NCBI RefSeq assembly: GCF_019059575.1
Contig: NW_024881502.1
Location: 992,001 to 1,056,000 of the forward strand
Length of the DNA: 64,000 nucleotides
Reading direction: 5' to 3'
From: Amphibalanus amphitrite
Taxonomy: Eukaryota > Arthropoda > Thecostraca > Balanomorpha > Balanidae
Every line of letters starts with the position of its first letter. Position 1 is the stretch's first letter. The translations under genes were made by a program, and so were the position numbers. This document shows, one piece after another, positions 1 through 64,000 of this stretch. The notes beneath the pieces are model-generated. The model saw only the letters and a list, made by a program, of their open reading frames with translations. It was not told where the DNA came from and did no database searches.

Positions 1-2544
1 CAATGCTCGTATTTTCAAATCGACATTCCGTGCAATATTAAGGCAGCTTGTCTTCTTTTTTAACCTTTGCTTACGCCAAGGTATGTTTCCATCCGGCCTG
101 AAAAGAGCAGTCATCAAGCCAATTTATAAAACAGGTAGTAAAGACAGGTTCTCAAACTACCGACCTATCAGTATCTTGCCTTTTTTGTCTAAAATACTAG
201 AAAAAATAATATATAATAGATTAGAGTACTATTTCGATAGTAACGAAATTATAAGTAGCTATCAATTTGGGTTTAGGAAAGACATGAGCACATACATGCC
301 CATCCTTTTGGTGCAAGATAAGATCACTGAAGCATTTGAAGCAGGCAAAGTTGTATGTGGCATTTACCTAGACCTCCGCAAAGCTTTCGATACTGTAAAT
401 GTGAATATTTTACTACAAAAGCTATATAGGTATGGCATTCGTGGGCAGGCTCATATGATGATTAAATCATATTTACAGGACCGTACACAGTGTGTCGAGA
501 TAGATCACTCACGATCTAGCCTCATTCCCATCGATATGGGTGTGCCACAGGGATCGATTTTAGGACCACTCCTCTTTCTTATTTACATTAATGACTTCCC
601 TTCAATATCTCCCAATTTTAATGCATATTTGTATGCAGATGACACAGCAATTTTCGTTGAAGGGAAAGATGAGCGACAACTGCAGTCACGGATAAATAAC
701 ATTGTGCCTAAAATTTCAGATTGGTTTGCAGCAAACCAACTTTCAATCAATACAGACAAAACATTTTGTCAGCTTTACAATAACTCGCGCAATAAAATAA
801 CAATAACCGTCTCCCTTACTGGTAACAACATCAAGTTTGTTAAAACAGTGAAATACCTAGGTATGTATATAGATGACGACATGCGATGGAAATCGCACAT
901 TGCTCACCTCACCAAGATACTTAGCCGAAATGTCGGACTTATAAGCAGAGTCCGGTATTTTGTTACCAGTAAACAGTTGCTGCTGCTATACAATGCCCTT
1001 TTCTTACCGTATGTGAACTATTGTTGCATGATCTTTAGTAATACTTACAGTACTAGCATCACCAAACTACAAACCCTACAAAAACGAGTCATTAGGTTGA
1101 TTGATGGTAGTGAGAGGCTTGCTCACACTGCCCCTATTTTTAAAAAGCTGAAGCTGCTTCGTCTTACCGACATCGGTAAACAGCAATCATTACTTTTACT
1201 GCATCGTAAGCTAAATGAAACTTTGCCCACATCCCTAGATAACTTTTTTACCTTAGCTGAACCAGACCGAGTCACGCGCTCAGCTCATCATTTCAATGAA
1301 ATGTTCACTGAAAAACTATACCGTACACACACGATACGATGGGCTGGTCCCAGGCTCTGGAACCAAATAATCAGTCCTATGTTTCCGAACATACAGACAA
1401 TTCCGGCATCCAAAAGACAGCTAAAAAATATAATAAGAGGTTCTCTTTTAGACTCGTACTGATATTCATATGCACCTAACCTTACCTTAGATTCTTACTG
1501 ATATCCTGGTAGGAAGGCCCTCATGGCCTTGCGACCTTGCGCGGCGGGCGTCGAGGTGCTGTGTTTGCCGCATAGGTCCGTCGGGGTCGGATAGCCGGCC
1601 CTCAGCGCCTGCCGCCGGGGACGTGGGGCTAGACTGCGTTCCATTTCTACTATTTCTATTTTTTCTGTCCTGTTTTTTTTTTCTTCTCAGTAGTGTCTTG
1701 TTAAATCAGTTGAGGAGAGAGAGAGGTGGTACATTTCAGTGTTCCGTTTTTACAGTCATACCAAAATGGAATATTTTGGTAATACCCACTGATTATTTGT
1801 GTACCTATGGTAGTGTCGTTTGCCGTTTTGGTTATATGTGTATCACTCTCTTTGTATTGTATCAATGTGTCATGTGCCGTTTATGTTGTGTATGTGCGTT
1901 TGTGGATTTTTTTTTTGCGCCTGCCGCAAGAGGAAGTCCTAGAAGTTTTAGATACCGTAGTGGTCTCTATCTCCGATAGAGAAAGCAATATTAGAATAAC
2001 TCGCCCCTCATCTACCCCGCCTGCCGAGTTAGGCTCGCCCAGCAACAAGCTTGCTTAGCTGGGTGGCCTATTTCGGTGGGCACTTGACCATGCTGAAACC
2101 TGACCAGGAACCGACACCGACCTTTTGATCTGCATGCTACCGGCTTATACCCATGTCCTTGTGTGATTGTTCCAACTCCCTGTGCGAATGTGTAACTAAC
2201 CAAGGTATGAATGTTTAGGTACTGAAGAAAAAAAAAACAAAAAAACGTAGTGTCTAGTCAAAGCTATTTTTAGCTTTGATTTCTTTCCGCCCCTTGTATG
2301 CATGACTCACAACACTACTTGCATCTGTATTTGGCTGCACAGTTTTTTTCGCTTCTTTTTTTTGTTATGTTCCTTTTCTTAGCAGGGAGTGTCACGACTT
2401 GCATATTTTTGTTTTTGGTGTTAACGTATGGTTCTGTGGTCGTGCGGGACCGTGGGTGGACACTCCTGGTCGTCTGTTCATGGGCGGCGGACTATTTCGT
2501 AGATTAGTTAGTGCATGAAAAAAAAAAAAAAAAAAAAAAAAAAA
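1..2544 (+). mobile_element. LINE (non-LTR) retrotransposon, 5'-truncated by the window edge
   Basis: The element consists of a reverse-transcriptase ORF at 2-1462, about 1.05 kb of non-coding 3' region and a poly(A) run of some 25 bases near 2517-2544, the usual 3' end of a LINE inserted by target-primed reverse transcription. The endonuclease domain and any ORF1 would lie before base 1. The 3' region includes a short GC-rich block at 1520-1630. Family assignment to the Jockey/CR1/L2 group rests only on RT motifs. Confidence 0.8.
2..1462 (+). CDS. LINE ORF2 reverse transcriptase, partial at 5' end
   Basis: The reading frame is open from base 2 and joins the ATG at 83 without a stop, so that ATG is internal and the true start lies upstream of the window. 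The product copies LINE RNA at nicked target DNA. Visible RT blocks in order are NYRPISILP, QFGFRKDMST, LDLRKAFDTV, MGVPQGSILGPLLFLIYIND and AYLYADDTAIF with the catalytic YADD. A thumb follows, then the C-terminal RWAGPRLWNQI motif common in Jockey/CR1-type LINEs. No frameshift or premature stop is seen in the 486 codons present, which suggests a fairly young copy. Codon use is AT-rich, unlike the host exons. There is no RNase H domain after the RT. Confidence 0.9.
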   Translation, partial: NARIFKSTFRAILRQLVFFFNLCLRQGMFPSGLKRAVIKPIYKTGSKDRFSNYRPISILPFLSKILEKIIYNRLEYYFDSNEIISSYQFGFRKDMSTYMPILLVQDKITEAFEAGKVVCGIYLDLRKAFDTVNVNILLQKLYRYGIRGQAHMMIKSYLQDRTQCVEIDHSRSSLIPIDMGVPQGSILGPLLFLIYINDFPSISPNFNAYLYADDTAIFVEGKDERQLQSRINNIVPKISDWFAANQLSINTDKTFCQLYNNSRNKITITVSLTGNNIKFVKTVKYLGMYIDDDMRWKSHIAHLTKILSRNVGLISRVRYFVTSKQLLLLYNALFLPYVNYCCMIFSNTYSTSITKLQTLQKRVIRLIDGSERLAHTAPIFKKLKLLRLTDIGKQQSLLLLHRKLNETLPTSLDNFFTLAEPDRVTRSAHHFNEMFTEKLYRTHTIRWAGPRLWNQIISPMFPNIQTIPASKRQLKNIIRGSLLDSY

Positions 2545-3029
2545 TGTCGAAAAAAATACCGATAAGTGCATTTTGAAGTATTGATATTGTCAATAATTCA
2601 CACAACTGTGAATGGATTACCGCAAAAATAAAGGCGGCTTAGGCGGCTAACTTTGCCATTTTCTAAGATCATCGTGCTAAAACTTTTGACAGTGGGTCAT
2701 CGGTATCTGTTCACCGTTCAATCACATGTGTTCCGTTTCATCTTTTTTTTATTTTACTTGGGCACAAATGTAAGTTTTGAAGATCATTACAGTAGCAAAT
2801 GCTTCGAAAGATGGATAGTGGGCAACGGACATGGCAAATATCCTAAATTTTCGTGCTGCATGGAAAGCAGTGTTGCTGAGAAAAGGGGGTTTTGTTCCAG
2901 ATTGTTGTGGATGCAGAATACATTGTCTGCGCCCACTGCAGAATTATTGTTGGTGCAACTGTGCCCACTGCACCCATGGTTCCTACACTTATGAGCCCAT
3001 CTATAGCGCTTCGGCGATACCTATCGCCT
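2545..3029. other. AT-rich spacer, no gene seen
   Basis: This sequence lies between the LINE poly(A) tail and the satellite block. Short open frames exist but none has recognisable motifs or coding character. Confidence 0.4.
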
Positions 3030-4720
3030 AGAGGCTGCAATGGGGCCCTTAGAGTACGGCGTCAGACCCCCCAGAGGCCGGCGTTGGACCCAAGGGTCAG
3101 CGAAGGGCCTCAAAGGCCCAGGTAGTGCCCTAGAGGCTGATGTGGGCCTTCAGAGGCAAGTGCATGACCCCCGAAGGTAAGGCATGAGCCCCCCAGAGAA
3201 CATAATAGGGCCATCAGTGGCCGGTGTAGAGACCTCATAGGCCAGTTTGGGGCCCCTCAGAGGCTAGTGTGGGGCCGCAGGTGTCGGTATGAGGCACTTA
3301 AAGACCGTAATGGGTCCTCAGAAGCCGGCATCGATCCTTCAGAAGCCAGTACGGGGCCCTCAGAGGCACATAAGGGTCAGTTTGGGTCCCAGAGACAGAA
3401 ATGGGACCATCAGAGGCCGATGTGGGACCTTTAAAGGCTGGTGTGGGCCCTTAGGGGCCAGTTTAGGGCCCTCAGAGACCAGTACAGGGCCTGCAAAGAG
3501 CAGTTTGAGACCATCAGAGACCTAATTGGGCACTCAGAGGCTAATGTGGGTCCTTACAGGCCAGCATGGAGCCCTCAGAGGTTAGCGTGGGGGCCCTATA
3601 AGACCGACATGAGCCGGCGTTGGACCCCATAGGCCAGAGAGGGCCCTCAAAGGCCAAGATGGGCTCTCAGAGGCCGATGCGGGCCCTTAGAGGCCGGCAT
3701 CGGGTCTTCAGAAGCTCGTGTGGGGCCCTCAAAGGCCAAGGTGGGTCCTTACAGGCCAGCACGGGCCCTCAGATGTCAGTGTGGGGCCCTAAAAGACCGG
3801 CATGGGCCGGCGTTGGACCCCAGAGGCCAACAGAAGGCCCTCAAAGACCAAGATGGGCCCTCAGAAGCCGATGCTAACCCTTAGAGGCCGGCATCGGGTC
3901 TTCAGAATTCAGTGCGGGCGAGGGCCCTCAGAGGCTAATGTGGGCCCTTACCTTACAGGCCAGCATGGGGCCCGTAAAGGTCAGTATGGGACCCTAAAAG
4001 ACTGGCATTGGCCGGCGTTGGACCCCAGAGGCCAGTAGAGGGCCCTCAAAGGTCAAGATGGGCCCTCAGAGGCCGATGCGGGCCTCTAGAGGCCGGCATC
4101 GGGTCTTCAGAATTTAGTGCGGGGCCCATAGAAGCTAATGTGTGTCCTTACAGGCCAGCATGGGGCCCTCAGAGGTCAGTGTGGGGCCCTAAAAGACCGG
4201 CATGGGCCGGCGTTGGACCCCAGAGGCCGGCGGAGGGCCCTCTAAGGCCAAGATGGGCCCTCAGACGCCGATGCGGGCCCTGAGCGACCGGCATTGGGTC
4301 TTCAGAATCCAGTGCGGGGGCCCTCAGAGGCTAATGTGTGTCCTTACAGGCCAGCATAGGGCCCTTAGAGGTCAGTTTGGGGCACTAAAAGGCCGGCATG
4401 GGCCGGCGTTGGAACCCAGAAACCAGCGGAGGGCCCTCAAAGGCCAAGATGGGCCCCCAGAGGCCGATGCGGGCTCTTAGAGGCCGACATCGGGTCTTCA
4501 GAATCCAGCGCTTAAGGCTGGTCTTGGGACTCGAGAGACAGAAATGAGGCCACCAGAGGCCGGTGTGAGGCTCTCAGACGCCGGTTGGGCCCCTAAGGCC
4601 GGTTTAGGGGCCCTCAAAGGCCAGTGGAGGGCCCTCAGAGGTCAATGTGGGTCCTCAGCAGTCAATGTGGACGCATGACCGCCACTTAAGGGCCCTCAGA
4701 GGTCAGTGTAGGACCCTCAA
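3030..4720. repeat. Satellite with higher-order repeat structure
   Basis: Degenerate monomers of roughly 20-30 bases built on GGGCCCTCAGAGGCC fill the block. The marker GCCGGCGTTGGA recurs at about 3077, 3612, 3806, 4011, 4206 and 4402. From 3612 on, the spacing of 194-205 bases shows a roughly 200-bp higher-order unit of several monomers. Overlapping open frames of 60-90 codons are artefacts of the repeat. Confidence 0.85.
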
Positions 4721-4769
4721 AGACTGGTATGGGAGCTGTTAATAGCTGGCGTGGGTTTCTCGAGCCTCG

Positions 4770-4985
4770 TAACAATCGAATACGGGCCAGGGCCCCATAC
4801 GGCCATGGGGGCCCATCGGTTGTTTGGGGGGGGCCAAATGATATGATGGCCCCCCCTGATCTGCCTTTGGGGGGGGCCATGGCCCTGATGGCCCCCCCCC
4901 CCCTGCGACCGCCACTGCCAGCGCCCTCGCCGTCGGGAAATCCGCCGCCGCCGCCGGGTGGTCGGAAAATCGGCGGAGTGTCCGA
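4770..4985. repeat. G/C-run inverted-repeat tract
   Basis: Runs of G and C flank short spacers (GGGGGGGCCAAAT, ATGGCCCCCCCTG, GGGGGGGGCCATGG, ATGGCCCCCCCCC) and could fold into stacked hairpins. A CCG-rich stretch follows. No gene is recognised. The G-run/C-run style resembles the ends of the MITEs further along. Confidence 0.4.
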
Positions 4986-5004
4986 TCCAGGAATACCTAA
5001 TCCA

Positions 5005-5052
5005 TGCTATGATCCTTCCGGCTCTGAAATGGTCTTGTCAGACCGAAAGGGC
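5005..5052. repeat. Dispersed repeat fragment, second copy near 43593
   Basis: ATCCTTCCGGCTCTGAAATG and GTCAGACCGAAAGGGC match, with few changes, the sequence at about 43589-43632 in the same orientation. The sequence is inferred to be a piece of an interspersed element. The flanks do not match. Confidence 0.5.
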
Positions 5053-5087
5053 ATATAACCCAACAAAACAAACCGAATTCGTTAGCT

Positions 5088-5275
5088 GGCTGCGTGGTGT
5101 AGTGGTTAGCGCACTAACCTCGCGTTCGATTGACACGGGGTTCGAATCCGATCGCCGGGTGATGCTTTTGGCGTGTTGTCCCAGTAAACATGCCGACGTC
5201 GGCGACTGGGGGGCTCGAATCCCGCCGCCGGTTGATATTTTTGGCGCGTTGTCCCAATACACATGCCGACGTCGG
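5088..5275 (+). mobile_element. tRNA-derived SINE head with partial internal duplication
   Basis: A pol III box A-like TGGTGTAGTGG (5095-5105) and a perfect box B GGTTCGAATCC (5139-5149) stand 33 bases apart, as in a tRNA gene. The acceptor and T stems do not pair well, so this is a decayed tRNA-derived promoter, not a functional tRNA. The following stretch TTTTGGCGTGTTGTCCCA...CATGCCGACGTCGG occurs twice (about 5166-5203 and 5240-5277), with a second CTCGAATCC between. That pattern suggests a composite or internally duplicated SINE. Confidence 0.55.
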
Positions 5276-5510
5276 CCCCGTCGGTCCAACGACCAACGAT
5301 CTCGTCAACCTCGGCAAACGATCTCGGCCCGACGTCGGCTGGACTTCGGCTGGACGTCGCTCGGAACATGCGGGCATATCCGACGTCCAGCCGATGTCGG
5401 GCCGAGGTTGAACCGACGTTGGGCCGACGTCGGGCCGAGCCTCGGCCCGACGTCGGGCCGACGGTTTACTCCGGTTTACTACCCAGTCATGTTTACTGGG
5501 TAGTGGTGTG
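5270..5510. repeat. GACGTC-rich palindromic tract ending in a hairpin
   Basis: GACGTC and GGCCGA words are repeated on both strands (for example GCCCGACGTCGGGCC). The tract ends with CTACCCAGT-CATGTTT-ACTGGGTAG at about 5481-5505, a 9-bp perfect stem. It is probably the body of the preceding SINE or a palindromic MITE. Confidence 0.5.
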
Positions 5511-5730
5511 AAATGTGGTTGAGGTACGACCGACAACCCGTCGGAGAGAATTTCGCACTGGGGTACTCAAAATTTGAAGAATTTAAGACGTTTCCATGAG
5601 TTTTGAAGGTATGGATACCTAAGCTCTAAAAATCCGGTTCTCCTTATCTGGGCCATTAACTCCATACGGTCCAGGAAAGCTGGCACACAACCCTGAATCT
5701 AAATAATGCTAGGAACACCTTCCTTTTCAA

Positions 5731-5790
5731 TGACGTCATCAATATAAGGGTAGTGCAAGTAATCTGCCCGATGGAGTTCTTTTCAGCATA
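5731..5790 (+). promoter_or_regulatory. Putative CRTC core promoter with full CRE and TATA-like box
   Basis: The full palindromic CRE TGACGTCA occupies 5731-5738, about 190 bases before the CRTC start codon. A TATAAG follows at 5743-5748, and a TTCAGC initiator-like hexamer lies at 5782-5787. CRE next to TATA is a classical CREB-responsive arrangement. Promoter activity and the transcription start are inferred. Confidence 0.45.
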
Positions 5791-5927
5791 GCCTTGATTT
5801 GGGCAGAAATAGCGCAGAATATTTTTGTGTCTGTACTGTTAATTTATATAATTTTTACACTTGAATTTAACTTGGCAGGACAGGTGTAATAAATTCAAAA
5901 GCTTTGTCATTGTGGCTAACCGCTGTG

Positions 5928-6044
5928 ATGGCAAATCCGCGTAAATTTAGTGAAAAAATAGCTCTGCATGCTCAAAAGCAGGCGGAAGAGACTGCTGCAT
6001 TTGAGCAGATAATGCGTGAAGTCAATATTGCTGTGCCCCCAAAG
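5928..6044 (+). CDS. CRTC: CRTC exon 1: CREB-binding domain
   Basis: Residues 1-39 begin [20 protein letters not shown] and end [11 protein letters not shown]. The fit to the CRTC N-terminal CREB-binding helix is strong. The ATG is the only one consistent with the family start. The exon ends in phase 0 before the donor GTATGA at 6045. Confidence 0.95.
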
Positions 6045-9000
6045 GTATGAATGATTGCAGGAAAAGCCTTACGTTTCATTCCTTAATTGTGCCAAGATTT
6101 GATACACAAAACCTCTGTTACTGGTTCTCAATACAATTAAAGGTTCCAGATATTGTTGACGAATGATTCTGGGACAATTCGATGAATGTTTAGATGAAGT
6201 ATGGTGAAGATAAAAACCATAATATAACCTGGCCTTACCTTATTTACTGAACTACAACCTTGAACCAACTAGCCAACCAACCTAAAACTTACAGCCTACG
6301 GGACTTACTATAGCTTTTTTTTTCTAAGTTCGACCCTCACTGCAAACGTCTCTTTGAACATAGCATGAGAATTGCTACCTGAATTACTGAGCAAACTGGT
6401 TAGTGCACATCAATTTAACAGGCGATCAACCTTATCAAAATTATGTCTACCTGGCTCCCTTTTCTGGTTCCCAGCTCGTATTTGTCTATATTTACAGCTC
6501 CATAGGCATAGACGACTTGTCAGGAACTAAAACTGAAGCAATCAATACATCGCACAGCGTTTTGCATAAAATCATCAGTGGTCAGAACTTATTTCGAAAA
6601 TATTATTGATATCTCCAATGCATTGTGTGCTAAGCAGTTTTCTCAGTAACTCAGCTAGCAATGCTTGTGCTGTGTTCAAAAAGATGTTTACAGTGAGGGT
6701 CAAACTAAAAAAAGAACTATAACAACAGGACAATATCAGTTGGCCGGCCAGCTGGTGACATATGATAGCTATGGCGTTTATTGATATAAACATGGTAGTA
6801 GATGGACATGAACAATTAACCCTCGCCCGCACATGCCATTTTCCCATCCTAGAACGCACATGGGTGGGGGGTTGCCACCCACCCCCCCCCCCCCGTGCCA
6901 TTTCGTTCCTGTTGGAGTTAGAGCTTAGCGGTAAAGGCCAAAAAGATTCTTTGGGAAGAGACAAATCCAATAATGCCTAGTTTTACCTTCTCAGGTCAGT
7001 CATTGACCTTCCAGGTCAGGTCAAACTAAAACATGTTGCTGTTTTGGCCGTCACCGTTGGATATCAAGTGTGCTGCTTATCATGTACTGATGACGATGCT
7101 GTTTTCAGGTGCCAAGCCAGCTAGAACCTCTTTGTCACACTACCCGACCAGATTTTTGCTGTTGAGGTCATTTCAGGTCAAGTTAGGTCGAGGTCAATTA
7201 TATGTGTTTGTATGTCGGTGTGTGTCTGTGTGTATACTGATGTGTGCACCGGTTGTTTTTGTGTCCATATTACATGAAATCATGATCTGAGAAGCTTTTA
7301 CCAAAAATGCAGTCAAAAATTTTCACAAAAAGTAAATTCAGCTTGCCTAAAACACAATTATCTTAGATGACCTAGGTTGACCTTGACCCTGACCTTGACA
7401 CCTGTACCTCGTCGAACAACATGTTCCATGATCGGTGGGAGGTAAGACAGGCAAAAAAGGCCGAAATAAAGGTGTCAAAAGCTCACAAGGCCCATGGCAA
7501 ACGCAAGATGTTGAGAATTGGCCATTTGGGTCATGACCTGACCTGTAAAACAAGGTCATATCTCCGAAACCAAAAATCACAGAAACTTGAAATTTTCAGT
7601 GGACATCAACAAAGGATAGAGGAGCAGCTATGCGAAAAATCAGCCTTCTAGCTCTAAAATTGTTGAGTGCAGAGCAGAAAAACTACCTGGGGGGGGGGCA
7701 ACTCCCCCCTCCCATGTGCGGGCGAGGGTTGAAATGACACTCGTAAAAGAATTATATGTCAGTATTTAACCTGGCGGCCGCTGGGCCTCCGCCCCACCCG
7801 CCGCTGGGGGGTATATAGTTGCCCCCCTTTACTTCTGCGACGATATCGTCGCAACGCGAAGAGATAGAGAAGCGAAACTTTGCACACATCTTCATGAATA
7901 CCTAGCCGAGGCTGTGTCCAAATTTGGTGTCGATCCCATGTGAAATGACGTCACAGTGGCGTCAGAAGTCAAATTAAAGATTTGCGACTCTCAGTTTCCT
8001 CACGATATATCCGACATATGAAACTGAATATAAAGGACCTATTATTGGTCAGGAACTAGTTGGAACTTGGAATTATGCCTAGATGTTTTAGAGGTGCTGT
8101 CTGGTTCATTTACAGTTGAGTTTAATGCTCAGCAACATCAGAAACGGTCCATATCGGAAAACGACAAAACTTTTTGACGTCACTTTAACGTCATCTTAAG
8201 TGCTACAGCCCACAACCACCAAACTTTCCTCAAACATTGCCTAGGTATTCATTTGAAGCTATGCAAAGTTTCACGTTCGTAGCTCATCAGGTTTCGGAGA
8301 TATTCCACAACACGTAAAGGGGGGCAACTTAATGCGGCTCGTGGGTTAACCCTTGCTGGCACGGGGGGGGGGGGGTTGATGCAATCTCCCTAAGCCTTTT
8401 CGCGAATAACTCGCTTTAAAAGCGGCCGATCGCGACAAAACTTTCAGTACCCTCGCATTGATCAATTTTACACCTACCCTGAAAATTTCATGACCCTGAC
8501 CCAAATGACCTTTGACCTGTGACCTACTTTCCGAGACCATGTTTGGCTGGAATCGCGATTGGGCGTATGTCGGCTCGCATTAGCCGCGCGTTTGCAAGCT
8601 TCTCGTGGTTTCAAATGTTCAAACATGTGATCTGATGCTGCTCCCATGCAATAGGGTGGATGTCAAGGTCACCAGAAGGTCAGGTCAGGTCATTGACCTT
8701 TGGTGACCTCGGTTTCCTTTTTCGAGTTTTTCATGTTTCTAGGCTAGTTTTTTTGGCTGAATTCGAATTTAGCAACCATTTGGACACTAACGAAGTAGTT
8801 TTTGTGCCTTCATAACATGTTACGAAGCTGTCAGAGGCGGTTGACATGTAGGTACTACGAATACCCGTCATGATCCCTACTGGTTGACCTGACCTGACCC
8901 GACCATCCTAAATGCTTAAAGACATCTTTGGTGATCAAAACTAACAGATATTCGTGTTCGGCACCCCGAAAACCCCATAGTAGCCACATTTAACCTTCGC

Positions 9001-12000
9001 CGGCCGAGGGGCGGTTGGTGCCGCCCCCCCCCCCCCATAGGTATTTTTTGGCGATATCTCCGAACACCTTGGCGATAGAGAGCTGAAATTTGGCATACCT
9101 ACCTGACCTTTGATTCAAGCTGGATCTTTTGACACCAACCGCATTTTCGGGTCAGGTCAGGTCACTGACCTATGACGTCATAAGTGTACCTCTGCACGGT
9201 CTTCAGATGTCGCAACTTCGCAACGCCCTCACTGCCAGAGTGCCAGAGGAGCTTTCACAGGGATATGAAACTTGCAGGATCTTGCATCCATTACAAGTCT
9301 CACAACTTGTATATCTCGGATTCTTCCTAAAGGTCATATGAGGTCAGGTCATTTTCGTGACCTCACCATTATAAGTCAATGGGGAAAAATGAAAACTGCT
9401 ATTCTGGCGCCGGGAACGATCTCCAACTATCTCAAGCACACAGAATCGTGATTTGATGCACTCCTTGCAAGGTTAGATGCGCCACTTTTGCAATGCTGAC
9501 CTTGTGTGACGTCATTTATGACGTCATCAAGGTCATATTAGTTTTTCGCCAATTACTCCCGATCAAATTAAGCTAGAGAGTCGGGAAAGTCACCAATGGA
9601 CTCAGGAAGACCTGCCGAATCGAATGATATGCGACATGACGTCTTTCGACCAACTTCGTGACCTAGGGGCGCTGACCTGACCGTGACCTGAGGTCAACAC
9701 CCTAAGTTGACCTGACCCAAACAAAAAGTAAACCATTTGACGCGCCTGAGCGAGGCATGACCTTGACATTGACCTTTGATTTTGAGCACATTTTTGGAAT
9801 CCTCAGATTCTCTTTCGTTTGACACCCGATTTTGCCGGTTTTATGCATCCTGCCGTCCTCTAGAACGTTTGCTTTGAGATCACTACACATGTGCCGGTTT
9901 TTGCCTTTGACCTTGACCTCTGACCTTGAAAATTGACCTGAGGTCAAAAATATTAGGTGCTTTAGAATCGTCTCGTAAGGACCTTTCGTTTGGTACCTAT
10001 CGCTTTTGTTTCCGTAGCTCCCCTATTTACGTAGTTAGACAGGGGGGGGGGGGGGCGAAAAACGCCCCCCCCCCTCCGGGCTGCGGTGGTTGGGATTACC
10101 CCCCGGGCTCGGCCGGGTTAAGGTTGACCTTGACAAAAATAGTTCTTGATACGCGGCTAGAACTTTGCACAGGCTTCATTTGGGCGCTTTTTTTAAATCA
10201 TACATCTTGGGGTACTTTTGCGGGTCCCCGTCCTTTTACTTTGAGTTTGTTTGAGTTTCAAGGTTTACAGCGAAACCATCGGTATTTTTGTGATCCTCGT
10301 GGTTCAAATAACCCTTAACGCTATTCTGAGCAATTTGTATTACGTATCTGAAAAAGAAGTGCTGGCATTGACGCCAACTTCACGCACATCCTGTTGTGAC
10401 CCGCTGTGTCGGTGTGAGTTGGTTGTGGTGATGTCCGCTGTGACCCGCCGGCCGCCGTGGCGGTGTCAGATGCCGCGGTGACCGCTGTGCCGTCGCCGCA
10501 GGGTCCGGCTGGCGTCCGTCCGCCGCCGTCTCAGCCGGTCTACATCGGCGGTCCGTCTGGCCAGCCGGCGGCGGCCGGCGGCGGCGCGCACCAGCGCGGC
10601 GGCGGCGGCTCGCTGCCCAACGCCAGCCAGATGGCGGCCGCTGCCGGTTACCCGGGCATGGGCGGCGCCGGGCCACCGTACCACCACCTCCAGCACCACC
10701 TCCCCTACCAGGTGAGGGAGACACCGCGGCTCCGCCTGTACAGGTGAGGGAGACACCGCGGCTCCGCCTGTACCAGGTGAGGGAGACACCGCGGCTCCAC
10801 CGTACAGGTGAGGGAGACACCGCGGCTCCGCCTGTACAGGTGAGGGAGACACCGCGGCTCCGCCCGTACCAGGTGAGGGAGACACCGCGGCTCCACCGGT
10901 ACAGGTGAGGGAGACACCGCGGCTCCACCTGTACCAGGTGAGGGAGACACCGCGATTCCACCGGTACAGGTGAGGGAGACACCGCCACCGCCACTGCCAT
11001 TATGACCGTTGCGGCTCTGTGTGTAACTGCTGTGTGGACTGCTGTGTGACGGATGCGTCCCCCTCAGGACCATCTGCACCAGGAGCAGCTCCGGCTGGCT
11101 CAGGTCGGCTGCCAGCCCATCCCGTACAGCGGCGACCGGCGTGGATCGGGCGTCGGACCGCACCGCAGCCCGCGCGCCAGCGAACACCGGCGCGACACCT
11201 CCCCGTACCGGGCCGGCGGGTCAGTGCGGGTCAGACGCCGGTAGGGGGGGGGGGTCAGTGCGGGTCAGACGCCGGCGGGTCAGTGGTCAGTGGGGGGGGG
11301 GGGGTCAGTGTAGGACATTTTGTGTCAGCCGCCTTTTACATTGTTTTACGACATGCGTTTAGAATTGTGTTTTACCTTTTATTTTACTTAGTGTCGTACC
11401 GAAAAAAAAAATGTTTACGACTTTGCCCTCTACTATGACACTATTGATCTGACGTCACCCAAGGTAAGCTTTCCAATGCACAGCGCTGAAAATTTAAGAA
11501 TTCCTGTCCTGTGGCCGCCAGGTACCTGTCTCCTCCAACGCCCCTCCCTGTGGTCGCCAGATACCTGTCTCCTCCGGCCGACAGCAGCTGGAGGCGCACC
11601 CACTCCGACTCGGCTCTGCACCAAGGTCGGCCGCCGGGGGACGGCAGCGGCGGCCCGCCACCCAGCTACAGCCCCGTGCCGCCACCGCCGGCGGCCCCAG
11701 GTGCGCCACGCTCAGCCCCCCCCCCAGGCGTGCTGCGGGGCTCGGTAGTCTGGTCCGGTGTACGTTCAGCACCGGAGTAGTGTTGCCCGGTAAACGGCCC
11801 CATGTTTTCTGCGCTGCCGCTGCTCCCCGATGCGGTGGGCTCCGTCGCTGAGCTGGTGGCTGCGGTCGCGGGCCCTGCCCGGACGGCCCGTGTCTCTGTA
11901 CGTGTGTGAGCGCTGACCGGTCGCCCTGTCCGCATCTGTGTGTGTGTGCGCGCGCTGACCGGCCGCCCTGTCTGTGTGTGCGAGCTGACCGGTCACCCTG

Positions 12001-12451
12001 TCCGTGTCTGTTTGTGTGCGCGCTGACCGGCCGCCCTGTCTGTGTACGCGTGCTGACCGGCCGCCCTGTCTGTGTGCGCGCGCTGACCGGTCACCCTGTC
12101 CGTGTCTGTGTGTGCGTTGACCGACCGCCCTGGCTGTGCCTGAGCGCGCTGACTAGTGACCGGCCGCCCTGACCGCGTCTGTGTGTATGCGCGCTGACCG
12201 GTCACCCTGTCCGTGTCTGTGTGTGCGCGCGCTGACCGGCCGCCCTGTCTGTGTCTGAGCGCGCTGACTAGTGACCGGTCGCCCTGTCCGCGTGTGTGTG
12301 TGAGCGCTGACCGGCTGCCCTGTCTGTGTGTGAGCGCTGACCGGCCGCCCTGTCCGTGTCTGTGTATCTGAGCGCTGACCGGCGCCCTGTCTGTGAGCGC
12401 TGACCGGCCGCCCTGATTGTGTCTGTGTATCTGAGCGCTGACCGGCCGCCC

Positions 12452-12498
<47 letters not shown>

Positions 12499-15400
12499 AC
12501 GCGCTGACCGACCGCCCTGTCTGTGTGTGAGCGCTGACCGGCCGCCCTGTCTGTGTGTGTGCGCTGACCGGCCGCCCTGTCTGTGTGTGAGCGCTGACCG
12601 GCCGCCCTGTCTATGTGTGAGCGCTGACCAGCCGCCCTGTCTGTGTGTGAGCGCTGACCGGCCGCCCTGTCTGTGTGTGAGCGCTGACCGGCCACCCTGT
12701 CTGTGTGTAAGCGCGCTGACCGGCCGCCCTGTCTGTGTGTGAGCGCTGACCGGCCGCCCTGTCTGTGTGTGAGCGCGCTGACCGGCCGCCCTGTCTGTGT
12801 GTGAGCGCGCTGACCGGCCGCCCTGTCTGTGTGTGAGCGCTGACCGGCCGCCCTGTCCGCCATCAGACGGGTCCGGCTCGGACAGCGCCATGAGCCGTCT
12901 GCACGGGCCGCGGCCCAGCCTGGGGTCCAGCCCGTTGCCGGCAGGCGGACACTGGTCGTCGGCGGCGCCTCCCGGCCAGCGCGGCGGCGGCGGACAGTGA
13001 GTGCGGCACCCGACCCCGCGGAGCCCGGCCGGCCCTTCCGAGCCCGACCGGGCCCTCCGAGCCCGACCGGGCCCCACAACCCCGGCCGAACCCTCCGAGC
13101 CCGACCGGGCCCCTGAACCGTGACTGACGTGCAGCTGTGGTGTGTGTGACGTGCTGTACATGGGTGGAGCTTTTCCAGGAAAGTTGGTGGGGCAAAAAGT
13201 TGTCAAACCTTGGTCAAACCTACAATGTCCGATTGTTAAGTTCGATAAAATACAACGATGAATCAATTCTTCTCATTACAGAGATAATATTTTGCATTAC
13301 ACAGACATTTCAAAGCTCCTCAATGCGAAAAACATTGGTTTGCTAAGCAGTAAAGTCCTGCAAATCGGCTTAAGTTGGTGGGGCAAAACTCTTATTGGTG
13401 GGGCAAAATGGCAAGTTGGTGGGGCGGCCGCCCCACCAAGTGAATAGGAAGCTCCGCCCCTGGTGCTGTACTGTGATGTCTGACGTGCTGTGGTGTGTGA
13501 GGTGCTGTGATGCCCTGTCTGACGTGCTGTGATGCCCTGTCTGACGTGCTGTGATGCCCTGTCTGACGTGCTGTGTCCTGCCTGACGTGCTTTTGTGTCC
13601 TGTCTGACGTGCTGTGGTGTGTGATGTGGTGCCCTGTGTGACAAGCTGTGGTGTGTGACGTGCTATGGTGTGTCTGACGTACTGTGGTGTGTGATGTGGT
13701 GCCCTGTCTGACGTGCTGTTGTGTCCTGTCTGACGAGCTGTGGTGTCTGACATGCTGTGGTGCCTCGGCAGACCGTTGGGCAGCGACTCCTATCTGGCCG
13801 CCGGCGGCCAGCGGGCCCCTGCGGCGACCCTGCCGCCCTCCATGAACAGCTCGGGCTCGCTGCCGGACCTGTCTGCGCTCTCCTTCCCTGCGTCGCCGGC
13901 GCCGGGGGTCAGTCGCGACCAGCCGGCCGCGCCGACCTTCTGCCAGGTCAGGCCACGCCCGGGGGGGGTCCTGCCAGACGGGTCAGTTGTGTGGCCGTCA
14001 AAGGCAGCTAGCGAAGCGTGTTGCGGGGGTATGCTGGGCCACAGCACGGCAACACCCGGCCAGGGTCGGGACTGGTAGCTGCACGTGGCCGCTGGGTGGG
14101 TGACTTGTCAGGCTGGTGTCAGGAATGGCGGCTACTGATAGTGACCAGTTGAAGTAGTGAAGAGCATAGTGCTGCAAATGGGGGTCACGAATATGGCCAA
14201 TAATGCCCAAATGACCCAAAACTAACGTAATCCAATAGATCGTAATATGGTCAGTCAGAGAAATGTTTGGGGGGTCTGAAAAACATGATTTTGATGTTTC
14301 TGTCAAAACTGGCCCCGTTTATAACTGTCAGATTTCCGTGTCAGGTCACAAAAAGCATATACGAGGGGGTATCGAAAAGTTCTGATCATCACCATGAATT
14401 TGATGTGATAGAAATTTGATTTTTTTACATGATGTTCATTACTCCTTTACAAGTCACCACACACGACCGCAAACTTATTGCATCGTTTCTTCAGCTGCCT
14501 CAGGCGGCCATTGTAGGACCTTCGCGCTGTCCCGTAAATCACTGCTCCATCTCATCAATGACGTCATTTCTGTCCTTAGATCAACAGCCATACTGTGGAT
14601 TCTTCATCTCCCGTAACAATCAAGAGTCAGCTAATACCCGGTCATGTGAATTTCTTAGATGCGGTAGGATTTAATGTCCACATCATGTTGTTTCTTCAAT
14701 CGCAGCTCAGGACGAATGGGCGGGGGCGCTGTCGGTGCGGATAAAGCATCTTTTTGGGGCTTTTTTTGCGGCGATTCTGCTTGAGGCCATCTCGCAACTT
14801 CTTCAAAAGTGTGCAGTAGTGCTTGCTTATCATTATCCGACCATCATCAAGACAGTCGGTAATGACTATCCTACGCCAGATCCAGAACACTGATAGCATT
14901 GACCTTCCATATCGGCTTCTGCATCTTTGCCTTTTAAGAAGGACAGATGTGCCGTGCTTAAACATCTTGATCATCTTTTTGTCTCTGGATCATGCACATA
15001 GACCCAGCATTCGTCATAAGTCATCAAATGATCGAAGATGTCTTCAATTTCCTAAAAAAGGCCTAGTTTTCAGTTCGAAAAGCCAAGACGCATTTTTCTC
15101 TTGAACAAAGTAGACACACGAACTTCTAAGCGGGCTGACTCCTTGATCGTCTGTAGTTCTTCGCTGATAATATTTTCAGGCACTGCCAGCATTGAGACCT
15201 TTCTGTTGCACAATCATCTGAAAGGTCACACAACGATCTGTAAGGATGAGGTCCTCCACTTCCTTCACAGTCATCACCTTGTCAGTCACTGGTAGTCACT
15301 CACTTCTTGACTCCCCTGCAAAGACCATGCAACCAAGTTGTAAATTATTTCTTCATTTTCGGTAAGTGCATGAGATAGGCTTTCCTCGCCATAAACTAAT

Positions 15401-18400
15401 TTCACGTTCTTGATGTCATTTCTCAGTGTGATACCGTTTCAAATGCATTAGTTGGATGACGGTTCGGTCCTCAATGGGCCCTTTACTCATCTTTTTTACT
15501 TCTTAGTCTCTCCTACATAAGATAAAACCACTTATCAGGATTCTCTTTGCGGGAACATTGTTCTTAAGAACCAAATATAATGCCAACCAAAAATCATCAA
15601 AATCGGTCTATATCTTCTATGTGATGATCAGAACTTTTCGATACCCCCTCGTATCTGTTAACCCGCGAGTTGCGGGGGGGGGGGGCGTTAAACGCCCCCA
15701 CTTTTTTCGCCGGGCCATAGCATAAAAACGGCGCGCCTGCGCCAAATTTTGGGTACCTGTAGGGAATAGATTGAAGTTTATTGTGACAAAGTTTCAAAAA
15801 AAAAAAATCGGTCGGAAAATTTTTGAGATATCGAGGACGTCATGATCGATCGAGTGATGTCATGATTTCTGAGTTTTCGACCAAAAACGGCATATGTTCA
15901 AAAAATCATATAAAATCACAGAATAGACATACAGACATGCCGGAAACGCCATTAGACTGCCAATACCATGAACAATCAAATGGCTATCTTCGATTATTGA
16001 TTATCGTTCCGCCTTTTCCAAAATCTTGAACTTTAATCTTGGCAATTTCTCGTGAGTACTTCACGACCATGATACATGCATTTCTTAAATTGAGGTTTTT
16101 GAGCCAAACACGTACACATATGATAAAATGAATGTGACCATCGTGTTCTACGCCCCAAATTATCCATAAAACATGTGTCACAGGCTGCGAATATCAGTTT
16201 TGATTTTCGGGGATATGTGCCTACCCGGTTGACCTGACCTTGACCCTGACCTATGCTTGATTGACCCCTATATGGAGCTGACACTCTTGTAGGCCTTATA
16301 TGATGGATTCTGCACCGTTTTAACAGAGTTTATGACGAGAGGCGCCCATTGCGAAGTCCTGAAATCCGTGCTACTGAAAGCCCGATTTCAGGTGTTTGAC
16401 CTGACCTTGACCCGACCTGTGACCTCAAAATTCAACTTTAAAGTACTCATCTGAAGCGTCTCGTCGCGTTCTTTCGTTTGCCGCCTCGTGCGTTTCGCTG
16501 CGTCTATTGGTTCTCGAGTTATCGGCTGGGGGCGTTTAACGCCCCCCCCCCCCAGCAAACGGTGGGTGGCGAAATACCCCAGCAACTGCCGGGTTAAAGG
16601 GACCATCCCACCTTAACATTAGTTTTGAGTTGAGATAGCCAAGTTTGCGGCCAGGCTCAGAAACCACCATTTATCCTGGTCGCAACCCCCGCAGCTTTAT
16701 GGTGTTCAAGAAATTTCTTCCCTTTACTTGCAGGGTGGGACCAGCTTAGTCCCTATCTCTTAACCATTAGCAGTTTCTTGATGACGTCAGCAGTCATTTC
16801 AACGCCCGCCATTCCTTGAACCCGAGTTTTGCTGACCTTGAGCTCCCTTTGTTATCAACGTGAAATCCGTCGTCGGCGCTGAGAAAGCCTATTGCTTTTC
16901 AATTTAATTTGAATATTAGAAGATACCCACCACTGGAACTTGGACTGATATTATACCAAGGCCGAAGATGATCAAGCTGCCTGCTATATCTGGAGCTTGG
17001 TGTTCAACTTCAACATGGAATATAAAACAAAATATCAAAGCAAACTGGATATGGTACTCCAAGTTAAAGTCCAAAGAAATTTTGAAGAGCTGACAATTGA
17101 CATTAATTCTTTTCCTGCAAGGTTTCCATATGGAGATCACACCATGAAGAAATATTTTTGATGTTAACAGTTGAAGGGGATTGATCATCCAGTTTGGACG
17201 AAAGACGCTGCTGACTGTCTTTGGTAAAGGATGTCGGCATGAGGTGCAATTGTGCTTGTGAAGTGGTTATAACTGGTCTTTTCACAGTATTAAATTAAAT
17301 GTGCCATTGCAGCCAAGTGTGTTATCATGTAAGGTAAAATCAAAACCACAATGTTGGTTTTACGAGCATTGAGAAGGCTGGTAGGTAACACCTGCCTGTG
17401 CTCGTAAATCATGCTGCCAAAGTTTTCTAAATTAATTTTATCATACACTTTTGTTATCCAGAATGGTTGCACTATTGTTTGGTATCATATTATTCCATGT
17501 TAATATGGTAGTGTAAAGTCCGACCAACATGTTACCAGATTTGAAGCTGTTACGTTACCTAAGTACCTGTTTTTTACTGGCGTGGTGAATGTCACCTGGA
17601 TTTTGTTTTGAGGTGCAGACCTAGTAACTCTGACTACATGGGTTTGAAGCTATTATCTATTCTGTTTTTACTGGCCTGGTGAATGGCGACTGATGTTGTC
17701 CGTGGATGGCACTGAAACAAATTTTGAGTGTCATGTACAGTGTTTTAATACAATGCTGAGGGCTGAAAGTTGTCTTGTTTAGAGTGGTGAAAGTTCAGGA
17801 TATGCCAGCCACCATGGTGGGTCAGAGTTAATGTGTTGCAGTCAGTTCGGCTTCGGCAAGCACACGGATGGGCATACGCATCAAGACCTGAGGCCTCTTG
17901 CACCAAACTACCTAGCTAGGTAAAATCGAAAAACTGGTTTCAGAATAAGCTAATCTAACGGTGTTAAATTTGTTTGCAATAGCCCAATACATAATCCTAC
18001 ATGTGCTTGCTAAATTTTGCACGCAAATTGTTACATTTGAGACTTGGACTGGGTATACGATGCAAAATAATCCAAGCATTGGTGCAAGAGGATTTTGGTG
18101 CAAGAGGCCTCTGCTCTGCCATACTTTCAGCCAATTTTACCTAGGTAAGTCTTTTCTTTTTTTTCTGCCAAAAGCTATGACATTGTGAATTTCAGTACTG
18201 TGGCCTGTGTGTAGCCTTCAGGAAAGCAATTCTAAATAAAGCTCTGATAAAGTGCAAAATCAGCAATGCAGCCCTCTATTACATTTTCTACAACATCTTA
18301 CTTGTTCCTTGCATGGAGAGAAAAATGCAATGTTATGAATTCGTTTATTCACATAATTTGACAAGCATGCAGTTACCTGCTACTATCACTGCACAAAACA

Positions 18401-21400
18401 GCAGAAAACATCAGTTGATCAAACACAAGACACAACAGAAGTTTACAACATATAGGGCTGCCGAACCTGCTTCCTCCCACCACAGTTGATGCCATTTCCT
18501 AGCCTGGCTTGATGTGAGCACTGAATAGCTGCTTTGTCTAATTACAGCTCACTACCATTCAACTTAAACTACTCTCTTCAAAGTAAGAGTGAGAGCGTTC
18601 AGTGTTCATAGCAGCTCGACAGACGACAGACAACAAACATCTTGACAAACCAACCAGTATTTGATTTGGCTAATGATTTATGTGCTTTTTGTATCATGGC
18701 CAAACTACTTTAACAGCAATAATCCCTGTTTCATCTTGATCTTGCTTTTATTTCCATTTGAACTCAGATCTTGAAACAATCATCTGAACTGATATCAGAT
18801 ACTGGCTTCCGTTTCTCTTGAAAGCAAGTTAAAACAACAATGACAAACTAAGGCAGGAGATGTGAGTTGTGGCAGTAGATTTTTGATTCAACAACCTTAT
18901 ATTGCTTGAGACCTCTGTGACAGACAAACAAATATTTATAGTTTTTTGATAGTTTGGATTCTTGGCTTGATTTAGCAAATCAGCTGTGAACCTTGACTTT
19001 GAAATCACATAAATGTCATGGTACCCGAACAAATCCTCGCATGACATTTCTTCGTAGCACAATTTTTCGTCCGCATTTCTTCGTCTACAAATCTTCGTCG
19101 GTGCATTTATTTGTCCCTCAATGCTTACTCTTGCATATATTTGCGTTGAAGAAGAAATGCGAGCCGATTTTCATATACCCTGATGCGAGACAAAGTAATG
19201 CGATACGAATAAATGCCCTGACGAAGATTTGCAGACGAAGAATTGCGATACGAAGAAATGCCATAAGAAGAATTGTCCTGGAATCCTTCATTGGCCATCA
19301 TATATTGACCTTGATAAGATAAACGCATCATTCGCGCAATATTTGTCGCACTTTGATACCAAATTATTGCTTCCAAATGCCGACGTAAAGAAAACCTTTA
19401 TGTGACGTCATAGAAACAGCGAAGTTCCCAAAAAGTAAACAAAAATAAAAGTCTTATATCTCGAAAACGGGTGAATATTTTCCGGTAAAATTTGGTAGAT
19501 GTTCATTTTCGCTCTTTGTGATTCACGCTACATCACTTTTATGCCAATTCATTAACTTTTTTGAAGGTGGGAGGGTCCCTTTAATTTGGCGGTGCTTCAA
19601 CTATTTGTCATCATGTTCCAGTCACAGTTTTTTTTTCTTAAAGGGAGATAATGAGCTTTCTTTTTCTTAAATAAAAATTACTCGACATCTATACTATTTC
19701 TACTGTAGTTTCTATAAAATATGAAAATTTCCTAGCACATTTTCGTATGTGAAAAAGGTTTTTATTTTTGCAAAAAAGAAGCAGTACTTGCAGTACTTGT
19801 AACACCCACCGAAATGCGTTGTCCTTCTCTATAAAAAAGTCGCAGTTTATGGCGCTTTTGTTTCAAACAGCGACGCTTGGGTTTTTGTTTATGTTATCGC
19901 CTTGTCGTTGCTTGGTTGTAAGGATTCTAATTTGAATTAGAGTTAATTCGGTTTAGAATTAATTAGATTCTAATTCGGGGGTACATACTCTTCTTTGTTT
20001 CCAAGTATTATTTTGCGCCACAAATGAACGGCATGCGCCAGAAACGCAGCCAAATCTTGCGATTGCGACTACGAAATTCATTATTTTGGCGTCAGAGCCT
20101 GAAGCGAAAAAATACAAGCATATTTATTTCAAAAAGACTTCAGGTTTGTCGAACGGTGTTATGAGAATTTTGATAACAGTACTGCATAAGTTTTTCAGTG
20201 ATGCCGCAAAAGTGTTGTATCTATCTTCTTTTATTGTGCAGTCGGCGGGACCGATTCAAAATTGAGTCGTTGCTACTAAAATAGCAGCATATGGCGTCAG
20301 ATGATGAACAGGAAAAATAGTTGCGTAAATTTAGACATAAACCACCCCCAAACCATGAATATCTTTTGAAGGCACTATAGACGACCATTAACTAACTAGA
20401 TGTGATGAAGATCAAATGTAAGGAATACGCTCATTTTACAAAATTACATGCAAGTACCAAAAAGTGATGTAAGTACTTATTCAACGGTCATTTTCAGCGC
20501 TCCCCGCTAACGTGACTTCAAGTTGAGATATTTGCGGCAAGGTACCGAATTGAGCAAAATGGTTTTAATTTACATTATAACTTGTTGTGTTTTGTCAGAA
20601 AATGATCCTAACTCAGATTTTGTGGAAAAAGGTCATTATCTCCCTTTAAAAAATATATATTTGCTTTTGTTTGACCTACAGCAGTTAATTACACAGTGTG
20701 TGCCCATTAGTCCCCCACACCATAGCCTTCCCTAATCATTTCTGAGCCACAGCGTTAAGAATTAAGGCGCTAGCACAGGGCTGACCGACGCTACCAAAGC
20801 TTTCGTCCGGTGCGGTTGGGTGCCGGAGTGGGCGGGCGGCCGCGCCGCGGGCGGCTTGGCCACAGCGGGGGTTCGTTGGTGCATCCCCTGCTGTTCCTAA
20901 ACGGAGCGTCCTAGCGCCGCGCGTCAACCAGCGGATTGCTCCTTACGAAATCTATTATTACTTTTGGCGTTAGGTCAGTATTTGACCTAACCCCCGCGCC
21001 GGGCACGGTTCGTCGGAAGGTCATTTCATGCACAAAAGAAACGAAATATACCATTCGAAAGCTGACAGTGAGCTTATTCCAAAAATGTAGTTTTTATCAA
21101 AATCGTTCGATGGCCTTTTTGAAAATTGCGTTTTTTTTTTTGTAAAAAAACGCTATAATTTTTATTCAACGGGCTGCCTCGGACATTCTTGAAGTCATGG
21201 GCATGTTTTTTTTTTCGTGTCCTAGTGAAAGCTGAACGTCAAAAGAACAATATGTAGCCAAAAAATATTATCAACTATTAATATGCGTCTCTCACAGCCG
21301 ACAAAAAGGCGCAATCACACAACTGAGCGTCGCGATGGATCAAAGTCATCCACACAAGCGTGAAATGACCCTTATCGACTCGCAGACCCGGCGCTCTCGG

Positions 21401-23684
21401 CCCGCCCGCCCGACCACGGAAGGAACGTTCTGCTCTCGTTCTACTAAACGAGTGTGATATTTGTTAGGTTAACGGTCCACATCGCTATCAAAGTTATTCA
21501 GGATACCGGTGAAGAAAGCTCATTGTTCTGCTAGATTTACAACGTGCTTTAATTTACATGTTCTTATACAGGTTTTGCTCTCATTAAAACCTCAAAATCT
21601 AAAAAAATCGACGGATTTTTTTTTTTAAACTTCCTCACAATACACTTCAATCAAATCCCTACAGGTACCCAAAATTTGGCGCATCGCAGTTTTTTAGCTA
21701 TAACGTGGCGAAAAAGTGGGATGCCCTTGACTCACCAGTTGACATTGTTTTTGTTACCAAGTGTCCATTTTTTCACAATCCTGTGCGGTTGTTTCTCCTA
21801 TTTATCGTGTCTACATGTATCGCTGGCATTCGTTCGTATAGCCTCTCACCCGAGACCGAAGGTTTCTCTGCACCCCTCGCCCCCCCCCTTCCTCCCCCCG
21901 CCGGTCTCGTACCCGCTGGATCCGTTTCGGCCGTCCACTGTCCGGTGACTGAGATATTCTGTCCCAGTCGTCCACTGTCCGGTGACTGAGATATTCTGTC
22001 CCCGCCGTCCACTGTCCGGTGACTGAGATATTCTGTCCCAGTCGTCAACAGTCGTCCACTGTCCGGTGACTGATATATTCTGTCTCCGCTTCACAGTCCA
22101 CTGTCCGGTGACTGAGATATTCTGTCCCAGTCACACAGTCCACTGTCCGGTGACTGAGATATTCTGTCCCAGTCGTCCACTGTCCGGTGACTGAGATATT
22201 CTGTCCCAGTCCTCCACTGTCTGGTGACTGAGATATTCTGTCCCCCGCCTCCCTCACAGTCCACTGTCCGGTGCCTGAGATATTCTGTTCCAGTCGTCCA
22301 CTGTCCGGTGACTGAGATATTCTGTCCCAGTCGTCCACAGTCCTCCACTGTCAAGTGACTGAGATATTCTGTTCCCGTTTCGCAGTCCACTGTCCGGTGA
22401 CTGAGATATTCTGTCCCCCGCCTCACAGTCCACTGTCCGGTGACTGAAGTATTCTGTCCCCGCCTCACAGTCCACTGTCCGGTGACTGAGATATTCTGTC
22501 CCCGTCTCACAGTCCTTTGTCCGGTGACTGAGATATTCTGTCCCCCGCCTCCCTCACAGTCCACTGTCCGGTGACTGAGATATTCTGTCCCAGTTGTCCA
22601 CTGTCCGGTGACTGAGATATTCTGTCCCAGTCTCACAGTCCACGGTCCGGTGACTGAGATATTCTGTCCCAGCCGCCCACTGTCCGGTGACTGAGATATT
22701 CTGTCCCAGTCGTCCACTGTCCGGTGACTGTGATATTCTGTCCCAGTCGTCCACTGTCCGGTGACTGAGATATTCTGTCCCAGTCGTCCACTGTCCGGTG
22801 ACTGAGATATTCTGTCCCAGTCGTCCACTGTCCGGTGACTGCTATATTCTGTGCCCGTTTCGCAGTCACTGGGAGGCGTGTCGCCCGTGCACTCTCCGCT
22901 CGGTGAGCGGTTGTTTCCGGGAGTGCCTCCGCCGCAGCGCCACCCACAGCACATTCCGCCGCCGCTGTCACCCGCACAGGTCAGACTGGGCCCGCACAGG
23001 TCAGCACGTCCCGCAGCACAGGTCAGACTCGGCCGGCACAGGTCAGACTCGGCCCACACAGGTCAGACTCGGCCCGCACAGGTCAGACTGGGCCCGCACA
23101 GGTCAGACTGGGCCCGCACAGGTCAGACTGGGCCCGCACAGGTCAGACTCGGCCCGTACAGGTCAGAGCCTCCCCCGAGTTCTGTGTTGGAGGGTGGCAA
23201 TGGTGAGTTTGGGACGTGAATGTTGTCCGGCGGCGCTCCGTCCAGGTGAGTTGGTGTGCCGTGCGGTGCCACGACTGCCGTCTGGGTGCCGCGCCGGCGC
23301 AGCCCGCTGTCGACCCAGCTCAGTGACCCGGCCGGCCGGCTACACCGCGGACAGCTGCCAGTCTGCCAGTCACAGGCCCGTGTCGGTGTCCATCCTGTAC
23401 CCCCGTCTGTCTGTCCGTCCGTCCGTCCGTCCGTCCGTCTGTCTGTCTGTCCGTCTGTCTGTGCATCCCGTCTGCCCGCCCGTCTGTCCATCCTGTACCC
23501 CCGTCCGTACATGTTCCGTCTGTCCGTCCGTCCGTCCGTCCGTCCGTCCGTCTGTGTGTCTGTCTGTCTGTCTGTGTTCCGTCCGTCCGTCCGTCCGTCT
23601 GTGTGTCTGTCTGTCTGTCTGTCTGTCTGTGTTCCGTCCGTCTGTCTGTGCATCCTGTCCGCCCGTCCGTCCGTGTTCTGGTGT

Positions 23685-23726
<42 letters not shown>

Positions 23727-26421
23727 CGTCCGTCCGTCCGTGTACCGTCCGTCCGTCCGTGTTCTGTCCGTCCGTCGGACGGTAAGTTGTCTGCGGCCCC
23801 GGTCTCTGCGCCCGCCGCCTAGTGTTGATGTCAGAACACACCACCCTGGTAGCGGCAGTGCATGGAACTCGGGGCGGATCCCATGCTTCCCATACCTGCT
23901 ACATTGCATGATTAAATAGAGACATCCAGGCATTTAAACGGCACGTGCACTGTACCACACTTTTCAAAGGTTAACCCTCGCCGGACCTATTGGTTTTCTA
24001 CATACGCGCCGGCCGAGGGGGGGCGGGTACGACCCCCCCCTCGCCGTTTCGCCCCTGGTGGAGCTAGCGCGTCGCGGAAAAATCGAGCGTGTGCGCCGTT
24101 ACGAGACGCAGAGATTGGTACCCGATTTTAAGGTCCTAGGTCAACCGGTGACCTCTGAGGTCAGGTCAAGTGCCCCAAGGTACGGTTCAGTTTTTGGTGA
24201 ATAACTTCGCAAAAAACGGCCGCAGAGCCGCGATTTTGGCAGCATCGTGTTCGCCTCGCTTAGGCGCGTCGAATGATATATTTTTTGTGCGGGTCAGGTC
24301 AACTTGGGGTGTTGACCTCAGGTCAAGGTTAGGTCAGCACCCCAAGGTCACGAAGTTGGTCGAAAGGGGTCATGTCGCATATCATTCGATTCGGCAGGTC
24401 TTCCTGAGTCCATTGGTGGCTTTCCCGACTCGCTAGCTCAATTTGATCAAGAGTTATTGACGAAAAACTAATATGACCTTGATGACGTCATAAATGACGT
24501 CACGCAAGGTCAACATTGCAAAAGTGACGCATCTAACCTTGCAAGGAGTGCATCAAATCACGATTCTGTGTGCTTGAGATAGTTGGAGATCGTTCCCGGC
24601 GCCAGAATAGCAGTTTGAATTTTTCCCCATTGACTTATAATGGTGAGGTCACGAAAATGACCTGACCTCATATGACCTTTAGGAAAAATCCGAGATATAC
24701 AAGTTGTGAGACTCATAATGGATACTAGATCCTGCAAGTTTCATTTCCCTGTGACATCTCCTCTGGCAGTGAGGGCGTTGCGAAGTTGCGACATCTGAAG
24801 ACCGTGCAGAGGTTCACTTATGACGTCATAGGTCAGTGACCTGACCTGACCCAAAAATGCGGTTGGTGTCAAAAGATCCGGCTTGAATCAAAGGTCAGGT
24901 ATGCCAAGTTTCAGCTCTCTATCGCCAGCGTGTTCGGAGCTATCGCGAAAAAAACCCTATGGGGGGGCGGCACCCGCCCCCCCCCCCCTCGGCCGGCGAG
25001 GGTTAATGCAATGCTTGAATATTGCAAGCCGTGTGGTTCAAGGGATGTGGTAAAACACGTTGAACCACACGGCTGCTGACGTCACTATCATATAGTTGTG
25101 AGCTTTTTGGCAGGTATGGGAAACACCTTCCAGCCCTAAGGCCGGGAATTCAATAAATGTCACCTCGCTTTTTTTTAGCAAAATCACCTCGGGCCTAACG
25201 GCCCTCGGGGTTTCCGCTAAAAAACCTCGGTGACATTTATTGAATCATCCCGGCCCCGGGCAGGAATATATTATCCTGAGCTCCTATGCCATGGAATCAT
25301 AGATGTAGGTTTTCTCCCCTCGAGAAATGCAGCGATATCACAGATATCGACCTAATTGTTATAGAAAGATCCAGAGTTACGGAATCCTATTATAATTTGT
25401 TAGAGTCATGATTTTTTTGCGAACATTTGCTGCCAATTACAGTGATTCTCTTTTGTTATATGAAGGTGATCACAGTTCACATTCAAAGCTGTGTAACACC
25501 AATTGACATGAAAGCACCAGGTGACATGTTGTTGTATTATATCCCCTCAGATCATAACTAGATCCTTGTTCTTGTCCCTGTCCGTGCTAGGTCCTTGTCG
25601 CGAGGTCCTATGAGATCATAAATTAATGATGGATTTCCACATGGGGTAGATTATAGTCGTAGCGCCTAGCCTGTAGTTTGTCTTGAGCTCTGCTGAAGTC
25701 ACTGATCGCCGCTTGGATTGCCGCACGTGTGTTGGCACTGGCTGCGTATCGGCCGGTTGTGTGTCGTTGGCCGGCTGCATGGCTGTGGCCGGTGGCTGCT
25801 GCCTGACGGCGCCGTCCGTCGTGTGCTCGCCTCCACAGAGTTCGCTGGGCGTGCCGGGCAGCGTGTCGTCCAACTACCTGCACACCTGTAAGGTAGGCCC
25901 CCCCCCTCCCTCCCCCGCGGCCGGGCGGCAGCCGGCCCTCGGCTCGGGAAGGTGACGCGCGCTGCGCGAGAGGACCGGCGCTGGGTCAGGTTCTGCACCA
26001 GCTGACACCGGGGCCATAGGAGCCGTGCAGATGGCCCGTGTGTCGGGGTGCCGTTTTGATCGGGGCGGTGTTGACGGACGGCACGTGTACCCATCGGTCT
26101 GGTGCGGATCGCCGCCGGTGCTGGCAGCAGCCGCGGTACGGCCGGCGCGGCGCCCGGCTGACCAGTGTGCTCTGTGTGCCGCAGGGTGTGACTGTGGAGC
26201 ACCAGCGCCAGCCGGCGCCTGGAGGGTATAGTCCAGCTCAGTACGGCAATCACGCGCCCCAGCAGCAGCACTCACCTCAGCATCACCATCAACATCATCA
26301 CCATAATCAGCAACATCAGCACCATCCACCGCATCACCACAATCAACAACACCATCAACAACATCATCAACAACATCATCAACACCGTCAACAACATCAA
26401 CAACATCATCAACATCAGCAA

Positions 26422-26500
<79 letters not shown>

Positions 26501-28656
26501 GGCAGCACCAGCAGTCGCAGCAGCAGCAGCCGGCGGACCGGAGCCGTCACCTGCAGCCGGACCAGTCAGACCAGCAGCAGGAGCGGCCGCCCCCGTCCCC
26601 GGTGAGTCCAGCACCAGGCTGGTGAGTCCGGCACCGGGAGCGCTGGTGACGACCGGTGGGTCCGGCACCAGCCGCGCGGTGAGTCAGCCGCCCGTCCCTT
26701 CCGGCATGCCGCAGACCGTCGCTCACACTGTCATAGGCGTACCTGGCACCTACTCACTCTTCAGCTGGCTAGTAACTGTTTCCCCATGCCTTTGTACTAG
26801 AGTAGTTCTACTGTCTTTCTCTGTATTTTCAATGCACTCGTATCTATGCATTCACGGTATCAATACGCGCGCTACGAATCAAATTCAGTTTTGAAATATT
26901 TTGTAAGCTGAATTCATGTTTTGTCTTACCTTTTAGACGTCATTTATTGTCGTTTTGATTCGCCCTACTACCAGAGCTCGGCTGTCAGTAGTTGCGGCAT
27001 GTGTCTGTGTTTGGCTGGCGGGCTGTTGCGCGGTGGTGTTGCACGCTGCCCGTGTTCGGTGCCGTGCCGGCTGGGCCAGCGGGCGCCCTCTGAGCGGGCC
27101 GGCTGCTCCCGCAGGACGGCCGAGCCGAGCCGATGGGCGCGTACCGGACGCCCCAGCTGAGCCCGCGCAGTGTGTCGCCGCTGCCCTACTACCAGGTAGG
27201 CTGGGCCGGCCCCCGGCCCCCGGCTCCCGGCTCCGCCCCCGGCTCCCGGCTCCCGGGTCCCGGCTCCTGGCGCCGCGGCCGGCCGGCCGGCGGTGGCCGG
27301 AACCAGCACCGGTCCCTGGCCTGCCCCAGGGATCGTGCCTAGTTGTAGTACTGACTGTACATGTTTGTAGTTGATTTGGTATTGCTCGCCATCTGAGCGT
27401 CATCAGGTGACTTTCGTAGCCATGTCTAGTTATCACACGTTATAGGCTCTGCTGAAAGTTAGGTAACTGATAAATTCATATCACTTTACCAAATATTCAC
27501 TGATCAGGACAGCGTGCATCGTAACAGCGTGCATTTTTTCTTCCGACACTGTGCATGCTCTTCGTCCCAATATCTGCCCTTATATCTTTCCCAATATCTG
27601 CTCTACTTTCAATAACGTATCCCCTACTGTCCGTCCCGACATCTACCATTTCATCTCTCCGAATATCTACCAATCTATCTGCCCTATTGTTTCCCCACAC
27701 TCTCCGTGCCGGTACCCCCTGTCCGTGCCGGTACATCCTCCCCTCCCCACTCTCCGGTGCCGGTACCTCCCCCATTCTCCGTGCCGGTACCTCCCCCCTG
27801 TCCGTGCCGGTGCCCTCCTCCCCCCTGTCCGTGCCGGTACATCCTCCCCTCCCCACTCTCCGGTGCCGGTACCTCCCCCATTCTCCGTGCCGGTACCTCC
27901 CCCCTGTCCGTGCCGGTGCCCCCCCCCCCCCACTCTCCGGTGCCGGTACCTCCCCCACTCTCCGTGCCGATACCCCTGTCCGTGCCGGTGCCCTCCTCCC
28001 CCCCCTGTCCGTGCCGGTACCCACTCTCCGTGCCGGTACCCACTTTCCGTGCCGGTACCCACTCTCCGTGCCGGTACCCACTCTCCGTGCCGGTACCCAC
28101 TCTCCGTGCCGGTACCCACTCTCCGTGCCGGTACCTCCCCCCTGTCCGTGCCGGTGCCCCCTGTCCGCGCCGTTACCTCCCCCAGTCCGTGCCGATACCT
28201 CCCCCTCTCCGTGCCGGTACCCCTCCCCCCTCTCCGTGCCGGTACCCCTCCCCCCTCTCCGTGCCGGTACCCCCTGTCTCCGTGCCGGTACCCCTCCCCC
28301 CTCTCCGTGCCGGTACCCACTCTCCGTGCCGGTACCCCCCCCCCCCGCTGTCGGTGCCCCGCTGTGACAGCGGTGCGCGCCGCGGTGTCCTTCCCCAGGC
28401 CGGGTACCGGAGTCCCAGTCCTCTGGACAGCGTGCCCTCGGCGCCGGGCTCGCCGGCCGGACCGCCGTCGCCCGTGCCCAACCTGCCCAACGGCGGCTTC
28501 TTCGTCTCGCCGCAAACCCAGCAGATGCAGAAGCAGTTCGAACAGTTCAGCATGGTGAGCCCAACTGACCCCAGTATCGCCCAAACATGTGTGCAGCACT
28601 CAGCTGTGCTCCGTGACTGTTCATGAAGCCCCGTTACGGCGCCGTGGCATAATTAT

Positions 28657-28736
<80 letters not shown>

Positions 28737-31700
28737 TTTGCTTACTTCTTGTCCGGGCACTTGTTATCTAGGTGTGCGTGTGGGGGGGGGGGCGAGGTAA
28801 GGTACACATTGGAGTCGTTTGCTGAGTGCACGGCTGTATACGGCTGTGGCTGTGTTAACTGTTCTCTGCCACCGCTGTATGTAGCTGTGTGTCTCTGCCA
28901 CCGCTATATGTGTCTGTGTCTACCACCACTGTATGTGTCTGTGTCTGCCACCGCTGCGGTGTGTCTGTGTGTCTCTACCACCGCTGCGGTGTGTCTGGCT
29001 GTCTCTGCCACCGCTGTATGTGTCTGTGTGTCTCTGCCACCACTGCTGTATGTGTCTGTGTGTCTCTACCACCGCTGCGGTGTGTCTGTGTGTCTCTACC
29101 ACCGCTGTATGTGTCTGTGTGTCTCTGCCACCGCTGCGGTGTGTCTGTGTGTCTCTACCACCGCTGCGGTGTGTCTGTGTGTCTCTGCCACCGCTGCGGT
29201 GTGTCTGTGTGTCTCTGCCACCGCTGCGGTGTGTCTGTGTGTCTCTGCCACCGCTGCGGTGTGTCTGTGTGTCTCTGCCACCGCTGCGGTGTGTCTGTGT
29301 GTCTCTGCCACCGCTGCGGTGTGTCTGTGTGTCTCTGCCACCGCTGCGGTGTGTCTGTGTGTCTCTGCCACCGCTGTATGTGTCTGTGTCTACCACCACT
29401 GTATGTGTCTGTGTGTCTCTATCACTGCTGTAAGTGTCTGTGTGTCTCTACCACTGCTGTAAGTGTCTGTGTGTCTCTACCACCGCTGTATGTGTCTGTG
29501 TGTCTCTACCACCGCTGCGGTGTGTCTGTGTGTCTCTACCACCGCTGTATGTGTCTGTGTGTCTCTGCCACCGCTGCGGTGTGTCTGTGTGTCTCTGCCA
29601 CCGCTGCGGTGTGTCTGTGTGTCTCTGCCACCGCTGCGGTGTGTCTGCGTGTCTCTGCCACCGCTGCGGTGTGTCTGGCTGTCTCTGCCACCGCTGCGGT
29701 GTGTCTGCCTGTCTCTGCCACCGCTGCGGTGTGTCTGTGTGTCTCTGCCACCGCTGCGGTGTGTCTGTGTGTTTATACCACCGCTGTATGTGTCTGTGTG
29801 TCTCTACCACCGCTGCGGTGTGTCTGTGTGTCTCTACCACCGCTGTATGTGTCTGCGTGTCTCTGCCACCGCTGCGGTGTGTCTGCGTGTCTCTGCCACC
29901 GCTGCGGTGTGTCTGGCTGTCTCTGCCACCGCTGCGGTGTGTCTGCCTGTCTCTGCCACCGCTGCGGTGTGTCTGTGTGTCTCTGCCACCGCTGCGGTGT
30001 GTCTGTGTGTCTCTGCCACCGCTGCAGTGTGTCTGTGTGTCTCTGCCACCGCTGTATGTGTCTGTGTGTCTCTACCACCGCTGTATGTGTCTGTGTCTGC
30101 CACCGCTGTATGTGTCTGCGTGTCTCTGCCACCGCTGCGGTGTGTCTGTGTGTCTCTGCCACCGCTGTATGTGTCTGTGTGTCTCTACCACTGCTGTAAG
30201 TGTCTGTGTGTCTCTACCACCGCTGTATGTGTCTGTGTGTCTCTACCACCGCTGCGGTGTGTCTGTGTGTCTCTGCCACCGCTGCGGTGTGTCTGTGTGT
30301 CTCTACCACCGCTGTATGTGTCTGTGTGTCTCTGCCACCGCTGCGGTGTGTCTGCCTGCCTCTGCCACTGCTGCGGTGTGTCTGCCTGTCTCTGCCACCG
30401 CTGTATGTGTCTGTGTGTCTCTGCCACCGCTGTATGTGTCTGTGTGTCTCTGCCACCGCTGCGGTGTGTCTGTGTGTCTCTGCCACCGCTGCGGTGTGTC
30501 TGCGTGTCTCTGCCACCGCTGCGGTGTGTCTGGCTGTCTCTGCCACCGCTGCGGTGTGTCTGCCTGTCTCTGCCACCGCTGTATGTGTGTCTGTGTGTCT
30601 CTACCACCGCTGCGGTGTGTCTGTGTGTCTCTACCACCGCTGTATGTGTCTGCGTGTCTCTGCCACCGCTGCGGTGTGTCTGTGTGTCTCTGCCACCGCT
30701 GTATGTGTCTGTGTCTACCACCACTGTATGTGTCTGTGTGTCTCTGCCACCGCTATATGTGTCTGTGTCTACCACCACTGTAAGTGTCTGTGTGTCTCTG
30801 CCACCGCTGCGGTGTGTCTGCCTGTCTGCCACCGCTGCGGTGTGTCTGCCTGTCTCTGCCACCGCTGTATGTGTCTGTGTGTCTCTGCCACCGCTGCGGT
30901 GTGTCTGTGTGTCTCTGCCACCGCTGCGGTGTGTCTGCGTGTCTCTGCCACCGCTGCGGTGTGTCTGCCTGTCTCTGCCACCGCTGCGGTGTGTCTGCCT
31001 GTCTCTGCCACCGCTGTATGTGTCTGTGTGTCTCTACCACCGCTGCGGTGTGTCTGTGTGTCTCTACCACCGCTGTATGTGTCTGCGTGTCTCTGCCACG
31101 GCTGCGGTGTGTCTGTGTGTCTCTGCCACCGCTGCGGTGTGTCTGTGTGTCTCTGCCACCGCTGCGGTGTGTCTGCCTGTCTCTGCCACCGCTGCGGTGT
31201 GTCTGTGTGTCTCTGCCACCGCTGCGGTGTGTCTGTGTGTCTCTGCCACCGCTGCGGTGTGTCTGTGTGTTTATACCACCGCTGCGGTGTGTCTGTGTGT
31301 CTCTGCCACCGCTGCGGTGTGTCTGCGTGTCTCTGCCACCGCTGCGGTGTGTCTGCCTGTCTCTGCCACCGCTGCGGTGTGTCTGCCTGTCTATGCCACC
31401 GCTGTATGTGTCTGTGTGTCTCTACCACCGCTGCGTGTCTCTGCCACCGCTGCGGTGTGTCTGTGTGTCTCTTCCACTGCTGTAAGTGTCTGTGTGTCTC
31501 TGCCACCGCTGTATGTGTCTGCGTGTCTCTGCCACCGTTGCGGTGTGTCTGCCTGTCTCTGCCACCGCTGCGGTTTGTCTGCCTGTCTCTGCCACCGCTG
31601 TATGTGTCTGTGTGTCTCTACCACCGCTGCGGTGTGTCTGTGTGTCTCTACCACCGCTGTATGTGTCTGTGTGTCTCTACCACCACTGTATGTGTCTGTG

Positions 31701-34700
31701 TGTCTCTACCACCGCTGTATGTGTCTGTGTCTGCCACCGCTGTATGTGTCTGCGTGTCTCTGCCACCGCTGCGGTGTGTCTGCCTGTCTCTGCCACCGCT
31801 GCGGTGTGTCTGCCTGTCTCTGCCACCGCTGTATGTGTCTGTGTGTCTCTGCCACCACTGCTGTATGTGTCTGCGTGTCTCTGCCACCGCTGTATGTGTT
31901 TGTGTGTCTCTACCACCGCTGTATGTGTCTGTGTGTCTCTGCCACCGCTGCGGTGTGTCTGTGCCGCAGGAGATGTCTGCACCGCCGTCAGTCAGCAGCT
32001 GCAGCTCCCAGTCGTCGGCCATGACGGCCCGCGGAGCGCCGCTGCAGACGGCGCCCACCAGCACTTCGCAGACCATCCCCGAAATCACACTGTCCGGTGG
32101 GTGCGCGGATCGTCCACACTGTGGTCGGGGTAGTCGGGTAGTCCACACTGTGGTCGGGGTAGTCGGGTAGTCCTCACTGTGGTCGGGGTAGTCGGGTAGT
32201 CAACACTGTGGTCGGGGTAGTCTACACTGTGGTCGGGGTAGTCAGGTAGCCCACACTGTGGTCGGGGTAGTCGGGTAGTTCACACTGTGGTCGGGGTAGT
32301 CGGGTAGTCCACACTATGGTCGGGGTAGTCGGGTAGTCCACACTGTGGACGGGGTAGTCAGGTAGTCTACACTGTGGTCGGGGTAGTCGGGTAGTCCACA
32401 CTGTGGTCGGGGTAGTCGGGTAGTCCACACTGTGGTCGGGGTAGTCAGGAAGTCTACACTGTGGTCGGGGTAGTCGGGTAGTCCACACTGTGGTCGGGGT
32501 AGTCGGGTAAATAGACTACACTGTGGTCGGGGTAGTCGTAGTCCACACTGTGGTCGGGGTAGTCGGGTAGTCCACACTGTGGTCGGGGTAGTCGGGTAAA
32601 TAGTCTACACTGTGGTCGGGGTAGTCGTAGTCCACACTGTGGTCGGGGTAGTCGGTAGTCTACATTGTGGTTGGGGTAATCGGGTAGTTCACACTGTGGT
32701 CGGGGTAGTCAGGTAGTCTACACTGTGGTCGGGGTAGTCGGGTAGTCCACACTGTGTACGGGGTAGTCAAGTAGTCCACACTATGGTCGGGGTAGTCGGG
32801 TAGTCCACACTGTGGACGGGGTAGTCGGGTAGTCCACACTATGGTCGGGGTAGTCAGGTAGTCTACACTGTGGTCGGGGTAGTCGGGTAGTCTACAGTGT
32901 GGTTGGGGTAGTCGGGTAGTCCACACTGTGGACGGGGTAGTCAGGTAGTCTACACTGTGGTCGGGGTAGTCGGGTAGTCTACAGTGTGGTCGGGGTAGTC
33001 GGGTAGTCTACAGTGTGGTCGGGGTAGTCGGGTAGTCCACACTGTGGTCGGGGTAGTGGGGTAGTCTACACTGTGGTCGGGGTAGCCGGGTAGTCCACAC
33101 TGTGGACGGGGTAGTCGGGTAATCCACACTGTGGTCGGGGTAGTCGGGTAGTCCACACTCCACACTGTGGTCGGGGTAGTCGGGTAAATAGCCTACACTG
33201 TGGTCGGGGTAGTCGTAGTCCACACTGTGGTCGGGGTAGTCGGGTAGTTCACACTGTGGTCGGGGTAGTCGGGTAGTCCACACTATGGTCGGGGTAGTCG
33301 GGTAGTCCACACTATGGTCGGGGTAGTCGGGTAGTCCACACTATGGTCGGGGTAGTCGGGTAGTCCACACTGTGGACGGGGTAGTCGGGTAGTCCACACT
33401 TTGGTCGGGGTAGTCGGGTAGTCCACACTGTGGTCGGAGTAGTCGGGTAGTCCACAGTCCACACTGTGGTCGGGGTAGTCAGGTAGTCTACACTGTGGTC
33501 GGGGTAGTCGGTAGTCTACATTGTGGTCGGGGTAGTCGGGTAGTCCACACTTTGGTCGGGGTAGTCGGTAGTCTACACTGTGGTCGGGGTAGTCGGGTAG
33601 TCCACACTGTGGACGGGGTAGTCAGGTAGTCTACACTGTGGTCGGGGTAGTCGGGTAGTCCACACTGTGGTCGGGGTAGTCGGGTAAATAGTCTACACTG
33701 TGGTCGGGGTAGTCAGGTAGTCTACACTGTGGTCGGGGTAGTCAGGTAGTCTACACTGTGGTCGGGGTAGTCGGGTAGTTCACACTGTGGACGGGGTAGT
33801 CGGGTAGTCCACACTGTGGTCGGGGTAGTCGGGTAGTCCACACTGTGGTCGGGGTAGTCGGGTAGTCCACACTGTGGTCGGGGTAGTCGGGTAGTCCACA
33901 CTGTGGTCGGGGTAGTCGGGTAGTCCACACTGTGGACGGGGTAGTCAGGTAGTCTACACTGTGGTCGGGGTAGCCGGGTAGTCCACACTATGGACGGGGT
34001 AGTCGGGTAGTCCACACTGTGGTCGGGGTAGTCGGGTAGTCCACACTGTGGTCGGGGTAGTCGGGTAGTCCACACTGTGGTCGGGGTAGTCGGGTAGTCC
34101 ACACTGTGGTCGGGGTAGTCGGGTAGTCTACACTCTGGTCGGGGTAGTCGGGTAGTCTACACTGTGGTCGGGGTATTCGGGTAGTCCACACTGTGGACGG
34201 GGTAGTCGGGTAGTCCACACTGTGGTCGGGGTAGTCGGGTAGTCCACACTGTGGTCGGGGTAGTCGAGTAAATATTCTACACTGTGGTCGGGGTAGTCGG
34301 GTAGTCCACACTGCGGACGGGGTAGTCGGGTAGTCCACACTGTGGACGGGGTAGTCAGGTAGTCTGCGGTGGTCGGGGTAGTCGGGTAGTCTACACGGTG
34401 GTCGGGGTAGTCGGGTAGTCCACACTGTGGTCGGGGTAGTCGGGTAGTCTACACTGTGGTAGGGGTAGTCGGGTAGTCCACACTGTGGACGGGGTAGTCG
34501 GGTAGTCCACACTGTGGTCGGGGTAGTCGAGTAAATAGTCTACACTGTGGTCGGGGTAGTCGGGTAGTCCACACTGTGGACGGGGTATTCGGGTAGTCCA
34601 CACTGTGGACGGGGTAGTCGGGTAGTCTGCGGTGGTCGGGGTAGTCGGGTAGTCTACACGGTGGTCGGGGTAGTCGGGTAGTCCACACTGTGGTCGGGGT

Positions 34701-37428
34701 AGTCGGGCTCGGGTAGTCCACACTGTGCTCGGGGTAGTCGGGTAGTCTACACTGTGATCGGGGTAGTCGGATAGTCTACATACACTGTGGTTGGTGTAGT
34801 CGGGTAGTCTACACTGTGGTCGGGGTAGTCGGGTAGTCTACACTGTGATCGGGGTAGTCGGGTAAATAGTCTACACTGTGGTCGGGGTAGTCGGGTAGTC
34901 TACACTGTGGTCGGGGTAGTCGGGTAGTCTGCGGTGGTCGGGGTAGTCGGGTAGTCCACACTATGGTCGGGGTAGTCGGTTAGTCTACACTGTGGCTACG
35001 GGGCAGTGCTGGAAATAATTTTTTGGATTACGACGCCCGAAATCTCCTAAATTTGCTAGCCTTTGTGATTAAAAACTCATTATTGCATCAAAAATGTACA
35101 GTAATAACATACCAGAGTAACACATTTTCTCAGATGTCACATTTATTGAGCCAAACATCTGCTGCTGTGGTTGAGTTGATATTATTATTTACCAGTAAAA
35201 CGCCTTTTGGGCGAAGAACGAGCGAGCGAGATAGTGAGCCCTGCACGTGCGGAAGGGCAAGAGGGTACTTCCAATGGGCTTGTGCAAAGCACCCTTCTAA
35301 CCGGTCGCTAGCGGTGTGCCAAATTTGAGCGCAATCGGCCCAGCCGTTCCTGAGATCTGGAAGCGGCATTCTGCACGTGCGCACGTGCAAACGGGGTCCA
35401 AACTGACTTTTGCATGGCACCTAACTGGTCCCCAACCGTGTACCAAATTTGAGCGCAATCGGCCCAGCCGTTCTCGAGATTTGGAAGCGCCCCCTGCACG
35501 TGCGCACGTGCAGCAGCACCTGAACCGCAACACATGGGAATGCATTGCCTGGTGGGTGCCTACCTGTATGCCAAGTTTCAGCGAAATCGATCCAGTAATT
35601 ACCGAGTTATTGAAATGGGAACAAATTTGGCACATCTTTTTGTATTTTGCACGTGCAGTGGGGGTCACTCACATAGATCAAGAGTGTCCGACCTTTTGTA
35701 GAAGGGATGCAGCTACCCTACAAAAATTACCGCAAGACAATCGCCCAAGCGGCTGCTGAGATATGAGCCTATCAAAATCATTACTTTTGCAAAACAGCTT
35801 AAACACCCTTGACTTTTCACGCGGCACGTGCCACGACGGTCACTGAGATGTATCAAAAGTAGTCAATTACGGGGTAGAAGGGATGGGGCTACCCAGCAAA
35901 AAAGACCGCAGGCCAGTCGGTTCAGCGGTTGCTGAGATATAAGCCTCTCAAAAGCGTTACAGGCCGGGCCGGGCCGCTCATACTGAGATTTTTCCGTTAT
36001 ATGGGAAAGACTCGCTTCGCTCGCTGCGCTCGCTCGCTCGTAAAAAGCTGGCCGGTTCTCCGGACCGATTTTATTCTCCGGGTCTAGCACCCAAAATGAC
36101 AATTCCAACACTGTTGCTAGCCACTGGGTAGTTTAGTCACGCTGTTCGGTGGGTGCGGGGTAGTTTGATCACATGGTCTGTTGGTTGTGGGGGTAGTTTG
36201 ATCACATGGTCTGTTGGTTGTGGGGTAGTTTGGTCACATGGTCTGTTGGTTGTGGGGGTAGTTTGATCACATGGTCTGTTGGTTGTGGGGGTAGTTTGAT
36301 CACGTGGTCTGTTGGTTGTCAAGGTAGTTTGATCACATGGTCTGTTGGTTGTGGGGTAGTTTGATCACACTGTCGTGACTTGAGCGTGGGCCGTGCGGAT
36401 GATCTGAATTGGTCTGACCGTTGCCGTTTGGAGCTGACCGTTGATCTGTGCAGGCTCTGGATGCTCTAGTCTGTACTGACCTAACCGTCTGTGTCTGGTT
36501 GCTGGCCGGTGTTGGGCTGACTGACCCGTGTGTTGGGCTGACTGACCCGTGTGTTGGGCTGACTGACCCGTGTGTTGGGCTGACTGACCCGTGTGTTGGG
36601 CTGACTGACCCGTGTGTTGGGCTGACTGACCCGTGTGTTGGGCAGTGACTGACCCGTGTGCCACTCGTCGGCAGACTTTTCGTCGCCGGCGGCGTTTTCT
36701 GAGCTGCACATTCCGCGAGTGCTGCGAGACGGGAGCGCGCTGCTGCACGGCGACTCGGCCCAGCTGCGCGACCCAGGTCAGCCGGCCGGCGGTGGCAGTC
36801 GCGCCCCGCGGCACGGGGTGCCCGGGCGGTAGAGGCTGGTAGGGTCGGGCCTGGGGCGGTGACCCTCACCCCAGTCTAATCGAAACGGGAGCCTCCGAGC
36901 TGAGGCGTCAGCACTCAGCGTGCCTCTCTCCGAGATAGTGGGACGCCAAATCCTGGCTAAACGAAATGCGCTGTTTTCCTTTTATTTGCCTTACCAGTGG
37001 CTGTCAGTGGTTGAACTGTCACCATTGTCAGTGGTTGACTGTCACCACTGTCAGTGGTTGAACTGTCACCACTTTCAGTGGCTGAACTGTCACAGTCAGT
37101 GGCTGAGCTCTGCTGTCCTCCCCCACTGATTTGTCCGGCCCACTGAGCTGTCCCCCCCCCCCCCTGAGCTGTTGGCCCCACTGAGCTGCTCCCCCCCCCC
37201 CACTGAGCTGTCCTCCCCCACTGAGCTGTACCCCCCCCCCCACTGAGCTGTCCGCCCCCCCCCCCTCCCACTGGGCTGTCCGCTCCCCCGCTGAGCTGTC
37301 GGGCGGCCGTTGCAGAGCCTCTGGGCGAGCTGGACCTGGAAGGTCTGCAGATGCTCACCAACCCGCACGGCGACCTCATCGACCCGAGCGCCGAGCAGTC
37401 GTTCCGGTTGGAGTCGCTCGGACAGTGA
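5928..37428 (+). CDS. CRTC: CREB-regulated transcription coactivator (CRTC/TORC), 14 coding exons
   Basis: Joined CDS: 5928-6044, 10502-10711, 11068-11219, 11561-11625, 12867-12996, 13772-13946, 22866-22979, 25839-25892, 26185-26601, 27115-27195, 28399-28554, 31970-32096, 36675-36776, 37316-37428. All phases fit and give 670 residues, close to the usual 630-700. CRTCs bind the bZIP of CREB and recruit CBP/p300 and TFIID. SIK/AMPK phosphorylation holds them in the cytoplasm through 14-3-3, and calcineurin releases them to the nucleus. Seen here: the CREB-binding helix (1-39), a [10 protein letters not shown] block in exon 2, the SIK site [11 protein letters not shown] (Ser175), [13 protein letters not shown] (exon 6), a His/Gln-rich region (exon 9), a QFEQFSM helix (exon 11), and the C-terminal activation domain [11 protein letters not shown]...SFRLESLGQ. 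Exon edges were read by eye. Exon 4 has an alternative end, and exons 8 and 10 are the least conserved. Confidence 0.92.
6816..7732. mobile_element. TTAA-flanked piggyBac-like MITE, copy M1 (CRTC intron 1)
   Basis: It starts TTAA-CCCTCGCCCGCACATG and ends with the exact reverse complement CATGTGCGGGCGAGGG followed by TTGA, a one-base-changed TTAA. Inside each end lies a G-run/C-run hairpin (GGGGGGTTGCCACCC and GGGGGGGGCAACTCCCCCC). AGGTCA/TGACCT words are frequent. There is no transposase. TTAA targets and CCC-starting termini are typical of piggyBac. Confidence 0.82.
7766..8349. mobile_element. TTAA-flanked palindromic MITE, copy M2
   Basis: TTAA lies at both ends (7766-7769, 8346-8349). 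Long imperfect inverted arms are visible: TTGCCCCCCTTTAC pairs with GTAAAGGGGGGCAA, and GAAACTTTGCACACATCTTC...ATACCTAG pairs with the AAAGTTTC/CCTAGGTATTCAT side near 8240-8272. Two TGACGTCA sites are present. The right-hand TTAA is shared with the next element. Confidence 0.65.
8346..8905. mobile_element. TTAA MITE, copy M3 (right end unclear)
   Basis: It begins TTAA-CCCTTGCTGGCACGGG with a G-run. Its first 300 bases match, inverted, the element ending at 39077: shared text includes GCGGCCGATCGCGACAAAAC and TTTTACACCTACCCTGAAAA. It contains AGGTCA-type repeats. I could not find a convincing right terminus. Confidence 0.5.
8990..10121. mobile_element. TTAA MITE, copy M4, inverted twin of M6
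   Basis: TTAA-CCTTCGCCGGCCGAGGGG at the left and CTCGGCCGGG-TTAA at the right, with G-run/C-run hairpins inside both ends. About 700 bases (near 9050-9780) are almost identical to the reverse complement of 24290-24960. It carries three TGACGTCA palindromes and many AGGTCA words. Confidence 0.82.
10502..10711 (+). CDS. CRTC: CRTC exon 2
   Basis: Residues 40-109. The acceptor is GCCGTCGCCGCAG and the donor is CAG|GTGAGG, phase 0 to 0. The exon is Pro/Gly-rich and contains [10 protein letters not shown], matching the conserved GGSLPNVNQI block of the family. It ends in a His/Leu-rich [10 protein letters not shown]. Nine near-identical donor copies follow immediately. Confidence 0.85.
10706..10990. 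repeat. Minisatellite of CRTC exon 2 splice donors
   Basis: Nine copies of a 31-33-bp unit containing ACAGGTGAGGGAGACACCGC. GTGAGG occurs at about 10712, 10744, 10777, 10808, 10840, 10873, 10905, 10938 and 10970. The first copy is the real exon 2 donor. Confidence 0.92.
11068..11219 (+). CDS. CRTC: CRTC exon 3
   Basis: Residues 110-159 plus two bases. The acceptor is GCGTCCCCCTCAG and the donor is GG|GTCAGT, phase 0 to 2. The text [17 protein letters not shown] corresponds to the basic GSPHRRPLSVDKHGRQ region before the SIK site of vertebrate CRTCs. Confidence 0.8.
11212..11315. repeat. Short repeat after CRTC exon 3 donor
   Basis: GGGTCAGTG and GCGGGTCAGACGCCGG recur several times between poly-G runs, starting at the exon 3 donor itself. 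Confidence 0.7.
11561..11625 (+). CDS. CRTC: CRTC exon 4: SIK phosphorylation site / 14-3-3 switch
   Basis: [21 protein letters not shown] (residues 161-181) is almost identical to the family's most conserved motif; Ser175 is the equivalent of CRTC2 Ser171. The acceptor is GTGGTCGCCAG. Two ends keep the phase: the donor CAAG|GTCGGC at 11626 (used here), or a longer Pro-rich exon ending at 11757 before GTGTAC. An extra copy of the acceptor and exon start lies 44 bases upstream. Confidence 0.85.
11890..12862. repeat. Minisatellite (about 31 bp) leading into CRTC exon 5 acceptor
   Basis: The unit is close to GCTGACCGGCCGCCCTGTCT plus GTGTGTGAGC, about 30 copies. It contains a (GT)n microsatellite at about 12449-12498. 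The last copy runs straight into the exon 5 acceptor. Long frames on both strands here are repeat translations. Confidence 0.9.
12867..12996 (+). CDS. CRTC: CRTC exon 5
   Basis: Residues 183-224 with split codons at both ends (phase 1 to 2). The acceptor CGCCATCAG sits at the end of a 31-bp minisatellite, and the donor is ACA|GTGAGT. The text [20 protein letters not shown] is Ser/Pro/Gly-rich and only loosely conserved. Phase fit on both sides is the main support. Confidence 0.7.
13005..13125. repeat. GC-rich short tandem repeat after CRTC exon 5
   Basis: CCGAGCCCGACCGGGCCC-type units are repeated about five times in the start of intron 5. Confidence 0.7.
13160..13460. mobile_element. Possible small inverted-repeat element
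   Basis: GTTGGTGGGGCAAAA recurs near 13183, 13374, 13393 and 13414, and GCCGCCCCACCAA occurs inverted near 13428. The flanks GGAGCTTTTCC and GGAAGCTCC are loosely inverted. Possibly a MITE inserted in the intron 5 array. Weak. Confidence 0.3.
13480..13762. repeat. Minisatellite leading into CRTC exon 6 acceptor
   Basis: Units of about 22 bp (GATGCCCTGTCTGACGTGCT and variants), about a dozen copies, ending at the exon 6 acceptor GTGCCTCGGCAG. Confidence 0.85.
13772..13946 (+). CDS. CRTC: CRTC exon 6
   Basis: Residues 226-283. The acceptor is GTGCCTCGGCAG and the donor is [29 protein letters not shown] matches the conserved [20 protein letters not shown] block that follows the SIK region, which fixes gene order and frame. 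Confidence 0.88.
14362..15651 (-). mobile_element. mariner-like DNA transposon, full length but decayed (CRTC intron 6)
   Basis: The ends CGAGGGGGTATCGAAAAGTT and the reverse complement at 15622-15651 form near-perfect 30-bp inverted repeats. Each is bordered by the TA duplication expected of Tc1/mariner (14360-14361, 15652-15653). The length of 1290 bp is typical of mariner. Transposase remnants lie on the minus strand, opposite to CRTC. Confidence 0.88.
14696..15290 (-). pseudogene. mariner transposase pseudogene
   Basis: The longest open piece (14974-14696) contains [40 protein letters not shown] and HRQRPRPF. These are recognisable as the mariner catalytic-core text around the second aspartate, where families have an HDNARPH-like motif. 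Upstream pieces in other frames (15300-15000) look like the N-terminal half. Stops and frameshifts break it, so it is not functional. The CRTC intron reads in the opposite direction. Confidence 0.75.
15658..16597. mobile_element. TTAA MITE, copy M5
   Basis: TTAA-CCCGCGAGTTGCGGGG at the left and CCCCAGCAACTGCCGGG-TTAA at the right are inverted with few mismatches. Hairpins GGGGGCGTTAAACGCCCCC and GGGGGCGTTTAACGCCCCC lie just inside each end. It lies five bases after the mariner target site, and its right TTAA is also the left TTAA of the next element. Confidence 0.82.
17891..18146. repeat. Inverted-repeat element inside N1
   Basis: AGGCCTCTTGCACCAAA at the left and TTTGGTGCAAGAGGCCT at the right are perfectly inverted, with ACCTAGCTAGGTAAA / TTTACCTAGGTAA repeats nearby. 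It looks like a small MITE. Confidence 0.55.
19000..19290. repeat. Long imperfect hairpin of CTTCGT/ACGAAG words
   Basis: GCATTTCTTCGTCTACAAAT...CTTCGTC (about 19072-19100) is matched inverted by GACGAAGATTTGCAGACGAAGAA...TGC (about 19220-19250), and further CTTCGT/ACGAAG pairs extend the arms. No coding content. Confidence 0.6.
19638..20649. mobile_element. TTAA element, AGGGAGATAATGA family (N3)
   Basis: TTAA-AGGGAGATAATGA at the left and TCATTATCTCCCT-TTAA at the right form a clean terminal inverted repeat with TTAA duplications; 1012 bp, AT-rich, no transposase. It includes a GAATTAGAGTTAATTC palindromic patch near 19930-19975. Confidence 0.7.
20650..21589. other. Intronic sequence, no gene seen
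   Basis: Part of CRTC intron 6. It has a GC-rich patch (20800-20930) and AT-rich stretches with poly-T. No motif-bearing frame is found. Confidence 0.35.
21590..21730. repeat. Inverted fragment of the M5 MITE family
   Basis: The reverse complement of this segment matches M5 near 15700-15810, sharing GCGCCAAATTTTGGGTACCTG and the A-run after AAGTTT. Confidence 0.6.
21930..22860. repeat. Minisatellite leading into CRTC exon 7 acceptor
   Basis: Units of about 33-40 bp containing CCACTGTCCGGTGACTGAGA and TATTCTGTCCC, roughly 25 copies, ending at the exon 7 acceptor. Each unit contains a donor-like CCG|GTGACT. Confidence 0.9.
22866..22979 (+). CDS. CRTC: CRTC exon 7
   Basis: Residues 284-321, phase 0 to 0. 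The acceptor is GTGCCCGTTTCGCAG and the donor is CAG|GTCAGA. The text [20 protein letters not shown] and PPPLSPAQ resembles the AGVSPLSLSTEARRQ...LSPLSPITQ region. Minisatellites abut both splice sites. Confidence 0.75.
22971..23170. repeat. Minisatellite of CRTC exon 7 splice donors
   Basis: Ten or so copies of a 20-bp unit CCGCACAGGTCAGACTGGGC (or CTCGGC); the first copy is the real exon 7 donor CACAG|GTCAGA. Confidence 0.92.
23400..23785. repeat. (GTCC/GTCT)n tetranucleotide microsatellite
   Basis: Long runs of GTCC and GTCT with short interruptions. The frames of 170-190 codons on both strands here are artefacts. Confidence 0.9.
23971..25006. mobile_element. TTAA MITE, copy M6 (CRTC intron 7)
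   Basis: TTAA-CCCTCGCCGG at the left and CCGGCGAGGG-TTAA at the right, with G-run/C-run hairpins inside both ends. It is in the opposite orientation to M4 and nearly identical to it over about 700 bases. It carries three TGACGTCA palindromes and many AGGTCA words. Confidence 0.85.
25027..25074. repeat. Perfect 15-bp-stem hairpin
   Basis: AGCCGTGTGGTTCAA and its exact reverse complement TTGAACCACACGGCT are separated by 18 bases, immediately followed by TGACGTCA. Confidence 0.75.
25142..25253. repeat. Palindromic element (112 bp)
   Basis: CCGGGAATTCAATAAATGTC and ACATTTATTGAATCATCCCGG close a stem, and CCTCGGGCCTAACGGCCCTCGGGG forms the loop side. Likely a small foldback element. Confidence 0.65.
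25839..25892 (+). CDS. CRTC: CRTC exon 8 (small)
   Basis: [18 protein letters not shown], 18 residues, phase 0 to 0, between CGCCTCCACAG and the donor AAG|GTAGGC. The text itself is not strongly conserved, so this exon rests on splice sites and phase. It could be skipped without breaking the frame. Confidence 0.55.
26185..26601 (+). CDS. CRTC: CRTC exon 9: His/Gln-rich region with polyglutamine
   Basis: Residues 340-478, phase 0 to 0. The acceptor is CTCTGTGTGCCGCAG and the donor is CCG|GTGAGT. After [20 protein letters not shown] comes a long alternating His/Gln tract, then about 25 uninterrupted CAG codons (roughly 26424-26497), then a mixed Gln/Asp/Pro tail. Gln-rich central regions are usual in CRTCs; this one is unusually long and pure. 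The minus-strand poly-Ala/Leu frames here are shadows. Confidence 0.85.
26424..26497 (+). repeat. (CAG)n coding microsatellite in CRTC exon 9
   Basis: About 25 uninterrupted CAG codons, in frame as glutamine. It is likely length-polymorphic. Confidence 0.9.
26602..26690. repeat. Repeated donor-like units after CRTC exon 9
   Basis: GGTGAGTCCAGCACC, TGGTGAGTCCGGCACC, GGTGGGTCCGGCACC and CGGTGAGTCAG follow the true donor at 26602. Confidence 0.75.
27115..27195 (+). CDS. CRTC: CRTC exon 10
   Basis: 27 residues ending [21 protein letters not shown], phase 0 to 0, with acceptor GGCTGCTCCCGCAG and donor [18 protein letters not shown] resembles the QYRTSAGSP segment of vertebrate CRTC1. Confidence 0.72.
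27196..27300. repeat. GC-rich repeat at start of CRTC intron 10
   Basis: CCCGGCTCC / CCCCCGGCTCC units recur directly after the exon 10 donor. Confidence 0.6.
27700..28345. repeat. Minisatellite in CRTC intron 10
   Basis: Units of about 19-26 bp built on CTCTCCGTGCCGGTACC, about 30 copies, ending about 50 bases before the exon 11 acceptor. Frames of up to 335 codons on both strands are artefacts. Confidence 0.9.
28399..28554 (+). CDS. CRTC: CRTC exon 11
   Basis: Residues 506-557, phase 0 to 0, with acceptor GTGTCCTTCCCCAG and donor [27 protein letters not shown] is followed by [20 protein letters not shown], matching the conserved QGFSPGSSPQ...HQLEQFNM region. Confidence 0.85.
28659..28734. 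repeat. (TA)n microsatellite
   Basis: About 38 perfect TA repeats in intron 11. Confidence 0.95.
28855..31965. repeat. 3.1-kb minisatellite filling CRTC intron 11
   Basis: About 100 copies of a 30-bp unit (TCTGCCACCGCTGCGGTGTG then TCTGTGTGTC, with a CTGTATGTG variant). The final unit merges with the exon 12 acceptor TGTGTCTGTGCCGCAG. Because 30 is a multiple of 3, frames of up to 853 codons stay open; they are not genes. Variant units are interleaved in blocks, pointing to segmental duplication within the array. Confidence 0.95.
31970..32096 (+). CDS. CRTC: CRTC exon 12
   Basis: [20 protein letters not shown] ... TIPEITLSG, phase 0 to 1. The acceptor GTCTGTGCCGCAG closes a 3.1-kb minisatellite, and the donor CCG|GTGGGT opens a 2.9-kb one. 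IPEITLSG lines up with the conserved IPNIILTVTG segment before the C-terminal activation domain. Confidence 0.82.
32100..35000. repeat. 2.9-kb minisatellite filling the start of CRTC intron 12
   Basis: About 100 copies of a 29-bp unit (TAGTCCACACTGTGGTCGGG plus GTAGTCGGG), starting within 15 bases of the exon 12 donor. Occasional insertions (AAATAG) mark sub-families. Confidence 0.95.
35004..36113. mobile_element. Possible CAGTG-terminated element with E-box repeats (CRTC intron 12)
   Basis: The ends CAGTGCTGGAA and TTCCAACACTG are inverted, recalling hAT-type termini, but I see no 8-bp target duplication. The interior has a roughly 122-bp repeated unit (CCAAATTTGAGCGCAATCGG ... TGCACGTGCGCACGTGCA) with at least seven CACGTG E-boxes. 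It interrupts the minisatellite-rich intron. Open frames of 96-147 codons show no known domain. Confidence 0.4.
36145..36375. repeat. 33-bp minisatellite in CRTC intron 12
   Basis: Seven copies of a unit containing TAGTTTGATCACATGGTCTG and TTGGTTGTGGGG. Confidence 0.9.
36505..36660. repeat. 21-bp minisatellite before CRTC exon 13
   Basis: Seven copies of GTTGGGCTGACTGACCCGTG plus T, ending 15 bases before the exon 13 acceptor. Confidence 0.9.
36675..36776 (+). CDS. CRTC: CRTC exon 13
   Basis: [20 protein letters not shown] ... SAQLRDP, phase 1 to 1. The acceptor is GCCACTCGTCGGCAG and the donor is CCAG|GTCAGC. It lies between conserved exons and both phases fit; the text itself is weakly conserved. 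Confidence 0.7.
36995..37310. repeat. Tandem repeats before CRTC exon 14
   Basis: TCAGTGGTTGAACTGTCACC units are followed by CCCACTGAGCTGTCC units with long C-runs, ending at the exon 14 acceptor region. Confidence 0.8.
37316..37428 (+). CDS. CRTC: CRTC exon 14: C-terminal activation domain and stop
   Basis: [20 protein letters not shown] ... [12 protein letters not shown] then TGA at 37426-37428. It matches the acidic family terminus (DELKIDPLTLDGLHMLNDP...TFRMDRL). The acceptor is GGCGGCCGTTGCAG. Confidence 0.9.
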
Positions 37429-37632
37429 CGGCCGCCGTCCAGTGACGGCCGCCGTCCAGTGACGCCGTCTGCCCGGTCCAGGTGACGCTGTCTGCCCGGT
37501 CCAGGTGACGCCGTCTGTCCGGTCCAGGTGACGCCGTCTGCCCGGTCTACTGACGCCGTCTGCCCGGTCCAGGTGACGCCGTCTGCCCGGTCCAGGTGAC
37601 GCCGTCTGCCCGGTCCAGGTGACGGCGTCACC
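37418..37632. repeat. Minisatellite starting at the CRTC stop codon
   Basis: CAGTGACGGCCGCCGTC, which holds the TGA stop, is repeated. It passes into about eight copies of GGTGACGCCGTCTGCCCGGT plus CCA in the presumed 3' UTR. Confidence 0.85.
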
Positions 37633-37779
37633 GGTCGTCGGGGCCTGCCTGCTCTCCGGCGCCGGGGCTGGGGCCGCCTCCAGCGGTGATGTGGTTGTGG
37701 TCTGGTGAATCATGAGCTGGGTTTCCGAGTGAAAGTGAGGGGTTACAGAGTTCAGGAGGCCGCCTGCATTGTCTCTGGC

Positions 37780-37985
37780 TCGGCCGGTCGGGGAGCGTGG
37801 GGAGGCTGTGGGCGGGTCTGGGGAAGGGGAGGCTGTGGGCGAGTCTGGGGGAGGCTGTGGGCGGATCTGGGGGAGGCCGTCGGGCGGGTCTGGGGAAGGC
37901 CGGTCGGGGAGCGTGGGGAGGCTGTGGGCGGGTCTGGGGGAGGCCGTCGGGCGGGTCTGGGGGAGGAGGGAGGCGGGCAGGCGGC
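37780..37985. repeat. GC-rich tandem repeat downstream of CRTC
   Basis: GGGCGGGTCTGGGGGAGGC and GGCTGTGGGC units are repeated about ten times. Frames of 130-340 codons on both strands are repeat artefacts. Confidence 0.7.
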
Positions 37986-38689
37986 GCGGGGCCCCGGGAG
38001 CGGCGCCGGCCGTCGGACCGGGCCGCACTGCGCCGTGCGGCGCCACGGGACCCTCTGGTGCCGTCCGGACCCAGGCGGGGGCTCCCAGGGAGCGGGCGCG
38101 CGGCGGCCCACCACGCCGGGCCATTGGAACGCCGGCCGACAGCGCTCCTTACCGGCCCTGATCCGATCCCGCACAGCGCTGATCCGGGTGGGACGGGATC
38201 CCGGAGGAACAGGAAAGAAGGTCCACATTGCTGTGTACTGTAGTGAGATCTTGTAGATAACCGCAATGAATTACGCAGTAACATTGGTTTCCAGCTGCTG
38301 GGCATGATTTTAAAATATTTTATATTTATGGTTTGCAGGCCGAACCGCAGAATTCGCTCATCGGCATACGCTCATCCACAGTTTACATGGGTTACAGGTT
38401 ACAAGTTGCTTGCGGGTGATTGAATTGGTTCATGCGCCGCTTTTGCTGTTTTAATGGCTTTAGCCTCTGCCTTGAGGTTGTTGTTTCCAGTCATACGCAA
38501 TTGTACAAAGGTTTTATTTTCTCTCCGACTTTCCAATCGCAATTTTTTTTAGCCGTGATTTGACTGCGTTTAAAAAAAGTATATTCGCCTGATATTTGAG
38601 TTTTTTTTTTTTTTTTGCTAGTACCATGCGGGGTTGGAAGGGTGTCACCGAGGCACATAAAAACAATCCTGGAATTTAAATTTTGAGGT

Positions 38690-39077
38690 TAGGTGACTGG
38701 TGAAGTTCGAAATTAAGCATATTCACATTTAGAGCTTTGACGAGCGCGGGGTCGAATACAACTAGCCCGATTTCGCTAGGTGTATGAGCCAGCATTTCAC
38801 ATGTTTTAGCGTTTAAAACCACAAAAAAACTGCAAACGCGCGGATAACGTAAGCCGACATACGCCGAATCGCGATTTCGAGCAAACATGATCTCGAGAAA
38901 TAGGTCACATGTCAAAGGTCATTTGGGTTATGGTCTTGAAATTTTCAGGGTAGGTGTAAAATTGATAAACTCGAGGGTAATGAGAGTTTTGTTGCGATCG
39001 GCCGCTTTTTACGCGACTTATTTGCGAAAAACCGAGGGGCCCGTTCGACCTCCCTCACCCTATAGTGCGAGGGTTAA
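38690..39077. mobile_element. TTAA MITE fragment M9, related to M3
   Basis: The right end GTGCGAGGG-TTAA is at 39077. The preceding 250 bases match M3 in inverted orientation, including TTTTCAGGGTAGGTGTAAAA and GCGATCGGCCGC. The left end was not located. Confidence 0.55.
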
Positions 39078-40150
39078 GAGCTGAGAAAGTGGTTCTTAGA
39101 GCTTGTTATTTTGGTTCTTCGGTGACACATTTGCCAAAAAGCCGTGGACAGGGTTGAAAAGTTATGCCACTTTTTAGCTGAAGCTGGCTGAGGTGATCTC
39201 CCAAAAGCAGCGACCCGAAAGGTTTTCGACGAAACCAAACGAAGTTTTTGCGGACAGGTAAAGCATTTTTTAATAATGTAAGAGAAGCTACATTTTTTTT
39301 AATTTTTTTTTGCGAATAATAAGAGAAGCTACATGCAATTTCTGGATAATCCCATGATAAGCTCCTAAGTGAGCGGTAGTAGTCAGCGTGGGCGAAGCGT
39401 CAACTTTTCCCAGCCTCTCGATCAGTGACGGGCTAACATTACTACATTTGGCAAATGCACAAATTGTAATTTGCTCTTAGATGTGGCTGTCATGTAATGT
39501 GTTTTTAACTAGCATTTATCCCTGTATGGTAGCCAAGCCCTAAGCACTGCATAATGGCTAACAGCTTCATTGGAGCAAGCTTTGTGTCAGGAATGCTTGC
39601 ATAACAGTGATATCACGTATATGAAACTACTATCGATCCTTCTATCCAATGACCCAATGACGCTAAACTAAACATATTGTAGTTATGCTTACGCACTCAA
39701 TACCTTTACCGTGGTCTCCTGCGTCTTTCGGCAAGTCGATTTAACGATATCACCAGTCCAATGTCGATATACATACGAGTCTGGCAAGGACCGCAATCTC
39801 CGTGCCAGCCGCTCTATGGTCGTACCTGCAATCTCCATACATTGCTGTTGGTAGCGCAATGGTATCGTCAGACGTGGTGGGCGGATTTCCCTGAGTAGTC
39901 TGAAAAGGGACATTAATTTTAAGTAGACTAGCGCAATACGATGGAGGGATCTCATGTCACTCGGATAGCGTGGAACACATTGTGATGATAGCTGTGCCAC
40001 TGTGAGCGACTGCTCCACCTGGCGCCGGAATTTTTACGGCTGGCGACGGACGCTCGGGCGGGCTGGGCTCGGCCGCCGCCCAGCCGCTCGCCCGTAGCAC
40101 CCGTCTGGCGACTGCCGAGCGTCCCTGGGCGGCGGCCGGAGTGGCGCACG
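39078..40150. other. Intergenic sequence with one unassigned minus-strand frame
   Basis: A 109-codon frame on the minus strand (40018-39689) follows a GC-rich patch at 40010-40140. It has no motif I recognise, and the rest shows no coding signal. It could be an exon of an unknown gene or chance. Confidence 0.25.
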
Positions 40151-41740
40151 GCTCACACGCCGGTGGTGCTCACATAGCCAGGGCCGGCCCTGGTTTATCT
40201 AGTGAGGTAGCGGTAGAAGCCGCGACTCGTGCCGGCTGCCACGTGGCGCCGAGCCCGCCAAACTGCGTGCCTTGGCGGACACGGGTCAACTGGGGCGAAA
40301 CGGGTGAAACGCGCCCGGAAACCGCTCAGAGGCGGCGCCCCATACTGGGCATTGGGCATGTACGCTCTTGCTGACACGTTTAGCACAGAGCGTTTATTTT
40401 TTAGAGCGTGCGATAGTCACCCTGGCTGGGCTTTACATACGTATTGGGCGAGGCATACAGTGCGTAACAAACAGTGTGTGCGTATGTAGAGTGTCTGCCG
40501 TCGGTGGGTTAGTCGTTACGGCCGGCTGGTGAGCCGGGGGGTCTGCCATTGGTGGGGGTAGTCGTTATGGCCGGCTGGTGAGCCGGGGGGGGGGGGGGCG
40601 GAGCCGGCCAGGCCTGCACTGGGCCGGGGAGTTTGGCCGGAGCCGGAGCTGTCCGCACCGGCCGCGGTGGGAGGGAGCCGCAGCCCTGTCTGTCGTCGGT
40701 AGGATGGCCGGCCGCTGGGGCCGCCGGGCGGTGCCAATGTGTCTCTGTGTGGCCGCGCCCAGTCCCTGCAGACGCCCGGTGCTCGGCGTGTGGGGGGGCT
40801 GGCCGGCAGGGGAGTGGGCCCGCTGTCGGCCCTCCGCTGGCGGACTCGTCGCCGTTTTGCTCACGACTCGGGCTAGCTTTTTGTGTTTTAGACTGCTGTA
40901 TATCTCAGCTCGCCTTTCATATTAGTGGTCATATTATATTTGCGCTGTGCGTATTGATGTACTTAACTTCTTAAGGAGCATTGATGTACGTGTCTTTGGA
41001 TGACTTATTTTTAGCTTAACAATCAAATATCATGACGGACGTTTGTATTGATTTTGTTGGTGTAGATTTTGTTTATTATCAATTCGCGTGAGGGTTTAAT
41101 TAGATATGTTTTGCGTGGCTTACGTTTAAGTTTTATACGTTTATTGACGGTGGTGTGACTGAGGTGGCGGCAGTGGGCCGTGGCTGGCCGCCGGCGCTGG
41201 GTCGTCAGTATTGCCGGCTCGCCGGCGCCGGGAGGTCTGCACGGCGACCGCCGCGGGGCCGCGCCGGGGGACAGACGGCCGGCACCGGCCAGCCGGCCCA
41301 TCCGTGGGAAGCGCCGGCCCAAACCGACCCATATAACGAGTACAAAGAGTGTGGCTGCGCGCGCGCGTGCCGGCGTGATCTATGTGCCGCCGGGTGTGTG
41401 TGCCGGCCGGCCCGGGCCGCTGAGCTGTGCCAGCGTGATCTGCGCGCGTGTGTGTGCCGCCGGGTGTGTGTGCCGGCCGGCCCGGGCCGCTGAGCTGTGC
41501 CGGCGTGATCTGTGTGTGTGTGTGCGTGTGTGTGCCGCCGGGTGTGTCTGCCGGCCGGCCCGGGCCGCTGGTGTGCCGGCGGCGGCCGTCACTGTGGGAC
41601 GTCTTTTACCTGAATCGGCTGAATCTAATACAAACCAGCCCCGAGGCGTGTGTGTGTGCTGTGCAGGCCGGGGGGCCGTGGGGGGGGGGGGGTCCCAGGG
41701 CGAACTGACACCGTAGAACTGCCGACGGCCGGTCCTATGG
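40150..41740. other. GC- and CpG-rich intergenic block
   Basis: High GC with G-runs. A three-copy repeat sits at about 41385-41580 (GTGTGCCGGCCGGCCCGGGC core, spacing near 70-78). No domain-bearing frame. It could hold a promoter or non-coding exon, but nothing specific supports this. Confidence 0.35.
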
Positions 41741-41922
41741 GCTGACTGACGGACGGATAGACAGACAGGAAAGCAATTACACGAGAACGTATTTTCTTAC
41801 AATTTCGCCAGTCAGTGGTGACTTTGCTTTAGCGGGGATTGTAAAGGGCAGCATCGGTCGCTTGCCATCGTCCCACCGGAACATACATTACCTGATGTGT
41901 AAAAATGCAAGTGTCAGCATAA

Positions 41923-41952
41923 TAAGGTCAGGTAATAGATTACCTGACCTTA
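41923..41952. repeat. Perfect 30-bp palindrome with AGGTCA ends
   Basis: TAAGGTCAGGTAAT and ATTACCTGACCTTA are exact reverse complements separated by AG. Each arm carries an AGGTCA half-site. Confidence 0.85.
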
Positions 41953-42238
41953 AGCGATAATCCAGGAGGTCATAACACGTCAACATGGGCGCCGCCACCG
42001 ACCGGGGTGGGGACGCGTCCCGCACTCTCAAAATGGCATAGGTACGTCCCCCCCCCCCCAACCAGGGGCGGCGGAAGATAATTTTGGTTGGGGTGCAAAA
42101 TTTTATGAAGGGCTACTCTGGATGTTTTGGGCATCTTTACTTTTTCAGAATTTAGATTTCTAACTTCCGTTTTTCACTGTTACCGAGGCCCGAATCGAGT
42201 AAGCGGTTCTTTCCTTCCATTATAGTTAATAAACACTA

Positions 42239-43051
42239 CAGGGTGTTTCACAATAAACGTTACTTTTGATAAGCTTTTAAAATGACCTCAGCTATTCGTA
42301 TGCCCATAAATTCCATATTCATTTTGTTGCAAATTCTTTCGGGTTTTTTATCCTTACAAAAACTATGACGAATCATCAACTGCATTCTTTATGTACGTGC
42401 AATGTCCACACCATCAAAACAGGTCAATTCGCTGTTAAGCTTCAGGGTCCTTCACAATGAATGTTGCTTTTCAAACGACGATGTTTCAGTGACATGTATT
42501 ACAATATGGCTCATGAGTATTACCTCATGAGACAGCAGAACAGTAGGACTGATGAACATATAACTTTCAGTTCAGCACCCTTCACGGGTTCTCCACTATG
42601 CCACCCTTCCGTCTGACTTTTTCAACCACATTCTCTGGGATCGCCGTCCGGCCAGGAGTCGGGGCTGGTCTGGTGTTTCCAGTCTTCTGGAACCTTTCTA
42701 CTACCCGTTTGAAAGACATTTTTGACGGAATATCCTTCCTCCTTTTAAATGGCTACCGAAACTCCGTCGCACTGCGGTCAGACTCCGCAAAGCGCCGTAA
42801 TGCATGACCACCCATACCGCCTCATCATCTGTACACAGCGAATTGACCCGTTTTGACGGTGTTGGCATTGCACGTCCATACCATACTGATGGAACCGTTG
42901 ACGGTTTGTAAAAAAAAAATGTAAGGACTAAAAACCGCTACAAAGCTGCGGTGCAGCAAAATGCATATAAAATTTACGCGCTTACGAAGTACGAACAAGT
43001 AAGATCTTCATTTAAGCTATTCAAAAGTAACATTTATTGTGAAACACCCTG
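42239..43051. mobile_element. TA-flanked TIR transposon, non-autonomous
   Basis: The ends CAGGGTGTTTCACAATAAAC and the reverse complement of GTTACTTTTGA-type text at 43020-43051 match over about 32 bases with one change. TA lies on both sides (42237-42238, 43052-43053). Internal inverted pieces (GTGCAATG...ACCATCAAAACAGGTCAATT near 42400-42430, and its complement near 42838-42875) lengthen the arms. At 813 bp it has no intact transposase; it is probably a Tc1/mariner-superfamily derivative. Confidence 0.78.
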
Positions 43052-43129
43052 TAGGTAGGTACATTGCAATGCAAGTTCCACAGCATATCACCACTGTTCC
43101 ATAGGACATAAATAGGTATCTGGTTCCAA

Positions 43130-43310
43130 AACGTAGGTATGAAATTTATCGGGAATAATATTTCGACACCTTTGGTGACCTGAGATGACCTCAGGGACAT
43201 GAATAGAGGTCACGGGTGCAGTTTTCTGGTTCGGCGTGTCATATTAGCTTGTAACTCGCCCGGCGTTTGAAAGCGTTTAGTTAGAATAACGTAGCTACAT
43301 CCGTCAATCG
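43130..43310. repeat. AGGTCA-type repeat fragment, related to 59560-59660
   Basis: TGACCTCAGGGACATGAATA...GAGGTCACGGGTGCAGTTTT parallels TGACCTCAGGGGCATAAAAG...GGTCACATGTGCAGTTTT at about 59565-59610. Confidence 0.55.
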
Positions 43311-43588
43311 TATGCATTGTCAATCATACCTATTTATTGACGCCCTCCGTTCCCTCTTGTCATCCTTAGGAGTCAGGACAGACGGAATCATTTTCCTGCA
43401 CGCCGCAAATCCTGCTCCGGGCTGGACGGGTAACTACTTTATCCCATGCGGCACTGCCCATAAGAGCGAGCCCCGTAGCCGTGTGCGGAGAGTGCTTCGG
43501 GGGCTGGTCGGCGTGTCCCCTGGACGGACTCAGCCCCGGCGACTCACCAGGGTGCTCGCCCAGACCAATGCCTCCCCCTAATTCCTAT

Positions 43589-43632
43589 CATCCTTCCGGC
43601 CCTAGGTGGTCTCGTTAGACCGAAAGGGCCTA
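43589..43632. repeat. Dispersed repeat fragment, second copy of 5005-5052
   Basis: CATCCTTCCGGCCCTAGGTGG then TCGTTAGACCGAAAGGGCC, same orientation as the first copy. Nothing else is recognised from 43640 to 44430. Confidence 0.5.
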
Positions 43633-44439
43633 TTCCAAGACAACAGACAAAATGATTGACGTACGGGCATTGGACGAACGTTCGTCCAAAAGAGGTGCCT
43701 CTCAATTTCCTCTTTTTTGACTTATAATAGAGAGATTGCAAAGTTTTACCTGACCTTAGGTCACTGACATTGAAATTCCGAGATCAAATTAGGTACATGA
43801 AACATACAATGATATACATATCTACATAATGGTTCATGATGGCAAACGAGATCAGCTTTGTGTGAGGACGAGTGTGTACTGCGTTACACAGTTCTCAGCA
43901 GAAACAGGTGTATCGGGGCAGCTCGGCTCCGATACGGACCGCATTTCACCAGCAGCCGCTCCGACCGATAGCAACGCCTTTAGATACCGCTGGCAGGCAC
44001 TCATACGCGAATAAGATAAGATATCGTCTGACACCGGCTGTACCTAATCCCGCGGACACTGCGTCCGGAGGCCGGCGATCCCTGCCGATGGCCTGATGGA
44101 ATTTCACAGTTCACCTAGACCACAACCGCAACTAGAACACAACCATGGCAATGAACAAGTGGACGGTTCGTACTTAAAGCTCACCGCCGGCTACCATCAG
44201 TGGCCCATAGCTCAAATCGCACGCAGTGCAGAAATGGCCAGTAGCTTATGGCAGCCTTCGTCTCCTCGCCTTCGCCTCATTGTTCTCATTGTTCTCTTTG
44301 CCACCCCTCATTGTTCCCTCATTCAGCCGGTCCCACCGCTGACATGTCGCACGGGTCGCCTACGGACCGACCGCGCAGCCGCCTCGTCCCAGCCCTCCAC
44401 CGTGCTGTTCCGTCCGCGCAGCGTCCCCGCCTCCGTGCT

Positions 44440-44640
44440 CCCAGTCCTCCTCCGTGCTCCCAGTCCTCCGTGCTCTCAGTCCTCCGTGCTCTCAGTCCTC
44501 CGTGCTCCCAGTCCTCTCAGTCCTCCGCGCTCTCAGTCCTCCGTGCTCCCAGTCCTCCGTGCTCCCAGTCCTCCGTGCTCTCAGTCCTCGGGCTCTCAGT
44601 CCTCCGTGCTCCCAGTCCTCGGTGCTCTCAGTCCTCCTCG
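44440..44640. repeat. 16-bp minisatellite built from the ZIP stop-codon segment
   Basis: On the minus strand the unit is GAGGACTGAGAGCACG, where GAGGACTGA is the ZIP gene's last Glu-Asp-stop. About 12-13 copies follow the real stop. Confidence 0.88.
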
Positions 44641-45626
44641 GGCTCGGTGACCAGGCTGACGAGCAGCGCGATCAGCGCGAACCCGAACGCCGTGCAGGCG
44701 AGCCGCGCCAGCTTGTGGCCGTGCCGGCTGCGCTCCCTGCTCAGCACCTCCATGAAGCAGACGAACATGAGCGCGCCCGCCGACAGCGTCTGCAGCACCA
44801 TCAGCGAGATGCCGTGCGCGCGCCCGTCGGCGTCCAGCTGCAGCACGCCGATGCCGATGCCGATGCCGAGCAGCGTGGCGCCGACGAAGGTCAGGATGCA
44901 GCCGAGCTGGGCGGCCGGCTGCAGCCGCGTGGCCAGCAGCTCCAGGCCCAGGATGAACACCAGCACGAACTTGTGGCTGCAGATGGCGGCCAGCATCAGG
45001 TAGACGTCGTTCGCCTCCTCCTCGGCGCCCACGGCGATCCCCTCGAGGACGGCGTGGAACGAGAGCGCCACCAGCAGCAGGACGGTGGACAGCGCGCTGG
45101 CCGACTCGGCCAGCGCGGCGCCGTGCGAGTGCGGCTCCTCGGCGCCGTGCGAGTGCGGCTCGTCGGCGGCGGCCGGCTGCGGGGCGCGCCGCTGCAGCTC
45201 GACGGCGCTCAGCTCGCTCAGCTCCACCTGGGGCGTCACCTTGGCCGCCCCCGGCCGCCGCCGGCCGTGCATGATGGCGTGCGCCACCTCCTCGACAGCG
45301 TAGACCAGGAAGAATCCCACCCCGGTGAGGATGCTCGGCAGCGGGACGTCGTTCTCGACCACCAGTTGGTCGGCCTGCAGGTCGTCCCAGCTCTCCAGGC
45401 TCTCGGGGATCATGTGGCAGAGCAGCGTGGAGAGCAGCACGCCGCCGCCGAAGCACAGCAGGTAAGAGAAGAGCGTGCTGTCGGCCGTGACGCGCAGCGT
45501 GGCGTCCCGGCCGCGCTTGCCGCGCCGCACGATGGCCAGCGCGGCCATGGGCAGGCAGCCGGCCGCCAGCGAGCCCAGGCCGAGCACGGCCAGCGACACC
45601 AGCTTGGCCTGCAGGGCTTCGTCCAT
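44628..45626 (-). CDS. ZIP-family zinc transporter (SLC39A1/2/3 group), intronless
   Basis: 332 residues. ZIPs carry Zn2+ (sometimes other divalent ions) into the cytosol, usually across the plasma membrane in this subfamily. Eight hydrophobic segments fall near 7-33, 52-71, 99-120, 176-200, 207-230, 240-260, 275-294 and 308-326. TM4 has the signature SFHAVLEGIAVG (His191, Glu195, Gly196) and TM5 has ICSHKFVLVF (His218, Lys219), the metal-site residues. The loop between TM3 and TM4 carries two PHSHG motifs, a likely zinc sensor. The start at 45626 sits in ACCATGG and fits family length. The frame stays open 47 codons upstream, but CTGCTCCCCAG just before suggests a 5'-UTR splice acceptor. Third positions are nearly all G/C. 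No intron interrupts the coding part, so it may be an old retrocopy or a family that lost introns. Confidence 0.93.
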   Translation of the reverse strand: MDEALQAKLVSLAVLGLGSLAAGCLPMAALAIVRRGKRGRDATLRVTADSTLFSYLLCFGGGVLLSTLLCHMIPESLESWDDLQADQLVVENDVPLPSILTGVGFFLVYAVEEVAHAIMHGRRRPGAAKVTPQVELSELSAVELQRRAPQPAAADEPHSHGAEEPHSHGAALAESASALSTVLLLVALSFHAVLEGIAVGAEEEANDVYLMLAAICSHKFVLVFILGLELLATRLQPAAQLGCILTFVGATLLGIGIGIGVLQLDADGRAHGISLMVLQTLSAGALMFVCFMEVLSRERSRHGHKLARLACTAFGFALIALLVSLVTEPEED

Positions 45627-45639
45627 GGTATCTGGGGAG

Positions 45640-47263
45640 CAGAGCCTCTGTAACTCGGCCGGCAACCGGGCCTCACCTCTGTCTCCCGAATCATCGGACC
45701 AAACACTATCTATAGCGCAGCGGGAAACAAGTGTGCAGTGTGCGGCGTACATGGAAGGCCAAGACAATATGGATATGATGGTGTATCAGCAATCGAAGCT
45801 ACATATCTTGTAAATTGATTGTCCCATTTTTTATGTTGGATGTAAACCTGCGTTTTGCGACTCTGTGATAACATTTACAACAGAAAAAAAAAAATGCTCA
45901 AAGCCATATAACCTAGTGTTGTAACTTGTAGCCCTCACACATTGTGAGCCCTGGTCGCCATCAGGCGGCCGGCGGCCTCACACCCACCTCTGTCTGAAGT
46001 GGCCCGCGGGCGGCCTATCCGCTGCCGGGCGCCGTGTCGCAGGAGGCGGCCGCACTGGCACTGAGGGCCGCCGCCGCCGCCGCTCCGCAGCACGGGCTAA
46101 TACCGCCCCTATCAGCCCAGCCCAGTCGACACCGGGCTACCCGGAGACCTTCCGATGCTGAGATTGTCTATCTGTGTCCGAAATCGAGGTCACTGCGTAA
46201 GATCTGGTCGATTGTCGGGTCAAACCGCGACCCCTCTGTAGTATCGAGGAGCACATCGTTCCGATTGGAGATGCGGTGACGGACCGAGTCGGCAGGGCTT
46301 AACATCAGACCCGTTCAGTCGATCCAATTACATGTATTTTCATTTCTAGGTGATCCAACTATTGGCACGGATATCAGCAATTGGCGTGCGAGGGTATCAC
46401 AATGCCCCGGAGGAAACCCACATCACGGTGGCCGACAGCGATCACAAACACGTCATGGCTGGCGGCACCGGGTCGCCCCGTTTGACCTGCGCGCCCGCGC
46501 CGCTGTGGAAGTGGCCCCGCGACGTGCCGCCGCGCGGCGGTCGGACGAGCCCCGGCCACCCCGTGGAACTGCATACCATGTGGAGTACATGCTCGGCCAG
46601 CACACGCGCCGAGCCCGCGTACTGGAACCCGTTCATTTGGTACGTCGATAGTTACGACTGAAAAACAACGCAAACTTGCAGTCTGATCACACCTCGGAGC
46701 TTCTGATCACTCAAGACTGATTAATAAATACTTTTGTACGCTGTCATCACAGCACCCATTTAAAACTGACGCGGTCGCGCTGCAAGTTTCCGTCCATTCC
46801 CAGCGGTTGTTGAGCCATTTCGGCAGGACTACGTATACAGCGCGGTAAAATCCCCAGCCCTGCGTGGACCGGTGTCCCCCGGCCGACTGGGCTCGCCCTG
46901 CCCGGCCGGCCTCCCTGGTGTCGGCCCGCACACCTCTCCCCCGGCGGCGCGGGCCCCGCCCGCCTCCCCACCCATCGGCAGGGCACGACTAGACATAGCA
47001 GTGACGCCCTGGCTGCACGCCGCGCGCCAAAGCACCCCGCTCGGACACACGCACACACCACAGCGCCCGACCCACTCACACACACACGCCGTCAGCCGAG
47101 ACGGCCGACGTCCGGCGGCAGCGGAGCCGGATAATACAGTCCCCCTACAGCGCGTCCGAGCCGGCTGGGTAATACTAGACGGCGCTCTCGGTGCCGCCTG
47201 ACAGGAGCAGGACGCCGGCCGGCGGTCGGACCTCGAGCACCGGGCCGGCCGCCCGCCGGCCAG
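45640..47263. other. Intergenic sequence between ZIP and AGPAT, no gene seen
   Basis: It includes the presumed ZIP 5' region, a GC-rich patch at 45960-46130 (GCCGCCGCCGCCGCCGCT) and a GC-rich patch at 46440-47220. Frames of 80-112 codons on both strands overlap each other and have no recognised motif. Confidence 0.35.
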
Positions 47264-47352
47264 CTACTGGGACTTTTTCCCGTCCGAGTGGCCGTACGAC
47301 GAGGCCCGACTGATTTTGGTCAGTCCGATCATCTTGTACATGCCGAAGAACA
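47264..47352 (-). CDS. AGPAT3: AGPAT exon 7: C-terminus and stop
   Basis: FFGMYKMIGLTKISRASSYG HSDGKKSQ then TAG. The acceptor is GTGACCTGTTGCAG. The phase fits exon 6, and GLTKISRASSYG matches GVTEIEKGSSYG of the family. Confidence 0.85.
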
Positions 47353-50300
47353 CTGCAACAGGTCACACCAGTTAATAAAACAGAGAGCAGCGGCGCCATG
47401 CCGGCACAGAGCGTTTACTGACCCGTCCCCGTAACCCCATCCAACATATACAGAGCACACACCTGAGCTATTCAGCACACCAAACATTACCCCGTCCAAC
47501 ACATACAGAGCGCACACCTGAGCTATTCAGCACACCAAACATTACCCCGTCCAACATACACAGAGCACACACCTGAGCTATTCAGCACACCAAACATTAC
47601 CCCGTCCAACACATACAGAGCGCACACCTGAGGATCAGCACACTAAACATTTCCCCGTCCAACACATACAGAGCGCACACCTGAGGATCAGCACACCAAA
47701 CATTTCCCCGTCCAACATACACAGAGCACACACCTGAGCTATTCAGCACACCAAACATTACCCCGTCCAACACATACAGAGCGCACACCTGAGGATCAGC
47801 ACACCAAACATTACCCCGTCCAACACATACAGAGCGCACACCTGAGTATCAGCACACTAAACATTACCCCGTCCGACATATACAGAGCACACACCTGAGG
47901 ATCAGCACACCAAACATTACCCCGTCCGACATGTACAGAGCACACACCTGAGCTATTCAGCGAACCCAACATTACCCCGTCCAACATATACAGAGCACAC
48001 ACCTACGGATCAGCACACCAAACATTACCCGTCCGACACATACAGAGCACACACCTGAGATATTCAGCACACCAAACATTACCCCGTCCAACATATACTA
48101 TACAGAGCACACACCTGAGCTATTCAGCACACTAAACATTACCCCGTCCGACATATACAGAGCACACACCTGAGGATCAGCACACCAAACATTACCCCGT
48201 CCGACATATACAGAGCGCACACCTGAGATATTCAGCACACCAAACATTACCCCGTCCAACATATACAGAGCACACACCTGAGTATCAGCACACTAAACAT
48301 TACCCCGTCCGACATATACAGAGCACACACCTGAGGATCAGCACACCAAACATTACCCCGTCCGACATGTACAGAGCACACACCTGAGCTGTTCAGCGAA
48401 ACCAACATTACCCCGTCCGACATATACAGAGCGCACACCTGAGATATTCAGCACACCAAACATTACCCCGTCCAACATATACTATACAGAGCACACACCT
48501 GAGCTATTCAGCACACTAAACATTACCCCGTCCGACATATACAGAGCACACACCTGAGGATCAGCACACCAAACATTACCCCGTCCGACATATACAGAGC
48601 GCACACCTGAGATATTCAGCACACTAAACATATACAGAGCACACATCTGAGCTATTCAGCACACCAAACATTACCCCGTCCAACATACACAGAGCACACA
48701 TCTGCGATATTCTCAGCGCACCCAGCGGCTCCAGCAGACAGTCAGACACACAGTTCGAGACACAGACTGACGCCCGTCCACGGGCACTGACACCCATTGC
48801 GGCCGGTGTCGGTCACAGGGGGCACTGGCAGCGCGCCGCGCGAGAACCCAACACTTCCTCACCCGCTGGTCCGCAAAGGGTGTCCCAAAATTAATGGCAC
48901 ATCTTTCCTGCGTCCATTGCACGAAAATAACAATCATGAGAGGTGCGCTTTTCTTACATATGTAACCCACCGTCTCCCTGATACAGGCAAGCATACGATC
49001 CTGGACGCCAGACATTAACATGTCCAGCTTCTGTAGACTGATCTTGGACCAGGCAGATCGAACGCTCCTGGTCAGCGTGCCTTCAGGTTATCCTGGCGCC
49101 ATTTTGTTCACCTCTTACAAGACGATCGCCATAAGATTTTCGATCGGCGACAGGTCATGGCTATTCCCCGGCCATTTGTCCTTCTCCCAGAATACTGGGA
49201 AGTGTGATCGACATCGATCCTGCGTCGTTCCAGCTCGATGAGCCGCGGCGCCGTCCTGCTGAAAGATGGCCCTGGACATGTTCAGCAGTAGTTTTAGGCG
49301 GCTTGGTGGGCTTCAGCTTTAGAGACAACCTCCGGCACCGATGAGTTGTCCACGTGGAGATTGGATGACTGTTTGCAATCAGCCTCCTTGCCAATTTCCT
49401 TGTGGATTGGCCCGTCTTAACCCTCGCCCTGGCAGGGCATTTTTCATAACACGGCCTGGCAGGGCCGGGGGCGTTGATGCGACCCTCCTCGCGATTGGCT
49501 CCTATGGCACCTAGAAACACCAAATTTGGTAGGTAGGTGGGCCCCCTGGAGTTCTCGCCCCTGTGCAAATTTGGTTGCTCTAGGTCAATATTTAGGGGGG
49601 ATTTGGGGGGTACAAATGTAAAAATTTCGCTAAAAACAGGTCAAAAGCTTTTCGCTTATAACTTTTAAGATAGAGCAAAAAGAAAAGCACCAGTGAACTC
49701 AGCACGTCAAGGCGCGTCGAATGATATACTTAATTGTCTGCTTAAGCGTACTTAAAGTTTTTCTTAATTTTTAAGTAAACTTTAATTAACTAATTAAGTT
49801 CAAGTTAACCAAATTGCATCATATCGCATATCATTCGATTCGGCTGATCACCAGGAACACAACGACACCATTTTTTAAGCTCTAGCGTCATTATGTGCTA
49901 CGTTATTGGCAAAAACGTCATTTGACCTCAGTTGACCTCATTTGACCTGACCCATGGATAAGTACACCAAACAAAGAAGCACCAAGTGACCTGCTGTTAA
50001 TTACTATGGTTTCAAAGCACATAAGTGATGGAACGAAGCGGATATCTCCAGTATTTTCCGAATTTAGTATTTTCCCATAGGCTTAGCATTACGACGTAAT
50101 GACCTCTAACTGACCTCAGGTCAGTGACCTCAAAAAAACGAACTGTATGTTATACAACTCGGTGAACTTAGCACATCCTGAAAGTTTGAAGGAAATCAGT
50201 CCAAAACTGTGAGTTGGACAGGTGCAAAAAGAAAATTGAAATTTGACCATGACCTTGTACCGGTTTTTCTGACCTGGTGACCTGACCCAAGGTCACCGGA

Positions 50301-53300
50301 CTTGAAATTTTCAGGTCATATGTAAAAAGGTTGCCCCATAGGCTGTGCCAAATTTGGCGGAGCTGCGCGCCGCCGTTTTTACGCTAGCTTTGAAAAACCT
50401 TAGGGGGGTTGCATCAACCCCCCCTGCCAGGGCGAGGGTTAAGCACCGCGCTTCGCGATGACGATTTGCACTACCTGCCTGGCGGAAGTCTTCCTGCCGC
50501 GACCTAGCTTGTTCTCAGGCGTCTATCCGCTTCTGTTGCGTGACAACCAGCGCCAAATCGTGCAGGAACTCATGCCCAGTGCCTCGGTGACCTGGCCATG
50601 GGTCATGCCGCCGGCAACCATACCGACTGCCCCGCTGTGGGACGATTTGCTCAGCGGCTTTACCAACCTGGACACCTGGTACGCGCGCGCCAGGTACTGC
50701 CCCGGAAATGACCTCCGTACACCCCTTGACCTTTCAGGGTTACAAAAATTCGAAGGTCATGTGACTAGAATGGAATTAGTAAGGGGAAATTATATTGATG
50801 TTGCGCGTACGAGGCAAAATAAAGGCTGTTTGAGTGTTAGAGGGTATGACATTAATTTTGGGACACCCTGAAAATTGTAATTGTATTGTAAAACATCACC
50901 CAAACGGGCCACCATTCCCTGCCTGCCAACCCGGGCATGACCGTCCAGCGGCTCCTCTCCCACTCCCCTCCTCCCCCGCCCCCATTCGGCCCGTCCCACT
51001 CACCAACAGCCCCTCCCAATGCCATACACTCAGCTCGTCCCATGCACTCACAGCTCCCCCTCCCGTACTCGCAGCCCCGTACCGTCACGGCCCGTGTCCC
51101 CGTGCCGCAGCCCGCAGCCCGCTCACTCACGGGCGGCGATGATCAGCGCGCCGGAGGTGGCCTGCAGCGTGCTGCCGGACACCAGTAGCGCCAGCAGCGC
51201 GCGCACAATGGGACTCAGCACCAGCGCCGCCCAGCCGAGCGTGTTGACCAGCGAGAACCAGCGGCGCGCCACGGGCAGGCGCGGCAGCTCTGGCGCGGCC
51301 GACAGCCCGCTGTAGCTGCCCGTCTCCAGGTAGGAGGTGAGCATCTTATCCTGGGGGCGGCCGGAGCGGACCGTCAGACCGCGCGCCGGATCCACACTGA
51401 ACGGTGGGCGCGCGACAGTCCACACGGGCTAGCGGGCAGCACAGTCACACCACTAGGGACAGTCGGCAGCACATTCACAGCAGTCTTACTACTGCAAACG
51501 GCAGCACAGTCACACTACTGCAGTCGGCAGTACAGTCACACTACTGCAGTCAGCAGCACAGTCACACCACTGGGGACAGTGGGCACTGGGCAGCACAGTC
51601 ACACTACTGGGGACAGTGGGCAGTACAGTCACACCACTGGGGACAGTGGGCCTGGACAGCACAGCCACACTACTGGGGACAGTGGGCAGTTGGGCACCAC
51701 AATCACACTACTGCAGTCGACAAGCACAGTCACACCACTGGGGACAGTGGGCAGCACAGTCACACTACTGCAGTCGGCAGCACGGTCACACTACTGCAGT
51801 CAGCAGCACAGTCACACCACTGGGGACAGTGGGCACTGGGCAGCACAGTCACACCACTGGGGACAGTGGGCAGTACAGTCACACCACTGGGGACAGTGGG
51901 CACTGGGCAGCACAGTCACACTACTGGGGACAGTCGACAGCACAGTCACACCGCTGGGGACAATCGACAGCACAGTCACACTACTGCAGTCGACAGCACA
52001 GTCACACCACTGGGGACAGCGGGCCTGGGCAGCACAGTCACACCACTGGGGACAGCGGGCCTGGGCAGCACAGTGGCACCACTCAATGCGCCCTGCGCGG
52101 CAGACGGCTAGCCTTGTTCCGGTAGAGCTGGTGCAGGAGCTCACCAGTCACCTTGTTCCGGTACCGGCTGCTGGTGCGGGAGCTCACCAGTCACCTTGTT
52201 CCGGTGTCGGCTGCTGGTGCGGGAGCTCACCTTGTTCCGGTAGAGCTGGTGCAGGAACTCGGCGGCCTCCTGTTCGTCCTCGGGCACCTCCGACATGGGG
52301 ATGCGCTCCACGTACAGGTCGCCCACGATCTTCTTGCCCAGCATCATGTTGTAGAGCGTCGGCTGGGCATAGTTCTGCCTGCGCCGGCGGTGGCCACACG
52401 TCAGCGGGGCACGGACCGACCGGCCGGGGTAGCACGGCCGCCCCGAGCAGGCGCCGCGGCCACTCAACGGTACCCCGGTCAGCGGCGAAACACGGCACAT
52501 CCGGCGACAGCCGAGGCCTGCTCAGACCGCTTCATTGACTGACCAGAACCAGCTCTGACCCGCAGCTGGCACATTGCGGATATATTTCGTACCACTGGGA
52601 GTAAAACATTACCTCAGCCTAGTGCATTCAGAGCGCATCGCGTTTAAACGGAGCGTGCGTACACACTTAGCCCCGACCTGCGCCGATGCGGCGCGCACAA
52701 CTGTGCGTGCACTCACGTGTCGAAGGCCACCGTCACGTTGTAGACGGCGGCGAACTTGTCCCGCAGCCGCGACACCGAGTATGTGAAGCCCTTGGTGCGC
52801 GGCAGCAGCAGGTGGCGCAGCTCGGGCAGACCCTTGCGGCGGGCCACCTCCATGCTGGCCTCGTGTTTAGCCGCCGTGAAGCGGGTGCCCTCGCAGAAGA
52901 TGAGCAGCTGCGCCGGCCGGCAGAGGCGAGCAACAAAGCTGGTCAGCACTACCAACGAGCGCCAACAGAGTAGTCCAATTTCAGTACCACACAAACCGCA
53001 TCTTAGTATCAGCGGCCCGGCGTGTAACGCTTGCCAGAGGCTCCTATCAGCAGCTGCTGAGCCTATTGACCTGCAGTCTCTTTGGGTAGCCCCATCCCAT
53101 CCCCTCTACCATACCCCCATACCTCATGTCTCTCTCCATACCCTGTAATTGGCTACTCTTGTGCAGCCAGGCGATCGTCGGACGGGCCACTCACCCAGAC
53201 GGTACACCCACCCACACGGGCCACTAACCCAGACGGGCAACTCACCCAGACGGGACACCCACCCACACGGGACACTCACCCACCCAGAGTGGCCCCTCAC

Positions 53301-56300
53301 CCAGACGGGACACCCACCCACACGGGCCACTAACCCAGACGGGAGACTAACCCACCCAGTCGGACGGGCCACTAACCCAGACGGACGGCCACTCACCCAG
53401 ACGGGGTCCGGGTAGTCGGCCAGCACCGCCAGCTGCCGGTCAATGTGCTCCTTGTCCTCGTCCCACTTCCTGCGCAGGAAGATGATGCTGGAGAACACCC
53501 ACGACCAGCCGATGATGGGCACGTAGCGCAGCATGTCCTTCACGTACACCTTTGCGCTCTGCCGGTCACAGCGGCACGGCCCGTCACGGGAGAGCCAACG
53601 GTCGGCCACAGCCGGGTGGCCGCTCAAAACGCAGCTACACCTACAAGGATTTGCTACAACGTTTGCTTGACCCTACAAAGGTCCAGCTAACAGGGTAATC
53701 AAACTGCAGTGTCAGGTCTCAGGAAGTCATGCTCGACTAAAGTAGCAGTCATGGCTGCGACATTGCCCTGTGGTGGGATGAAAAGTAGACAAAGTGACGC
53801 TAAACACCAAACCTCACATCTCACCCCAGTGTACCGAACCTGTCGGAGTGTGAGCTATAGTAATCTCACCCCGAGCCACCTGTCGAGTGTGAGCTATAGT
53901 AATCTCACCCCGAGCCACCTGTCGGAGTGTGGGCTATAGTAATCTCACCCCGAGCCACCTGTCGGAGTGTGAGCTATAGTAATCTCGCCCCAGTGTGCCG
54001 CACCTGTCGGAGTGTGGGCTATAGTAATCTCACCCCGAGCGTGCCGCACCTGTCGGAGTGTGGGCTATAGTAATCTCAGCCCAGTGTACCGCAGTAATCT
54101 CAGCCCAGTGTACCGCAGTAATCTCACCCTATAGTAATCTCACCCCAGTGTGCCGCACCTGTCGGATTGTGAGCTATAGTAATCTCACCCCAGTGTGTCG
54201 CACCTGTCGGAGTGTGAGCTATAGTAATCTCACCCCGAGCGTGCCGCACCTGTCGGAGTGTGGGCTATAGTAATCTCACCCCAGTGTGCCGCACCTGTCG
54301 GAGTGTGAGCTATAGTAATCTCACCCCGAGCCACCTGTCGAGTGTGAGCTATAGTAATCTCGCCCCAGTGTGCCGCACCTGTCGGAGTGTGGGCTATAGT
54401 AATCTCACCCCAGTGTACCGCACCTGTCGGAGTGTGAGCTATAGTAATCTCAGCCCAGTGTACCGCAGTAATCTCAGCCCAGTGTACCGCAGTAATCTCA
54501 CCCTATAGTAATCTCACCCCAGTGTACCGCACCTGTCGGAGTGTGAGCTATAGTAATCTCAGCCCAGTGTACCGCAGTAATCTCAGCCCAGTGTACCGCA
54601 GTAATCTCACCCTATAGTAATCTCACCCCAGTGTGCCGCACCTGTCGGAGTGTGGGCTATAGTAATCTCACCCCAATGTACCGCAGTAATCTCAGCCCAG
54701 TGTACCGCAGTAATCTCACCCTATAGTAATCTCACCCCAGTGTGCCGCACCTGTCGGAGTGTGAGCTATAGTAATCTCAGCCCAGTGTACCGCAGTAATC
54801 TCAGCCCAGTGTACCGCAGTAATCTCACCCTATAGTAATCTCACCCCAGTGTACCGCACCTGTCGGAGTGTGAGCTATAGTAATCTCAGCCCAGTGTACC
54901 GCAGTAATCTCAGCCCAGTGTACCGCAGTAATCTCAGCCTATAGTAATCTCACCCCAGTGTACCGAACCTGTCGGAGTGTGGGCTATAGTAATCTCGCCC
55001 CAGTGTGCCGCACCTGTCGGATTGTGAGCTATAGTAATCTCACCCCAGTGTGCCGCACCTGTCGGAGTGTAAGCTATAGTAATCTCAGCCCAGTGTACCG
55101 CAGTAATCTCAGCCCAGTGTACCGCAGTAATCTCACCCTATAGTAATCTCACCCCAGTGTGCCGCACCTGTCGGAGTGTGAGCTATAGTAATCTCACCCC
55201 GAGTGTGCCGCACCGGTCCGCCATCAGCCAGCCCATCAGCCAGTCCACTTCATAAGTGTGGTTCATGACGAGCAGAACGTGCTCCTTGCCGAAGAACTGC
55301 GCGTCCTTGGGGTCGACATAGCAGCGGCTGTCCGACTCGGACCACCATTCTGCCAGGAACACCAGCTCTGCGCACAGAACAGGGGACCAGGTCCGTCCGT
55401 CACAACGCAGGAGTCCAGGTGTCCGTCCGTCACAACGCAGGAGACCTGGTCAGTCCGTCCGTCACAACGCAGGAGACCTGGTCAGTCCGTCACAACGCAG
55501 GAGTCCAGGTGTCCGTCCGTCACAACGCAGGAGACCAGGTCCGTCCGTCACAACGCAGGAGACCAGGTCCGTCCGTCACAACGCAGGAGACCAGGTCCGT
55601 CCGTCACAACGCAGGAGACCAGGTCCGTCCGTCACAACGCAGGAGACCTGGTCCGTCCGTCACAACGCAGGAGACCAGGTCCGTCCGTCACAACGCAGGA
55701 GACCAGGTCCGTCCGTCACAACGCAGGAGACCAGGTCCGTCCGTCACAACGCAGGAGACCAGGTCCGTCCGTCACAACGCAGGAGACCAGGTCCGTCCGT
55801 CACAACGCAGGAGACCAGGTCCGTCCGTCACAACGCAGGAGACCAGGTCCGTCCGTCACAACGCAGGAGACCAGGTCCGTCCGTCACAACGCAGGAGACC
55901 AGGTCCGTCCGTCACAACGCAGGAGACCAGGTGTCCGTCCGTCACAACGCAGGAGGCCAGGTCCGTCCGTCACAACGCAGGAGACCAGGTCCGTCCGTCA
56001 CAACGCAGGAGACCAGGTGTCCGTCCGTCACAACGCAGGAGACCAGGTGTCCGTCCGTCACAACGCAGGAGACCAGGTGTCCGTCCGTCACAAACCTTCG
56101 GCTGTAACACAGCATTAGAGGGTGACTGACTGCGACAAAATACAGTAAAACGGCCAAAACGGCCGACGGTGCAAAAGTCCCAATGACAGGATGTTAGGGA
56201 CAGCCTGTCCAGATATCTACATATGTGTTGCAAATTGTCTTAGGCTCGAACAGTGAGATCACACCTGAAAAGTGACAGGGAATTTAAAATGGCCATCCCA

Positions 56301-58595
56301 CCTTACAATTAGTTTTGAGTTGAGATAGCCAAATTGGGGTCCCTGGCTTCCACTTATCGGTTTGGACACTCACAACATCGAGAATCGATATTTAATTTCA
56401 AACTTGCAGTTTTCAGATTCTAAGGGGCTAATGCATTTGAATACCCCTGAGAATTTGTGACGTCGGCGCAGGTCTAACGATTTTTCACTTTATACTAAAA
56501 CCATTAGCGTCGCCACGGGGGGGGGGAAGCGGGGCAGCTTGCCCCCCCCCCCAACCTCGGACCGGGCACCCTCGGCCTCTGAGATAGATACAGATCCGAT
56601 GAGATTTTGGAGTCAGGAAAAATGGGGGGTACCTTTCCGGGAATGCCTGTGAGGTCAGACTCGGTTGGAACGTGCAGTTCAAACCAGAGTCGGAGTCGCA
56701 GTCGCCAAAATCTTCAAGACTCCGACTCCAGACTCGGAAATGTCAATGCTGCGATTCATTCCCAGTTCCTAGTTAAGTTTGTTCTTTACAGGCACGTAGC
56801 TAGGATCTGGCCAAGGGAGGGGCAGAGGAATCCCGGACGGGGCCTCCTTTCTACAGAGGGCCTCCTCCCTAAAGGGGCCTCCTCTCTACAGAGGGTCTCA
56901 TGCGTATATAATTACATACAACATAATGCATTCACTTTTGTTCAGTTTTTATATGGCCAGCGCGCTGGTATGTTTCTTACCGCTGCAGCGGTAAGAAACA
57001 TACGCATATCACAACTCACCGAGTGGCATGGTAACTGGCAAAAAAAAAAAAAACTCGGGCGCCGCCGGCGGCCGGACCGCAGCAGGAGGGGGAGGATCTG
57101 CGAGGAATGGGTGGATGACGGTCAGAGTAACACTTGGTGTATTATCATATATCGTTTAAGCGCTTAAAGGGACTATCCCACCTTCTAAAATGTTGTTAAA
57201 ACCAGTTAAATTGTGCCCGACTTTATAGATTGGATGACCAGGAACACGGTTCTGGCATTTATTTTTCATTAAACATCTTAGGCTTCCCATATTCCAAACA
57301 CAAACTTTCAAATATGTGACGTCACAGCCCAAAATTACCTCCTTCCCCAGGCCACATTACTGTCATAAAGCTGATTCTTTTTACTCTGTAGGCACCACAA
57401 CAAAGTTCAGACCAAGTTTTAAGCGATTTTTCAACGAACAAACCCATTTAAATCAGAATGACTAAACGAGGTGACGTCACACTAACGGTCGCTCCATGTT
57501 GAAGATAGGGCCTTGTACAAGGCCCATTTTCAAATGAAGGGAACGAATTTCTTCAACACCAAGAGGCCGCGGGGGTTGCAACCTAGATAGATAGTGGTTT
57601 CTGAACCTCGCCGCAAACTTGGCTATCTCAACTCAAACCCCATGTTAAAGGTGGGATAGTCCCTTTAACCGTATTCCGGGCGGGCTCTGAAAGACTCTGT
57701 ATCAGGCGGGGGCCTTTTTGGCTCCCCGTCAGAACTCGAAAACCACGAATCGTAGCGACAAACGGCAACGGCGTTTGATAGTTCGTTGAACGACTTACAA
57801 CTTTTGTAAACAACTTGTTTTGGGTCAGGTCAATGTTAGCCGTTTTCACGACGGGCTATGGCCGGCGAGCCAGTCGCTGCGTCTCGTAACGGCGCACACG
57901 CTCGTTTTCTCCGCGAGGCTCTAGCTCAATTAGGGGCGAAATGGCGGGGGATGGTCATTCCCCGCCCCCTCGGCCGGTAGGTACGTTAACGTATGTAGAA
58001 AACAACTAGCCATTAGGTCCGGCGAGGGTTTAAATTGGGTATCATCAGCTTCCTATCGTCATAGGCAACACACTTTTTGCCGTGAAGCTCTAGCTCGAAT
58101 AGGGGCTGAACGGCTGCGGGGTCTGCTGCCCCCCCCCCCCTCCCATGGATGTCAGCGCTTTAAAAACGGCATTACTGGAGAGATTAAACATGTCCTGTCT
58201 AAATGCTGATGACAACTAAGTAGCAAAGTGAAGTGTCAATACTAAAAAGCAATGTCATTACTACCACATGAAAATGCAACAAATTGCAATGCAACGTTGC
58301 ATAATAGTATACCTACCTCTTGAAGCATACGAAAGCACTAGTATCATACGTGGAAAAAAGCAACGTCGTTTTGCATGCACAAATTATAAAGCATATTAAA
58401 CCAGTACTTACGAGAGCAAATGGAATAATGCAAATAGTAGTTAATTTTCTTGAAAAGTCGGTCACTGAATGGGTTGATTGTCACGTAGAGAATCAGCTGA
58501 ATGAGGTTGATGCAGAGTCCTGAGAGAAAGAACGTGATTGCCAGACAGAGGTGCGCAAGTGGCAGTGTCTTCAGGCTGCTCCAGGTCCAGGCCAT
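47264..58595 (-). CDS. AGPAT3: 1-acyl-sn-glycerol-3-phosphate acyltransferase (AGPAT3/4-like), 7 coding exons
   Basis: Joined minus-strand CDS: 58595-58412, 55367-55198, 53558-53397, 52907-52717, 52378-52231, 51350-51131, 47352-47264. All phases agree, giving 387 residues (vertebrate AGPAT3 and AGPAT4 are near 376-378). The enzyme transfers an acyl group from acyl-CoA to lysophosphatidic acid, forming phosphatidic acid at the ER/Golgi. Visible: an N-terminal membrane segment (about 14-38), motif I NHTYEVD (97-103), YVPIIGWSWVF (130-140), motif III EGTRFT (178-183), KHEASM, LLPRTKGF (206-213), and a C-terminal membrane region (about 316-370). The end SSYGHSDGKKSQ resembles the SSYGNQEFKKKE tail of AGPAT3. 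AGPAT3 versus AGPAT4 is not resolved. The acceptor TGCATTCAG just before the ATG suggests an upstream 5'-UTR exon. Confidence 0.93.
47430..48720. repeat. Minisatellite in AGPAT intron 6
   Basis: About 25 copies of a roughly 50-bp unit (CACCAAACATTACCCCGTCC AACATATACAGAGC and ACACACCTGAG), with GGATCAG / CTATTCAG sub-variants arranged in blocks, suggesting higher-order duplication. Confidence 0.92.
49030..50660 (-). pseudogene. Tc1-like transposase pseudogene
   Basis: Reading the minus strand from about 50640: a helix-turn-helix GMTHGQVTEALGMSSCTIWR W, then GRGRKTSARQVVQIV. After the MITE comes KTGQSTRKLARRLIAN (second HTH-like domain), and then KDKWPGNSHDLSPIENLMAIV, the end of the DDE core. 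Part of the catalytic core is missing, and stops and shifts occur. It is not functional. Confidence 0.82.
49417..50442. mobile_element. TTAA MITE, copy M7, nested in the Tc1-like element
   Basis: TTAA-CCCTCGCCCTGGCAGGG and the exact reverse complement CCCTGCCAGGGCGAGGG-TTAA. Hairpin parts GGGGGCGTTGATGCGACCC and GGGGGGTTGCATCAACCCCCC lie near the ends. It shares GGCGCGTCGAATGATATA and GCATATCATTCGATTCGGC with M6, so the families are related. AGGTCA words are present. Confidence 0.9.
51131..51350 (-). CDS. AGPAT3: AGPAT exon 6: C-terminal membrane region
   Basis: DKMLTSYLETGSYSGLSAAP ... SGALIIAA, acceptor GGCCGCCCCCAG, donor CCC|GTGAGT, phase 0 to 1. Hydrophobic segments LVNTLGWAALVLSPIVRALL and LLVSGSTLQATSGALIIAA are visible. 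Confidence 0.88.
51430..52085. repeat. 30-bp minisatellite in AGPAT intron 5
   Basis: Units of about 30 bp (GCAGCACAGTCACACCACTG GGGACAGTGG and a CTACTGCAGTCG variant), about 22 copies. Frames of up to 319 codons are artefacts. Confidence 0.92.
52100..52245 (-). repeat. Triplicated 3' edge of AGPAT exon 5
   Basis: Three copies of ACCTTGTTCCGGT with GGGAGCTCACC between. The outermost copy repeats about 25 coding bases (CTTGTTCCGGTAGAGCTGGT) plus the donor. Confidence 0.85.
52231..52378 (-). CDS. AGPAT3: AGPAT exon 5
   Basis: QNYAQPTLYNMMLGKKIVGD ... AAEFLHQLYRNK, acceptor CCGCCGGCGCAG, donor AAG|GTGAGC. It matches the GKKYEADMCVRRFPLEDIP...WLHKLYQEKD region. Its 3' edge is triplicated just downstream. 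Confidence 0.9.
52717..52907 (-). CDS. AGPAT3: AGPAT exon 4: motifs III and IV
   Basis: LLIFCEGTRFTAAKHEASME ... NVTVAFD, acceptor CCGGCCGGCGCAG, donor GACAC|GTGAGT, phase 0 to 2. It holds the acyl-acceptor binding EGTR motif and LLPRTKGF. Confidence 0.93.
53165..53405 (-). repeat. Minisatellite of AGPAT exon 3 donor segment
   Basis: Plus-strand units CACTCACCCAGACGGG and ACTAACCCAGACGGG, about 12 copies. ACTCACCCAGACGGGG is the complement of the true exon 3 edge plus donor. Confidence 0.88.
53397..53558 (-). CDS. AGPAT3: AGPAT exon 3: motif II region
   Basis: SAKVYVKDMLRYVPIIGWSW ... LAVLADYPDPVW, 54 residues, phase 0 to 0, donor TGG|GTGAGT. RRKWDEDKEHIDRQL matches the KRKWEEDRDTVVEGL segment. 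Confidence 0.92.
53820..55215 (-). repeat. Minisatellite of AGPAT exon 2 donor segment
   Basis: About 35 copies of a 30-45-bp unit containing AGTGTGCCGCACCTGTCGGA and TAGTAATCTCACCCC. On the minus strand each carries GTGCGGCACACT-(C/GGGG)-TGAGATT, that is, the exon 2 end and its donor. Confidence 0.9.
55198..55367 (-). CDS. AGPAT3: AGPAT exon 2: motif I
   Basis: LVFLAEWWSESDSRCYVDPK ... NHTYEVDWLMGWLMADRCGTLG, with acceptor CTGTGCGCAG and donor GGG|GTGAGA. It contains the catalytic His-Asp pair. An earlier GT (CCG|GTGCGG at 55213) would break the phase, and the minisatellite that follows is made of this exon's 3' edge. Confidence 0.9.
55383..56095. repeat. 27-bp minisatellite next to AGPAT exon 2 acceptor
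   Basis: About 26 copies of CCGTCCGTCACAACGCAGGA GACCAGGT, beginning about 14 bases from the acceptor. Confidence 0.93.
56284..56420. repeat. Partial arm of the N1/N2 TTAA family
   Basis: CCATCCCACCTTACAATTAG and TTTTGAGTTGAGATAGCCAA match the arms of 16594-16660 and 57600-57668. Confidence 0.6.
56421..57163. other. AGPAT intron 1 sequence, no gene seen
   Basis: It contains a G-run/C-run hairpin (56518-56552), AAAAAAAAAAAA at 57040 and a short inverted TTTCTTACCGC-TGCA-GCGGTAAGAAA (56971-56996). No coding motif. Confidence 0.35.
57164..57668. mobile_element. TTAA MITE, AGGGACTATCCCACC family, complete (N2)
   Basis: TTAA-AGGGACTATCCCACCTT and AAGGTGGGATAGTCCCT-TTAA, perfect 17-bp inverted ends, 505 bp. 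It holds two TGACGTCA sites. The right TTAA is shared with the next element. Confidence 0.85.
57665..58033. mobile_element. TTAA MITE, copy M8, short relative of M6
   Basis: The right part, read inverted, matches the left 150 bases of M6 (CCCTCGCCGGACCTA, TTTTCTACATACG, GTGTGCGCCGTTACGAGACG) and ends GGCGAGGG-TTTAA. The left terminus CCGTATTCCGGGCGGG is divergent. Confidence 0.65.
58412..58595 (-). CDS. AGPAT3: AGPAT exon 1: N-terminal membrane anchor
   Basis: MAWTWSSLKTLPLAHLCLAI ... NYYLHYSICS, 61 codons plus one base, donor GTAAGT. LSGLCINLIQLILYVTINP matches the first transmembrane region of AGPAT3/4. Confidence 0.88.
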
Positions 58596-58899
58596 TGCTG
58601 AATGCACCCTGAAACACAGACGCAAAGTGATAGTGACAGGCAGCATATAGTGGTTTCATCTTAGTTCGGGACACTGGTATGGTGTGAAACAGCCTGTTTG
58701 TCCTGAACCTTGTGCATTAATTACCTGCAATATTGAGATTCAACAGACATTTTTTATAGAAAAAAATCATGTGAGCAAGAGGTTGTTGATTCTGCAGTTA
58801 TGAAAATAACAATAAGTTACCTACCCGGCCAGGTCTGGTGTCTACTTTTTTAACCTGCGCCCGTGTGTGCCTCTCAGCCAACTTCATCATGGGTGTGTG

Positions 58900-59718
58900 T
58901 GTGTGGGGGGGGGGGGGGGTATTTGGTCGCACCAGGCTATCTTGAAAGCTTGAAAGTAAAAGAGCTCAAAAGACGCAGAAAATGCAAAACAAAGTTCACT
59001 ATAAGATCTTTCAGAACCACACAGGGTCACTGGAGGTCAGAACCGCACAAGGTCACTGGAGGTCACTAAAAGTAAAGCTATCAGGAATTTTTAATCCCGA
59101 TTTTGACAACTTTTCACAAATTGGAGCATAACTTGGGATGGGAACCAATACCTAAAGCAACAGTGCCACAGTGAAGCGCATTTGATAGCTTTGCAAAGCT
59201 CTTTTTTAGCATTAACCTCAGATTTGACCTAAGGTCAACAGTTTAGCCCCCAGAAGTCAAAAACTCAGAACTTGACTTTTTTTAGGAAAATGTTTTCAGT
59301 AAAAAAAAAAACTTTGGACACCATGCTCGTATTCTGTTATTTTACCGGCATCATGTTTCTCTCGTCAAAACGTGTCGAAAGAACTATAGGTTGACTTGAA
59401 CACGTCAACCAAAAAACTCACCACGGGTCAAGGTCACATGAAAAGTCATGTTGCATGTCAGTCAATAATATTGTTGAGCTGGAAGCATCCATAGTGTTTT
59501 TAGTACTGTAACATGTCTCTATCCAAAGTTGTTCTCAAAAACTGCTGAAGACATTCCTTGACCTGATGACCTCAGGGGCATAAAAGGGGTCACATGTGCA
59601 GTTTTCTAATTCAGTGTGTCACGTTTATTCACCTACCTATGTACCGACTACCGATGATTTAAAGTGTATTCGTCCAAAAGAAGCAGTGTGAAATTTTTCC
59701 TTTTCAACCTGTGCTGAT
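58900..59718. repeat. AGGTCA-rich repeat debris upstream of AGPAT
   Basis: It contains (GT)n/(G)n at 58891-58920, AAGGTCACTGGAGGTCA tandem words at 59020-59070, and a segment matching 43130-43310. It is interrupted by the LTR retrotransposon at 59719. Confidence 0.5.
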
Positions 59719-59884
59719 TGTTATGATTGTTTACTGCAAGTGTTATACGTCATGTTTGGTGTTAGTGTTGGGCCATTTCTGTTTGTGTTGCTGATAGTTT
59801 GTTTTCATCCTGTGTTGCAGGTATGCTTGCAAGTTTGTGTTGAATAAAGCCTGAGAAGGGTCTCTCTCATTCATATTCACTACA
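59719..59884 (+). repeat. 5' LTR
   Basis: 166 bp, TG...CA, with AATAAA at 59843-59848 as polyadenylation signal. Confidence 0.92.
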
Positions 59885-59900
59885 ATTTATTCAACACAAA

Positions 59901-60756
59901 ATGGACAAATTTCTCAGACCAGACAAGTTCGGTACAGACCCAAATGATCAGATTACAGCAAAAGAGTGGATGCACTGGCAGCGAACTTTTGAGAACTTCC
60001 TGGCTGAACTTGCGAAGAGCTCTGTGACCTCACAAGAAGACAAGCTGAACCTTTTGGTCAATGATGTGGCTCCATCAGTATATGAACACATTGCAGAGTG
60101 CACCTCATATACAGTTGCTATAACTATACTCAGTGGTCTATACATCAGCCAAAAAATGAGATTTTGCGAGACATGTCCTAGCATGCAGACGACAGAATCC
60201 TGGCAAATCTCTGGATAAGTATTTGCAAGCTCTGAAGCTCCTAGCGAAAGACTGTGACTTTAAAGCAGTATCAGCAGATGACTATCGGGATGACTACATA
60301 AGAGACGCATTCATCAATGGTCTATCATCACCTCAGATCCGTCAACGCCTGCTCGAGAACAGATCTCTGGACCTCCAGACAGCGTACGAGAAAGCTCAGA
60401 CACTCGAGATGACACAGAAACACTCTGAGTCATTCAGCCAAGCTACTGCTGCCGTCAGTGCGGCTACAGTCACCCAGCTAACTGCCGCGCAAGCTGCTTC
60501 GGCACCTGTACCGGCTGACGGGGAAGGTCCAGCGTCAAGTGAAGCACCTCTTCTAGCGGCAGCTGGAGGCTACGGAAACGTGAAGTGCTTCGTGAAGAAG
60601 CTTTATTCAGCCGGCACCCTCGGCACAAGTGTCCAGCTCGTGACTCGGTGTGCGCCAACTGAGGAAAAGGTCATTATGCCAAAGTGTGCAGATCTCCGAC
60701 TCAGCAGCAATGCCCAAAGCCCACTTCTGCAGCAATGGCCACATTCGCCTCTGTGA
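59901..60756 (+). pseudogene. Retrotransposon gag, frameshifted
   Basis: It starts MDKFLRPDKFGTDPNDQITA and continues WMHWQRTFENFL, a Gag type found with some Ty3/gypsy elements. The first frame stops at 60218. The text resumes one frame over as YLQALKLLAKDCDFKAVSAD and RDAFINGLSSPQIRQRLLEN. The CCHC zinc knuckle near 60650-60700 appears only in a third frame and its second cysteine codon reads TGA. It is therefore inactive. Confidence 0.85.
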
Positions 60757-60821
60757 GTGCTGCATCTCCTCACTGCTTGAAGAGGGCAGTTTGCCCTGTC
60801 AAGATCAATGGATGTAATGCA

Positions 60822-61141
60822 CATGTCCTGTGGACACAGGAAGTTCTGAGAGCTTCGTGAACAGCGAGGTGGTGCACAGGCACAAGTGGAAACTACTGCG
60901 TCCTAACGGGTGCAGTGAAGTCTCAATGGCCGCCACATCACTCACCTCCAAGGTGCTCGGCATCTGCAAGGTGCGCATTGAACTCTCGAATGGAGAAGTC
61001 CACGAAGACGTCTCACTGCTAGTGATCGAAGATCTGTGCAGCGATGTCATACTGGGCCATAACTCATTGAAGCGACACTCAGCCGTCGAGATCCCTTTCG
61101 GCGGGACCCAGTCTCCGCTTACAGCCTGCGGGCGCACTTGA
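60822..61141 (+). pseudogene. Retrotransposon aspartic protease region
   Basis: VDTGSSESFVNSEVV has the retropepsin DTGS active site, and DLCSDVILGHNSLKRHS corresponds to the ILG flap-side motif. It ends at a stop at 61139-61141, so pol is not continuous with the RT. Confidence 0.85.
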
Positions 61142-61201
61142 GCCGCTGTCCCAGCCCCTGCACTGTTTGCAAGCCTGACGGAAGACTGTAAACCTATCGC
61201 T

Positions 61202-62372
61202 GTGCGGTCACGGCACCACTCCCAAGCAGACAAGAAATTCATCAGTTCTGAAGTATCGAGACTTCTACGTGAAGAGGTTATCGAGCCCAGCAATTCCCCA
61301 TGGCGGGCTCAGATCCTGGTGACTTCGAACGAAAACCAAAAAAAAGAGAATGGTCATAGACTACTCACAAACCATAAATCGGTACACTCTTCTAGACGCC
61401 TACCCCCTGCCGCGCATCGACGAGATGGTCGGACAAGTGGCACAGTACAAAATATTCAGCACGCTGGACCTGCGAAATGCTTACCATCAAGTGAGCATCC
61501 AGGAGAAAGAGAAGCCCTACATGGCTTTTGAAGCTGACAACAAGCTGTATCAGTTCACTCGCATCCCGTTCGGTGTCACCAATGAAGTCGCCAGCTTCCA
61601 GAGGATAATGGATGACATCGTGGAGAAGGAAACACTGAAGGACAACTTCGTCTACTTGGACAACGTGACGGTCTGCGGACACTCTCAAGAGGAGCATGAT
61701 GAGAATCTGAGGAAAGTCATGGATGCTGTGAAGAAATACGGCCTCACGCTGAACACGGACAAGTGCGTCTTCTCCAGCAAGACGGTGAATCTACTCGGCT
61801 ACCTGATCGAAGAAGGAACACTGAAGCCGGATCCTGAGCGACTCCGTCCGTTCCTTGACCTTCCTGAGCCACACGACACAACCTCCCTGAAGAGGATAAC
61901 CAGCATGTTCGCCCATTATTCTCGGTGGATATCCAGCTTCTCGGAGAAGATCCGCCCCCTGAGCCAAACGACCTCTTTCCTTCTGTCTCCACAGGCCAAG
62001 AAGGCTTTCGCTAGCCTAAAGGACGAAGTTGCCAAGACTGCGATCGGGGCTGTTGATCCCGCTGAGCCGTTCACGGTGGAGACAGACGCTTCTGAACACG
62101 CCATAGCTGCTACCCTGAGTCAAGCGGGACGTCCTGTAGCGTTCTTCTCCCGGACTTTCTCGCCCTGTGAGCAAAGGCATTCAGCGGTCGAGAAGGAGGC
62201 CTACGCTATAGTGGAATCAGTTCGTCACTGGAGGCGTTACCTGTTGGGGCGACAGTTCCGGTTGGCGACCGATCAAAAATATGTTTTATTATGTTTGACA
62301 GCCTGCAAGAACGAAAATCAAGAACGAAAAGATCGGCCGCTGGAGGCTGGAACTGTCTTGTTTCCACTATGA
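61202..62372 (+). pseudogene. Retrotransposon reverse transcriptase and RNase H
   Basis: Two frames joined by a shift near 61340. Seen: VIDYSQTINRYTLLDAYPLP, FSTLDLRNAYHQV, FTRIPFGVTNEVASFQRIMD, and FVYLDNVTVCG, where the usual YxDD reads YLDN, as in some known Ty3/gypsy subfamilies. RNase H follows with TVETDASEHAIAATLSQAGR, RHSAVEKEAYAIVES and FRLATDQK. A further shift lies near 62290 before the integrase part. Confidence 0.9.
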
Positions 62373-62376
62373 CATA

Positions 62377-63369
62377 GTGTACCGACCGGGAGCAGAAAAC
62401 GTAGCTGCAGATGCTCTGTCAAGGGTGTGTGGCTCAATGTCTGTAGAAGACGGACTGCGAAAGCTGCACGAAGATCTCTGCCATCCAGGAGTCACTCGGA
62501 AGCTTCATTTCGTTAGGAGCAAGAATCTGGCACATTCCGTGGAAGACATCAGGAAGATGACTTCATCATGCACTACCTGTGCGGAATTGAAGCCCAGATT
62601 TCACAACCGGGCGCCGAACCATCTAGTCAGAGCCACTCGGCCCTTCGAGAGGCTGAGTATGGATTTCAAGGGGCCACTCCCTTCATAAACCAAAAACAAC
62701 TATCTGCTTACTATCGTGGATGAATTTTCGCGATTTCCATACGCTTTCTCGTGCTCAGACATGACAGCATCAACTATCATCAAGTGCTTATGCTAGTTGT
62801 TTGCCATTTTCGGAATGCCGTCATACATTCACTCTGATCGTGGATCATCTTTCATGTCCGAAGAACTCAGGCGGTTCCTGCAGGAGCGAGGGATCGCTGT
62901 GAGCAGAACGACACCGTACAACCCGCAAAGGAACGACCAGGAGGAACGGTATAACGGGATCATCTGGCGGACTGTCTCGCTCGCGCTGAGGACTCGAGGC
63001 GCATCACCAGATGAGTGGGAGTCTGTCCTGCCTGATGCTCTCCTGGCACCGGCTGGTGACGCATCCCAGGCTGAGCAGTGTTCAACGGAACGGCTTGCCG
63101 TCGACGAACGTGTCGCTGACTTCACAATCTCAACTGGACGAGCGGCTCCGGACGATCCTCCGGTGACACCTCTGGACTCGTCGTCTCCTCAGGAGCAGCC
63201 GCCGGGGTCCTGTGTCGACCGGTTCCACCGTCATCCCGTTGAGGAATGTGGTGGGCGAGTTCCGAGATGTGAAACCGGTGAACGTGACGCTGCGCCCTGT
63301 CCGCAGCCAGCTCGTCGATCTGGCCGGACCAGGCATCCTCCCACTTATATGCGTGATTACTCTGTGTAG
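62377..63369 (+). pseudogene. Retrotransposon integrase
   Basis: An HHCC-type zinc domain runs HEDLCHPGVTRKLHF...SCTTCAEL. The catalytic core has MDFKGPLPS (first Asp) then a stop, YIHSDRGSSF (second Asp) and NPQRNDQEERYNG (Glu). Stops at about 62686 and 62794 break the core. The C-terminal tail includes GGRVPRCETGERDAAPCP. Confidence 0.88.
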
Positions 63370-63455
63370 CTGTTGTAAGTCGACGTACTGCAATGAGACG
63401 TGGATTTATGTTTGTTTGTTGACTTCCTTCCCTGTACAACAGCGGGTGGGGAGAA

Positions 63456-63621
63456 TGTTATGATTGTTTGTTGCAAGTGTTATGCGTCGTGTTTGGTGTT
63501 AGTGTTGGGCCACGTCTGTTTGTGTTGCTGATGGTTTGTTTTCGTCCTGTGTTGCAGGTATGCTTGCAAGTTTGTGTTGAATAAAGCCTGAGAAGGGTCT
63601 CTCTCATTCATATTTACCACA
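63456..63621 (+). repeat. 3' LTR
   Basis: 166 bp, matching the 5' LTR with few substitutions; AATAAA at 63580-63585. Confidence 0.92.
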
Positions 63622-63626
63622 CTGAT

Positions 63627-64000
63627 TAAAGGAAAAGGGCCACCTTTAACATGGGGATTGAAACTGAGATAGCCATCTTGTAGCCCGTGTCCGAAAACCT
63701 GACTGTCTTCCTCCTTACGGCCGATTTCGGCCTCCATTCGTAGTTATCGGCAATTTTAAAAGAAAATACGCCAGGAATGCGTCCTTATCCCAGGAATCCG
63801 TTCTTATCCGACAATACAGCCACCCGCGGCGAGGCTTTGGTTTTTTACCAATCAGCTCCAACCAGCTCAGCTTTAACCAATCAGCTTATCGGACACAATC
63901 CGACGAGTCTGTCTTCTGAACGCTGATTGGCTTGAGTGTGACGTCATCGCTATGCCATCATACAGTAGGTGCCGTAGAGAGTATCAACATAGTACCAATA
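63627..64000. repeat. N-family fragment and unannotated sequence
   Basis: GGCCACCTTTAACATGGGGA...GAGATAGCCATCTTG resembles the right arm of N2 in inverted orientation. The rest has one TGACGTCA near 63938 and no gene. Confidence 0.45.

Follow-up and report, generated by a model that had tools for sequence, protein, structure and literature searches.

What has set so many tandem arrays against the edges of exons in one short piece of a barnacle genome? The 64-kb stretch of Amphibalanus amphitrite DNA analysed here (the window) holds three genes whose introns or stop codons are accompanied by minisatellites, some of which include an exon edge in the repeated unit. We consider it probable that these arrays are boundary minisatellites of the kind described in amphioxus as 'mirages'.

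Exon edges were taken from rebuilt gene models. The coding span of CRTC (TORC; 5928..37428, forward strand) comprises 14 exons, at 5928-6044, 10502-10711, 11068-11219, 11561-11700 (or ending at 11625), 12867-12996, 13772-13946, 22866-22979, 25839-25892, 26185-26601, 27115-27195, 28399-28554, 31970-32096, 36675-36776 and 37316-37428. The ZIP zinc transporter gene (44628..45626, reverse strand) is a single coding exon with its stop TGA at 44630-44628, and AGPAT (51123..58595, reverse strand) has six exons (58595-58412, 55367-55198, 53558-53397, 52907-52717, 52378-52231 and 51350-51123). Every intron of these models, with AGPAT taken from exon 2 to exon 6, is GT-AG and the spliced frames are open. 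The CRTC protein matches Pfam TORC_N (3.8e-18) and TORC_C (6.3e-7) above cut-off and TORC_M (0.0013) below that family's own cut-off, while ZIP matches Zip (1e-47) and AGPAT matches Acyltransferase and Acyltransf_C, all above cut-off. A PDB search with AGPAT returned no match, and neither did Rfam and tRNA scans.

Tandem Repeats Finder (TRF) gave 148 rows in the window, which were merged into 45 arrays with a period of at least 7. An edge was counted as copied if it lay inside a tandem copy, as judged from 16-mers with at most two edits, and this holds for 9 of the 38 coding edges of CRTC, ZIP and AGPAT: six of 17 donors (CRTC 2, 3 and 7; AGPAT 2, 3 and 5), one of 18 acceptors (CRTC 4) and two of three stops (CRTC and ZIP). 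With stops counted separately, a tandem repeat spans 7 of 35 splice edges. Gapped alignment, which recovers copies that a symmetric ungapped 20-mer test overlooks, adds CRTC acceptor 7, where the copy includes 6 exon nt, and more tentatively AGPAT acceptor 2; at the six copied donors it extends the homology over 9-30 exon nt. When the comparison was restricted to 24-mers from the exon side, their match to the array surpassed that of every one of 443 control coding 24-mers at 4 of 21 edges.

At the donor of CRTC exon 2, the array (10699..10985, +) has a unit of about 32 bp, with eight further CAG/GTGAGG copies (the slash marks the junction) and 13 exon nt in the homology (exon-only test P=0.09), and that of exon 7 (22971..23167, +) has a 20-bp unit, nine further CAG/GTCAG-like copies and 9 exon nt. 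The duplication at exon 3 (11202..11310, +) consists of a few copies of about 25-28 bp and scores too low for the TRF cut (P=0.06 in the exon-only test). On the reverse strand, the AGPAT donor arrays have units of about 45 bp with 21 exon nt (exon 2, 53818..55218), 17 bp with 9 exon nt (exon 3, 53181..53405) and 43 bp with 30 exon nt (exon 5, 52127..52260). The duplication of about 21 bp at CRTC exon 9 (26599..26700, +) is weak, with 3 exon nt and an alignment score of 28 against a shuffle maximum of 24. Other arrays lie close to a donor: one 13 nt into CRTC intron 5 (13010..13113, +; TRF), two in intron 10 (27206..28358, +), at distances of 10 nt to the donor and 40 nt to the acceptor of exon 11, and one of about 98 copies of 29 bp that begins 15 nt after the exon 12 donor (32087..34995, +), with which gapped alignment finds weak homology across the donor. 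Copied units contain splice signals, a feature of mirages: array GT sites match the donor consensus at least as well as the real site in 8 of 16 cases at CRTC exon 2, 9 of 11 at CRTC exon 7, 46 of 65 at AGPAT exon 2 and 4 of 5 at AGPAT exon 5, and in few cases at CRTC exons 3 (1/13), 9 (1/9) and 12 (5/552) and AGPAT exon 3 (3/43).

Acceptors present a different picture. The acceptor of CRTC exon 4 lies in a two-copy duplication of 39 bp (11500..11578, +; under the TRF score cut), either copy of which preserves the frame (13 codons), and that of exon 7 adjoins an array with a 37-bp unit (21932..22871, +), the best copy of which reads TTCACAG/TCCACTG against TTCGCAG/TCACTG at the real site (exon-only test P=0.27). 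The remaining arrays halt before the exon. Those preceding CRTC exon 5 (11902..12857, +; unit containing GCTGACC and a C/T tract, the AG/exon junction not being copied) and exon 6 (13463..13762, +; unit with TCTGACG) both stop 9 nt short, that of about 103 copies of 30 bp before exon 12 (28936..31963, +; exon-only test 0.018) is nearly devoid of AG and stops 6 nt short, those before exons 13 and 14 (36509..37289, +; TRF) stop 14 and 26 nt short, and that before AGPAT exon 2 (55380..56093, -) stops 12 nt short, with possible homology over 14 nt of the exon (exon-only test P=0.20). Since the best alignments at CRTC exons 5, 6, 12, 13 and 14 do not cover the AG, these arrays are neighbours of the edge and not copies of it, which speaks against a copied-edge reading there. 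A branch-point motif stands clearly above shuffles in three of nine acceptor arrays (exons 5, 6 and 13) and not well above them in the other six. Acceptor-side arrays are poor in AG and rich in CT (8 arrays compared with 11; Mann-Whitney P 0.005 and 0.0001, with 0.93 for GA and 0.46 for TC).

Both stop-codon arrays include the stop itself. CAGTGA recurs in the first three units of the CRTC array (37419..37629, +; exon-only test P=0.63), and the ZIP array (44430..44645, -), with a 16-bp GAGGACTGAGAGCAC-like unit, shares homology with 18 coding nt in gapped alignment. Among the edges that the first-pass annotation had named as copied, both stops and six of seven donors, CRTC donor 9 being the weak case, are thus upheld, together with two of five acceptors (CRTC 4 and, by gapped alignment only, 7); CRTC acceptors 5, 6 and 12 are not. 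Its view that unlike arrays arose at edges on both strands is borne out, as comparison of 28 arrays yielded a single matching pair, over 26 bp. Edge clustering on both strands by unrelated units makes one recurrent process plausible. Strand skew varies from array to array, and may follow from the signals copied.

Boundary copies also occur elsewhere in the genome (807,550,619 bases). The outside sample comprises 46 introns of 14 genes, eight chaperonin and six MCM or kinesin, chosen from many more matches, among the matches listed; four of the six MCM/kinesin genes (L038, L041, L042 and L046) were picked for an intron/exon layout that seemed to differ between assembly copies, which may bias the sample towards introns carrying insertions. 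Among 37 resolved chaperonin introns, six were excluded for poor profile continuity, and of 19 in the MCM/kinesin genes three were excluded, plus one more as a duplicate second copy. Copies are present at four of 46 acceptors and at none of 46 donors, and three survive a stricter 24-mer test; the one that fails (L029) repeats the beginning of the exon together with hardly any intron-side sequence. The units at L035 and L044 are whole 3' splice modules, with a branch-point-like CTAAC or CTGAC, a C/T tract, CAG and the exon start. Two assembly copies, allelic or paralogous, carry unequal numbers of units in a chaperonin gene (L035/L048, 4 vs 3) and in a kinesin gene (L044/L049, 4 vs 7), counted by one criterion. 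Three further second-copy pairs show unaligned stretches with no TRF array at their edges, and no second copy was found in the genome for CRTC exon 11 or AGPAT exon 4, each of which occurs once. The window genes are far denser in repeats, with 38% of intron 16-mers in tandem copies vs 3.6% and 4.4% in other genes; TRF coverage averages 5.5% over twenty 10-kb stretches, including four that flank the window. Acceptor copies are similarly frequent in both samples (2/18 in the window vs 4/46, P=1), but donor copies are not (6/18 vs 0/46; Fisher 0.00025), a difference that one uniform process would not predict and that therefore counts against it.

The first-pass annotation knew of no described system of this kind; amphioxus mirages, tandem duplications across exon-intron boundaries in Adh3, the globins BflGb6 and BflGb9, and PGBD5, are one, as set out in two reports (PMC3087553, PMC3902484). 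There, as in the window, minisatellite-like copies cover donors or acceptors, and many units contain AG/GT. Copy number varies between haplotypes in amphioxus (6 vs 3 in BflGb6); the differences seen here lie between assembly copies, allelic or paralogous, of two other genes. The mirages described there differ from the window in its many edges within one locus, its stop codons and its arrays of about 100 copies beside some edges. New here are the very high density in one locus, the inclusion of stop codons and, probably, an occurrence outside lancelets. Human variable internal tandem repeats of duplicated genes resemble the window arrays as minisatellites of about 30 bp that alter gene structure, whereas the accessible text mentions no exon-edge anchoring (PMC2812944); that on earthworm metallothionein intron repeats describes no edge position (PMC12783039). 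Our literature search returned no paper on barnacle minisatellites, on splice-donor intronic minisatellites or on barnacle tandem repeats with introns.

Whether the edges themselves matter depends on placement, which is non-random, as the first-pass annotation held: an array end lies within 20 nt at 14 of 34 intron edges, against 5.06 expected (sd 1.60; maximum 13 across 20,000 runs) if each array is moved to a random position in its own intron. GC-rich DNA that breeds tandem repeats, together with coding sequence that excludes them, would also pile arrays up beside exons with no special link to the edge. Non-array intron DNA is indeed GC-richest near exons (72-74% within 40 nt, 43-48% beyond 160 nt), arrays in the window genes are mostly GC-rich, and the AT-richer first exons (GC 0.44 and 0.46) both have array-free donors, with no tandem copy at that of AGPAT exon 1. 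TRF intervals crossing an edge exceed the GC-matched expectation weakly (7 vs 2.5-4.1, P 0.0065-0.12) and agree with it at high GC cuts (P 0.08-0.12), so that the claimed excess holds for array ends and only weakly for crossings. We nevertheless regard GC alone as an unlikely account. When the 27 noncoding TRF arrays in gene spans (leaving out the coding arrays 26272-26530 and 45094-45182 and arrays outside genes) were compared with GC-matched seeds, 17 ended within 20 nt of an edge vs 4.5-8.4, and 17 was never reached (0/2000 runs at any GC cut). Self-repetitiveness of the edge as a seed is not supported either, as the 16 array-free edges hold 4.8 repeated 5-mer pairs vs 6.4-8.1 in GC-matched DNA.

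Transcription or splicing could instead drive preferential duplication of boundary DNA, through polymerase pausing, R-loops or splice-site breaks. Array ends that cluster beyond the GC null, acceptor arrays with the composition expected of a branch point and C/T tract, and five of 16 tandem events in the other genes that cross an edge (2.2 expected, P=0.045; one a loose cluster of seven 16-mers at the L037 chaperonin donor, not counted as a donor copy as no 16-mer lies within 24 nt of it) would fit such a process. We think it quite improbable, however, given arrays at two of three stop codons, in ZIP without a coding intron, and a density of copies at junctions that is not above that of neighbouring intron: 7/36 vs 15-17/36 at +30 to +120 in the window, and, in other genes, 3/92 at the junction itself vs 1-4/92 at positions +30 to +60 and +75 and 1-2 of 78-88 deeper in the intron. 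Density thus lends no support to the boundary-aimed process that had been suggested, in which junctions would be struck more often than the GC-rich exon flank. Arrays may alternatively have come before the edges, with splice sites or stops moving into them or intervening DNA being lost; acceptor arrays that halt 6-26 nt before the exon would suit this order. The CRTC protein, we presume, extends past the end of its vertebrate relatives, a point in the same direction. Units that hold 9-30 nt of exon sequence, and four copied junctions outside the window, each placed by profile continuity without additional codons, make it improbable. The origin of new introns from duplicated AGGT segments (the Rogers model), also proposed for this locus, shares with the window the duplication of segments with splice signals, AG/GT being present in units; yet the edge arrays sit in introns of the rebuilt models or follow stops instead of splitting an exon as a new intron would, the window gives no sign of a gained intron, and that model is scarcely credible here.

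Under the mirage reading, a segment some 16-100 bp long, spanning or adjoining an exon edge, would be duplicated in tandem, and unequal exchange or slippage would then add and homogenise units on the noncoding side. GC-rich exon flanks would favour the birth of arrays, splicing would tolerate them while the exon-adjacent copy continues to function as splice site, branch-point region or stop, and arrays would persist wherever each signal is left with one intact copy. Tandem copies drop sharply inside exons (0/36 in the window, 0-1/92 in other genes), and we propose that this cut is sharp because selection removes copies reaching deep into coding sequence. It is a far more doubtful proposition that duplication linked to transcription or processing repeatedly copies coding-exon edges and stops in distant animal lineages, supplying redundant splice modules that differ from one individual to another.

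If the arrays are of the mirage kind, boundary minisatellites would be no lancelet oddity and could be counted genome-wide in another sequenced animal. Arrays of intact decoy splice sites would serve as natural experiments on how the spliceosome chooses among equal sites, as well as on the beginnings and growth of such arrays.

The three genes of the window were rebuilt as predicted models, and the exon numbering of the first-pass annotation agrees with them. CRTC, on the plus strand, comprises 14 exons from 5928 to a stop at 37428 (Pfam matches: TORC_N, 3.8e-18; TORC_C, 6.3e-7), and its predicted N-terminus looks arthropod-like. On the minus strand, the ZIP transporter is a single coding exon at 45626-44628 (Zip, 1e-47), and AGPAT has exon 1 at 58595-58412 and exons 2-6 from 55367 to 51123 (Acyltransf_C, 2.7e-20; Acyltransferase, 1.7e-11). 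Introns of the CRTC and AGPAT models are GT-AG throughout, with open reading frames. CRTC exon 4 has two in-frame acceptors 39 nt (13 codons) apart at 11522-11561, a possible case of alternative splice-site choice, and within exon 9 a run of CAN and CAG repeats (26272-26530) codes for a long tract of histidine and glutamine. In addition, 38 perfect copies of the dinucleotide AT occupy 28659-28734, and between two G/T-rich arrays of CRTC intron 12 the stretch 35000-36140 differs in composition and resembles an insertion. A plus-strand retroelement (60160-63369) carries reverse transcriptase, RNase H and a partial integrase core, the last just below the Pfam cut-off.

Within the gene spans, 38% of intron 16-mers recur as a tandem copy no more than 140 nt away, as do 8.5% of coding 16-mers (the exon 9 polyglutamine tract included), 11.6% of 16-mers outside genes in the window and 0.1% in locally shuffled sequence. 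The earlier proposal that arrays are anchored on splice sites and stop codons holds in part. In the 16-mer test, the copied segment includes the edge itself at 6 of 17 donors, 2 of 3 stops and 1 of 18 acceptors; arrays upstream of CRTC exons 5, 6, 12, 13 and 14, the first three of which had been listed as anchored, end 6-26 nt short of the exon, and the AG lies outside their best alignments. By gapped alignment, the homology takes in 13, 18 and 9 exon nt at CRTC donors 2, 3 and 7, 6 at CRTC acceptor 7, 21, 9 and 30 at AGPAT donors 2, 3 and 5, and 18 coding nt at the ZIP stop; it is weak at CRTC donors 9 (3 exon nt) and 12 (10) and AGPAT acceptor 2 (14). A stricter test compared exon sequence alone with the array at 21 edges, using 443 controls. 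All 443 were outdone at four edges (CRTC acceptor 4, AGPAT donors 2 and 5, the ZIP stop), and five more fell below 0.05, where about one is expected by chance (CRTC donors 7, 9 and 12, CRTC acceptor 12, AGPAT donor 3). The remaining values included 0.09 and 0.06 for CRTC donors 2 and 3, 0.27 for CRTC acceptor 7, 0.20 for AGPAT acceptor 2 and 0.63 for the CRTC stop.

Relative to 11 donor or stop arrays, eight acceptor-side arrays are depleted in AG (P=0.005) and enriched in CT (P=0.0001), with no difference in GA (P=0.93). With this composition they resemble copies of the interval from branch point to AG, although just 3 of 9 show clear enrichment for a branch-point motif.

An array lies within 20 nt of 14 of 34 intron edges, against 5.06 expected under random placement inside the same introns, and none of 20,000 runs reached 14. 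GC content falls from 72-74% within 40 nt of exons to 43-48% beyond 160 nt, and to allow for these GC-rich flanks a second null took its seeds from GC-matched noncoding DNA; 17 of 27 arrays end within 20 nt of an edge against 4.5-8.4 expected (0 of 2000 runs at each GC cut). As it exceeds both nulls, the clustering of array ends at edges in this window is real. Literal crossing of an edge does not clearly exceed the GC-matched null (7 arrays against 2.5-4.1; P 0.0065 to 0.12), and in these genes the junction is no denser in copies (7/36) than positions 30-120 nt into the intron (15-17/36).

The comparison within this genome (807,550,619 bases; the window sits on contig C5) covered 46 introns, or 92 edges, of 14 genes, whose chaperonin (PF00118), MCM (PF00493) and kinesin (PF00225) exons were placed by profile search and whose introns were resolved by profile continuity, blind to repeats. 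Selection was not random for the MCM and kinesin genes: four of these six were included because their two assembly copies differ in layout. Boundary copies occur at four acceptors, those of the chaperonin genes L029 (2 copies), L032 (2) and L035 (4) and the kinesin gene L044 (4 by the same criterion), and at none of the 46 donors. At L029 the exon start is copied but little of the intron side, and this acceptor failed the 24-mer test, which 3 of 92 edges pass; in L035 and L044 most units amount to a full 3' splice module. The second assembly copies of these two, which may be alleles or paralogues, have 3 units (L048, for L035) and 7 (L049, for L044). L050, the second sequence of L032, has an extra copy visible by eye that carries an insertion; at five substitutions only its real site is counted. 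Of 16 tandem events, 5 (one of them weak) cross an edge, where 2.2 would be expected (P=0.045). Many of the located genes are present twice, as on contig pairs C401/C887, C1029/C1931 and C405/C801, either as unmerged alleles or as old duplicates; C233 and C689 are possibly bacterial: their chaperonin matches sit in open frames 1633 and 1756 aa long, whereas the host genes are rich in introns.

Since outside acceptors also carry copies, boundary copying extends beyond the window. The window locus is nevertheless extreme in tandem-copy density (38% of intron 16-mers against ~4% outside, at 3.6% and 4.4%) and in donor copies (6/18 against 0/46, Fisher 0.00025), with no difference for acceptors (2/18 against 4/46, P=1).

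The first-pass annotation knew of no described system of this kind, but amphioxus offers one: in its globin, Adh3 and PGBD5 genes, exon-intron boundaries are tandemly duplicated as mirages, many units of which contain AG/GT, with copy number differing between haplotypes, splicing reported undisturbed and a cause that the authors called unclear; a mirage-based model of intron gain has also been published (PMC3087553, PMC3902484). The edge-containing arrays described here share the structural features of these mirages. Arrays over stop codons are not described in the available text of those reports. Tandem duplication has also been reported as a route of intron gain in potato (PMC4974935); no gained intron is evident in the present data.

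By a simple consensus count, decoy GT sites at least as good as the real donor are frequent in the arrays of CRTC exons 2 (8/16) and 7 (9/11) and AGPAT exons 2 (46/65) and 5 (4/5), and rare at CRTC exons 3 (1/13), 9 (1/9) and 12 (5/552) and AGPAT exon 3 (3/43). The most likely origin is that a short tandem duplication would be born close to an exon edge, in GC-rich DNA, and that the array would then grow and homogenise into the noncoding flank, the copy at the exon keeping the functional role while selection would purge copies deep inside coding sequence.
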